This document shows, piece after piece, positions 1 to 64,000 of a stretch of DNA of 64,000 nucleotides; position 1 is the first letter of the stretch, and every line of letters starts with the position of its first letter. Source of the DNA: Sclerodactyla briareus. Its lineage: Eukaryota; Echinodermata; Holothuroidea; Dendrochirotida; Sclerodactylidae. Where the stretch lies: NCBI GenBank assembly GCA_026419785.1, contig JAODTK010005603.1, positions 62,001 to 126,000 on the forward strand, read 5' to 3'. Below the pieces are notes generated by a model, which was not told the DNA's origin, ran no database searches, and worked only from the letters and a program-made list of their open reading frames with translations. Made by a program: the position numbers and the translations under genes.

Positions 1-274
1 TTGATCTCTTTCGGGTGGCCATGGTGTTAAAGGTCGAATCTTGAATAAATGTGCTTATTAAGACACACGCTGTCCGGGGCTGTAGGGTGCCTCAATACCT
101 TCACAAAGTGCATTATTGAATGACCCATTTAACCTGTACACCGTTGTCGCTTCACAGTCTATAAAATGTCTTCTTTTCCCGAAATTGTCCGGTTTTCATG
201 TCACCAAATTTCTTGAATAAGAGATGCGGGGATATATACGTCCGGCGTTTTACCCGCCCGACATTTCTAGTTTA
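1..274. other. Unannotated flank of the left duplicated segment
   Basis: Mixed-composition sequence with no gene or repeat I can identify. Similarity to the right-hand copy begins at about 275. Confidence 0.5.
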
Positions 275-1116
275 AGATGGTTGTGGATGACATAGAGTCG
301 AAGTTGAAAAGACGCACCTGCGTAGTGATTCCTTGCCTGAATGGTTGTCAACTACTCAAAGCAAAACACTTCGTATGGAAACTCGCCACAGACAGGGCTC
401 ATGTATATAGGCCTGCCATATTTCTTTTTGTGTAATGGTGATATTACTATTACTGTCCACGCCAAGTGCCACAGGGCAGTATCGGTTCTTTGCCGCGCTG
501 TCACGTGACTGAACTTTCGTCACAGTTATCTCGATTTCTACAGCACGTTTTTGGCTGGGATTTGGGGTCTTCATTTCTGAGGATGCTGAGAGAAGACCTG
601 AGTGGCGTTCAGTGAAGAAGTTGGATTCCGAATTATTCTGAAATTCTGGGGGGGGGGAAAGGATTTTAGTGTTCGACTGGGCTCCAGTACAAATGGAATG
701 ACCAACATATAATTTGTGATCTGCTATACACATATCGCCTCTGTCATTAGGAAAATTTGTTTTGTAAAGGCACCTCGAATTTTATGATGTTCCAGACATG
801 CTATATTTTTTCCACCGGAACTTCCCGGCGATATGAATTTTTCTCCTATAACCAGGTGCATTTGGGCACTAGAAGATAATTATGGCGAACGCGTATAAGT
901 AATCTGGCTTGGATAACGGCCAGATCCATTAACAAGCACACGTGCATTGATTAGAATTTTTTCTATGTACAGATAAGCGCAAAGTCTGACAACATATTTA
1001 CTATTGCATCCGCTGAAGAACTTCAAAAGGACACTTTTCAGGCAATAATCCTATACAATCATCACGAGATGACCATGGTTCCTCTGCAGAGTGCATATCT
1101 GCAGAGTGACTCCACA

Positions 1117-1117
<1 letters not shown>

Positions 1118-1156
<39 letters not shown>
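1118..1156. repeat. Homopolymer A run (39 bases)
   Basis: An uninterrupted A tract. The matching site in the right copy (near 58175) has no A run, only ATTTCCACTAGTATGC. It is an insertion or expansion specific to the left copy. Confidence 0.95.
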
Positions 1157-1158
<2 letters not shown>

Positions 1159-1637
1159 GTATGCTTTTTTTCACCCGCATGTTGTAGTATTTTTGATTTC
1201 CAGTACATTCTTCGTTTCTGAGAATACGCTCCGAATGGGAATAAAAGGATGCAGTGTATACTCGGCCCTTCAGAAATGTGAGTCCTTGGCTTTTTGGTTG
1301 TGTGCGATATTTTTTCCTGTCGTCTCACTCGTCTGATGTTGAGGATTCATGGTATTGACCAAGGAATTTAAGGAGATTTGACATGCCTTCCCTCCCATCC
1401 AAAATATCAACTTTCCTACGTTTCCTGTTGTTTCTACGTCAGATTATGATAACCGCACGAGCTTCTTGCTTCTTCAACATTGACCCTAATGGTGTTCCTA
1501 GAATGTGAATCATAATTGTCGAATTGAACAAGTCTAAACGTTCTAAAAATTTATTCTGTCATATCGAAGGGGGGAAGCATACGCAGCAAAATCACTATTA
1601 TTGATATATGCCCTCGTTTCGCACTTAACGCACGTTC

Positions 1638-1985
1638 TATTACATATCCCCGCGACACTGGAAGTGTCCTGGATATTATGTTTTTTGGGGTGTAGCCCGC
1701 CCGCCGTCTCCGTCTGCCGTCTCCGCCGCCGCCGTCTCCGTCTTTCTCCGTCCCCGCCGCCGGCTCCGCCCACCGAACTCTAGCCGTTAGCGCAATAACC
1801 TGACAACTCTTCAACGCTTTATCGATTGATCTGAAACTTGGTAACATGTCCGCTGTATAACATCCTCGAATGAGTCGAACGGGCATTACTCCTGTCTGCT
1901 GCCCTCTATTTGCAGGTTGTACACGGAAATCTGAGTTTATCCGATTTTCTCGGAACGTATTGGGTGGGGACAAGTGGGGTCCCGA
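1638..1985 (+). mobile_element. MITE family P, copy 1 (left end and part of body)
   Basis: It begins with the family terminus (TATCCCCGCGACAC...GTGTCC..GGATATTATG), then GTAGCC and a CCG/GTC-rich stretch, then GTTAGCGCAATAAC and the body block CTGCTGCCCTCTATTTGCAG. It stops in a TTA repeat at about 2006 without the expected right inverted end. The complete copy is at 26773-27347. Confidence 0.7.
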
Positions 1986-2005
1986 AAAATATGACAGTGA
2001 TTCAT

Positions 2006-2076
2006 TATTATTGTTTTATTTTATTATTAGCATTATTATTATTATATTATTAATATTATTATTATTATTATTATTA
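2006..2076. repeat. TTA/ATT microsatellite
   Basis: Nearly pure TTA/ATT trinucleotides joined to the family G edge. The right duplicate has a much longer and more complex run at the same place (61161-61409). Confidence 0.9.
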
Positions 2077-2620
2077 ACAACACCGGACGCATCTAGTGTT
2101 TAAACCTACTAACCACGGTGTTTAATTTCTAAGAACCATTTTCTAAATGTCAACCGATAGCGCCTACTAAAATACTATTAAAACTTCGGAATTGACTGGT
2201 TTTGGAGATTTAATTTAACTAGCATATACTTGGTCACATCCATGGTTTAAACATACGCATTATGTTGTTCAATAGGGTGTCTGGGGGGCCGTTAAAAATA
2301 GAGAAACATTGTATAAGATATCATTAAGAGTGTTGAGACAGTTAAGAGTGTTGTTGGAACATAATTTGACATAACATTGTTTCTCTACTCTGCAACTTTC
2401 GGGCTAACAAGCCCAGTAAGATTGCAGGGGAATCCACGGGAACGACTACGAAGTACCACGCGGGCGGGCGGGTGAAATCGTTACTTGACCGATTCGAGAA
2501 AACGCCCGGCCGCCCGCGTGCATGGAAACTGGTCTATTGAAAACTATGGTTGGCGATTTTAACCCGCCCGCCCGCCCGCCCGCCCGCCCACTTGCATGGA
2601 AACGCGAGGATTCATGCGAG
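2065..2620 (+). repeat. GC-rich dispersed repeat family G, copy 1
   Basis: A TTA repeat, then CACCGGACGCATCTAGTG, TTAAACCTACTAACCACGG, GGCCGTTAAAAATAGAGAAA, and inverted blocks around GCGGGCGGGCGGG with AAATCG..ACTTGACCGATTCGAGAAAA and CGTGCATGGAAAC. Other copies: 12420-12915 (inverted), 16030-16330, 25735-25920, 50880-51245 and 61408-61795. Confidence 0.8.
2562..2590 (-). other. G-quadruplex-capable tract
   Basis: The minus strand has seven GGG runs separated by single C bases, inside family G copy 1. Shorter versions lie in the other copies. Confidence 0.7.
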
Positions 2621-3059
2621 TACAAAACATGAAAACGTGGCTGAGAGCTTCATTAGTTTGAGAGAAGATAGATATAGTTAGACGAGTTCCGTGCAGCAAA
2701 GAACGACTCTAATAAGATGGAACAACACTAACAAGGCTCAGAGCACCGCGCGTACCAATTGCGGCATTGAGGCCGTTCTCACTGACTCGAGAGAATATCG
2801 TCCCTCATAAAGCAAGAATAACGGTCCCTTATTCAATGAGTTGGTCAAAATTGTTTGTCGCTCCAACACTACTAATTACTCATCATACATTTCACTCTTC
2901 TAAGACATCAATTCTCTCTCGCAAAACTGGCAATTGTAACAACCATAAAAAACCGCCCCACCAACCGCACCTATGGAATCCTAGCCCCAATCTCTCCTTC
3001 TTTAGTTCATTTAGTGAAGGCGGATAAAACTTGATGGGTAATCTTCCTTACTCATTAAT

Positions 3060-3455
3060 ACGTATTGACTGTCTGCATCTTGTTGGAAGCCCGCTGGACT
3101 CTTTCCCCCAACACAATTCGCCGTTGTACAAGGCATGTCTCCTTGAATGTTCCACGCTATAAAGGCCTACAATTATAGAGCGGTTTAGGTAGTGGGTATA
3201 ACCCACGCGTCACATCATTTGTGGTATCTGCGAGGTAACGTGTGCGCCGCTGAGATGGCTATATACTAGTGTTATGAGGCTAAAGTGCACCTGGTCGGGT
3301 GCGAGTCGTTCTTTACCCAGTCTATATTCACTTTGATGAGGCGGTTGTGGTCGCTAGAATTCGTGCACGCATCCACTCCATACCATAGAGGTTGAGAAGT
3401 GTATGTTATACAAAAGTAACGTACAAACCAGAAAGCAAAAAACAAAACCCAGTTC
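3060..3455. other. About 400 bp present only in the left duplicate
   Basis: In the right copy, sequence equivalent to 3055 joins almost directly to sequence equivalent to 3456 (about 62150-62190). I see no inverted ends or clear target duplication, so this may be an insertion here or a deletion there. Confidence 0.6.
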
Positions 3456-4351
3456 CTTGACTGATCCTGATCAGCGAGTACTGTCGAATTTTGACTCATG
3501 TACTCGATATGGGAAACCGACACGGACATTAGTTGAGCAGAATCACATCTAGAAACTAGTTGAATATCAATTTTTCAGCATTTCCTATATAACCCAGATA
3601 TTTATAATAAAACACGGGGCTTAGAAATTGCAGCTAGGGCCCAGGGTTCGCAGACCCGGAACATTATAATAGCCTATGCGGACGAAATATAATTCTAGAA
3701 GATGCCGCTTCTCAGACCGTAACCAACGACTGGACACAATCAGCTTTATAAATTGCATGTACAAATGATGGATACTTTCATGTCCAGCCTCGTATTATTC
3801 ACGAGAAAAACATCTAAACATCAAAGTATAGCTCCCTGACTATGGGTCGTAGTGCACCTGCTGGTCTCTCATGTTTCCTATTAATCTTCTTGTGATGTAG
3901 GGGGAGAACGTAAGGCGTTTCCGTATGACTTGCATGTATCAACCGCCGTGAGAATGAGCTATAATGTTCTGCTCCGTACAAACATTCACCCGTAGTTCCA
4001 AATCATAGGGCTAAGATTCCACATTTGTCGATACGGTATGTTTAAGAGGAGCATTAAAACTGCATGATGAGTTGATGAGTCTATAAACGATCTAGCTATA
4101 CACGCAGAAGATATTCTATAGAAATTGATTTACCGTGACCAGCATCACGCCACCTTGGTACATCTGGTTTTTGCCTATATAGAATCACAGTTCCATTTTT
4201 ATTTGAATGACTTTTCATTGCAGTTAGGCTACTGACTTGTCCCACTCAGCTGAAGGCAAGGAACCGTTCAGTCACTGTTGTAAGTTCTCGTGTTCCCCAC
4301 TCAACGCTCAGGAGTAGCCTATATATCATACCTCACGCCACTCACTACCTC

Positions 4352-4668
4352 ATGAGAGCACATGCCAGGAAGGCACCTCGCCGCATCTACCACCCACCAC
4401 TTCTCAATCACGACGGCGGCCTCCTCCGGCAAGCAACCAGGTCTGGGCCGGGCCTGGTCAATCACCCGACTCCCGATGTACCCGCGACGCCTGCCCCAAC
4501 CATGAGCTACGAGGGCGTCCCTGGCGGTCGCCTCACCCGCCGATCCCCTTCACACATGACACGGTGGTCGATCGTTCGTGGGATGCGCGCCATATCCCGA
4601 AAGGGGCAGTTCGATCGCGAATCCTGGCAGCCACGTCCCTCTCCGCCTACCCGAACCCGGCAATTAGG
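4352..4668 (+). pseudogene. Proline/arginine-rich reading frame, left copy, cut by element X
   Basis: Starts MRAHARKAP, with GQATRPGP-like and PAPT segments. The same start (MEAHARKA) and pattern recur in the right copy at 63046. The two frames diverge by many indels. Both are interrupted by element X at the same place. I do not recognise the family. It may be the 5' part of a gene or just GC-rich sequence that happens to be open. Confidence 0.35.
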
Positions 4669-6039
4669 CAGGGCGACTATCATGGGGTACCAGGGGACAT
4701 CGCCCCCTCCCCCTTAGTTTTTGGTTGGGGACGCAACTCATTTTGTCCCCACATATTTGAGCCCGACTGCTTTCGCTGACAATATCCGACAAATCCAGCA
4801 GCAGCCATGTTCATACAATGCTACTGACCTAATGAGCTGTTGAGTGAATTCCTGCGCTCCTTAGCGAATTTTTGGCGGCTCTACTGCTCTTGCACTTATA
4901 ACCGTAGTGTTCAACTAGAATGTGCCTTGTGCAGACATACGATGTTCCTTACACATATGATGTTTCCTTAACAACAAAAAATTACTCAGGGTTCTCTTAA
5001 TTATCATGAAGAAAGGGTTCTCCTCCAATTCCTATCGTTTGCAACAAGACGGCTTTACACTGGTGTGATGCTCCTTCAAACCACTAACATACAAACACTA
5101 CATTGCGATGCAAGGGGGTTGAGGCGACGGGGTAGGTCTACTACCACCCTGCGGATCGGCACTTTTTTTTTTTTTTCGTTCTTTATCGAGTGCGCAACCA
5201 ATTGTTGAAAGTTGCGTGCACGCGGTGCACATACTATCATATGAGGGCAACACTGCGGCACTGAAAATGGCGGCAAGGAACACCAACAAATGGGTTGTCA
5301 TCTTCAAATTCAAGTGAAGAAAAGGCCAAGTCCAAATTTCGATGGAATGCCCAAAAGTGTAAACTTTGTGTTTTTTGAAGGGAAGGTTGAGGCGTATGGG
5401 GTAAGTCACCAACCTTGCGGGACCTGTGATTCTTTTGACATATATGTCTATTTGCAAATTCAAAATAGAGTATTCGCAATCAATTTATGGGTGCGACCAT
5501 CTCGTTGTAAAGTTGGGTGCGTGCACGGTGCACATACTAAGGGGGGGGGCACACATTGCGGGTGGAAACCTCTCTAAAAGATAATAATTCGTGCACAGAG
5601 TATGACATTATTAAAAATTCAGTTGCACTCCCATGCGCTGTGGTCCGCAAAGAAGATTAAAAAATGGGGGCCAGTGCAATGTCGGTGGTCAAATTGGATC
5701 CTGCAAAAATATCGCGCTCCGCGCGAACGTAGTGGTTGTTTCATTGTCCATTCCCATTGCTCCTTTCATGACCGTAACCTCACTTACATGGTATTTTAAA
5801 AGGTCACTTGCACTCAACGCAAAACTTTGAAATTGATCCCTGAGGCGATAGGCTTTTGGAGAATCTCTCCTAAAATACTTTTTTTTAATCAATATTAGGA
5901 ATGAGCTTACTGGTCCATAAGGCACGGGAAGTGCTGTTTACGCAATCTTGGGGGTCTGTCAAACGAATTGTTTTCCCTTGTACACTACACGCCAACCTTG
6001 TACTCCCCTTCCCCATCGCCAACACAAATCGCCCACTTG
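4669..6039 (+). mobile_element. hAT-like non-autonomous element X, copy 1
   Basis: The left end is CAGGGCGACTATCATGGGG. The right end is CGCCAACACAAATCGCCCACTTG, whose complement begins CAAGTGGGCGATTTG. These match the two ends of copy 2 (58725-61142, reversed). Inside are two diverged tandem modules, each with GGTTGAGGCG, a T-run or dinucleotide stretch, and GTGCACGCGGTGCACATACT-like sequence (about 5115-5290 and 5380-5570), and a CGCGCTCCGCGCGAACGTAG palindrome at 5713-5732. No transposase frame is seen. Possible degenerate 8-bp flanks: GCAATTAG and GCATAAGT. Confidence 0.7.
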
Positions 6040-6199
6040 GCATAAGTACGTGATCCTGCCAGCGGTCACCCAGGATTGCGTTGAAGTAAGGTACGTCAAA
6101 AAAAAGAATCCAATCGCCGTCTCAGCCCAATAGTGATAGCGTCCAAGCCGCACTAGAATGTAAGTAGTTACGAACTTGAAGAACATTTTCATCTAACAA

Positions 6200-6770
6200 C
6201 ACGGAGCTTGTTTTTTTGCTCAGATAACAGGACCGCCACACCCACTATCCAGGAATTTCATGACTCCATTGCCAGTCCAAGGCGTAAGACCTACGGAATG
6301 ACAAGAAGCAGAGTTCTAATGAACTTGCCGAGGTAACAATGACGGGGTGACTTCCACGTTCTTGCTCAATACTTGGACAGACCCAGCGCACTGTTCAAGA
6401 TTCCACTAAAAGACTGGATCTTAGCCTTGGTCCATGACACCTGGGCCCAACGGATTTGCTTCCCGACTGAGTGTTCCAAGGGCATCAACCAGAGAAATCA
6501 CAAACTCGGCGAGTAATGCATCATCTAGGTCAGGAAACCCTGACTCCACTGATAAGACCCCGCATTGGTACTATCTCACAACCCTCTCCATAAGACCCAA
6601 ACCCCAGTCCACACAAGTGGTGAAAAGTGTTGGCGCAAGTGTGCGCCCCTGTCTCACACCCGTGGCAACGAGGAAGAAGTCAGAGACTCCACCAGAACAC
6701 TTCACAGCACTCTCACTTCCAGAATACAGAGAGGATATCAGGTGTTCAAGACAGATTGGCACACCACACT
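6200..6770 (-). mobile_element. LINE reverse transcriptase remnant
   Basis: On the minus strand the frame from 6762 reads SDFFLVATGVRQG, then LAPTLFTTCVDWGLG, the motif-B region of a non-LTR reverse transcriptase (TGVRQG.LAPTLF). It continues into a degenerate active-site stretch (LDDALLAEFV in place of L.FADD...AE), VSWTKAKIQSF, and GNGVMKFLDSG near 6230-6290. It is broken by shifts and mutations and is not functional. Confidence 0.75.
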
Positions 6771-6834
6771 GCTCGAGATTTCAGCAAGAGGCCCCTACAC
6801 AACCCTTCGAAACTGTATCTCACGGCCTATTCTA

Positions 6835-6900
6835 CTACCACCACTCTTCGGAAAACGCACCCGATTCATCTCATTCTTTCGGATTTTATTGTTGGTAAGT
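6835..6900. repeat. Short module shared with 44100-44163
   Basis: CCGATTCATCTCA, then TTTCGGATTTTATTGTTG, resemble ACCAATTCATCTCA and TTTTCGGATGTTATTGTTG at 44128-44160. It may be the edge of a dispersed element. Confidence 0.5.
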
Positions 6901-6959
6901 ATGGGATCTTTGTGGATTTGTTTTTTTTTTTTTTTTTTATTTCTGTGCTGGTAGGATGT

Positions 6960-7100
6960 GTATGGGGGTCAAGCGCGGCGTCCCCCCCCCCAATATTTTG
7001 GTTGGTGACGTGTGCACTTTGTCCCCCCCCCCCGCGGGTATTTTATATACCACTAGTGTTCAGACATATAATATGCCTTGCGCAGACATATGATCAGTGT
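6960..7100 (+). mobile_element. hAT-like element X, short left-end fragment
   Basis: GCGCGGCGTCCCCCCCCC, CAATATTTTGGTTGGTGACG and GCGCAGACATATGATC match the left parts of copies 1 and 4. Both termini are absent. Confidence 0.55.
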
Positions 7101-7104
7101 TAGA

Positions 7105-7230
7105 GGACTCGGGTTAGGCCGGCCTCCGCCTCGAGGCCGGCCTCGAGGTCAGTTTTTCAGCGGTCTCGGCCCTCGCCCAGAGGCTGCAGCCTCGGGTTTT
7201 GGGCCGAGGCCTGGTCGGGGCCGGACAATA
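7105..7230. other. CpG-rich palindromic patch
   Basis: Overlapping palindromes built from GGCC and CCTCGAGG (GGCCGGCCTCC, CCTCGAGGCCGGCCTCGAGG). A similar but shorter patch is at 8900-8965. No gene seen. Confidence 0.6.
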
Positions 7231-7239
7231 TTTTTTTGC

Positions 7240-9034
7240 TAATAAAATGAAAAAAAATAAAAACATTTTTGTCACAAATGAATGCGTCCGGATTTGTTTG
7301 AATACAACCCGGCAACTTGACTACGTAGAATACCGGTATCACCCAAAAGACAGCCACATAAATGTACTTGCGCTGCACTCGGGCCCGCCGTGCGCCATGG
7401 AAGTTCCCAGGGCTGGAGTGCCGACTGCCTAGCAGCGAGCTGGCCATTAGAACCAACTTAGCAGTGAATCATGCACCGGCGCGTACACCATGTGAACACT
7501 CGCTCACTATCGCCCCCCTGTGCCGTTAGGGGAGTTCCGAGGTGAAAATTCTAGTCTCCTGGGTATAAGCCTGGAACTTAAAAATACCAAAGAATGTGTT
7601 TCTGGGCTGCAGATCATGGAATGTATTTTTAATATTTAATATAAAATGATATGTGCGGGGACGTTGGCATCAGTGATACCAGTCCTACTCTAGGCAAAAT
7701 TAATGGCGTCTGCACTCTGCAGTGCTTGAATAGCAATTTGTTTTTTTTCTTGTTTGTAATTTATTTAAAACCTATTCAGTATTAGGCTGTCAAATGTAGG
7801 CATAACGGACACTGTAGTTCTGTAGTCTGTAATAAAAAAATCCACCAATTATTCATTTTATTCCTTTATTTATGATCGACTTTAGTCAGAGGAATATATG
7901 CAGTCATGACAGTGTGTGTTAGTGTTGTGTTGGTGTGTATGGTGTTGTGTTGTGTGTGCGTGTGTAATAGGTGTGTGTGTCAGTGTGTGACGCCTGGCCC
8001 GGTTAACGCGATAAAACTCGACACACAATCAAGGTTCATACTTGGTATGCGGATTCCCCATAATGGCGTACCTGATCCATGGTGTTTTGTGGTGCAGGTC
8101 AGAAGTCTCATCTGAGGTCAACACACTACAAGCAGTCAAGGTAAGCCTCTTGGCTTTCTGGTTTGGTTTGGTCACTGTATGTGTTTTGGATTGATTGCGT
8201 GAATGTATTGCTTACGCCTAGCCAAGATGATTTTAACGTTATTTTTCTAAAATATGTGTCGACACAAAATTGATTGGATGGGCAGGTAGCTACTAATTAA
8301 TTTCCATAACCTTTTTTAAGGCCAGAAGATGGTGCGGCCAGAATCAAGTACTTTGCTCTATATTCCCTGGCTAGGAATGTTGTCATCTGTCCTAGTTAAT
8401 AGTGCGCCAGTGGAAAGAATGTGCCAGCCATTGGGGGGGGGGAAGGGGGAGGGGGGGGGGTAGTCTGAACCCACCACAGGGCGAAGCTTCTCCAGAGATG
8501 CTGGAATACTCATGTACTCAGCTATGAGGCCAGTACCTGTGCACTCATGAAAGAGGGCACAACGTGTGAAGAGTGGAACAGCCAACCAAGTGGTCAACTA
8601 TACAAAAGTAATTTAGGGTGAGGGTTAAATTTGATGAAGAAGTATATCCTTCAGAGCAAATCTCACAAGCATAACATTTTTACAACTGCATTCATGATTT
8701 TTCTTCATTCTGAAGTAGCCTACGGACTTCAAGATTAACATTGTTGCATATCAACTCGGAGGTTCAATCTTCCTTTTTGGGTTAAAACCTCTCTATTCCA
8801 TATATTAATCCTAATGAAAATTGGAGCCAGGGGAAGACAAAACGAAAGTATATATGCTTTAAACAGTGGTAATTCAAAATTTCATACTATAATATTATTG
8901 CCCGGCCTAGGAAGGTTGTGGCCTCGGGGCTCGACCTCAGGGGTGCGCCACGGCTTTGGATGTAGCGGCCTCCGACTACAAACACTGCCTTGAATTTCCT
9001 TAACAAAAATGCCCGAAATTTAATATGGGTGTTT
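7240..9034. other. Non-coding stretch with GT repeats and a poly-G tract
   Basis: No gene recognised. It holds a GT-rich run (7913-7985) and a G-rich tract at 8433-8460 that could fold as a G-quadruplex. Confidence 0.6.
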
Positions 9035-9600
9035 TAATTATATCCCGCGACATGAGTAGTGTATGGGGAATATTCATGGTTTTGGATGTGGAGCCGCCCA
9101 GCCTCCAACCGCCGCCGTCCCAGCCGCCGCCGCCAAAACTTGAGGGTTTAGCGCAATAAACTCTTTAAAGCTTCATTTGAATGATGGAAAATTGGTGCAA
9201 TGTTGCCTCTAGTGAAATCTCGGATGAGTTCGAAAAGTGGGCATTACTGCATGTTGCTTGCCATCTAATTTTGCAGATTTCACACGGAAATACTGAGTTT
9301 ATGCGATTTACACGAAACTTGGGGGTTGGGGACAAAAGTTGGTCACGAAACAGACGTAATTTCAAGGTCCCAACCCCCGGGGAGGTCAAATTTTGTGTAT
9401 TCCGCAATTTTTCCAATTCGTCGGATTACCACCAAAACTCGGTGATGTGGACTGTTGTTAGTCCGAAACAACATGAAGGTCATTTCGAGGTCACAGGAGT
9501 CAAAATTGGATGAATCATGCAATTTTTCTAAGTTGTCGTATTTGAACAAAACTTGAGAATGTGGACTACACGAACCTGAACAACGGGTAGGGGCATTTCA
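9035..9600 (+). mobile_element. MITE family P, copy 2 (right end missing)
   Basis: It starts TAATTATATCCCGCGACATG, with GCCGCC and CCGCCGCCGCC stretches, then GTTTAGCGCAATAAACTC and the body block AAATCTCGGATGAGTTCGAA shared with 26930-26955. The repeated GGTCATTTCGAGGTCA-type units follow. No right terminal inverted repeat is visible. Confidence 0.7.
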
Positions 9601-9699
9601 AATTCTGGAGGTCAAATGGACATACTTCAATGTTGCTTCCTTAAAACGAGGGTCCACAGAGGCTGTTTCTGAGGGGATATACACGTTGGACGTTTACCG

Positions 9700-9955
9700 C
9701 CTGCACTTGTATAGTGATCAATGAAAGAAGGTCATCCTCAACCCTTCATTGCATAAGGGGACTGGCTTCACCAGGCTTGGTGTGCTCCATTCTTCATTGG
9801 ACGTCGATTTCCCGCTAGGGAACAGTTAGTTGTAAAATGAATGAAAAAACTAAATACATCGTAGGTCTACCACCTGGGGGATCGGTGATTTTTTTCATTT
9901 TTATGTCATGAGTGCGACTGTACGCACCCGTCCAGCGTGTTGTGAGTCTTTAGGA
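9700..9955 (+). mobile_element. hAT-like element X, internal fragment
   Basis: GGCTTGGTGTGCTCCATTC, GTCGATTTCCCGCTAGGGAA and GGTCTACCACCTGGGGGATC match internal parts of element X as read in reverse from about 60650-60800. No termini. Confidence 0.5.
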
Positions 9956-10271
9956 TAGACCAACGTGGACAGAACCTTGTGACTTTACACAGATCTCTCG
10001 ACTGGATTAGACGGGAGAGATAGATGACCAACCAAGGTATATAGGGTGTCTTTCCCTTCTATTGCGTGTTTGAATAAGAACAAAGTATATGAAACTGTAA
10101 AACGAAAATGGAATTACGACGGCACATATAACACAATGTCAAATACCCAAAGGAATCCACGCCCAGTCAATTACTTCAATTAAATGAAATACGATGCGAG
10201 AGTTCCAAATTATCCCAAGGGCAATATTCGGCGAAATCCCGTCTAGGGTTAACATGGTATGACGCTCCACG

Positions 10272-11205
10272 CGAGATCGATACCTCACAAGCATGCGCCC
10301 CCGTCTCCCCACAGGTGCCTCCACTGCATGAGATCCGTCTCTCTAAAGGTACCTCATTGCAGGCTCTCCGTCACTCGACAGGTACTATCACTGCAAGCGC
10401 TCGTCTCTCGGCCAGGTATTCCGCGGCAGGCCCCGTCACTCGACAGAAACCTTCACTCCAAGCACTCCGTCTCTCGACAGTTACCTCCACTGCATGCGCT
10501 GCGACATTCGACAGTCTCGCCGTCACTCGACTGGTACCTTCACTGCATGCGCTCGACAATCGCTCAGGGACCTTCACTCATGCGACTCCGCCAATCGACA
10601 GGTACCTTCACTGCAGGTCTCCGTCACAGACAGGTATTTGTCACTGCACTCGCTCCGTCCGCGACAGGTATTTCGCTGAGGCACTTCCGTCACTCGACAG
10701 GATACATTCACTGCAAGAACCAGTCTTCGACAGGTACCTCCACTGAAGGCTCTCCGTCACTCGAAAGGTACTTTCACTGCATGCTCTCCGACTCTCGACA
10801 GATACCTTCACAGCAAGCGCTCCGTCTCTCGACAGGTATTTCCGATGCAGGCCCTTCAGTCTCTCGACAGGGACCTCAAGCACGCATCCGTCTCTCGACA
10901 GTACCTTACTGATGCGCTCCGTCTTCGGACAGGTCACCCAGGCATGCGCTCCGTCCTCGTCAGATACCTTCACTGCAGGATCTCCGTCACTCGAAGGTAC
11001 TTTCACTGCAAGCGCTCAGTCTCTCGACAGTATTCCGAGCAGGCCCTCCGTCTTCGACTGTACTTAACGGCATGCACTTGTCTCGACCGGTACATTCACT
11101 GCATGCTCTCCGACTCTCGACAGATACCTTCACAGCAAGCACTCCGACAATCGACAGATAACTCATGCATGCGTCCGTCATCGACAGGTACCTTCACTGT
11201 CCACC
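10272..11205 (+). repeat. 34-bp minisatellite A (about 27 units)
   Basis: The unit contains CTCCGTCTCTCGACAGG followed by TACCTTCACTGCATGCG, 34 bases. Adjacent perfect-length units can be counted at about 10540-10610. Units vary by substitution and by 1-2 base gaps. Because 34 is not a multiple of three, the long open frames across it are a by-product of the repeat. Confidence 0.92.
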
Positions 11206-12419
11206 GACGCTAACATTGCCCGAATTGCTCATTGCACAAACTTATTTATAAGAGAAGATTACGCTTAAACGAAATAGTATACGAAGAATTAACTGTAACT
11301 GTAATAAATGTCAAGACACATTACCACTGCATCTCTTCTTACGTCTTAGCCACTGTTACCCCATGGAAATCAATAAGCGCCTAACCTGAAGCCCTACGAC
11401 CGGCTAACACAGTGATGCAATTGAAGGTGATGCGCGCCTAACATCAACTACCCGACCCCCCCCCCCTCCCCCATTCGGTCTAAAACAGTATTTCAATATG
11501 TACTCAAGGAGACGCTTTTGCCAGAGCATAACGCCTGCCTTAACCGTTACTGCCATAGAGAGCAACGAGCGCTAACAACTACCTTGAATTCCACTTACAG
11601 ACGAAGTCCGCTCTCGTCAAACTTCCTCCAAAGATCGTGAAGTGCGGTGGTAACCAGAAAACAGTCCACCAGACTGCGCCGGGCCGCCCATGCAACCCGG
11701 TTTTATTACTCGCTATAGGCTCTGATTGGCGGACAAAGGTTAGTCACCAACTAGCTGGCTGCCTTCTAGAATGGTCAACCAGGAGCTCCATAAGTTTTTT
11801 CGGCTCAAATAATTCCTAAAGCTTGTCCTAATAGGCTGCCCAGATCCACAGATATCAAGGAGCATCCGGCTCGCCGACTGGCCCGATTGGCTGGCCATTC
11901 ATCTATTAACGGCACGGCACTTAAACCCTGTCTGAAAACACGGGCACGCGGCTGTTGTCGCATCAACGTGACCCGTGGCTCTACACTTCCCAGTCAGGAC
12001 GTAAGGGCTAAGCCACGTGCCGTTCTCATGGTCACGGGCAGCGGAAGTCCCGCCCCACCGCAGGTGTTACTGCTATCCGCAATTCTAGGAAAAAGGGTTG
12101 GCCTCCACGTGTGTTTCATTGCTCAAGGCGGAGGAAAAGCTTTCCGGGGTGTTATATCTGCTCAAGTCCCGGGAGTTGGCATTTTCGCCTATCGTTAACG
12201 ACCACTTGTTGAAACTGGATCAAGGAACCATACTATCACAATGAGGACAAATGGTGTGGCTTCGAAAATGCGGCCAGGGACAGTTGGGGGATCGCCACAT
12301 TTTGCGTTGTAAGAAGAATGATAAAATTCAGGTGAAAAATAATTTTATATCCAAGATTGCCTGACTTGATGGAAGCACAAAAGTGTAATTAAGTTTCGCG
12401 AGCGATCGCGCGCAGTTGC
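11206..12419. other. No recognised gene; GC-rich middle part
   Basis: It has a C-run at 11456-11471 and two partly similar blocks (about 11340-11420 and 11530-11590, both with AGCGC(C)TAAC). A GC-rich stretch 11680-12200 has a 103-codon frame of no recognised family. Confidence 0.5.
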
Positions 12420-12915
12420 ATTTTAGTTCTGTGTTAAGCGGCTTTTCCATGCAGAGGGGCGGGCGGCGTGAGTTTAAAATCGCTCACCGTTATTTCCAAT
12501 GGAGCCATTTCCATGCACGCGGGCGGGCGGGCGTTTTCCTTAATCGGTCATGTTGCGATTTTTTACGCCGGCCCGCATGCCCGCGTGGTATTTCGTAATC
12601 AAAATTTAGGGGGATTTCCCTGGCATCTACTGGCTTGTAGCCCGAGCGGCAGAGTAGAGAAACAATGTTATGTTCAAATCATGTTCCAAGCAACACTTCC
12701 TAACTGTTTCAACACTCGTAGAGATATTTAAACATTCTTTCATTTTTTACGGCCCTTCCCCGGTACACCTATTGAACACTAATGAATGTTTGTTTTTTTA
12801 AACCATTGACGTGTCAAGTTGTGTAACTTAAATCCTCCAAAACCGCCAATTGTGAAGTTTAATTGTATTTTAGGCGCTATCGTTGACATTTAGAACAACG
12901 AGTAGTCTAAGAACT
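12420..12915 (-). repeat. GC-rich dispersed repeat family G, copy 2 (inverted)
   Basis: Reading the minus strand reproduces copy 1 in order. On the plus strand: TTTCCATGCACGCGGGCGGG, AATCGGTCATGTTGCGATTT, GGCTTGTAGCCCGAGCGGCA, GAGAAACAATGTTATG, CCAAAACCGCCAATTGTGAA, GGCGCTATCGTTGACATTTA. It lies directly upstream of the LINE at 12930. Confidence 0.8.
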
Positions 12916-14539
12916 ATTAGATCATTATTAGATCATGTTCGTCAAAAATATTAGATCATGTCTACACCACGAGGCCAGACCGAATGTACACACGAAGTGC
13001 CGCGACGATGAAGGGTTTAAGGGACCAGTACCCCCATTCTTGTTAAGTGGAAACGTAAAAAAGTATGTCAAACCTCCTAAGGAACAAGAAATAGTCTATG
13101 GAGGGTTATCGCCGCCATTATTGACAATAGATGTAAATGCATTTCAACACGACCTTCAAAAATTGTCATGGGATGGGTATTGAGTGAGTTAGATGTAAAC
13201 CTCTCGTTCGAAGCCTGGTCGAGCATCTTCTTAAGTATTGTTGACAAACACGCACCACTCAAAGTTAAGAGGATTAAAACCAAACACCAACAACAGTGTT
13301 AACTAGGAGATTAGGCAGGGCTATCTACAGAAGGAATCAGCAAAGTAAACGACCAGATACCTATCGAGTTGGGGAGAAAATAAAAGTGGTTAGCTTGAGT
13401 GGCTAAGCAGGGGTACTTTAAGGATGCTATTGTAAACAGCAAATGTGATGGATTCGAAAGCCGTGTGGCAGCTCCAAGGAAATGTTTCAGGGCAAAGACA
13501 CTAACATGCAGAGTCAGCAAAGAAAAAATGCAATAAAGCAAGATGGTAAATAAAACTAGTAACAAATGCTCTTGATATTGCAAATGAATTCAACGTATTT
13601 TTTACTTCGGTGTCCACTAGGTATACTACTAATGACAAAGGAAACGGCGGAGGTAACGTTATATGGATAGTGTTCGTAATTTCACATGTACCAAATTACC
13701 AGACGGATTCACCTTTAGAATCCCAGAGATGACCAGAGATTATGTGTTTAATTCTCTTATATCTCTTGATTGTACGAAGGCCACCGGTCTGGATGAAATC
13801 AGTGCCTATTGTCTCAAGTTATCCGCTACAGAAAAAATTAACGGACAGCATCACCCATATACTCAATCGTAGTATAAAAAGTTCCACTTTTCCCGCTCAG
13901 TGGAAAAAAACGAAATATTCCCATTTTCAAGAGTGGATTCCTCGCGTGAGTTCCAACTACCGCCTATCTCAATATTGCCGTGACTATCTAAGATCGGGAC
14001 ACACCATGTCATGGGCTCTTTTTACACGCAAGATTCTAAATGCATATGGACTGAAACGTGAGTCACAATCAGGCTTCAGGGGAGGTCATTCATGCGAAGC
14101 AAACCCTATGGAAAGATATTGATGACTGGAATAAAGCTATTGAAAAGTATGATAATGGGTACTTAGGTGGTTCGTATTTTAGACTTAAAAAAAGCTTCGG
14201 TTCAGTGAATCATGTCATATTTAATGATAGCTGTCAGTTGTACGTCTGTCAGATCAATCCGTGCGTGGTTCGGGTCTTATTTATCGAATCGACAAGGCAC
14301 CTGTGTTGATGGTGTATTATCGCCCCCTATGTTCGTGACCTCGACGTCCACTACTATCTGTATATATTTGATGACATGGATCACGTTATCAATCACTGTT
14401 CAGTTGATATAGTACGCGGACCGATTACGACTCTATATGTGAAAGGGAAATCGATAAGTGATCTAATAGAAATAAATGACGACATGGCCAGTCAGTAAAA
14501 TGGTGTAAACATTAATGAAATGGTGTTCATTAATCGCTG

Positions 14540-15058
14540 CATGGTCACACGCATATGTTTATAACGTATCAAATCGAACGTGCTATCACTCAGGGGCTAT
14601 GGTGAAGGGATCCATTGTACATTAGATGTTTTTATTGAGCGCGATTACCAGTGCCACGAGCGCATATCAGAACGTTTTGAATAGAACTTGTATGTATCAT
14701 TTACGCAAGTACATGGAAATAACACGCGCGATGGAATATTTTCACGCGCAATGTAATGCGCGTTGCTCCATAGAGTACGCGTTGGCTTGAAAACATAGAG
14801 CATAATTAGGAACTAGAGGGCGTACTGTTCGGCACGCTCGCGTCAAGAAAGAGCCTACACCACACACAAACATATATTACAACTTCGTAATTAACTGGTC
14901 AGTATACGTGCGCTTATAAACCATCATCAATTGCGGGGGTTAATTCTAACTCTGGATGCACTCGGCTGGCCCTCGTGCATCGCTTTAATTAACCCCTGGT
15001 CCTGCATTACCTTGTGGATAAAACACGCTCGACCGTTGATTAACCCCTAAATAAATAG
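14540..15058. other. About 500-bp block inside the LINE
   Basis: LINE homology stops after EINDDMA and EMVFIN (14470-14535) and resumes at KCMLV (about 15070), leaving about 500 bases with no counterpart in such elements. It contains a nested hairpin at 14935-14994. It could be a non-autonomous insertion. Confidence 0.6.
14935..14994. other. Nested inverted repeat (hairpin)
   Basis: The outer arms GGGGTTAATT and AATTAACCCC and the inner arms GATGCAC and GTGCATC are exact complements, around a 13-base loop TCGGCTGGCCCTC. Confidence 0.75.
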
Positions 15059-16029
15059 CAAGTGTAACGAAGTGCATGCTGGTTGTTTCAAGACAGAGAC
15101 TAGGTTCCATGCCACGAAACAGCATCTCACTAACCCGTCGCAAAATTTAGATATTGAAAACGTACAATGTGAAAAAATACTGGGTGTTAATATTGAACAA
15201 TCAGTGACTCATTCGTAAGAAGTAGCCAACAGACTGGCTCTGCTAAGGCGCATAAAACCTTTCATCGATACCAATACTTGTATTTTGTTTTATAACGAGC
15301 TATATTTGTTCCCTTACTAGAGTACTGTAACTTAGTATAGGGCCAAAGTAGTGATAGCACTATGTTAGAATGTCGCCTGCAGAAATCTGCGGTAAGATTA
15401 ATAACAAATGCAACTTTCGAGGACAGATCTGAAGATTCGTTCGATGCTTTATGTTGGTCCTCACTTGAGAGGCGCTAAAGTGTAAAAGAATACTAGGTCT
15501 ATAAGGCTCTTACGTCTGCGCTCCATTATATTGCCGATATGTTCCGTTTCACCAACGATGTACATCACAGTTCTCTCAAGTCCACAACACGTATTGATTT
15601 ATTTCTTGAAGGGGGGAAGCACTCAATACATATGAATACCTTCTCTTATGTTGCTGCCAAAAATTGAAACGAACTGCCCATTGAATGTAGAAATGCCAAT
15701 TCCGTAACATCTTTTAAACATCTTATCACGCAGATTTAACTAATTTATTGTTTTTGTAAATTTTTCCGTTATGAATTGTTTTTCGTATTTCAACTCCACT
15801 CAATTTTTAGGTTTTTTTTTTATTTATATATATATATTTCGAAAGTTTTTTTTTTTTTAATACTGTGGGCATTTATAACTCCAGTGTTTGCTGAACGTTT
15901 ATGTGAATTTCTGTATACGTCTTATTGTTCTTCGTTTATCTGTTTTACTTGTATTTATTCATCAAAGGGCCTCAGGTGAGATTAAGCTTTCTACCTAACC
16001 GAGTTTACCCTTGAAGGTTTAAATAAGAA

Positions 16030-16330
16030 AAAAAAAAATTAACACCGGTGTTTAGGTTTTAACACTATAGTAGCCTATGCGTCCCGGTGTTTTTGAAAAT
16101 AATAATAATAATTATAATAATGATCATACTATAATATAATAAAAAAAAAATCAAATAACATAATAACAATAATAATAATAGTAGGCTCACGTTTCTTATA
16201 TAGCGCATATACTTACGAGGTGCGTGATTTCGAGAAAACGCCCGCCTGCCGTGCGCGTTCATTAAGCGGGTCACTCGTGTTGTCCGCTGCCCTTCCAGCC
16301 CGCTTGCATGGAAACACGGCTTTATATTAA
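16030..16330. repeat. GC-rich family G, rearranged copy 3
   Basis: AACACCGGTGTTTAGG and the TAA-rich run (16099-16182) match the outer part of family G; GAGAAAACGCCCGCCTGCC and GCTTGCATGGAAACACGG match the inner part. The middle is missing. AACACCGGTGTT is a perfect 12-bp palindrome. Confidence 0.6.
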
Positions 16331-16339
16331 TTTGGCCAC

Positions 16340-16807
16340 CTGTCTGGCCCCAATTGAAAATGTCTCTCTCATGCGCCTGTGTCCGCAGAAAATATCAAAC
16401 TGGGTCCGAACTTCGTTTTTTTTCGAGTGAAAAACTGCACAATTCAAGGGATAGGTCAGAGAGGATCAGTACAATGTTGTTGTTCAAACTGGATCCTGCA
16501 AAATCTCGCGCTCCGCACGAACGTAGTGGTGGTGGCCTTGTCCATTTCGATTGATTCTTTCATGACCTAACCTCACTTGCATCCGTTGCATCGATTTCAG
16601 AATCACAGCACCCAACGCAAAACCTCGAAATTGATCCCTGCTGCTTACTGCAGTCCCATGAGGTCATGGGAAAGTGCCATTTCCCTCAATCAGGGGGTCC
16701 GTCAACAAAGCATTCCCTTGTACTTTACGCTCCACCCGTAGTGGCGCTGCGCTTACTAGTTATCAACTTGTCCGTCCCCCAAATCGCCAACACAAATCGC
16801 CGCCCTC
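16340..16807 (+). mobile_element. hAT-like element X, copy 3 (right part only)
   Basis: It matches the right halves of copies 1 and 2: CATGCGCCTGTGTCCGCAGA, GGATCCTGCAAAATCTCGCG, CTCCGCACGAACGTAGTGG, and the terminus CGCCAACACAAATCGCCGCC. The left end is missing, replaced by a GC-rich repeat fragment. The 34-bp satellite begins immediately after its terminus. Confidence 0.7.
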
Positions 16808-19800
16808 AGAAGTGCAGTTTCTGTACCGGTAGGATTTGTTTTTGTAGTAAGTAGGGGGTATCTGTGCAGTTCCTGTGCGTAGAATGGGGGACATCTGTGT
16901 AGTTCTGTGCTGGTAGGAGAATGTTTTTGTTGGTAAGTTATGGAGGTCTCTTGCAGTTCTGTGCTGTAGGATGGGGTCATCTTTGCAGTCTTGCTGGTAG
17001 GATGGGGGTCACCTGTGCAGTTCTGTGCTGGGAGGATGGGTGGTCATCTGGGCAGTTCTGTGCTGGTAGATGGGGGTCATCTGTGCAGTTCTGTGCTGTA
17101 TGATGTTTTTTGTTTGATAAGTAGGGGGTCATTCTGTGGACATTCTGTGCTGGTAGATGGGGTCATCTGTGCGTTTTCTGGGCTGGAGGATGTTTTTGTG
17201 TAAGTAGGGTGGTCACTGTTGCCGTTTCTTGCTAATAGGGGATGGGGTCATCTGTGGAGCAGTTCTGTGCAGGTAGATGTTTTTGTTGGGAGGCATGGGG
17301 GTCATCGTGTGCCGTTTCTGCTGCTGGTAGAATGGGGGTCAGCCTTTGCATTTCTGTGCTGATATGATAATGTGTTTTTGTTGGTAATTGGGGTCATTTG
17401 TGCAGATCTGTGCTGGAAGGATGGGCGTCATCTGTGCAGTTCTGTGCTGGAGGATGTTTTCTGTTGGTATATGGGGGTCATCTGCGCAGTGTTTTTGCTG
17501 GTAGGATGGGGCGTCATCTGTGCAGTTCTGCGCTGGTAGGATGTGTTTGTTGGTAGTATGGGGGTCATCTGTGCAGTGTCACTGTGCGGTAGTGGGGGTC
17601 ATCGGTGCAGTTCTGTGCTGGTGGATGTTTTTTGTTGGTAGATGGGGTATCGTGCAGTTTCTTGTGCTGGTAGAATGGGGTCATCTGTGCAGCTTCGGTG
17701 CTGGGTAGGATGGGGGCTTCATCTGTGCATTTCTGTAACTGGTAGGATTTTTGTTGGTCAGATGTGGTCCTCTGTGCAGTTCTGTGCTGTAGGATGTTTT
17801 TTGTTGGTAGGATGGGGTTCATCGTGCAGTTCTTGCTGGTAGGCTGGGGGTCATCTGTGCAGTTCTGGGCTGTAAGTAATGGGGTCATCTGTGCAGTTCT
17901 GTGCTGTAGGATTTGTCATCTGGGCAGTTCTGTGCTGGTAGGATGGGGGGTCATCTGTGAGTTCTGTGCTGTAGGATTTTCTTGTTGGTAGGATGGGGGT
18001 CATCGGTGAATTTATGTGCTGGTAGGAATGGGCGTCAGTTGTGCCGTTCTGGTGCGGGATTATGGGGTCATCTGTGGCAGTTCTTTGCTGGTAGGATGGG
18101 GGTCATCTGTGCAGTTTGTGGCCGGTAGGATGGGGTCATCTGTGGCATTGGGTGCTGGTGGATATTTCGGTTGGTAAGTAAGGGTGGGGGTCATCTGCGC
18201 AGTTCTTTGCTGGTTAGGATGGGCGTCCCATCTGTGGCCGTTCTGTTCTGGTAGGACTTTATTTTTTGTGTGGAAGTATGGGGGTCATCTGTGCTTTTCT
18301 GGGTGGTAGGATGGGGGTCATTTGTGCAGTTCTGTACTGGTAAGTATGGTGTCAATCTTTGCAGTTCTGTGCTGGTAGTATGGGGGTCATCTTGGAGTTC
18401 TGTGCGGGGTAGGAATGTTTTTGTGGTAGGATGGGGGTCAACTGTGCAGTTCTGTGCTGGTTGAATGGGGGTCTTTCTGTTGCAGTTTCGTGCTGTAAGT
18501 TATGGGTGTCATCTGTGCAGTTCTGTTCTGGTAGGATGGGGTCGTCTGTGCAGTTTCTGGGCTTGTAGGCATGGTCGTCATCTGTGCGTGTTCTGTACTG
18601 GTAGGAATGTTTTTGTTTGTTTAGGATGGGGGTCATCTGTGCAGTTTGTGCTGGTAGGATGGGGTCATCTTGTGCAGGTTCTGTGCGGGTAGTATGTTTT
18701 TGTTGGTAGGATGGGGGTCATCTGTGCAGTTCTGTGCTGGTAATAGGGGGGTCATGTTGGCGTCGTGCGGAAGTATGTTGGGTCATCTGTGCAGTTCTTT
18801 GCTGGTAGGATGGGGGGTCATCTGTGGCAGTTGTCTGTGCTCGTAAGTTTGGTCATCTGTGCATTTCTGTGCTGGTAGGATTTGGGGTCATCGGTGGGAG
18901 TTCTGTGCTGGTAAGATGTTCTTGTTGGTAGGAAGGGGGGATCATCTTTGCAGTTCTTTGCCTGGTAGTATGGGGTCATCTGTGCAATTCTGTGCTGGTA
19001 GGATGGGGTCATCCTTGGAGTTCTGTGCTGGTAGGATTTTTTGTTGGTAGGAATGGGGGTCATCTGTGCAGTTCTGTTCAGGTAGGATGGGGGTCATCTG
19101 TGCAGTTTTTTGCTGGTAGGATTTTCTTGTGTGGTAGGATTGGGGTATCGTGCAGTTATGTGGCTGGTAGGATTGGGGTCATTTGTGGCGTTCTGTGCGG
19201 GAAGTATGAGGGTCATCTGTGCAGTTTCTGTGCTGGTAAGTATGGGGGTCATCTGTGCAGTTTTGTGCTGGTAGTAAAAAAAATGGGGTCATCCGTTGGC
19301 AGTTCGTGCTGGTGGGATGGGGGGCATCTGTGCAGTTCTGTGCTGGTAGTATGGGGGTCATTTGTGTAAGTTCTGCTGTGCTGTTAGGATGTTTTCTGTT
19401 GTAAAGTATGGGGTCATCTGCGCAGCTTCTTTGCTGGTAGGAATGGGCCGTCATCTGTGCGGTTCTGTGCTGGTAGGATGTTTTTTGTTGGTGGTAGAGG
19501 GGGTCATCTGTTCAGTTCTGTGCTGGTAGAGGGGTCATCTGTGCAGTTCTGTGCTGTAGATGGGCGTCATCTGTGCAGTTCTGTACTGGTAGGATGTTTT
19601 GTGTTGGTAGATGAGGGTCATCTGAATGCAGTTCTGTGCTGGTAGGATGGGGGGGGGGTCTTCTGTGCGTTCTGTGCTGGTAGATGTTTTTGTTGGTAGG
19701 ATGGGGGTCATCTGTGCAGTTCCGTGCTGGTAGGATGGGGGTCCATTTGTGCAGTTCTGTGCGGGAATTATGGGGGATCATCTGTTGCCGTTCTGTGCTG

Positions 19801-22800
19801 GTAAGGATGGGGGTCATCTGTGCAGTTCTGTGCTGGTAAGGTGGGTTCACTGTGCAGTTTCTGGCTGGTAGGATGGGGGTCTGTGGGTCCTCTGTCTAGT
19901 TCTGTGCGTCGATTTTTTGTTGGTAGATGTGGGTCATCTGTGCAGTTCTGTGCTGTAGGATGGGGGTCATCGTGCAGTGTGTGCTGGTAGAGATGTTCTT
20001 GTTGGTAGGATGTGGGGTCATCGTGGCAGTTTGTGCTGTCGGATGGGGGTCTTTGTCATTTCTGTACTGGTAGATGTTTTTGTTGGTATGATGGGGGTCA
20101 TCTTTGCGTTTTTCTGTGCTGGTAGGATGGGGGTCTCTGTAAGTTCTGTGCTGGTAGTGATGGGTAATACATTTGGGGCAGTTCCTGTTCTGATGGATAT
20201 GTATTTGTTGGTAAGTATGGGGGGTCATCTGTGCAGTGCTGTGCGGTAGGTGGGGGTCATATCTGTTGCAGTTCTGCTGCTGGTAGGATGGGGGTCATCT
20301 GTGCAGTTCTGTTCTGGTAGGATGGTGGGTCGTCCGTGTAGTTCTGTGCTGGTAGGATGGGGTCATCTGTGCATTTCTGTGCTGGTAAGTAGGGGGCTAT
20401 CTGTTGCATTCTGTGCTTGTAGGATGTTTTTTTTGGTAGTAATGGGTGTCATCTGTGCATTCTGTGCTGGTATGACGGGGTCTCTGTGGCAGTTCCTGTG
20501 CTGGTAGGATGTTTTGTTGGTAGCATGGGGGTCATCTGTGCAGTTCTGTGCGTGTTGAATGGGGGTCATCTGTGCGTTCTGTGCTGGAGGATGGTTTTTT
20601 TGTTGGTAGGCAGGGGGTCGCGCGTGTCAGTTATTCGGTAAGGATGAGGGTCACCTGTTAGTTCTTTGCGATGGATGAGGGTCATTTGTGCAGTTCTGTG
20701 CTGGTAGGATTTTTTTTGTTGCTCATATGGGGTCATCCGTGCAGGTAGGATGGCTTTTTGTGGGAGTATGAGGGTCATCTGTGCTTCTTTGCTGGTTGGT
20801 GGGGGTCATCTGTGCAATTCTGTGCTGGTAGGATGGGGGTCATCTTTGCAGTTCTGTGCTGGTAGAATGTTTTTGTTGGTAGGTATGAGGGCATCTGTGT
20901 CAGGTAGGATCTTTTTTGGTTGGTAAGTATGGGGTCATCTGTGCATTTCTGTGCTGGTAGATGGGGTCATCTGTGCAGTTCTGTGCTGGTAGATGTTTTT
21001 GTTGGTAGTAATGGGGGTTCTTGTGCAGTTCCTGTGCTGGCAGGATGGGGTTCATTTGTCAGTTTCTGTGCTGGAAGGATGGGGGGTCATTGGGGTGCAG
21101 TTCTGTGCTGGCAGGATGGGCGTCATCTGTGCATTTCTGTGCTGGTAGGTTTTTCTGTGGTAGTTGGGGTTTCATCTGCTCATCTTCTTTGCTGGTAGGA
21201 TGGGCGTCATCTGGGCGTTCTGTTGCTGCGTAGATGTTTTTGGTTGGTACTATGGGGGTCATCTGTGCAGTTTCTGTGCTGGTAGGACGGGGTCATCTGT
21301 GAAGTTCTGTGCTGGTAGGATGTTTTTGTTGTTATAATGGGGGGTCATGTGGCAGTTCGCGTGTGCTGGGAGAAGGGTCTCTGTGCAGTTTCTGTGCTGG
21401 TAGGATGGGGTCATTCTGTGCAGTTCTGTGCTGGTAGGATGGGTTTTTTGTGGTAGGATCGGGGTCATCTGTGCAATTCTGTGCTGGTAGGATGGGGGTC
21501 ATCCTGTGCAGTTCTGTGCGGGTAGGATGTTTTCGTTGGTAGGATGGCGGGGTCACTGTGCAGTTTTCTGTGCTGGTTGGATGGGGGTCATTTGGTGCAG
21601 TTCCTGTGCGGGACGTATTGGGGTCATCTGGCATTTCTTTGCTGGAGATGGGGTCCAGCTGTGGCAGTTCTTGCTGGTAAGTATTGGGGGTCATCTGTGC
21701 AATTCTGTGCTGGTAGGATGTTTTTGTTGGTAGGAGGGGGGTGATGTGTGTATGTGCGGGGTAGGATGAGGTTTCACCTGTGTGTGTCTGTGCTGATAGG
21801 ATGAAGAACATTTGTGCGTTCCTGGCTTGTAGGATTTTTTTGTTGATAAGTATGAGGTCATCTGTGCATTCTTTGCTGGTTGGATGGGGTCAATTTGTGC
21901 AGTTTCTGTGCGGTCGGATGAGGTCATCGTGCAGTGTTTGTGCTGGTAGGATGTTTTGTTGGTAGATGAGGGTCATCGGTGCCGGGGGAATGTTTTTGTT
22001 GTAAGTATTAGGGGTCTCTTGCAGTTTCTGTGCTGGTCGGAGGGGGTTTTTTTTTGCCCCAAAAAAGCGTGCAGTTCTGTGCTGGGTAGGATGTTTTTGT
22101 TGGGTAAGATGGGGTCTCTGTTCATTCTGTGCGGTAGGATGTTTTTGTTTGGTAAGTATAGGGGGTCATCTCGTGCAGTCTCTTGCTGGTAGATGTTTTT
22201 GTTGGTAAGTAGGGTTCTCTGTGCAGTCTGTGATGGGTAGGATGCTGGTCATCTTGTACAGTTCGGACTGGAGAGGATGGGGAATCATCTTGTGCAGTTA
22301 TGTGCTGGAAGGATTTTTTTTTTTGTACGTTGGGGGTCATCTGTGCATTCCTGTGCTGGTAGGATGTGGGTCATTTGTGGAGTTTCGGTCTGTGGCTGGT
22401 GGTCATCTGTGCAGTTCTGTGCTGGTATGATGGTTTTGTTGGTAAGTATGGGGGTCATCGTGGCGGTAGATGTTTTTTGTTGGTATGTATGGGGTTCATC
22501 TGTGCCAGTTCTGTGCGGTAGGAATGGGGGGTCATCTGTGCATTTCTGTGCTGGTAGGATGGGGGTCTCGGTGCAGTTCGTGCTGGTAGGGTGTTTTTAT
22601 GTTGGTAAGTATGGGGGTCATCTGTGCATTCGGTGCTGCTCGGAGTTTTTTGTTGGTAAGCATGGGGGTCATCTGTTCAGTTTTTTTCCGTGCTTTAGGA
22701 TGGGGGTCATTTTGTGCATGTCTGTGCTGGAAGGATGGCGGTCATCTGTTTCAGTTCTTGTGCTGGAGAATGGGGGTCATCTGTGCATTTCTGTGCTGGG

Positions 22801-25455
22801 AGAATGTTTTCTTTTGGTAAGTAATGGGGGTTCCTCTGTGCAGTTTCTGTGCTGGAGGCTTGGGGTCATCTGTGCAGTTCTGTGCTGGTAGGATGTTTTT
22901 GTTGGTAATTTTGGGGGCTTCATCATTTCAGTTCTGTGGTCTGTAGGATGTTTTTTTGTTGGTAAGTATGCGGGTCATCTGTGCCATTTCTGTGCTGGTA
23001 AGGATGATGTCTCTGTGTAAGTTCTGTTCTGTAGGATGTTTTTTTTTTTTTTTTTTTATAAGTAATGGCGGGTCTCGTGTGGCAGGTTAGGATGTTTTTG
23101 TGGTAGTATGAGGGTCCACTGTGCAGTCTTACTGTGCTGTAGATGGGGTTCATCTGTGCAGTTCTTTTCTGGTAGGATGGGGGTTCTGTGGTCAGTTCTG
23201 TGGCTTGGTAGGATGGGGGTCATCTGTTAAGTTCTGTGCGTGTAATATGGTGTCATCTGTGCAGTTCTTTTCTGGTAGGAATTTTTTTGTTGATAATATG
23301 GGGGGCATCCGTGCTGGAAGGATGTGTTTTTTTTTGGTAAGTATGGGGGTCATCTGTGCATTCGTTTCTGTTGCTGGTAGGATGTGGTCCTTTGCAGTTC
23401 TGTGCTGTAGGATGGGGGTCTCTGTCAGTTCCTGTGCTGGTGGTTTTTTGTTGGTAGATGAGGGTCATCTGTGCAGGGTAGGATGTTTTTGTGGTAAGTA
23501 TGGGGGTCATCTGTGCAGTTCTGTGCTTGTGGATGGGGGTCATCTGTTCATTTCTGTGCTGGTGTATGCTTTTTTTGTTTGGTAAGTTTGGGGTCCATCT
23601 GTGCAGTTTTGTGCTGGTAGGATGTTTTTGTTGGAAGTATGGGGGGCTCTTGTCATTCCATGTCTTGTAGGATGAGGGTCATCTGTGTATTCTGTGCTGG
23701 TAGATGTGGGTCATTGTCATTCTGTCTGGTAGGATTGTTTTTCTTTATAATGAGGGGTTGATCTGTGCAGGTAGGATGTTTTTGTTGGTAGTGTGGGGGG
23801 GTGCGGGTCTCTGTGCAAGTTTTGTGCCATTGTGGATGGTGGTGCATCGCCGTTCTGTGCTGGTAGGATGGGGGTCATCTGTGCAGTTCGTGCTGGAGGA
23901 TGTTTTTGTTGGTAATTTTGGGTTGATTGTATCAGTGTCTGGTGCTTGTAGATGGGGTCATCTGTGCGTTTCTTGCTGGTAGGATGTTTTTGTGGGTAGG
24001 AGGGGTCATCTGTGCAGTTCTGTGGTGGTAGGATGGGGGTCATCTGTGCCGTTCTGTGCTGGTAGGATGTTTTTTGTTGGTAGTACGGGGTCATCTGTGC
24101 GTTCTTGCTGTAGGGAAAGGGGGTCATTTGGTGCAGTTTCTGTGCTGGCAGGATGGGGTCCTTGTGGCGTTCTGTTGCTGGGAGGATGGGCTCAATCTGT
24201 GCATTTTCTGTGCTGGTAGGATGTTGCTTTGGTAGTATGGTGGTCATCTGTGCAGTTCTTTGTTGGTAGGCTGGGCTCACCGTGCGTTTCTGTCTGTAGG
24301 AGGTTTTTTGTTGGGTAAGTATGGGCATCTGTGCATTATGTCTGGTAGGATGAGGGTCACCTGTGTATTTCTGTGCTGATAGATGAGGGTCCATTTTGCA
24401 GTTCTGTGCTGTTAGGATTTTTTGTTGATAAGTATGGGTGTCTCCGTGCTGGACGGATGTTTTTTTTTTTGGTAGTATGGGGGTCATCTGTGCAGTTTCT
24501 GGTGCTGTTAGATGTGGGTCATCTGTGCAGTTCTGTGCTGGTAGGCTGGGGGTCATCTGTGCAGTTCTGTGCTGGTAGGATGGTTTTTGTTGTAGTATGG
24601 GGGTCATCCTGTGCAGTAAGGCCAACTTAAGAAAAAGAAATATTTTCTCGTCCTAACTCGCTGAAGTTTGGGCCTGAGGGCCGTTTTTTTTTTTTTTTTT
24701 TTTGGCTCTCCCACCGTCCAAAATAACCCATATTTAGTACTGTTTCCGCGGTACAGCAGTTCTGAATGAGCATGGGCTTCTTTTTTTTCTTTTTTTCCCT
24801 GAGGTATAACCCCCTAGTGGCCACAAACCACCCAAATGTTCCTTACAGAGTTTGGCAATGGCATTCGTAGTAAGCTTTTTCCTTTCAACCATTTTTTGAA
24901 GAAGTTCCAGTGAAGTTGTCCAAAAAAGAAGAAATTTGACAATTATCTAAAAACGTGTGCGGGCGTGGGACGAGAAAACGCTTTTTTTTTTTACTTGGGC
25001 CTAAGCTGTTTTGTTGGTATGTAGGGGGGGTCATCTGTGGACACGTTCTGTGCTGGTAGGAGGGGGTCATCTGTGCACGTTCTGTGCTGGTAGGATTTTT
25101 TTGTTGGTTAGTATGGGGTCATCTGTGCAGTTTCTGTGCTGCGCGGATGTTTTTTGTTGGTAAGTCTGGGGGTCACCTGTGCAGTTCTGTGCTGTAGGAT
25201 GGGGGTCATCTGTGGCGTTCTGTTGCTGGATTATGTGGGTCATCTGTGCAGTTCTGTGTGGTAGGATTTTTGTTGGTAATATGGGGGGGGTCCATCTTGC
25301 AGTTTCTGTGCCTGCTCGTAATGTTTTTGTTGTAAGTATGGGGGTCATCTGTGCAGTTCTGTGCTGTAGGATGGGGTGCAGCTGTGCGTCTGTCTGGTAG
25401 ATACGTTTTTGTTGTAGTATTGGGGTCATCTGTTCAGTTCTGTGCTGGTAAGGTG
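16808..25455 (+). repeat. 8.6-kb satellite B, 34-bp unit with a long variant
   Basis: The basic unit is GGATGGGGGTCATCTGTG plus CAGTTCTGTGCTGGTA (34 bp). A long variant inserts about 18 bases after GGATG (TTTTTGTTGGTAAGTATG), giving about 52 bp. Several long units carry GGTAAGTA. Roughly 200 units are present, with many single-base gaps. Open frames such as VQFCAGR (sense) and MTPILPAQNCTDD (antisense) recur every three units (102 bp) with a stop in one phase, so they are not genes. It is interrupted by a MITE at 24620-25001. Confidence 0.95.
24620..25001. mobile_element. PIF/Harbinger-like MITE (382 bp) nested in satellite B
   Basis: The left end GGCCAACTTAAGAAAAAGAA...TTTTCTCGTCC and right end GGGACGAGAAAACG...ACTTGGGCC are inverted copies (about 33 bp, some mismatches). 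It is flanked by TAA on both sides (24617-24619 and 25002-25004), the 3-bp target duplication typical of Harbinger elements. Satellite units continue on both sides. No coding capacity. Confidence 0.82.
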
Positions 25456-25734
25456 GGTTGTTTTCGTCAGGATAGTCTGAAAGATGGTTTCGCTTACTGT
25501 TCGTGCAAGGTCGAACTGCCAGTGTAACCTTATAACCTTTGACACAATAAATTATAATCTCATCACGTGTGTTTGTACTCGCGCGCAATCCCCCGTTTAT
25601 CATGCCGCCCCATGTAATCCTAGCCTACGTGATAATTAGGCGATGGTGCCCTAATACTTCTGTATAATTACAACAGCCTACTTCTGCTAGCTCACTTCTC
25701 GATTACGAACATTTGGCAACGAACTAATCCGCGT
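25456..25734. other. Short non-coding stretch after satellite B
   Basis: No gene. 25660-25725 (CACTTCTCGATTACGAACAT, TTGGCAACGAACTAA) is shared with 53015-53090. Confidence 0.5.
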
Positions 25735-25920
25735 TTCCGTGCACGAGCGGGCGGGCCGGGCGTCTAAAATCGCTCATCGTTATTTTCCCATGGACCGTTC
25801 CCATCACGCGGGCGGGCGGGGCGGGCGTTTTCTCGAATCGGTCAAGTAGCGCTTTTTTCCGCTCGCCCGCTGTCCGCCGTGATATAATTCGCATCAATTC
25901 CCGGGGATTTTATTTTATAA
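25735..25920 (-). repeat. GC-rich family G, partial copy 4
   Basis: CGCGTTTCCGTGCACGAGCG, CTCGAATCGGTCAAGTAGCG and CGCTCGCCCGC match the core of family G in the same orientation as 12420-12915. The outer arm is absent. The block just before it (25660-25725) is shared with 53015-53090. Confidence 0.7.
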
Positions 25921-26772
25921 AATAATAGATTTTTACGTGCCTTTGCCTGCAGTCTCACGGCAATTAATAACCTAGGGTAAACAAAACAACACAACAGAGC
26001 CGAGTATAGGGTCCACGAAATGATTCGGATTTCCTCTTTTCACATGATGTCCGTGAAACTGCCCCGGTCCTAGCATTATCTAATCACTTTTCAACAATTT
26101 CTTCGAAATAATACACGCACATTTTTTAGTAAACAAAATCCACATCCTTCGCACATCTATAATCTCGATACCATTACTACCGAAGGATGGTGTAGTGTTA
26201 GGACTAACGTTTTCGTATCTCGCGGCCCGGTTCATTCCCGTCGTGTGCGAAGTTTCCTTTTTTCCGTTCTGAGGACATCTGTGAATGTTGTTTTGTGTTT
26301 ATTTTTTACGTCTTCTTAACTTATTTTACCCGAGTTTTTCAATTGGGTTTCATGGTCGCATTAAATATCCAATAGTTTTTCGGAAGGGCAAGTGGAGCTT
26401 TGTCCTGCCTATTAGCGGCAGCTACAGCTAGTTTCAACATTTTTTTTGGCCGGATTTTGCTTGCGGCCAAAATCATACCATGACGCGATTCCATCAGATC
26501 ACTGGCCAGAAGAAGGGAACTGTTGTGTACAGCCAGAAATAAAATCTCTTTCAAGCACAAAACAATATCTAGGGAACATATGACAAAGCACCCATTTCTG
26601 AAACTGATTGGGTGTTCGATGTGCTATATCACTATCTTTTCGACGGGTCGTTTTATAGATGCAAAATGTTTCTCCTACCCAAGGAGCCCAAGCCAAGAAT
26701 ATGGATTACATGGCGAAACAGTTCAGGTATGGGGTTCTTCCCGTCTTCATCCTACAATCCACGTAGCCTACC
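25921..26772. other. Non-coding stretch, no recognised gene
   Basis: AT-rich at first, then a stretch (26500-26740) with short open frames on both strands, including FDGSFYRCKMFLLPKEPKPR. I cannot assign a family, and the frames shift repeatedly. Confidence 0.4.
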
Positions 26773-27347
26773 TAATTATATCCCCGCGAACGCTGTATCG
26801 TCTGGAATTTTGGTTTTGTGGCTGTGTCCGCCGCCGCCGTCTCCCGCCGAAACTTTTAGGCCGTTAGCGCGATAACTCTCGCAATACAATTCCGAATGAA
26901 CACGAAACTTGGTGCACATGTCCACCCCCCTGAAATCTCGGATGGGTTCGAAAGTGGAGATACTGCATGTCTCTGCCCTCTATTTTGGAGGTTTTCATGC
27001 GAAATTATGAAGTTTGTTCGATCTAGACGAATCTTGGTGGGTAGGGGTACAATTCGTCCCGAAAAACATGAGGGTCAATTCAAGGTCATCGGAGGTCAAA
27101 TTTGAATAATTATTATGCGGTTTTTTCAAACTTCGTCAGACGGGAACAAACTGGTGGGTGGGTCACCCTTTGATTCCCGAAAATTTGGAAGGTCTTTCAA
27201 GGCATCGGATTTCAAATTTGCATAAGTTATATGCATTTTCAACTTTTCCGTTAAACGAAACTTAGTCCGGCGGAAACGAAGGCGGCGGACACAGCCCCAA
27301 ACCATAATTATCCCCAGACCGCTCACAGCGTGGCGGGGATATAATTA
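26773..27347 (+). mobile_element. MITE family P, complete 575-bp copy with long inverted ends
   Basis: The left end TAATTATATCCCCGC...GGCTGTGTCCGCCG is mirrored at the right end by CGGCGGACACAGCC...GCGGGGATATAATTA. The inverted repeat is about 65 bp with small mismatches. The body has GTTAGCGCGATAACTC, AAATCTCGGATGGGTTCGAA and repeated GGTCAAATTTG-type units but no transposase. The ends begin and finish in TA, compatible with a TA target duplication (Tc1/mariner-like), though this cannot be separated from the inverted repeat itself. Confidence 0.85.
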
Positions 27348-28199
27348 ACTCAGGTTTCTCGCTCAAAAAACAACTCTACATGCAAAAGATAGCACCTATC
27401 CAGGCCCATCATTTTATCGTAGTATGATGCCCTGGCATTCTGTGATATGTCATTTGTACTAACTGCGATAAATACTTTTTTCAGTTTATTAGGTGAAGAA
27501 TTAGACTAATTCAATACGTAAAAATATATGTCTCAACATGGTCGGGGATAACAGGCCTAAGTGATTAGCTTTGCAACAGCCGGAATGGCCCCTTTTACTC
27601 GACTTCCATCACACTCCCCATTCAGCACCTATTAGAACGAAGCAATGTAGATTGAGCTCCTCGCCCAAAGTTCATCGGAAAAGCTGATCATTTCTTCGAA
27701 CTCGCAACCCTTGCTAACCCGATTTATAACTACCCTTCACCAATTTCCTCAATATTGAGTCCGGATTACACCTGTACTCTTTTTTAGTGTGATTTCGTGA
27801 TGACAAAAAAATAGAGACTGGAATTAACACAACAAGCCGAGGAAGAATAAAATGTTTATTCATTTTATTTAACTTTTCCATATAAGGTAGCAAGAATAAT
27901 AGTGCTCGAGAGGTTTCAGTTTACCATACTAACACCCCATTAACACAAATAGTATCTGCAAACTAGGCTACAAAACGACCCTTAACATAATATCGATCTT
28001 ATGGACGAAAACACTAAAATAATTCCTATTCAAAAGTGATTTCACTCTAAAAAATTCTGATCTCGTCCTTGCTTGGAGAGCAAAAGAGTCCTATATTTTA
28101 TTCAAATTCTTCGAATAACACTAATGGACAATCCCAAATATGCTGATCTTTTCTTGCATCAATGGACACTGCAGAGTTTATAATTAACCAGTAAGGCAC
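27348..28199. other. AT-rich non-coding stretch
   Basis: I see no gene, inverted-end element or tandem repeat here. Confidence 0.5.
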
Positions 28200-30490
28200 C
28201 CATGGCCAGACACAAGAAACCTAGGAAATTGTAACCAGCCTATTTGTGCAACATATACATGTCTGACAAATTTCTGCCTCTTGATCAAGCAATAGGGTTC
28301 ATTATACTCTTAATATACGAAAGCTACCCAATAAAATGCACTTAACCAGACTAAACATCCTGAACTTTATGGTATTTACAAAGACTTTAACTTTGATCTT
28401 TGTCTTTGTTGACCTCTCACACTCCCAAAAAACACTTGGCGCTCAGTAGTCATTCATGGTGAAACACACTACGGAGTATGGCCTTCGACTAGGTGCAGTC
28501 AAGTTATCATGTTACAAGCCCAAACATGTCCGAAATACCACTCTCCACAAATGTCTTACACAGGGAACCTTTGCCTCTTAATGGAGACTGGAGAAGCCAG
28601 ACTCCTAATCCAAAGGATCAGACCAATGATTGTTGCCTTGGCCGGGGGGTCCTGTAATACCCCCCTTAAGAAAGCTATATACAAAAGTCAACTTGATCGG
28701 AACAACTTTTCTGGACCTTTTTTACCTTTAAATGTTCTCAAACTTAGAATTCAGTGTTAACCTCCGACCGGACCCTAAAACAATAGGTTTTATGTAACTT
28801 CATCATGGGGGAAACAACTTATCCAAGTATGAGCTTCATTCATTTAGATGGGGTTCGCGTTATCGTTTTTAATTGTTGAAATTTAGTCAAATATTGATTT
28901 TCACAAAAAAAAAAACATATTTCGACCAGAAATAAGACCCGATCTACATCCGACCAAAACATAAGGTTCCGTACTCCCCATAAGAAAGCCATATACACTA
29001 CATTTCCATTTATCGTACCAACCATGTTGGACTCATCGTGTTACAAAGGTTTTTCGACTTCTTGACCTCTGGGACCTCAAATGACTCTGACCTGACACCG
29101 AAACAACAGAAAGCTCGTGTGTGTAGTGTACTCATTATGGAGAGGTCACACACATACAATGTATGGAGTTTCATCCTGACTTCGTCAAAGAATAAAAGAG
29201 AAGGCGAGTCATAATATAGCTGAGGTGAAAAAAGACGTTCGTACGATTTTTCTGTTACAGGAGTTTAGAGAGCTTTGGAAGTTTGTGCTTGTGTAGCGCA
29301 ATATCTGGCTAACATCCCGTATGCCAATAATACATTGATGGTCACTTGAACCCTTGCAAACATCATCTGAAGGAAAAAAGCTTGGCTCCAGTGGTTTGGT
29401 AGGGTGATTATGGTTACTTTTGTGGGAAGGTGAGCTATTCAACACAAAAAAACAACAAATACAGACAAGGTACATATTCTTTACGTTGTTCGACTGTTAC
29501 GTCACACGGGAAATTTGGTCACCATCTGTCGTCGTTTTCTCTCATGGAAAAATATTTATTTGGAACCAGAAAGCCAAAAGGCTTCTTCGTAGTATTCCTT
29601 TGAACCTCTTTCTTGGACAACCTATAGCCAGACCACAAGGACGAAGGAATTGTACCAGCTCGTTATGGGAACCATAACGTCCGACAAATTTCCCAGTTTT
29701 CCCAACGACCAATAGGGATCCATACTCGTGATAAGGGTTAGCACACACTAAAATTCCAACAGTTCAGACTCTGATCCTATGGCGACTTCAGATGACCTGA
29801 CCTGACCCCAAAAACACTAGGGTTCATGTATCATCGGGGGGAAAACACAAATACAAGTAGTATGAGCTAATTCCATCCAGGCGGGGTCGGTTTATCGTTG
29901 TTAACAAGCCAAAAATGGCCGAAATATGACTTTTCACAAATTTTATATTTTCTGACCCCAAAATAACCCCGACCTCCTAACTACGGGCCTGTGGCTCCCA
30001 TAAGAAAACAAACACCACCAAAATTTCAAACTTGAGCACACCAAACCTTCTGACTTATAGTGTTTACAAGGTTTTAAGACGTTGAACCTCCTGGTGAACT
30101 CAGATGACCCTCTGGACATGACCCCAGAACCATAGGGTTTCATGTATCATCATTGGAACACAAATACCAAGTATGAGCTTAATACATCCAAGGAGTGGTC
30201 GAGAGTTATCGTATTTACAAACCTTAAAAATTAGCCAAAAATATCGGACTTTTCACAAAAGCGTTTCAAAAAAGACGTGTCTTACCAAATTCACCCCACC
30301 CCCTATACAAAAACAATAGGGTTCCTGTGGTTCCCCCATGAGAAAGCGTACACACCAAATTTCAACCTGATCAGACCAACAATTGGACCTCTGACCTGAC
30401 CCCAAACAATAGGGTCCATGTTACTAATCATGGTGAACACACATACCAAGATGAAGCTTCATCAATTAAGTGGGGGGAGTATCGGTTTAT
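28200..30490. repeat. Degenerate tandem repeat, period about 300 bp
   Basis: Recurring blocks: CCCCAAAACAATAGGGTT, then CATGTATCATCATGG, ACACAAATACCAAGTATGAG, GGGTCGGTTTATCG, GACTTTTCACAAA, CCCATAAGAAA, TTTCAACCTGATC, and GACCTCTGACCTGACCCC. Units start near 28765, 29090, 29805, 30125 and 30400. The array is disturbed at about 29150-29550. A related fragment is at 39690-40075. Confidence 0.75.
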
Positions 30491-30511
30491 AAGCAGACTT
30501 CACATACATAA

Positions 30512-30544
<33 letters not shown>

Positions 30545-30622
30545 CACACCACACACACACACACACAACACACACACCACACACACCAACACACGACACA
30601 CACAACACCACACAACACACAC
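30512..30622. repeat. CA microsatellite
   Basis: About 110 bases of interrupted CA dinucleotides at the edge of the preceding tandem repeat. Confidence 0.95.
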
Positions 30623-31637
30623 TGTCATGACTGCATAGATTCTCTGACTTCGTCAAAGGAATCACAAAAATGAGATATGAATAAATGATTTTACCAACGA
30701 AAACAGAATGAGAGTAGGCGCACCTAGAAACGTCTCGCCCCCGACAAAAAGGTCGTTATAGTTGTCGATGATCATAGTATGAGTAAACTTCAACAAGTTT
30801 TAGTCTCGACTTGTTTTCAGAAATGTGAAAGAATTATATGAGTTCTGTTATTCTTCTTCTTGGGTGTCAGTGGTTTCAGGGTCTTTCATGAGGCCTCTAA
30901 CAAGTTTTCCAGATTTCTGAGCCATCCCATCAATTCAAATGCACCTATACAGCAACGTGAGCCTTTTCCTGGACATTTATCAATTGTTTGCCAGTCCAGT
31001 GCGTTGTTTTAATTGATCACTACCCTTTGTTTGGCATTATTATGCAGTCCCCACCGTATTGAACCATGGTGCCATGTTTTGTGGTCGAAAAAACTCCTCA
31101 TACATTTCCGTTTACAAAAGTTTTCTTAAATAAGGTTGCAGTAATCTAAAATTGGAATCTTTTGATAATTTTGTTGTCAGTGACCACGAATAAATATACC
31201 CAATCATGTTCATTCCAAGATATACAGCTATTCCAAAACGATGTTGAAACAACCCCAGACAGGAGCTCAATTGCGTGTTCTTACTAATGTTAAAAGAGAA
31301 GCTGCTTGGTGTATTTATTGATACCCGAGTCTTTAACTCATTTTGTTAGCAGTACACAATCGACTGATGGAAAGCATATCTAAAGTTTCCGAAAATTCAT
31401 TCAACCTCAACCATACGGCTAGGGGGGATGGCATAGCGCCGACCTCTGGGTCTGCCATTTCCCATGCCATGTGGTCACGCCTCAGAGGCAAATTCAGAAA
31501 CCACCCCCCCCCCTCCCGTCAGGAAAATTCTGTTCAGCGAATTAGTTGTATCCTAGCTATGACTGCGCGTGCCCATTCACTGATCCTTACTATATATAAT
31601 TTACCCCACAGCCTAGGGATCTATATTATCATCAGTC
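30623..31637. other. Region downstream of the P450 stop codon
   Basis: It should contain the 3' UTR of the P450 gene. TTTATT at 31314-31319 could be its AATAAA signal. No other gene is seen. Confidence 0.5.
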
Positions 31638-31776
31638 CTATGGCCTAGTGTTTATGTATGTGTATACAGTCTCTTTAGGTGTCAGTGTCAGGTTGTCAGC
31701 GATCTCGAAGCTCTGTGTATGTCGAGTTTGAAATCGAAAGTTTCTGAACAACTTTGTTTAGACTCAACCGTGCCTC
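31638..31776 (-). CDS. CYP46-like last exon and stop codon
   Basis: The acceptor is TTTCCTATCGAG|GAGGCACGG. It reads EARLSLNKVVQK, then after one shift SFEIADNLTLTPKETVY, and ends at TAG (minus strand, 31640-31638). This matches the family C-terminus (MEVKVVMAKLLQRLEF ... ATLKPLDPVL). A possible AATAAA polyadenylation signal lies about 320 bases downstream (TTTATT on the plus strand at 31314-31319). Confidence 0.85.
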
Positions 31777-34700
31777 CTCGATAGGAAATATGAAACAAAA
31801 TATGAACAATTTTCCAAATGCATGTCTGGAGCACTGTTACAGGGGAGGGGTATATAATCTTGTGCGTACACATCGGCTGTTCTCATACGATTAGTAACAA
31901 AAGGTATAGCATTCTTGAACCATGGTCTGTGAGAGAAACGTCGAGGTTTAGAGAGATTCTTTCAACATCCTAAAAAGTTACAGAGCGGTTCAAGTCAAAA
32001 TCGAGGGGTAGCTGAGCTGGCTCCTAAAAAATGACAGAGAAAGGATCACCCGAAATTTATAATCAATGCTTCAGAGATGGGGCTAACGATTCTGAAGTAT
32101 GGGCATTTTGTTCTCTAACTGGAGTGGTTTGGACTGGGCTAACTCATACCATCTAATTCCAACCAACATCTCACTTGATTCTCATAGTGTGATAATCATG
32201 GATTTCGACTGCGACGTGGAAATAACTAATATCATCTTGGGTTTCCTAAAGTCACTCTATAACAATACAGTCAAGGAACGAAGGACGGATTGGACAGTAA
32301 TGTATATGAACAATAATTTCGTCACGAAGAGTGTGATTAACTGGTCGCCTACACAGTCAGACAGTATGAAATCCAGCTTAATACCATCGCGAATTGCTGT
32401 CCGATGCAGGATCTCTCACCCAGTGAGAATTGGGAAGTATGCGTACAGCGGTCTAATGGAGAATTAAATCACAAATTTGTCATCCACATCATAGGAAGAC
32501 GGGGTTTTATATAAATTTATATTTTGACCCTGTACTATACTCAAAAGATAATCAGGTAATTGAAAACGTTTAAGCAAAGCGGAAGGGCCCGACAGAATTC
32601 ATTCATCTCATTAGGATTACCTTACCGGAAGAGAATTGAGGCGTCTCGGTTTTCACTTCGATGGACTGAGACTAAATTCGTGGTGATGTGATTCAGGTTT
32701 TCCAAAATTGTTTATGGTTTCGAGGGCCTTTCTTTCCAACTATTTTGCTTTTTATTTTGTCCCATAGGTGTCATTGTCTCAAGTTTCGTGGTAAACGTTG
32801 TAAATTGGACATTCGGAAATTATTCCTTCTCCCCGAGAGTTATTATGAGTGGAATCGCCTTCCTGAGGATGTTGTTTATCTTTTCTAAGAGTGTGAATGC
32901 ATTCAATAACAGTCCTGGTTGTTATAATTTTTTTAAGAAAAACTTGTGGGCGATTCTTTGAGCACGGGTTTGGTTTTTCTTTTGGATGTTGTGGCTTCGG
33001 GGTCTCTCATCAGTGATTTTGGGCCTTCCTACCCTTTTTTCGACTTAAACTTACTAACTACTCAACTAACACTACTCTATTAGTTTTGAGAGGAAAAACC
33101 AAGTCTGAGCTATTGTGCTAACAACCAATATAGCCAAACTCACAGCCTGGACGTGCGCCTCACACTATCATATATGTGTTTTTCTCACAGTCTTTCATTT
33201 TTTTCCAGCAATTGCAATTTTTACGTCCTTCTTTCACTAAGTTCTCACCTGGAACAGGTGTTCGTTTCGTTCATGTTGTTTTTCCCACAATGAAGTTTTA
33301 ACACTAACAGAGAACTTCTGAAGAATGAAAACGTGGAAGGAAGTGCTCTAGAAACCCGGTGCAGGGTTATCAAGAAGTAGTAACGCTCCCCAAGACTATC
33401 TAACCGAACGCACTTTTCTTCTAGCACAACAATAACAACAACAATTTAACATGTTTCTTCCCCCCACCTCCCCCACCCCCTTACCCCACGTAACCTGGTC
33501 ATATTAGCAAGTTCTCGCATTCAGTTTCGTTTTTGATTCCTTGCCGAGGCACAGGATCTATCAGTCATGCAACGTGCGTATGTGTGTGTCTGTTGTTGTG
33601 GTTGTGTGTGGTGTGTGTTTGTTTGTGAACACTCCCCCTTGTCAGCACGATATCTAACTTACTCAACCTGGTATCAATTCAATAGGTATGTGGGTGCACA
33701 TATGGTGAGGATGACCACTATTGTTTTGGTGCCCGTTTCAAGTTCATTCAAGTCACGAGAGGGCAAAGTCAAAAAGCTTGTCAGCACGATATCGAACGAA
33801 TGCAAGTATCTATCATTTCAAATTGGGTATGTGGTAGCATGTATGGTGATGAACCCTAATTGTTTTGGTGTCGTTCAAGTCATTCAAGTCCATAGGAAAT
33901 CGTCATATATCTCTTCAACGAAACATTTTGGAGGACTGTCTTGGAATGGAAAATTTCGTTCGCTGGTGAAATACATCTGTGACCGACTTTGACCTCATTT
34001 AACCTTTTGACCTTTCGACCTCAGTTTGACCTTTTGACCTGGTGATTTTGCCCGTTTTTTCGTGTTGGCGGGAAGGCGTCCTTGTTAAAAACAAACCAAG
34101 AAGTCAATGACACTACCATACTACGATACAATTATCACAAGCTATCTCAATGAAGATGGAAGGTCAGACAGCTAAAACACTGACATGTGGATAAATTTTG
34201 TGCATTAGCTCGTCAGCATGATATCTATGAATGCAAGTATCTAATTAAGTTCAATTTCAGTGTGTGGAATTGTACACTGATAAGTTAACCCTATTGTTTT
34301 TTGGTATCAGGTCAAGTTCATTCCAGGTCACCCTGGACATCCTATATCTCTGCAACGATTCACATTGTACAGATGAGAACAAGCATATAGCAACCAAACA
34401 ATCTTTCCCGTGAAGACAGTACAAATTCTTGAATGTCATTTTATTGTTTATTCCTTAATGTTAATTATTGGACTAAGCACGGTGACCAGCCTATTGGTAC
34501 CTTCCTGATCAAAAGTGGTGTTGCTACGGGTAGGGGGGGGAAATTTTGTCTTGCACGCCCCCCCCCCCAGGTTTCATAAGGCAGCTTCTTATTAAAATGA
34601 AAAATGTAGGCCCTATTTGAAGCCTGCATCACTGCATTTATTGACAAATTCCTATGCAAGGCGAACGCCTCTTCTTATGTATACTTCCTCTCATTTAGTG

Positions 34701-37141
34701 TTCTACTTTCGACCACCGAAGTGTTGTGTGCCCTCTCATAATCTCTGGTTGCTTCCCTCCCTCTCCCCCTTTCCCATACAATAGCCTCCCAGTGAAGACA
34801 GTACAAATTCTTGAATTGTCAAATTTTATTGTTATTCCTAATCTGTTTGAGTATTGGACTAGCACCACGTGACCAGCCTATCTGTCCTCCTTATCAGTAG
34901 TGGTGTTGCTATGGTGGGTTGGAATTATTTGGTCTTTACAATGCAAACCCCCCAGGTTTATAGGCAGCTTATGAAAATTGAAAATAAGTAAGCCCTTTTT
35001 CCAATTTCAAGCCTGCATCACTGCATTTTATTGACAAATTCCTAATTGCAAGGTATAACGCCTTTCTTGCGTATACTTCCTCTCATTAAGTGTTTTATTT
35101 TACATTTCATCCCAGTGGCTTTCCCTCGGGGAACGGTACAAATTTGGATTAGTAACCATGATATCGATGGCAGGGTGGGAGAGGGGGGGGGTAGACAAAT
35201 TGGCAATTTTTTTTCCATAGGCGTATATTATATTTACCCGGGGGGGACGCCAAGTTTGTGCTGTTACATTATTGAAAACGGTGATTGATCTTCAAAATTC
35301 CCCATTTACTAGTTATTACAGCGAAATGCAACCCCAGGACATGTCCTGCTGAATTCAATTACAACACCTATGTGGCCCAGCCATTATCCTCTCAACCACG
35401 CCTGCATTGTGTTGTGTATAACTATAATCAGCCTTCATTGTTTGACTGGTCCACATTCCCAATCCTCAAAAGGAATTTATTCTCTCAAGTTTGTGTGGTG
35501 AGACTGCAAGTAAACAAACCCATAATAAACTTTTGACTGCCTGTCAGACATTCAGTGTGTAAATGGTAACCCTGGGCACTGCAATGCTCAGAGGATTGAG
35601 GGTGGTAATCCAATTATTCTCTGTGTGCACTTCCGTCTCCTGATTATCTGATTGTTTACACTTCCCTAATTGGAATGCAAAAAACACAGTTTCCAGGATG
35701 TGAATTACTTGACAGGCAGACGGACCATTTGGGTATTAGTACCCTGTGATTCATGACAAGCCCTAACTGGAGGGGATTAACTGTGTGTGGTGTAGAGCGT
35801 GCGAGGGTCAGTGAGTTTTTGGGAGAAGAAGAAAGCAAGGGGCAAGTAAGCTTCTGAAAGTGGGAGAGGCCAACCTTTGTGGCATTTTTTCCGCTATGGG
35901 CAAAAGAGAAGGCATTACCCTGTCCCCAGGCAGAAATGGGTAGGAGTTTGAGTCTATTAAATATCTCTCTTCTTCCCCCCAGTGGCCTCTCTATCGTTTT
36001 TTGACTGTCGCAGGATGTGGGGCTTTTGGGAAAAGTGATTGCCGGGATAATAACATTTTAAACAACTGCATCTCTGATATCCTCCGTTGGTCTGCGAGGA
36101 ATGCACTCAACTCAAGCTCAACGACACACGACATAACTCCTACATTTTTCATCTAAATATTCGTCGACCGGCCATCCCTGTACATATTACTGTCGGCACT
36201 CTTAGGTTACAACAAACAACCCTATCATCCCAAGGAACCTCGGAGTTACTATGTGATCGATGCTACGATGAAGGAACACGTCAAAAATGCATGCAAGTCA
36301 GCATGAGTGCAATTAGATGTATTGGATAGCTACGAGAGTTCCTCACAGAATCTGCTACAAAATCGCTTATCCACTCTTTTTTTAGCAGCAGACTCGATTC
36401 TTGCAACAGCCTACTTTAATGGACTCCCTGATTACGAGATTTAACACCTTCAGCGCGTTCAAAATAGTGCTGCCAGAATATCTGTGCTTGTCTCGCGCAG
36501 GAGAACATCTCTCCAGATTACACAACAACACCTTTCATTGGCTCCCCATCAAAAAACGGATAATCCTTCACGATTCTTCTGCTCACATACAAGGCCCACA
36601 CAAACAAGTCTCACTACAGTTTCGTCATATAAAGCCCTACATCCCAGCACGCACCCTTCGGTCCACCAGCCACATCGACTTCAGAACAGTGAGGGTATGC
36701 GACACAGTACTATGGTGACCGGGCTTTCCAGGTGTCTGCCCTGCCCCTGTTCTGCTGTTCTGTGGAACTCGTCTCCCACAATCCATCCGTGAGTGCAACA
36801 CCCTCCAGAACTTCAAGGCTCGCTGAAACGCCATCTCTTCTCAAACTACTTTTCTTGTTCCGTCTCCTCTTGGTCTTGTCTTGCTTCTTGTGCTTGTCTG
36901 GTACTATGCAAACACCACCTAATGGTTATCACTGCATAGGCGTATTACGTTAGCGTTGTATATATTAAGGATCGTAAAGCGCATAGAGAATGTTTTCATT
37001 ATTATGCGCTATATAAGAATTTCATTATTTATTATTAAACATGGCCAGAAGTCCAATACTTGGATAATACTGAGGCCCACATAATTCAGAATGTCTCAAC
37101 ATGGCTAATATATATATATATATAATATATATTATATATAT

Positions 37142-37186
<45 letters not shown>

Positions 37187-38785
37187 CTATATATATATAA
37201 TAATAACATATATATAAACACTAAACATTACAGAAATCTTGTCTGTCTATTATCTCTTTTGGATTATTACCATGCACCAGATATTTTGTTATGGGAGGTG
37301 CTGCTGGGTGGGTCATATAGAGAGACCTCCCACCCCCCACATGCCAGGAGAGAAATATGTGATTTGCAAGCCGTGTGAAAAGTTTGACACTAAATTTAGC
37401 AATAAGACATTTGATGGCTGTAAATGGGCTATGATACAAGTAAAACCAAAAATTTTAATTAACAGTTTGCCAACTTGTCAATTGCATGACCCTCCCTTGT
37501 ACCCCATACCAGGTGAGTCATTGCACTTAGGTGGGTCACAACAAATGATGCACCCCCTCAGCCTTTCGTGCTGAAAATAAGAAATTGGGATACACCCACA
37601 GTCACTTTGAAAGAGCACAGCCACTCTTCTGTAGCAAATTTGAACGATATGACTGGCAATGACTTACCCTCATTCACATTAATGATTAACGACATATGTT
37701 ACAAGAACCAACATGTGAGACACTCTGCTATTGGTCCTGAATGTTTACCCCTACAATGACTCACCCTTGTCCAGGGTATAGTTGAGGGATGCAATTGACA
37801 ATAAATAGGCCTGTACGCACTTCGCTTTCCCCACACATATACCCCCACAAAGGAGATTTTTTTTTTCCACATTCGTTGATGAGTTGATGATGTTGGTCCC
37901 GTTCCGATCAAAGAACTGCACTTCATTCAATCTATCGGCTTTGACCACACCATCACTTAAGTGATGATTTCGCTAAAGTATCCTCATCATTGTAGCCTTG
38001 CACTGCAGTCTGCTGACTCCGTGTTACGGTCGCTGGGGCTTCCCACACTTAATGGAAAACGTTGGCCCTCGCTGGTTATGACTCGTGACTTTACCAAATT
38101 CACTCTTCAAGATACACTTACCTTACCACCAGGTTTATTTTTTCAGTATTTCCTTCAAATTAATGCCCTCAGATGACTTTTTTTGACCTTGGTCAAAGCA
38201 ACAAGCATCTCTTGCGGTTAGTAATATTGCAGGGGATTGGGTCGTTTTGTGTCAGTTGTGGTTTGATTTGGCAACATACATCTTGCAAAGGGTTTGATAT
38301 AGCTGAGTACGGGGAAATGCAGAAAAAAGGCAAGGAATCACTACGCAGAGCTTGCATCTTGTTTGTTAACAGGCATCACAGTGGTTGTATCACCACTGTT
38401 AAAAAGGTCCTCACAGCGTCCATCGTCGCGTCTTTCCTCCGGAAACGCTCGGATCAAACTCGAGCGGGTCCTGAAGAACTCCTCCATCCGCGCCAATGAC
38501 AATAAGTGGTCAGCTGAATGTTAGGAAAAAGAGAAACAAATTTATATAGCGCTGGGACGCTCACGCTCGAGTGCGCGCCTGCTTAGGAGCTGTGGGAGCG
38601 CGCCCTGGGCCCACGTGGTCGCCTGAATGGTAGAGGGCGGCCTCCTGAGGCAGAGTCGGCCGGGGGTTGCCTTAATGAGTATTTCCAGTATGCGTTAGGA
38701 AGTGGTTATGGCGGTGCGTGTATGTATGTATGTATTATGTATGTATGTATGTATGTATGTAATGTATGTCTGTATGTATGTATTA

Positions 38786-38831
<46 letters not shown>

Positions 38832-41800
38832 TATGTATGTATGTATTTAGTATGTATGTATGCCTGTTCCCACTGGACTACCGTATCGCGTACATGTACC
38901 CATTATATAATCTCTCGAAGATCTGTTAACAACATTTTCGTACGGCTTGCCTCTCTCTCTCTCTTCATAGATAACTTCTTTCTTCAGTACTACAGCGATA
39001 AACAGCATCCACCAAGCACTACGGCACGAATTTGTTTAAACATTTTTAGTATGACCCAGTATACAATCCCCCTCCCCACGAAGTTCACTGGTACTGTCCG
39101 AACATTTAGGAACCACACATACCTTCATAAAAGCGTGTATATCCTAATATGAATTAGTTGCACACACGCTTACATTCTCCCGGCAGGTTTTTTGTATCCG
39201 CCATGCTGTGATGTCGTAATGCATTATCCCTGCTCGTCTCCCAGCCGCGGGAGGATAGAGCCCAAAGACTCCTTCAAACCTAGGCATAACTGATACCAAA
39301 GAAATCACATCGTAAAAAAAACTAATTATAATAATACATTTTCATTTATTTTATTTTATTCTTTCATTCAACCTCCAACCTGGAGAAAACACCATCAAAA
39401 TATGTAAAACAGTATACACAATGTCTGAGTTCGATACATGGAAAGATGCTTACTTCGCTGCTATGTCAGGTCGCTTGCCCAGCTCCAACAGAGTGGAATC
39501 CCAGGTGTTTTTATGGTGGTTCTCGTGGCCTGGAGAAAATAATAAACAATAAAAATGCCTTTAAAGGTAGCTGCGTTCACCCCACCAGCCGTACCTCACC
39601 ACAGCCATAAATGGCCGATTATGGTTTGGGGCCGTTCGGATCCTGCAGAAAAATTAGCCAGCAAATGTTCAATCACAACATAATTGCTGACCCCCTTCAC
39701 CATGTCCCCAATTTTTACAAGCAATGACACCATCTAGACCCAAAACAACAGGGTTTCTGTACTCTTATGAGTGGAAAACAGCATACTAATTTTAACTGAT
39801 TGACAAACATCTGTACTTAGTGTTCCTAGGATTCTCAGTTCTGAGGCCTCTGACCTGGCCCCAAAACAATGGGGCTCAGCACTCATCATGGGGGAACAAA
39901 CATACCAATCGTGAGCTCAGTCCATCCACATCGGATTTACAAGCTGTGAATTTGGCAAGAATATTGATTTTTCACATTGTTTCTACCAAAATGACCCTCA
40001 TTACACCAAAAAAGTGGGCTTCTGTACTCTCCATGAGGAAGATTCACCCCAAACTCCAACCTGCGTGATTCGTGGAAATGGTACCCTAATACTCCCAATA
40101 AAAAAGTAAAAAAAAAAAATTAATGGTTGCCTATCTAAACCAATATGTTAATAACGCAAAATCCATACCAGCATACCGAGAATGAACATTTTTGGTACGA
40201 AAACAGGTTTGTTTGGCGTCGTAGAGAAAAGTTTTATACAAAGTTTCAAAACAAAGTCAGGTTATGATCGCGTTCAATTCACTTTTAACTACAGTATTTT
40301 TTCTGCATGGCTGTAGTAGGTAACGTTGTAACATGAATGTTACAACATAAATAAATTGAACGCAATTCTCAAAATTACTTCCTAGATCTCGAATTATCTT
40401 TATATTATATCAGTAAACCAGAAAGTTTCTATACGCCCAATGCAGTTGACAGGCGCGAGTGAGTGTGTCTGGACTGAGAGAGGGGAGGGGGGTTGAGGTC
40501 GGAGCAAGAGAAGAGAAGGCGCGCCCTCACAAATTGCCCCACCCTCCCTTTTGCAAATAAGTTAAATTATGAGGGCCTTAACACATGTGCCTTGCCAATA
40601 TGGCTAAAAGAACAGCTGCGAAACTCTACTAAAACTGCAAAAAAAAAAAAAAAAAATCAGTTTTTGGGGTGTTAAAAAATTATCGATTCAATTGGGTTGA
40701 CAGGGGTTGACCCGCCCTCCCCCCCCCCATTCTTCTGCCACCCCCCTTGTGGTTACGCCACTGGGATTCCCAAGATGGAAAAATTTACCATCAAGGTAGA
40801 CGTTTGAAACCAAAATAATCCAAGTATCGATTTCGTTCATTCATAAGATTTGGGAGTGAATCTTTCAAAAAAGGAATTTGGTTTGATTCTCCCTTATCAC
40901 TTTTTCGTGCTAAACAAGGACGATCATTGAGTTAATAATTTTTGTCCCACCGTGGCTGCATTTTAGAAAAGATGGTGTAAGCTTTTGTTTGGAGAAGCCT
41001 CGTTTATCGAAGGTTCAAAGCATCCTAACAACTTCATTCCGTATGTGACATATCCTAATACTCGTGTACAATGTTGTTCTCTCTCAATGAATTCATTTCC
41101 GGGAAGGAAGAAATGATTTATAATGGTTCGTTATAGTTATAGTTAGGGACATACTATGGACAGCATTATTTTAATTGAGTCAAAGAAAATGTTAACGCCC
41201 GAAATTCACTTCAACATGGTTCTCAGTGAAGGGGAGGTGTTCTTTATGCAGAAAAAAAAACACTAGTGAGACTCACTTCGATTATGTTCGTGTGTGGGCC
41301 GCAATACTATACTTGGGTACATAAGGCTCACCTTCCCCCGGAGTACCGTCTACCTATTTTCTGAGTCAGATGCAGATCAAAGGGGCAGGAGATTTGTCAA
41401 CAGTTTCAAATCTTGTGAACGTTATACGTACCGGAGATACAGAAGCTTTGCGGATGTACCAAAGATGTTCGGGGAAGAGCGGACTGCTGGCGTTGCAAAC
41501 AAAGTAGACTCCAATGATCAGTGCTTGAACAACAGTCAGAGTTTATCCAGTGAACCCAGGCTTGCTACAATGAGGTTGCACTTTTTAGTTTACAGGTAAC
41601 CAAAGTTTTGTCTGTCTTCAGTGTAAAATAGGGAATTCATGAGAATTGTTGGGTTCTAATACCAAGTGCTCTTATGTCAGGTCAAAAGTTACCAGGGCTG
41701 ACACTCGCGCGTGGGGAAGAGAAAGAATTTCTGTCTGGGTATTGATGGCAAGTAGTTTGGTAGCACCAGATCGCGAAACGTGGAAGCTCCCGCGGAACAC

Positions 41801-44800
41801 ACAAAAAGAATTCTTCCAAATCGAATCATTCCCGTGTTTCGCTCGACGATCTGTGAAACACGGCTTCATGGGATTACGGTGAACACAGCCTTTAGGGGAG
41901 TACGGTGAATACGCTTAAGGGAATTACCGAGTCTGTGGGGTCCTAGTTATGGATGGCCGCAATCCACACTAGCCCACAAAATGATTTATGGAAATATATT
42001 GAATTATTATAGCTATCAATGACGTTAGGAGATTTGGAGCATTAGGCAAGGTAAATTGTTAAAACAAAAACAACGCTGTGTTTCCGACTACTAACGTAAC
42101 GGTTGTAAATCATCACTTTGACCCGCGACACAGATAAAATTGTGAGACCGTCCACCAAAACGATCCATTTCAATTGTTCTCGCTTGGCCTCAGGACTTGA
42201 GAATGGTATTTAGTATGTTGTCTCGGTACCTCTCCCTCTGTATGTTTTCAGACACTTCCACGATCAAACCTCCCATATTCCGAAGAAATAAGAGAGAAAG
42301 AAATTAAGAGAGATTGTTTCACCTTAGTTCCGGTATAGATCGAGTCATGGGTTCCACTAGAAATGGAGATTGGAAGGTAAATGTCATCCTTTCATGGTTA
42401 TTTGTCCAAACAAGTATTGGGCAACTATATGCGAATCGTTGATTTCTTGATATATCTTGGTATAACTTTTTCATACCCAAAGTAGATATCATCATTAAAT
42501 GTACACCTTCACATCTCACTAAAGTCTCTACGGGCGTGAAGGAGGCCATAAATACAAAGTCAGGAAACTAGTCCCCTCTTTTGGTCACCCAATTACTCTA
42601 CATTACTTTAGGGTGGCACGACTCTTCAAAGCTTGGCGCGGTCACGAATCGTCTCTCTTTCTGCCATAGGCGGATAGGCCTTATGGGTTAATCTGTCATG
42701 ATGAGTCCTGTCCATTTGCAATGTTTTACCACCCCAGCGTCCTTCTTGGAACGTCCTCTACCCCTCCTTCCATTCAGTTTGCCGGGATTAATGGTTTGGT
42801 TTTTTCTGTGCTCTGTGGATGTTTCCAAAGTATTAACATTTCTTCCTCTGATAGTTTTAGTGGCCTGTTTCCAAAGTATAAACATTTCTTCCTCTTGATT
42901 AGTTTAGAGGTAGCATTCTCTCCTCTCCAACATATGGGACCCGAACATGGGATGATGTGATATATGGAGATGCCGAACAACATCTTCTTAGAAGTCCAAA
43001 GTGTTTTTCCACTTGTACCTATTGTCCAATAACCACATGTAGAGAAAACATAGTGCAAAACCCTACTGCACCAATGGTAGGGATGTCTATGACTGGTAAT
43101 GGGAATAGTACGATAAACTCTAGGGTATGTAGATTGATTTATTCACAAGCTCGTAAATACACTTCCTATTGCAACAAGTTGCATGGCATAATTTGGCCTT
43201 GTGACAGCTCTTATCATGGAAGCTGCCTGCTCACATGTCCTCTTGTTCATCTGGAGGGTGGGAGTGCCCACGCGTCCCTTCACCGGCTATTTCGATCCAG
43301 CGTGACATACGGTGGGTGCTAATGTTAGCCACATGAGGGCCACAATATGGACTATCGAAGTGGTGAATTACGCTATATATACGGGAGGTTCATCGGCTTG
43401 ATCAAACATAAAGTCTACCTGAAGATATTGTGTTCAGGTTGTTAAAACAGTTGGTAAGACCTCTATAGGAGTATCCGTGCGAGGGCGGGAACTTACCGCT
43501 CGGAAGATAAGGACAATTGAGAAACGTTTCAAAGAAGGGCCATCAGGTTAAATATCTGCGAGAATCTGTCATTAATTAGAGAAAAAGGACTGGAAGCGTC
43601 TTGGTTTACTTGGTCTGGAGCTAAGGCGGAAAATTTCGGAGGTGATGTTATCCAGGTTCTCACAATGGTTTATGGTTTCAATGGCCTTCCTACGACTAAT
43701 TCTTGAATGATTTATGTGCCCAACTGAAGGGTCATCGCTCAAAGCTCCGTGCCAATCATTGGCAGATAGATATTTCGGAAGTTTCTTTTCAGTGAGTGGA
43801 TCAGTGAGTGTTAATACCCTCAAGAACAGTCTTGATTCGTTTTTCGGAATTGTTAGGGATATGGTTTCCATTTCCTTTCTTTGGTGTATCTCAGTTGTTT
43901 TAAGGTTTTCTCGAGGTTTTGCTTGGTGTTAGAAACGGTACTCAACTGGCCGAATTGCGCTGCCTTTCATACAACAACCAGGCTGGCGAGGCCTAATAAG
44001 CCCGTCAAGTGCGCATGCTCACAACAGAACAGTTTGGGAAGGAAAATAGACGAGATTCGGTCAGATCCCCTCATAGCAATACCGTTCGCTTATTTTAAAC
44101 TGCCATTCACTATTTTGAAAAAAGCAACCAATTCATCTCAAGTTTTCGGATGTTATTGTTGATAGCGTGAGGGGAAAATCTTGTTAAAGGTTGTGATGGC
44201 AGATTCGTAAACTTTCGGCCTAGGAGTTTATGCCACCCCTGTACGTTCAACGTCGAAACTGCGAGTCATTCCGCTATGACCTTCGCCACAATATCATTAT
44301 CCTCTCATTAACTGTAACTCCGAACTGCTTATTAAAAATGTCAATAAATTCTCTTCTTACTTCTCCAAAGTACCCGAATCGGTTGCCGAGTTGTCAATGC
44401 CTTGTTACAGACTGTACTTTTCTTGTCATTCCTCAATGAAAAATACATTACTACGGTTTTTGGATCTGGGGCGCGGGATGGGGTGAATTGGGTGGGGAAA
44501 CTCCAAACTTGTGTTTCCAATGAATGAGTGTATAATACTCAGACCCAGGAATACTACCTGACTGAGTCTGGAATATGATATTATTGTTGTAGTGGTTTAC
44601 TTACCGCATCGAAAGGCCCCTGCGAATATCCGCAACATTCCTTTGAGGGATTCATCAACGGCGTCAAATAAGGACTGCTTCCGAGCCCAATTAGTTCTTC
44701 GGTCATTCCAAAGGCAGCCTGCAAATATTGAAAAGTCTATGTGAGAACTATTTCGCCTTTGAAGCGAGCGTATAGGAATTGTTCAGCCCACGTGCACCTC

Positions 44801-47800
44801 TTGATTATAGTGATTAGAGCTAAGCACCCAACGTTCCACGCCTTTACCCAAACGTACTTTTGCTATCACGTCGAGCGTCACACAACGCAGCCCCTCCATC
44901 AAAGGAAGGAACCGGTTTTTGTTCAGAGTCGGCGTCCCACTGGAACTTCAACACCAAGTTGATCGGCACTCTCGTTGATTAGTAGTACCCCATCACATTC
45001 TTCAGCTTCCTGTAGATTGAGCATATATTAAAATGACATCGGTTGAATTCCGGATGATTCCACAGTAAGGAACTACGTTTTTTGTGAGAGTGAGGTCCCA
45101 CGCACACCCGGAGCCACATACGTACCACTGACGAATGATCGACCTACATTGTGGATTCTGGTTGCATCAATAGAACACACACACACAGAAGAGAGGAAAG
45201 GAGAGAGAGACACACAATACGAAGTTTTTTTTTTGCAATGAGCTATTGTATCAATCTTTTTTCTCCCCTCCCCCTTATCGGTCAGGCCGAGACATAAAAC
45301 TGAAAAAGTGAAAAAGCATCAAAGCTATTACAGCTGTTTCACTTACTTCCTGTGGAATGCGGGGTTTGGGTAATATTCTTCGGACGGACGCCCAACTTTG
45401 CATTGGTTTCGTTCTGTGACCAAGCCGTCTCTCAGAGGAATTTGACACCGATATGATCCAACCTATCGTACGTGTCTGGCTTGGTGTTGGATGTGTTCAC
45501 AGCATTCCTTGGATATAGAACGAATTCATTGGAGAGCAATCGTTAGTTCTTATTCTCTTTATATACCCGACCAGCCCTCTCCACAGCAAGATTCGTTTAC
45601 TTGCCAGGTTCTGAATTTCTTCTAATCTGCAAACAGTATATTGCCCATAGAAAGAGCCAGTGGTCCAAGTGGCCCTCATTTCGTGCCCTAAGAGATTCTC
45701 ACGCAATGGGAGGGGGGGGGGGAAGATGGCCGCCCCACTTATGCGCGAACGTCAATGTAAATCAAGCAGTCGGAAGAAGACATTAGGAAGCAGCAGTCCT
45801 GATGGACAGTGAGAACAAATAAATAAGAGGGAGTTATCTTCCACTAGTCATCTCCCCAACTTTCCGAACGTCAGAAAATCCCCTTTTCCAAGGCTCAAGA
45901 TATGAGATAACATCTTTCGTCATTTATTCAACCGTATTGAGTGAGTGTCTTAGATAATCTATTATTGCACCAAATGTTCATCTGAGGCGACCTAAAAGAC
46001 ACCTTCTTCAAGGGGAGAGGTATCCCCGTTCCAATAAAACACAGGTCAAATGAATTATATTTTCCAAAATGTAGTAGGTGTGCTTATTGAGGCAAGTTAG
46101 CAGATTCGAATCTATGTTAAGAATTCTTGGAAATGAAGGTAGGCCAGTAGAGTCATACCCACAAGTTTTCATGAAAATCGAACAAACTTTGAAATCCTGC
46201 ATTCTACATTATGAAAAGAAGAAAACATTGAATGAAACAGTGACACTCAAAGTTATGTTAAACAGTTCCCGGACCGAAAGGTAAACTGCACCACCAGGTT
46301 TTATGAAAATCGACAAATTTGAAATTTCGCATAAATTATGAGAATCAGCACGTTGAATAACTTCAGTACCCTGGAAGCTATTGTGAACATTTTTGGAACG
46401 AAGGTAAAACCATACCCCCCCCAAATGGTTTTCATGGAAATCCAACCAACTTTAGGATTTCGCGGTAAATTCTGCAAATTAAACACATCGAATGAAGTTC
46501 GGAGCATAAGGAAGACCATTTTCACCAAGTTTCGTAAAATCCAAACAAACTTCGAAAGCTCGCAAAACATATGCAAATTAGACGAACGTAATCAGCATAT
46601 TTTACATTGAAATTCAATCAGTTATCATACCTCATATTTTGTTAGCTCTGTGCCAGAAGAACCAATTCACCGTCACCCGTTACGGTTAGTCCGTATATTG
46701 CTAACAAGTTAAACAATAAATTACATGTGTTTTCGCCTATTTGATTAGTGGCTTCTGTGCTCAAAATCTAATCAGATGCGTGTTCAACATTACTAATACA
46801 AAATCCGGTCTTACCCGTCTTGAAGAAATCCCTGTTAACGAGGAAAGTGTGACACAATCACACACATTACGCGCACTGCACACAAACACAAACACAACAT
46901 GTCAAAGACACACGCATGCAAAACACAAACACACACCCCACCCGCTATAAAACAACCTCTAAGTCTGTTTCTGAAACTTCGTCCAGCGAGATAACAAAAA
47001 GGGGATACAAGAGAGCTACATTTTATATGGGTTCATTTTGGGTTCTCCATTCAATCGTACATCACAGGGTCGGCCAGCTCAAACAACTTCAGAAATGTAA
47101 CTTTAAGCTTTGGTAGGGGAAATGCCAGCCTGGGGGGTCATTCACATGATCACGATTTCAGGCGCTGGCTTCAGGCCACGTTCCTTCCTCGTTCACGCGC
47201 CCCGCCTCAAGTGATGAATGTGGAGCGTGGTTTGACGCTTTGGATAACTTGAAAAAGAAACCCCCGCCCTCCTTTCAGCGTTATTGCATACAAGCGGAAT
47301 CACATAATTTCAATACTGCACTACGTAGATTCTCAATTTTTTTTCGGACGGAGAAAATGCGTGAAATATACCATTTGGGGTTTTTCAATTTACTTCTAAA
47401 TTGCTTGGGTGCATTAATTGTTTACACGATTTATTTTATTGACGACAATCCTCTTTTAATATGGCGAGAAAGTAGTGGGGATTGAGTTTAATGAGTCCAA
47501 CCGTCCTGCAGTGCAGTGAGGACACTTTCAATTTCTAACGATATTTCAATGTGACAGTTGCGTGATGCGCGCGTTGTTTAGCTTGTTAAATGATGCCACG
47601 CGCTGTGACCAAGTTCACGTCGCGGACATGTAAAAGTTTTAGACTCCCCCCCCATGCATTGGTAAGAATCGACGTAGTAGTACGGCAGTTGATGAGTTCG
47701 CGCATGCAAAGTAAGTTTAGCATTACGCCATAAGGCCTCACGTCGTAGCTCGCGTCCCCGTCGTAATGTATGCTCCCAAATATTGTATATGAGAACGGCA

Positions 47801-50800
47801 TATTTCGAGTTCAAGCTAAAATCGTGGCTTCGTATGACAACATTAGGACCGAGCAGTTTTAAATCAAGCGGTCGATGCATTCCCGAATACCTCAATCACA
47901 CCACCCATACATCAATTTAAATAAACCCCTAGGCCTATTTTACTAGCATCACCCAAACTCCTTTTCATGCTACATTTCTCTCATATCACTGTTGGCGTTT
48001 CCATACCTCCTTTGCCTATTGCGCATTGGGTTGTGACGCATTGCGCATATCGCATCCGATACATTTATCGTACTATGAAAGGTAAATATTTTTCAACTCG
48101 ACGTCAAATTATCGTCCGTATCTTTTCGGGTCACACTAATAGTGCGAACATTCCCATTGAAATGACACTATTATACGCACAGAAGTCACGTGACAGAGGA
48201 CCGACGCTTGGTCCTCGTGCCAGTATACTCTTGCGGAATAAGCCACTCACAGTTCGTAGGGATTGGTACAGTCGTAAATACTTCGTTCTCTATCTTCGCG
48301 ATACATGGCGATTAGTTCCCTGGTGAAGAAGCTGTGAAACAACCACAAAACATGACAACTCACCAATGGTTCGATCGCTTTCCCAAACGTATACTGTATA
48401 TTATAAGCCATAGACCAGACAATTCAAGGGCGGATCCCGGTATTCAAACGGGAGGGGTCGACTCGACATATACTACAGTGAAAATGGCATTCAACCTTTT
48501 TTACCTCACACTACCCCCCCACGACATCTAATATCCTTTTTTCATTCACTTTATTGAAATTCTCTCGAATGTCTTTTTTCCCCAAAAAATCTGGATCCGC
48601 GCCTGAGTGACCGAGCGGAGATATCCGAACCCCACTCACCCCTCTGTCCGAACTTGCTTCTTTCAATATAACCTCATTGGATTCACCTTTCCTTCCCCTC
48701 AATTTTTGTTGTGTTAGACCTAACAGTCGCCTAAGTGCTGCCTGAAACTTTCATTTTTGTATAGAGAGTGAAAGGCGATGAAAATGTTGCTTATATGTCT
48801 TAAGGTTGAAGAGGCCTATAGATGGACCGGTCGTGGCACGAGGCATTCGTCGAGTCTGTACATTTTGGCGCATACCCACATCAGCTCCCATGATGGGAAT
48901 GGGGATGCCCCTGATGGATGCATGCATGAAGCGCTTCACGGGGGGGGGGGGGTCACCCTCAATAATTTGGTTAGAGGGATGCTCCTTGCTAGTACATTTC
49001 GCCCCCCAATTTTTACCCCGCTGCTATTTCGCTTATACTGTAATTCGCCATATTCGATCGTTCATGACTGATTACTGACCGGCGTGATGGAATATAAGCT
49101 TCTCCAGTGTTATCCTCGAAAAACCGCGCACTTCGCACTCGAATTCCCATCACTCTGCTTTTCAATTGTTGTCCATCCGCCTCATTCCTCAATATATATG
49201 AAGTATATGAAATGTATGAAGTGCTACAGCATCAACCAATGGCTAATTAGCTATCCAACACCACAAATGCTATACTTCGGCCTCTTCTAATTTTCTCCAA
49301 TCGGTATTGGTCAATACCCACGGCCGTCAACAATGGTACGATGCGCAAGCCTGCTCCCTGCTGCTGATGCGGATTTTCTGAAAGGGGGTGGGTCCAACCT
49401 CAGTTGCGTAGCCAGGACATTTTTGTGGAGTATGGGGCAAGGGATTTGTGATTTCATGGGGTTAGAGATTGATGGGGGGGGGCTGTGAAGAGGGTTCCAT
49501 CATTTTTCATTTCAAGATGGCCTTAGATGCAATTTGGGTCAATAGACACACTTTCAGGGGTCATTCTATTCTCGAAACATTTAGCATTTTTCACCTGGCC
49601 TTAAATAGTGGCTGCCAAAGATGCGATTTGGTGCTAGGTTAGTTGGTTCCTTTCTGGCGTTGGTTGCGACTCTATCCACCTTCCGGCAAATTCGTTTAAA
49701 AGTGAGTCTGAAATGTAGGAGAGGCCTATGTGTAGCTTTGAGGTGAATGAAAATACCATAGGCTATATAGCAAATACTGGATGCGTGTAATACGCACATA
49801 TTTGCTCGTGTGACCTTTGCAGTATGAGGCTGCTGTACAATAAGTTAACGAGAGCCAGCAACGTGCGCGAATCGCGCCAACTTTTCGGAGGTTCGCACGG
49901 GAGACATTCTATATGCGACAGATAATGCATCACAATACACTTCATCTCATATTAGTGTACACCTCATCCCCCACCCCTACAAAATACCGTGTCTTAAAAC
50001 GTTATTTGAACAACTTTATTTTAGGGATAAAATTCCATGCCTGCCCTGCACAGAGGGCGAACAATAGTGCGCGCGATTTTTTTTTATTGTCATGTACATC
50101 TTGTACAGGCTATGTCTTATTAGAGGAGGTGGTACCTGTCATCACATAGCGGGGAAAGTGTGGGGGGGGGGGGGGGTCCGACTCCCCAGAAGCCATATGG
50201 ATCCACATTATTGGTAGATGTCAATAATAGTTTTTCGAAGAGCTTTGACTCAAACATGGGGGGGCCGGACCCCCTCTGTATCCGCTACTACAATTTTATT
50301 CATGGGATCGATGACTTATATCCACCCTGAACATTTACCGGACATATATCACAGCCATACATTTCAATTCGTGACATGGGCACTTTTTTGCCAATCATAT
50401 TTATCAACATTCAATATGAACTATTACTCGACGTTTAAGACGGTGATATAATAGTGTTAACCAACGACCCTGAGAATGTTTGTAGCTTGTATACCTACAC
50501 GATAATAATTGAGTCATTTGAAGCCATGACGAGATCGAGAATAGCGGTTAAATTTATTTTTTAACGGACTAACCGGGCAAGCGGGGTGCTTTTTCTCTGA
50601 AAGAACGGACATAATGTCCGGGGAATATTGTTCCATGGTTTTGTCGACAATATCGATTGCTACATGGTTCCTGGGTTCTTGTGGTTGCAGAACTCATAAG
50701 CCTGTCAATATAATTACATGGCATTGTTTGGTTCTTTAAACCCGAGGCACCTGAAGTATTGCAGAGGCCCTTTTCTCAAGTAAGTCAAGTTGTCCTTTAA

Positions 50801-52320
50801 CTTTAAACTGTTTAACAATAGGTTCTAATGACAGTTCGCATCTTGCCTAAAACTGTTTCCATTAAAGTCCGCTTGTACGAAGCCGCGTTTCCATGCATGC
50901 ACGCGGGCGGGCGTCTGGAATCGCTCACCATATTTTCAATGGAGCCGTTCCCATTCACGCGGGCGGGCGTTTTCGGGAATCGGTCATGTAGCGATTTTTC
51001 GCTCGCCCGCGTGCCCGCGTGGTATCTCGTAGTCGATTTCCGGGGATTCCTTCCCTGCAATTTTTCTGGCTTGTAGCCCGATAGCGCAGAGTAGAGAACA
51101 ATGTTTCGTTCAAAATCATGTTCCAAGCAACACTCGTATGAGATCTTATACAAACCTGTTTCCATTAAATCCGCTTGCATAACGCGTTGTCCGCGTGCCC
51201 CGCCCGCCTGCCTGCTCACGTGCATGGAAACACGGCTTTAGGCTCATAGGCTGACCTCATTTGAATACCCGACCTTTGAAAAACACTCCATATATAAAGG
51301 CTCATTTGATTTTATACTCGGAACCGCTGCTTATACTGCGAAAGGGTTTGAACAGGCTTCCTTGAATAGGCATGATAGGAAGGCGGTTCAACTGCAAAGT
51401 CTGGCTGTGCGTCCACGACAGAACTTGCACGAGGAATAGTTCACGGTATCTCTATTTCAATAAAGAACTGCGCTATTATCATCGCATTTGTTATAACCTC
51501 AACTTTCTTGTAATCGACAAATCTGACATCCCATTCAGCGTTAAGGTTAATGTGCAGGCAGGTCCACTGTTTCATGCCCACAGGGGAGTATGGGGATCTT
51601 GTAACCTTCTTAAGTTCGACAAGCTATACCAACTTTTCAACCTATCGCGTTTACAAGTATATTAGAGTTCCAACTATGTTGACCTCAAATGACCTAACAA
51701 ACAAGAAGGGACCGTGTAGAGTGTAGACTTAACTCACAACGAGGAACAGGCGCGTAGTAGGCAGTCTAGAAGGAGGGCAGGGACAATTTTCCATTTGGAT
51801 ATTTCGTCCCAGATTTCCCACTGCCCCCGGTTTAATGGAAATCGCTGAGTGTAACAGATGGCATTTAGGTACCATACTTTTCATTTTAGCGGCACAAGGG
51901 GGTAAAGAGAAGAGCAGACACTTCGAGACTACGTGGGGCGCCAAACACATTAAATTATACAAACCGGGTTTATTACCCTATTAATTATGACTTACGAGGA
52001 GCCCCAATAGATCTAAGCCAGACCTCGTGTCCCCAAACCCGATACTAATAAGTCTATACGCAATTTCAATAAAAATCACCCTATGCTAGGGTTCTGAACT
52101 TTGTTCAGTCGAAAGACACGGAGTACCCTGGTTATATTCGAAGTTCATTAGGGCATAAGGTGTCTGCAGTATGCATGGACTCACCTGGCTCGTTTAGGGC
52201 CCGGTATATGACTGTATTGTTGATGTTTATGGTGAAGGTAAACACATATCCCGGTAACCCGACGACAGATGCCACGAGTAATACACACAGAGCGTATTGG
52301 AACAACACGAGTACCAGCAT
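31638..52320 (-). CDS. CYP46-like cytochrome P450 gene (cholesterol 24-hydroxylase family), split over at least 8 exons
   Basis: The family is an ER-anchored heme monooxygenase; the vertebrate member CYP46A1 makes 24-hydroxycholesterol. The substrate here cannot be read from sequence. Exons, in order on the minus strand: 52320-52185, 45507-45347, 45009-44858, 44718-44605, 39529-39454, 39289-39174, 32452-32385 and 31776-31638. Diagnostic motifs appear in the correct family order: N-terminal hydrophobic helix and IPGP, NPAFHRK, LDVIAK|AAFGM (vertebrate CYP46A1 has DILAKAAFGM), I-helix GHE, K-helix KESL.LYPP, heme loop SLGERSCIGQQ, and a C-terminal LTLTPKE segment before a stop. Most junctions have strong GT-AG signals. 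At least four exons need single-base frame corrections, which looks like sequencing noise rather than decay because splice sites and motifs are kept. Not located: the exon with the start of the globular domain, most of the F/G region, a piece between the I- and K-helices, and the exon before the heme loop. About 320 of roughly 500 residues are accounted for. A divergent CYP46-like paralog or a young pseudogene is possible. Confidence 0.85.
32385..32452 (-). CDS. CYP46-like exon: heme-binding cysteine loop
   Basis: The acceptor TTTAATTCTCCATTAG is followed by a frame reading YAYFP and, after removing one inserted A, SLGERSCIGQQFAM. This fits the P450 signature FxxGxRxCxG, here F-S-L-G-E-R-S-C-I-G, and is nearly identical to vertebrate CYP46A1 SLGHRSCIGQQFA. 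The cysteine is the heme iron ligand. The exon ends GCGATG|GTATTAAG, a weaker donor. Joining in phase 0 to the last exon gives QQFAM-EARL, matching QQFAQMEVKV. Confidence 0.88.
32575..33020 (+). mobile_element. LINE C-terminal fragment (intronic)
   Basis: The plus frame shows GPFFP, KFRGKRCKLDIRKLFLLPES (32791-32850) and YEWNRLPEDVV, preceded by a broken RATR..P...G.. and DVIQVF..V.GF block. This is the reverse-transcriptase C-terminal tail common in CR1/Jockey-type LINEs. 5' truncated and shifted. Confidence 0.75.
33620..34440. repeat. Degenerate tandem blocks (GTCAGCACGATATC units)
   Basis: Units starting at about 33638, 33779 and 34210 share CGTCAGCACGATATC, a GCAAGTATCTA stretch, CCCTATTGTTTTGGTG, AAGTTCATTCAAGTCAC and CATATATCTCT. 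A run of repeated TTTGACCT motifs lies at 33987-34045. Confidence 0.6.
34406..35098 (+). repeat. Tandem duplication of an about 380-bp unit
   Basis: Copy 1 (34406-34713) and copy 2 (34787-35098) share GAAGACAGTACAAATTCTTG, GTGACCAGCCTAT, AGTGGTGTTGCTA, CCCCCCAGGTTT, CATCACTGCATTT, ATTGACAAATTCCTA and GTATACTTCCTCTCATT in the same order. Confidence 0.85.
35099..36269. other. Intronic stretch without recognised gene
   Basis: A poly-G tract lies at 35181-35190. I see no conserved frame. Confidence 0.45.
36270..37036 (+). mobile_element. CR1/L2-like LINE 3' fragment with its 3' tail
   Basis: The plus strand reads REFLTESATKSLIHSFF, SSRLDSCNSLL, NGLPDYE, then HWLPIKKRIILHDSS, KPYIPARTLRSTS, VLWNSSP and a shifted NTLQNFKA, in standard order for the end of a CR1/L2 reverse transcriptase. 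It ends with GTAAAGCGCATAGAG...ATGCGCTATATAAGAATTTC and (ATT)n (36974-37036), the usual 3' terminus of these elements. Confidence 0.85.
37107..37217. repeat. AT dinucleotide repeat able to fold on itself
   Basis: About 110 bases of TA repeat with symmetrical interruptions (TATATAGATATA near 37137, TATATCTATATA near 37183), which are complementary to each other. Confidence 0.9.
37218..38560. other. Unassigned stretch with several open frames
   Basis: Plus-strand frames include GEKYVICKPCEKFDTKFSNK (about 37350-37410) and a 108-codon frame at 38173-38499. None matches a family I know. They lie inside the P450 gene on the other strand. They could be part of an old transposon. Confidence 0.3.
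38717..38864. repeat. GTAT tetranucleotide repeat with a 43-base A run
   Basis: GTAT/ATGT repeats on both sides of an A homopolymer (38787-38829). Confidence 0.95.
39174..39289 (-). CDS. CYP46-like exon: K-helix and following strand
   Basis: The acceptor is TTTCTTTGGTATCAG and the donor GAGAAT|GTAAGCG. It reads KESLGLYPPAAG after correcting GTTTGAAGGAGTC; this is the invariant K-helix ExxR region, here with G where the conserved R should be. The simplest explanation is a lost base in GAGGCTC. A later frame gives GYKKPAG, matching the family's GY.IPAG turn. Only 164 bases separate it from the I-helix exon, too little to see the EVDEVIG-type segment normally between them. Confidence 0.78.
39454..39529 (-). 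CDS. CYP46-like exon: I-helix GHE segment
   Basis: The acceptor is TTTTCTCCAG|GCCACGAG and the donor GCAGCGAA|GTAAGC. It encodes GHE, where the I-helix A-G-x-E-T/S oxygen-activation motif continues from the previous exon, and then LLELGKRPDIAAK, matching the family's FTVMELSRQPEIVAR. A one-base insertion turns GAGACCACC (ETT) into GAGAACCACC. The intron position inside the AG(H/Q)ETT motif is as expected for this family. Confidence 0.85.
39690..40075. repeat. Fragment of the about 300-bp repeat family
   Basis: GGCCCCAAAACAATGGGGCT, ACTCATCATGGGGGAACAAA, CATACCAATCGTGAGCTCAG and ATTGATTTTTCACATTG match the units at 28200-30490 in the same orientation. Confidence 0.7.
40680..40775. mobile_element. 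Possible end of a hAT-type element
   Basis: CCCCCCTTGTGGTTACGCCACTG reads on the other strand as CAGTGGCGTAACCAC, a common terminus of hAT-type elements in invertebrates. A second half-site, CAGTTGCGTAGCCAGG, is at 49408-49423. No full element was delimited. Confidence 0.4.
40776..43379. other. Intronic stretch, mostly unassigned
   Basis: It holds an unassigned 101-codon plus frame (41294-41599), a short tandem duplication at 42819-42912 (TTTCCAAAGTATAAACATTT twice), and on the minus strand at 42690-42790 a GRRGRGRSKK...KWTGL segment vaguely like a LINE tail. The missing P450 exons before the I-helix may be here, but I could not identify them. Confidence 0.4.
43380..43900 (+). mobile_element. 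LINE C-terminal fragment (intronic)
   Basis: Plus-strand frames, shifted between, read REKGLEASW, GGDVIQVLTMVYGFNG (about 43641-43688), HRSKLRANHWQIDI and SVNTLKNSLDSFFG. These are the RATRL...LRR.RGDVIQVFKI..G.. and VN.FKNSLD blocks of the same LINE type as 32575-33020. No 5' portion. Confidence 0.75.
44285..44400 (-). CDS. Possible CYP46-like exon (EVRREF segment)
   Basis: The minus-strand frame reads NRFGYFGEVRREFIDIF and then VTVNERI. This faintly resembles the family's REVRESIRFLR ... W(I/V)..R stretch that follows the AAFGM exon, and the position and order fit. I do not see a convincing donor, and one internal frame has stops, so this may be chance similarity. Confidence 0.3.
44605..44718 (-). 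CDS. CYP46-like exon: AAFGM motif
   Basis: The acceptor is AATATTTGCAG|GCT and the donor GATGCG|GTAAGTA; both are near-consensus. It reads AAFGMTEELI, then after one frame shift DAVDESLKGMLRIFAG, corresponding to the family segment AAFGMETSMLLG...QAVKLMLEGI. It lies 139 bases downstream of the previous exon, so that intron is very short. Confidence 0.85.
44858..45009 (-). CDS. CYP46-like exon: D/E-helix region ending LDVIAK
   Basis: The acceptor is TCTACAG|GAAG. The first half reads EAEECDGVLLINESADQLGV. After one frame shift, the second half reads FLPLMEGLRCVTLDVIAK. The donor is GCAAAA|GTACGT. Joined to the next exon in phase 0 it gives LDVIAK-AAFGM, which matches the CYP46 family motif (TAMDILAKAAFGM in vertebrate CYP46A1). 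Confidence 0.85.
45347..45507 (-). CDS. CYP46-like exon: B- to C-helix region with NPAFHRK
   Basis: Frame-corrected reading gives NTKPDTYDRLDHIGVKFL, then DGLVTERN, VRRIL and NPAFHRK. This parallels the vertebrate block with FGERLFGQGLV and the W..QRR helix-C motif that contacts the heme propionates. At least two single-base shifts are needed, one after KFL and one between RRIL and NPAF. The donor is GGAA|GTAAGTG. The acceptor is proposed at CCAAG|GAATG, with a CTAAC branch-point-like motif about 35 bases upstream (45542-45546). The exact 5' edge is less certain than the 3' edge. Confidence 0.78.
46130..46600. repeat. Degenerate tandem units (about 120 bp)
   Basis: Four units carry TTTTCATGAAAATCGAACAA-like, ACTTTGAAATTTCGCATAA-like and AAATTAGCACGTTGAAT-like blocks near 46170, 46300, 46425 and 46530. 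The style resembles the inside of MITE family P. Confidence 0.6.
46601..48424. other. Intronic stretch without recognised gene
   Basis: An ACACAA-rich run lies at 46857-46945. A plus frame at 47240-47485 ends in a hydrophobic segment (GFFNLLLNCLGALIVYTIYF), but no family or splice context supports it. Confidence 0.4.
48425..48605. mobile_element. 181-bp hAT-like MITE
   Basis: The left end CAAGGGCGGATCC and right end GGATCCGCGCCTG (complement CAGGCGCGGATCC) form a 13-bp inverted repeat of the CAGGGGCGGATCC type seen in hAT elements. No clear target duplication. Confidence 0.6.
48606..50879. other. Intronic stretch with G-runs, no recognised gene
   Basis: G homopolymers lie at 48940-48952, 49475-49483 and 50161-50176. 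Lone half-ends of hAT-type elements are present; no exon was found. Confidence 0.45.
50880..51245 (-). repeat. GC-rich family G, partial copy 5
   Basis: CGCGTTTCCATGCATGCACG, CGGGAATCGGTCATGTAGCG, GGCTTGTAGCCCGATAGCGC and GTTCCAAGCAACACTC, ending with an inverted CACGTGCATGGAAACACGGC arm. It lies in intron 1 or 2 of the P450 gene. Confidence 0.75.
52185..52320 (-). CDS. CYP46-like exon 1: membrane anchor and proline hinge
   Basis: The exon opens with ATG (minus strand, 52320-52318) and encodes MLVLVLFQYALCVLLVASV, a typical P450 N-terminal signal anchor. One base is out of frame near GYVF. After that shift the next frame reads YLHHKHQQYSHIPGPKRA, matching the IPGPPRPS hinge of vertebrate CYP46A1. 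The exon ends CCAG|GTGAGT, a strong donor. This ATG is chosen because the hydrophobic segment starts directly after it. I found no clear TATA box upstream on this strand. Confidence 0.75.
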
Positions 52321-53839
52321 GGTGAGTATCGATGAGCGACTGTGGTAATGGTAGATAACAATAAAGCATTGAATCATTTCTTGTAATATGAAGTGTCCAC
52401 CAGGCGAAGGTCACTCGCTCATCGAACAATCCAAAGCGCGTTTGTGCCCTAAGTAAGATGAAATCATGGCTCATTATAAACGACAGCAGGCCGGAGATCG
52501 CTGGAGTATGGTATAAAAAGGGGACGTTGTAGAGGGGGGTTCCCACACCCAAAAAAATGGAACCAATGTGGAAGAGTGTGGAAATCTGGTGCCCAGTCGG
52601 AATTTTTTGGAAGGTAGCTCAGGGTTAGTATTCACACGAAGAAAGAAAAAGAGTAATATGTATATGGGGTATGTATGGCATCTTTGGGATTTCGGCTCCG
52701 TGCCAGCGCCGCTTTTGGCTTTCAGGCAGCAGGACTTGTGGTTAGGTCTGTCAGAACCGGATTGGAAAAAGTAGTTGAGGTTGGAAACTCCTACGAATAA
52801 ACTTTTGGCAATTACAATCAGGAATGATGATTGATGACATTAGGAAATATACACATGAGCAACCAGCGGCACTAACTTCCATACAGAGGGCAGTCTCTAA
52901 GTGCCAAAAATTGCGCTAAAAATGCACAATATTTCTCAATTTTCCTCACTCCAAGCCATGGATGGGGTCATGGCGCTTCGCTTATACTTCAGTTGGTATC
53001 CTAGGCCTAAATAACTTCTGTAATAATCACACACACTTCCTTCTGTCAGATCACTTCTCAATAACAAACATTTGGCAACTAACTAAATATATCCAAATGG
53101 ATTTCCATGTACTCACAAGGCGCCAGTTTTGCTGTTTTCGGGAAACGTTTTTGCAAAATTTCTACGCTTCGCGCTATATAGTTCACGCTCCGCTGATACT
53201 AACGTCTCGTTGTGATCACGACAGCTAGGCTTTCTTCTGCCAACGTCATCAAACTCACAAATATTCGCAGCTATAACTAGACACACAATTTTACCAGGGC
53301 AACCCTTCCCACTTACGAACTGTTGGTGGCACAATCGGCAGGATACAAGGAAAGTTCAACAGAGAATAGGGGGCATTCGGCACATGAAATGTCAAAAGTA
53401 CCATTTACCGGATCTTTCTGCTGGGTGCCCGATTTTTACGCTCAAAATGATGTTTCCGTGTCATTCGCGAAAAATGGGAGATTTGGCTACTTTTCAAGCA
53501 AATTAGAAAAGTCCTGTACACCCATAAACAACAGCTTATAAATGGGTATAACATGGATTTTCCCATGAGCAGGAGGGGGAGGTGCCGTCAAAGCACCAAA
53601 CTGTGTGCAACTTTTCATTTATGAACAATTCTGCACACTTACATGACGTTCCCAGGATGTCACCATTTGCAAGGCGCCTCTTCCAGATGTTCCTTGGCTC
53701 AATTGATTTTTTTTTCCTTCCAGTCGGAATTTTGTAGCCTTTTCATCCCCCTAATCGTCAGACCTTTCCACCCCAAATCTCGGACCCTAGCTACGTCCCT
53801 GTGTACAAGACCTGGTATACCAATGTAGCGACCGCGTTG
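52321..53839. other. Upstream flank of the P450 gene
   Basis: Presumed promoter side of the minus-strand P450 gene. TATAAAAAGG at 52512-52521 lies on the plus strand and so is in the wrong orientation for it. 53015-53090 is shared with 25660-25725. Confidence 0.4.
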
Positions 53840-54615
53840 GCATCACTGGTATGGCAGCACTACAGACAGCATACCACATATAGACTGGTGTTCCTCCGCC
53901 GGCTCCCCAAAAATAGTCTCCAAATTACATTGGAGCGCACTCTAGAGCAGTTTCCTGATCCCTGCTGGGTCCAGAGTTGCCTGCAGTGGACAGGCCATTC
54001 TAGGAAGTACCACATATGCCAGTTTTGGACATTTGGGGCCAATTTCTGACCATTTTCTGAATTGACACTTGGATGCTGAGAAATCTGATTTCCGACTGGC
54101 AGCCCCGATCGGGATAACCCAAAAAGCACAGGCAACCCTGGCTGCCTGGTGAGAAATCTAAACGTTGAAGGTATGGTGAATTTAAAGTGCCATGACAGGT
54201 ATTCATGTTCAGCCTTAAAATGGTGGGTGGCTCATCCCTGGAAGTATGTTCTGTTGGGATCAGCAGCTGGTGGAACGTTAGACAGTTTAGTGTGTGGGTC
54301 AATGGGACGCCTAATTGTGGTGTCCCCCTACAGGATCCCACCAGAGAGTGACATGACAACACGTGGTTCCACATCCGACGCCGACGAAGGAGAACGAGAA
54401 GGCTAAGATCCTCTGGGACTTCGAGATACGAACAGACAGGGGTAATTAGCCGCGCACGGAAACCAGCCAGGTGCGTGTCGCGTGGCCTGTACCCAATGAC
54501 AACCAACAGTGGAGGAATAGGAGGAACACTGGAAGGTTCCAGGATCAGTGTCAAACAGCATCGATGGAAACTTGGAGAAGATCCCCGAGAAGCAGCACTG
54601 TAAAGGTGGGGACAC
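53840..54615 (+). mobile_element. LINE 3' fragment with AKILWDFEIRTD domain
   Basis: The frame near 54402 reads AKILWDFEIRTDR and ARKP, then in another frame VPGSVSNSIDGNLEKIPEKQ (about 54535-54595). This matches the C-terminal domain (WDF.IQTD..I.ARRPD ... LG..P..L..NLEKI) of a LINE type widespread in invertebrates. The middle, including the IID.A.PGD part, is missing. Similarity upstream to 53840 is weak. Confidence 0.65.
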
Positions 54616-54750
54616 GAGTCTATTGACTCGGGCTCGAGTCCCAATTTCCGTGACTCGAGACTTGACTATTTTATTCTTAGAATTGACTTGTGACGACTCG
54701 ACTCGATTGCAACCGACGGTCCGACTTGCGACTTAATTGACTTGTTGCCA
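54606..54750. repeat. GACTCG/GACTTG-rich simple sequence
   Basis: Irregular repeats of GACTCGAG, GACTTG and GACTCGACTCG over about 140 bases, next to the LINE fragment's 3' end. Confidence 0.7.
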
Positions 54751-57304
54751 ACAAAAGTCGAAAACCAGTTTCTGCGGGTTTTTTTTTTTTACTTTCTTTC
54801 ACCGAATAGTCCGCGAAACCGCCGAAAGCGTCATCAATGATTGCGAGCAAGTTAACTCGGTAACTCCGAGTGTTTTCTGACTATTTTGGCCGTATGGAAC
54901 TAGGTCGGGTATTTCTCGACGGGGAGGGTCCGTGCCCCCACCCCCGCTGACGCCGCTCTTGGTCAGTATAATATAGTTTCTGATCTAGTATTACTCACTG
55001 TGTTATTTTTTCACAGAGCTGTGTGTTTGAAGCCGGGCGAACGCCCGTGCTCGCCTCATTATTTATTGCAAAGAAGTTGTTTTACTGGGGCTACCAATAG
55101 CCCGTCCTTCAAGTTTCGTTCTGTGCGATGTTGTGGCCGCCGACTACGTGACGTTTAATCATTTTATCGCTCGTGCAGAAAATCATACTTTCCTCAAGTT
55201 TCCTCACGTTAATATCCATGAATAAGAACACCTAAGATATTGTTTTGCACGAGTTTGGTTTTAGAGGACAACTGCGGCTCGGATACAACAGAGCTTATAT
55301 CGTGTAGAATGGTAAACTACTATAGTCCAAACCCCATTTCAGTACGATGTGAATATGTGGAGTTGTTGGCCTTTAAGTTTGGGCCATATAAAGGCAAGAT
55401 TGGGGAGAATCCCAATCGCGCTATAACGCATACTCACATCATGGACAACTCAGAAATCATGACATGTATTTGATTTCCATTTTGTTTAATAAGTCACATA
55501 GCAGAAGTTCTGTCGTCTCTCTTACCAAATTAACCAACAACACCTACCAACCCCTACAGCAACCCTCCATAGACTATATCAGCTTCTCGAAGTGATTAAC
55601 GTTTTGAATTTCATAGAACAAAGATGTATGCAGGTTGTGCATTATGACTCATTTATTAGTGCATGATGGATGCCTTCCGATCTTGCGCAATACACATGCT
55701 TCATAATACACAAACTTCAAAAGACGATAACTCCGTAACGAAAAGTCCTATGACTCCCGGTTTGGACTGGCGATTTCAGTTGTATATATATAGCCCCCTT
55801 TATAAATCATTCTGCAGTGTTCCTTTTCACATATAGCGGCGATTGTATGATGAACAGCAACAGTAAATATAGGTGAAATAACATACTGACCACAATATCT
55901 CATTCGGCCATTGGAGACCGAATCAGGTAGATAAATACAGACAAACAGCAATGTAACTGCATGTCACTTCACATACCTTTGGGAATATGGCCGTCTGTGA
56001 TTTTGTAAATATACTCCAGTCACTGCTACAGAGTACTCCCTGCTCGGTTTCGCTCATGTATTGAACGCAGCTGTCAACGAAACGAAGTGCACCGTTCTAT
56101 AGCCCAATGAACTAATACGACTATATAGATATAAATCATTTTTATAAACGACTTTCAACGACTGTTCTTGTTGAGATCTGTATGGATGCTAGGACAAGTA
56201 CACCAGTGGCACTCCGTGGGGTATCTTGGAACCGCATTCGACCAGACACGTTCGAGTCCGTGTTTTAATAACCAAATAGGGTAAACAACTTACACAATAA
56301 TCCACTGTCGTGGATCCAATAGGCCGCGCCAAACTGCTACCATTGACCACACCCCGGAATCGGAACATACGAGAATTTCAACTGGTCACATTCTTTGAGC
56401 TTACGTAAAGTCTAAAATTGCAGCATGCCGTGGAACCAGGTGTTGGTAGGTGTCCACGGTGTACCCGACGCAATTCACTTAATGTCCCTCCAGTGAAATT
56501 CCCGCAGCAGTGGACAAATCCAGGTAAATCAATATCAACCAGCATGTTGGAAGAAAGCTCAGTGCACTAGGTTTCACAGAAGGTATGGTAGGCCTACAGC
56601 AGTCACGTAGTCCCCATATTTCAACTCCTCGACATGATACGTCAAGAAACGTGAAGGCCAGGACATGACGAGGAATTGACAGAATGATATCTGGCAAAAT
56701 AAAGGTTTTTTTGGATTTGCGTGTGCTCGTGTTTCCATGCTTACACAATGTTGGCCCTCTGGGGTACTATAAGTCTCATAGGGCCCCATCCTCATCACAT
56801 CATCATATGCCTTTCAACGTTTTTTTGTTTTCTAGCTGACAGAGTTGGACCATGGACATGTTTTAACTCACTTTAAACGGTGTAGGCGATGTCACCGACT
56901 ACAGGCTTAACCATATTTTAGAACACTCGTACTGGAACAACCTAATCCAAACTCCTAGACCCCGTAAGACCCTTCAAATATCTCACAGTTGGCACTAACT
57001 CACTATCATCTATCCCCAGTATGCCACCTGAGGGGGGGGGGGACATACCCTCATATAGGCCCTGCAATTTGGAGTCTTTGTGAGACCAAATGGGTCCATG
57101 TGGTTCAGCGGAAAGCACGAAATAATGTATGGAATGATCACGGTGATCATGCTCTTCTAGACATGGCTCCTCAAGCATTGAAAAAAAAATAAATGAATCA
57201 GCAGTATTGTTTTGAGGCCCTCCAACTTTTCTGTTTGGGGACCGGAAATGTGGAAAGGTAGAGAACCTAGTCTCAACAGTGGAACAGCCATGATGGCCTC
57301 ATTG
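54751..57304. other. Unassigned stretch before the right duplicate
   Basis: No gene recognised. A G-run is at 57033-57041. The sequence is mixed and partly AT-rich, with only short frames. Confidence 0.45.
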
Positions 57305-58654
57305 AACGATGGTTGTTTGATGAACATAGAGCGAAGTTAAAAAGAACGCAACATTGCGTATGATTCTTGCCGGAATGGTTGTAACTAATCTTGCAAGCAT
57401 GGAACTACATTCGTATTGCAACCCTCCACAGATTCAGGGCTCATTTATAATAGGCCTGCCATATTTCATTTTTTGTTGTAAGGATGGTGAGATATTACTA
57501 TTTGACCGTCCATGTGTTCAAGTGACCAGGGCAGTAATAGGTTTTTGTTGCGCTGACCGTGACCGACCTTTCGTCACAGTTATCTCGATTTCTACAGCAC
57601 AGTTTTTGGTCTGGGATTTAGGGTCTTCATTCTGAGGATGCTGAAATTTGAGACTGAGTGGAGTTCATTGAAGAACTTTGGATGCGAATTATTAATGGAA
57701 AATTATGGGGGGAAAAAGGATTTTAGTTTCGACCGGGCTCGAGAAAAAGGACATGCCCCACATCTAACTTGTGAGCTGCGACACAGATCGCTCGGTAATT
57801 AGGAACATTTGTTTTGTAAGTCTTGTCACCTCGAATTTTATGGATGTTTCAGACAGTGCTATAAAAGGAATCCGCTGCGAAATATGATTTATTCTCCTAT
57901 AATCATTAGCAATTTGGGCACTAGAAGAGAGTTATTGGCATACCGTAACACGTAAGGCTTCTGGCTTGGAATAACGGCCAGATCCCATTAACAAGCACAC
58001 GTGCATTGATTTCGACTTTTTCTATGTCAGACATTAGAGGCAAAGTAATGACAACATATTCATATTGCAATGCCTGAAGAACTTCAAAAGGACACTTTTC
58101 AGGCACTATCCTCTACACTCACACGATATGAACAGTGGTCCAATCTGCAGAGTGCATGCACTCTCTGCGAGTGATTTCCACTAGTATGCTTTTTTCACTA
58201 GCATGTTAAAGTATTGTTGATTTCCAGTACATTTCTTCGTTTCTGAGAATACTCTTCCGATTATGAATAAAACGATGCAGCGTACACTCGGCCATTCAGA
58301 AAATGTGAGTCCTTGCTTCTGGTTGTGTGCGATATTTTTTCTGTCGTCTCACTCGTCTGATGTTGAGGATCCATGGTGATTGACTAATGATATTAGGGAG
58401 ATTATGACATGCCTCCCTCTCCGGATATCAACTTCCTACGGTTTCTCTGTTGGTTCTAACGTCAGATTATGAAACACGCACGAGGTTCTTCTTTAACATT
58501 GACCCTAATGTGTTGCCTAGAATTGTGTGAATCATAATTGTCAGACTAAACAACGTTCTAAATGTTCTGAAATCGATTCGGTCATATCGAAGGGGGGAAA
58601 GCATACAACGTAGCAAAATCCTATCATTTGCATATACCTCGTTCGGCACTTTAT

Positions 58655-58724
58655 CGCACGTCTGATTATATCCCCAGCGACAACGGAAGTGTCCGGGGAT
58701 AATTATGGTTTTCGGGGGTGTAGC
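58655..58724 (+). mobile_element. MITE family P, copy 4: left terminus, split by a later insertion
   Basis: TTATATCCCCAGCGACAACG...GTGTCCGGGGATAATTATGG followed by GGTGTAGC. The sequence then breaks at 58725 into the 2.4-kb hAT-like element, and a short remnant GTGTGCCGTCCTCCGTCG resumes at 61143. Confidence 0.7.
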
Positions 58725-61142
58725 CAAGGGCGGCGATTTGTGTTGGCGATTGGGGGGGGGTGGGGACGACACGATAAAGTATCAAATGGAGCGCCACCAT
58801 AGTTGGCGCGTAGTTCCAAGAAATTTTGTTGTTCGCGTTGAAACAGACCCCCCCCCCCCTAAGATTGCAGGGAAACGGAAACTTCCCGTTGGCTAATGGG
58901 ACATTTAAGCAGCATTCCTGAAATTGATAACAATTTTGTTATTTTAGGGAAGGTTCTCCCAAATCATCGCCTCAGAGATTAATTTCAAGGTTATGCGTTG
59001 GGTGCTATGATAGTTCTATAGTCCATGCAAGTGAGGTATACGGTCATGAGAGCAGCAATGGAAATGGGCAAAAGCAACAACCACTACGTTCGCGCGAAGC
59101 GCGAGATTTTGCAGGTTATCCAATTTGACTAACGACATTGCACTGCATGACCCCAGGCTCTCTGGCCCAGGGGGCGTCGGAGGTTTCGAAAAGTGGGGGG
59201 GGGACACATCGGATGTAAATGACCATCTGAGCGGAGCGCCACCATCGGTTGCGCGGATGCGTAAAGAAAATTTCAGATTTTCCATACCCCCAGATGACGG
59301 AAACGGCACTTGCCAGGCTCAATAGCCACCCATCTACATGTGTTGATTTGAAAAACAGGAAAATTGTCAGCAAAAATTTGGGAGCAGAAAATTTGTACCC
59401 GAATGACAAGTCGGTCGTTTGAAATTACAGACGCGCGAAATAATTTGAAGCATTACATCGCATATTTAGCCTACAACGCCTAGAAGCAAAACGCCATTGC
59501 CCGCGAAACACTTGAAAAATTATGCACTTTTGGCTATTCGATTTAAAATTCGATAACTTGGTATGTACATGGGTACTCCTTCGATTTCGGCCCTAGTCGG
59601 GTCCAGATCTTCACCTGGGGTCCGCACCTGGAATTATTGGACTTGAAACAGTTCCACCTATTTTGTTTGTTAACAACATTGAATCAGTTAGCGTGATACA
59701 AAATCGGGCAGTGCCTTTTATTTTTCTTATACGGTGTGGAAAAGTGGGGGGACCAAACGATATGATATCCCCCCCTTTTAGAAAGTGGGGGGGACATGTC
59801 CCCCCGTCCCCCACCTGTTGACGCCCATGCTCTGGCCTATCACTTAGCCTGATTTTTTTTATTCAAAGATTACGGCCCACGGCCACCCCAACTTTTTTTG
59901 TCTTCTTTGGTCGGACCACAGGCGCGTAGGAGAGACAATTCCAATTGGGGCTAGACAATGTGGCCAATGAGGTATAACCATAAGTTAAAACTGCAACTCG
60001 CGCGAGCGCGCGCGAAAATTTTGCATGTTGTATTCCAATCGAAAGTCCGTCAGAAATCTTTGGATATAGACTTATCTCCACCTGAATTTTGAATCATGTC
60101 TTTGCACGAATTGTGGCGTTCCCTGGCCGATCTTTGACGGCTATTTCAGGAGTTCCCACCCGCACTGTGTTCCCGCCTCCTCAGTATGTGCACCGTGTAC
60201 GCACCCAACTTTTCACAAGTGTCGCACCCCTGAATTGATTGCTGAATAACGCGCTTATTTAAAATTTTTTCGAAAAGCAACAACACATATCTGCCAAAAA
60301 ATTCAAAGTTCCCGCCAGGTGGTAAACTTAACCCCATCGCCTCAACCTTCTTCCCTTATAACAACAAAGTTCACACTTGAGGGCATTCCCCCCGAAAATT
60401 CAGGGCAAATATTTTGGACTTAAGAATCCTTTTCTTCTCCATTCTTTCACTTGAATTTGAATCATGTCTTTTGCATAACGCATGGGTGGCGTCCCTGGCC
60501 GCATGCATTATCGATGCCGCACCGTGTGCCCTCATTAGTGATAGTACATTTGCAAGCTGTGCACACAACTTTCAACAAGTGTTCGCACCCTTACCCATGA
60601 ACTAAAAAAAAAAAACAGATCCCGCCATGGTGGTAACCACCGCTGTCGCCTCAACGCTCAAACCACCCCTTTATCCCTCAAGGGAGCGATTCTTTGTTAG
60701 TTTTGTTTATTACTTAACTGTCCCGTAGCAGGAAATCGACACCATCCAATGAGGAGCAACACACCAAAGCTGGTAAGCCGGTCTTAGGGCAAACGATGGG
60801 AATAGTATTTCTGATAAGTACGAATAACCAGAACAGATGTGCAGGCATTTTCGTTAAGGCCATCATATGTCCTCATAGGTCCATCATGGTCCTGAACACT
60901 ATACGGCGCCTAAATACCGCGCCGTAGCGCGCAAAAATTTCGAAAATGGAGCGCTTATTCAATCAACTTGATCATTTAGGGTCATCATGCATCTGTTAAA
61001 ACACGGTTACTATATGTCGGATCAGTGTCAGCGAAAAAAAGCAGTCGGGCTCAAAATATTGGGGGGACAAAATGCATGCGTCCCCCAACCGAAATATTGG
61101 GGGGACGCCGTCCCCCCCGTCCCCCCATGATCGCCGCCCCTG
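58725..61142 (-). mobile_element. hAT-like element X, copy 2: 2.4-kb insertion specific to the right duplicate
   Basis: The left end CAAGGGCGGCGATTTGTG and right end GATCGCCGCCCCTG (complement CAGGGGCGGCGATC) form a terminal inverted repeat of about 13 bp. Flanks read GGTGTAGC before and GGTGTGCC around the right end, an imperfect 8-bp target duplication. CAGGGGCGG-type ends with 8-bp duplications are typical of hAT elements. The corresponding site in the left duplicate (about 1695-1705, GGTGTAGCCCGCCCGCC) lacks the element. There is no transposase; it carries two or three tandem GTGCAC..CACATACT modules. Confidence 0.78.
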
Positions 61143-61160
61143 GTGTGCCGTCCTCCGTCG

Positions 61161-61212
61161 TATTATTATTATGATTATGATGATGATTATGATGATGATG
61201 ATGATGATGATG

Positions 61213-61248
<36 letters not shown>

Positions 61249-61409
61249 ATTATATTATTATTATTATTATATTATTATTATTATTATTATTATATTATTA
61301 TTTTATTATATTATTATTATTATTAATGATGATGATGATGATGATGATAATAATAATAATTATTATCATTATTATTTTATTATCATCATCATCATCATCA
61401 TCATTATTT
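61161..61409. repeat. Compound ATT/GAT/ATC microsatellite with inverted blocks
   Basis: ATT, then GAT repeats (about 61190-61248), TTA repeats, GAT repeats again (61327-61348), AAT/ATT, then ATC repeats (61383-61405). GAT and ATC tracts are complementary and can pair. Confidence 0.92.
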
Positions 61410-61795
61410 ATCAAACACCGGACGCATACGAGTGTTTAAACCTAAACATCGGGGTTTAATTCCTAAGAACCATTGTTCTAAATGTCCGCTGCGCGAGCGC
61501 CTAAATACTATTAAAACTCCGAAATTGACAGGTTTTGGAGATTTAACTAGCGAATACTTGACATGTCAATGTTCTGGGGGCCGTTAAAAATAGAGAAACA
61601 TTGTATAAGATATCATTACGAGTGTTGAAATAGTTATGAGTGTTGCTTGGATGGGCGGGCGGGTAAAAATCGCTCACCATAGCTTTCAATAGACCCGTTT
61701 CCATGCACGCGGGCGGGCGGGGGTTTTCTCGAATCGGTCAAGTAGCGATTTTACCCGCCGCCGCCCACGTGCATGGGAACGCCGAGGATTCATGC
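61408..61795 (+). repeat. GC-rich family G, copy 6
   Basis: Collinear with copy 1 within the long duplication: CACCGGACGCATACGAGTG, GGTTTTGGAGATTTAACTAG, GGGCCGTTAAAAATAGAGAA, CTCGAATCGGTCAAGTAGCG. It lacks the extra inverted block that copy 1 has at about 2345-2480. Confidence 0.8.
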
Positions 61796-63045
61796 GAGTA
61801 CAAAACATGAAACGTGGCTGGATGAGCTTCAATTAGTTTGAGAGAGATAGAAAGAGACGAGTTCCGTTGCAGAAAAGAAAAAAAAACATCTAAATATAAT
61901 GGAACCACACTGAGAAGGCCAATGAATCGGAGAGAATTATCGTCCTCATAAAGCAAGATAACGTCCTTATTCATGGTTGTCCATATTGTTTTCGTCCTTC
62001 TATCTCATCATACAGTGTCCATCTCTTCTAAGCAATCATTCGCTCTCGCAAAAACTTGAATTGTACCAACCTACCCCGCACCATGGATTCCTAGCCCCAA
62101 TCTCTCATTCTCTCCAGTTATGAGGTGGATTAAAACTTGATGGGTACTTCTTACTCAAGATAACATTTGGCATTCCGTATCCTCGACTGATCCTGATCAG
62201 GCGAAGTACTGTCGAATTTTCACTCATGTAAACGATATGGGAAACCCACATATCGACATTAGTGAGCATAATCCATCTAAAAACTGTTAGAAAAATAGCA
62301 TTTTCCGCCTTTCCCATATAACCCATATATTTAGAATAAAACACGGGGCTTTTGAAATTACAGCTAGGGCCCAGGGTCCGCAGACAGCGGAACATTATTA
62401 TAGCCTATGCGGACGAAATAGAATTCTAGAAGATTCCGCTTCCCAGACCAGTAAACATACGACTGGACACAATTAGGCGTTATAAATGGCATGTACAAAT
62501 GATGGATACCCTCCATGTCCAGCTCGTTCATTCACGAGAAAAACATCTTAACATCAAAGTATAGCTCCCCGACTATGGGTCAGTTAGTGCAACCTGATGG
62601 TTGCTCTCATTGTGTTCCTAGTATCTTCTTGTGATGTAAGGGATACGGTATAGCGTTTCTTCTGTGAGGATTGCATGGTTCAACCCGCAGTGAGTATATG
62701 ATTTCTGTTAGTACAACATTCCACCCTGTAATTCCAAATCTAGGCTAAGATTCCACATTTGCGAATACGGTAATGTTTAAGAAGGATTAAACTGCATGAT
62801 GAGGTAATGAGGCTATAACGATCTAGCTATACACGCAGAATATATTCTATAGGATTGATTTACCGTGACGCAGCATCAGCGCGGCATTGGTACATAAGGT
62901 TATGTTGCCCATATTAGTAATCACAGTTCCATTTTATTTGAATGGCTTTTTACAGTAGCTTGTTCCAAGTGAAGGTAAGAGCTGTTCACTTTGTTTGTAA
63001 AAGATCAGAGTAGGCCTATATCATCATCACTCCCTCACTCACTCA

Positions 63046-63326
63046 TGGAGGCACATGCCAGGAAGGCACTAGCCGCACCACCCGCCGCTTCCAATCAACG
63101 GCCTTCCTCCGGGCAGGCAACCAGGCCTGGTCCAGCATCAACCCAAACCCCTGAATACCCGCGAGCTGCGCCAACCTTAGTCCCAGCGGGCGGCCTCAAC
63201 CCGCCGGCCTGGGTAGACGGGATCGTTGCCGAGTTGCGGCCATATGCCCAAAGAAGCCGGCAGTTGGGATCGCGAAATCTGGCAGCCAACCTACCAGATC
63301 CGCCTCCCCGAGGACCTGACATTAGG
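63046..63326 (+). pseudogene. Proline/arginine-rich reading frame, right copy, cut by element X
   Basis: Frame from ATG at 63046 reads MEAHARKALAAPPAA and later WVDGIVAELRPYAQRSRQLG. This copy is cleaner than the left one and its second half looks protein-like. Element X begins at 63327. The function is unknown. Confidence 0.4.
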
Positions 63327-64000
63327 CAAGGGCGACGGTCATGGGGGAAACGCCCCCCCCCCAATCTTTTGGTGGGGGGACGCAAACCATTTTATCCCCT
63401 CATATTTGAGCCGGTTGCTATTACGCTGACACTGTGATCCGAAATATCCAGAAGGCATTGCAGATATCGCTTGCATTTATAAACCGGTAGTGTCAGACAT
63501 TAATGTGCCTGTGCAGACATACGATGTCCCTTATTACTCAGGGTAGTTCTTAATTACCAATGAAGAAAGGGTTCTCCGCCAATCCCTATCGTTTGCGTAA
63601 GGCTGACTTTACCAGCTTGGTGTGATGCTCTTTCAAACAAACTAACATACAAATCGCTATATTGAGATTAGTGGATGAAGGGACGGGGACTAGGTCTACC
63701 CCTGGCGGTGATTTGTGATTTTTCTTCTTTTCTTTATTCATGGGTGCGACCAATAGTGTACATACTATCATAGGGGCACACCGTGCGGCCACTGAAAAGC
63801 GGCAAGGGAACACCCCAAATTGCGGTTGTCAAAATTTCAAGTGAAGATAAAGGCCGAATATTGCCGCATTTTCCGATTGGAATGCCCCAAGTGTCAACTT
63901 TGTTTTTGGAGAGAAGGAGGTTGAGGCGACGGGGGTAAGTCTACCACATGGCGAGACTTTTGTGGGATATGGTTTTTGCAAATTCAAAATAGAGTATTCG
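63327..64000 (+). mobile_element. hAT-like element X, copy 4 (left part, truncated by the window edge)
   Basis: It begins CAAGGGCGACGGTCATGGGG, then CAATCTTTTGGTGGGGGGAC and CATATTTGAGCCGG. It is inserted at the same relative place as copy 1 in the left duplicate, so the insertion is older than the duplication. Confidence 0.75.

Follow-up and report, generated by a model that had tools for sequence, protein, structure and literature searches.

The window is a 64,000-nucleotide stretch of the Sclerodactyla briareus assembly, equal to positions 62001-126000 of contig C2846, which has 344,957 bases and was examined from base 1 to 256000. The contig carries two related copies in the same orientation, named A and B. 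Copy A occupies contig 1-68980 (69 kb); it starts at contig base 1 and most of it lies to the left of the window. Copy B occupies contig 96573-127467 (31 kb), which is window 34573 to beyond 64000. Between them is a 27.6-kb spacer, X (window 6981-34572, contig 68981-96572), to which no part of A or of contig 127468-256000 is collinear. Pfam searches of 20 selected long reading frames (10 in the window and 10 in the flanks) gave nothing above the curated cut-off; a weak match to PF16201 (E 0.0085) reaches 16.1 bits where the cut-off is 29.6. Rfam searches of the window and of 15 of 20 flank loci gave nothing at the gathering score, and ARAGORN finds no tRNA in the window.

Self-alignment of the window shows that 276-5476 recurs at 57308-64000, collinear and on the plus strand. 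The plus-strand pairs are 276-1697 with 57308-58725, 2023-2358 with 61359-61651, 2579-3054 with 61754-62157, 3454-4801 with 62180-63454, 4889-4951 with 63470-63533 and 4981-5476 with 63533-64000. At E 1e-5 no match was produced by 50 first-order resamplings. Ten 5.2-kb control slices from other parts of the window were compared with the right end: nine aligned over no more than 117 columns, and the tenth (53035-58260) takes in part of the right copy. The match starts at 276 because window 1-275 is the end of a repeat array present only in A (contig about 60389-62291). After the first block of B (57308-58725, partner of 276-1697), the sequence at 58726-61237 is absent from the matching place in A and contains inverted stretches related to sequence in A. 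Window 1998-3054 of A (plus strand) holds an ATT microsatellite, a 573-bp dispersed mobile element (2034-2606) and the sequence that follows. Its plus-strand partner in B is 61238-62157, where the element is incomplete (61364-61651) and has one end inverted. The microsatellite and the element stand at equivalent positions in both copies, as the initial annotation had claimed, with the element partial at the right. Homology in the right part of A (window 3454-6980, plus strand) stops at 6980 (contig 68980), beside degenerate minisatellite-like units, and the corresponding part of B (window 62180-64000, plus strand) runs past the window to contig 127467. The pair had been described as about 5.2 kb, joining 275-5500 to 57305 through the window end. 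The collinear recurrence holds but the extent does not, since A continues to 6980 and its partner ends beyond the window.

Extended past the window, as the initial annotation had proposed, the pair reaches contig 1-68980 and 96573-127467. First come collinear matches between parts of contig 1-59538 and parts of 96573-118750 (window 34573-56750); contig 62276-68980 then matches 119308-127467 in the same collinear order. All blocks of B are on the plus strand. The leftmost (window 34573-39424, contig 96573-101424) is the partner of contig 1-4635. Most of it, in both copies, is a dispersed mobile element that holds a nested second element. Window 39415-49694, which includes contig 106153-109290, pairs with contig 13596-29759 in separate blocks, A being several kb longer. 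Window 51201-52935 has two partners in A, contig 52883-54647 and 43947-45760, the latter in the other unit of A's 9-kb tandem. Window 55831-56750 pairs with contig 58626-59538. A duplication that brackets the window is therefore not an accurate description, because parts of window 34573-56750 also belong to B and have their partners in contig 1-59538. The self-alignment does show a long collinear diagonal, and the two copies are homologous as a locus and not through dispersed elements alone.

The two copies differ in extra sequence. A alone has contig 4635-13596, 23106-27381, parts within 29759-52883, and 59538-62271; B alone has about contig 120726-123237. Inside A is a head-to-tail tandem with units of about 8.5-9 kb (contig 41446-50533 and 50532-58963) and a ratio of transitions to transversions (ti/tv) of 0.15-0.35. 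Its units differ from each other by no more than the error floor described below, and B has parts of one unit. The A-only array at contig 60389-62291 (window up to 291) is one of three arrays of the same repeat, whose unit is about 580-600 bp long; the others are at contig 146897-148796 and 194378-196078, and all three are near an identity ceiling of 80-83%. The right edges of homology (contig 68980 and 127467) adjoin a few degenerate units resembling a 34-bp minisatellite. At the edge of A the resemblance is an 18-base exact piece (E 0.074, weak), and at the edge of B it was judged by eye. Large arrays of the 34-bp minisatellite lie in X (contig 78812-86617 and 87021-87457). This degenerate minisatellite forms an array of about 8 kb with longer higher-order units, at window 16812-24617 and 25007-25457.

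One indication of common origin comes from the left end of each copy. The dispersed element there is present on at least 31 other contigs in a search of the assembly (319,486,128 bases in 3171 contigs). Its two parts (query 1-1481 and 2369-3617) adjoin each other elsewhere, for example on C3074, C3112, C252 and C2773. In A and in B alike, another element separates those two parts; five further contigs have this second element alone. Since this nested insertion is common to A and B, they are copies of one locus. Together with the collinear plus-strand blocks, it upholds the claim that a single locus occurs twice with the same orientation. The dispersed mobile element at window 33527-38747 (contig 95527-100747) and contig 1-3617 contains tandem units of about 400 bp; on C2251 at least nine of these units stand in an array.

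Two other interpretations of the contig were rejected. An inverted segmental duplication inside A (contig 37153-42929) does not have the nested element common to A and B; the inverted match is best explained as a separate insertion of the dispersed element that stands at the left end of each copy. An origin of the contig from another organism does not fit with several of its elements, which occur on many other contigs.

Assembly searches scored the best 40 candidates each, among which a full-length allele is expected to rank. The non-repeat piece at contig 20001-23100 (3.1 kb) has two full-length places among the matches listed, both on C2846; the one in B is contig 106153-109290. The same holds for the first 1.4 kb of the repeat pair in the window (query 1-1423; window 276-1697, contig 62276-63697, plus strand), which has two places only among the matches listed, both on this contig. 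There is no third full-length copy of the tested A and B pieces among the matches listed.

At face value A and B are 73-79% identical in letters, a difference of 21-27%. The 14 blocks shared by A and B (19,963 aligned sites) have 7.1% mismatches and gap events at 11.9% per site, 73% of the gaps are 1 bp, and ti/tv is 0.46. Transversions exceed transitions and gap events exceed mismatches. Ten other repeat pairs on the contig (14,951 sites), comprising the 9-kb head-to-tail tandem in four pieces, the three arrays and three dispersed pairs, have 6.6% mismatches, 11.9% gap events, 76% 1-bp gaps and a ti/tv of 0.33. Repeats of different kinds in C2846 share one error-like floor. Simulated ordinary divergence (four settings) gave a ti/tv of 0.87-1.74 and a gap/mismatch ratio of 0.47-1.27, and simulated unbiased error (six settings) gave 0.48-0.52 and 2.6-3.9. 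The observed gap/mismatch ratios (1.63 for A and B, 1.76 for the other pairs) are between the two simulation sets, the observed ti/tv values (0.46 and 0.33) are below both, and none of the six error settings matches the observed values exactly. This comparison points to error with its own substitution bias. A-C and G-T together account for 54% of mismatches in the left blocks of A and B and 40% in the right blocks; the figure for the 9-kb tandem is 62%, and for five other pairs from C2846 it is 52%. Elsewhere, an older element (26 copies) has a share of 28%, and two smaller sets, of three copies each from other contigs, have 37-38%. It is very likely that the apparent divergence of A and B is mainly uncorrected consensus error.

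Two features of the letters were noted separately. Unbroken A runs of 39 (window 1118-1156) and 43 bases (38787-38829) are present, as are runs of 10-15 G or C, and such long homopolymer runs fit oddly with an error of several percent per copy. Contig 1-256000, the minisatellite excluded, has 219 reading frames of at least 100 codons, compared with 129-152 in five resamplings, and the longest has 244 codons, compared with 176-222. Since long frames are more numerous than in resampled sequence, frame lengths do not show the error.

The 9-kb tandem of A was taken as the error floor for the difference between A and B. In the left nine blocks transitions are 0.53% above this floor (bootstrap interval 0.13-0.92), and in the right five blocks they are 1.92% above it (interval 1.41-2.43). 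No significant excess of transversions over the tandem floor was found in these blocks. The excess is underestimated if the tandem has real differences, and it shifts if local error rates differ. The left half probably has a true substitution difference of about 1% or less, and the right half one of roughly 2-3%. The duplication had been called long diverged, but the difference above the floor is of the order of 1-3% and not 21-27%. A segmental duplication is usually defined by a length of at least 1 kb and an identity of at least 90%. Several blocks of A and B are longer than 1 kb, the non-repeat 3.1-kb piece is in both copies and the nested insertion is common to them. Against the 90% threshold, identity is 73-79% as printed; after allowing for the error floor it would be about 97-99%.

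Error-like features are also seen elsewhere in the assembly. In one element with 29 copies, the three copies from C2846 rank first, second and fifth in 1-bp gap rate (0.072, 0.067 and 0.060; range 0.031-0.072) and first to third in all gap events. Therefore, the error is not uniform and C2846 is at the worse end. Pairs of this element among the other contigs have fewer gaps, 0.067 per site, and a ti/tv of 1.06, a more natural profile; a second comparison of the element gives a consistent result. A younger element on three other contigs has an error-like look, with mismatches of 0.058-0.060, a ti/tv of 0.42-0.59 and gaps of 0.060-0.089. An 18-base universal 18S probe has one match in the assembly, at the very end of C1886 (11,946 bases). 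The gene there (C1886:10211-11946) is SSU_rRNA_eukarya with 819 bits. Counted over six printed blocks, with one variable block and one cut block excluded, 24 of 260 consensus capital columns differ and 4 of 260 are missing. Eleven of the 24 differing columns are A-C or G-U, four of these in the 530-loop stretch. Damage at such conserved positions is a further sign of base error. Some of the 28 changes may be lineage differences, and the gene could be a single decayed copy. Among the matches listed in the assembly searches, the query itself aside, none exceeds 85% identity over at least 300 bases.

The initial annotation proposed either a segmental duplication about 57 kb apart or two haplotypes of one locus placed in tandem. 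Both remain the main candidates. A recent real local segmental duplication is slightly favoured over misjoined alleles, with a probability of about 0.5. A recent event would have placed the copies in direct orientation on one contig with the 27.6-kb spacer between them; afterwards A may have gained mobile elements and tandem arrays, or B may have lost them, giving 69 kb against 31 kb. A and B resemble known low-copy repeats in being long direct copies on the same contig with later insertions in each. They are unlike them in that the letters are only 73-79% identical, a result of base error, and that the physical junction is a putative one. On this reading the join would be biological and not made by the assembler. 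If A and B were instead two haplotypes placed in tandem, with a false join at or near contig 68980, they would have been kept apart by their large insertions. PMC9516828 describes such false allelic (heterotype) duplications; there, 7-24% of false duplications lay on the same scaffold. This possibility carries appreciable but lesser weight. The tested pieces have exactly two places, both on C2846, as two alleles would give, and a difference of 1-3% above the floor is of allelic size too. Copy A begins exactly at the contig end, its homology ends beside minisatellite-like units where assemblers misjoin, and C2846 is among the more error-rich contigs. However, contig 1-256000 contains no N bases, so there is no gap between A and B; PMC9516828 lists a gap as a usual mark, though it is not an obligatory one. 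Moreover, assembly searches with contig 69000-74000, 89000-96500 and 129000-135000 showed no second allele, dispersed elements aside. Since these pieces of spacer and right flank keep no second allele, alleles seem to be collapsed elsewhere in C2846. X has no match to the sequence right of B except dispersed repeats, so a false join would have to coincide with the end of homology.

The remaining alternatives are weaker. The same DNA may have been assembled twice, with read errors preventing collapse, a class of false (homotype) duplication that is named in PMC9516828. Error does dominate the difference between A and B, and the left blocks are close to the floor. However, copies of this kind should be identical apart from read error, yet each copy here has kilobase insertions and transitions are in excess, most clearly in the right half (1.9%, interval 1.4-2.4%). 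Neither feature is a read error; this explanation is very unlikely. A truly old segmental duplication, about 22% diverged, agrees with the face-value identity and was rejected as scarcely credible. Gaps exceed mismatches, 73% of them are 1 bp, transversions exceed transitions, and the other pairs of C2846 have nearly the same values. The ti/tv of 0.46 and gap/mismatch ratio of 1.63 are not those of simulated divergence, and the excess of A-C and G-T is likewise error-like. Depth and k-mer tests separate allelic from error-caused false duplications according to PMC9516828.

In the searches made, repeat copies in this assembly are rarely more than about 80-85% identical, apparently as a result of base error. 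It is therefore misleading to take the age of a duplication or mobile element, a reading frame or a comparison of copies from the raw letters. It is rather unlikely that A and B are a biological, very young duplication in which A has come to more than twice the length of B (69 and 31 kb) at about 1-3% nucleotide difference. If this were true, the locus would be a local hot spot where structure changes much faster than point mutations accumulate, and A would have grown through mobile-element insertion, array growth and its internal 9-kb tandem. If the pair is physical, A and B form a recent segmental duplication of the ordinary kind whose structural turnover is marked.
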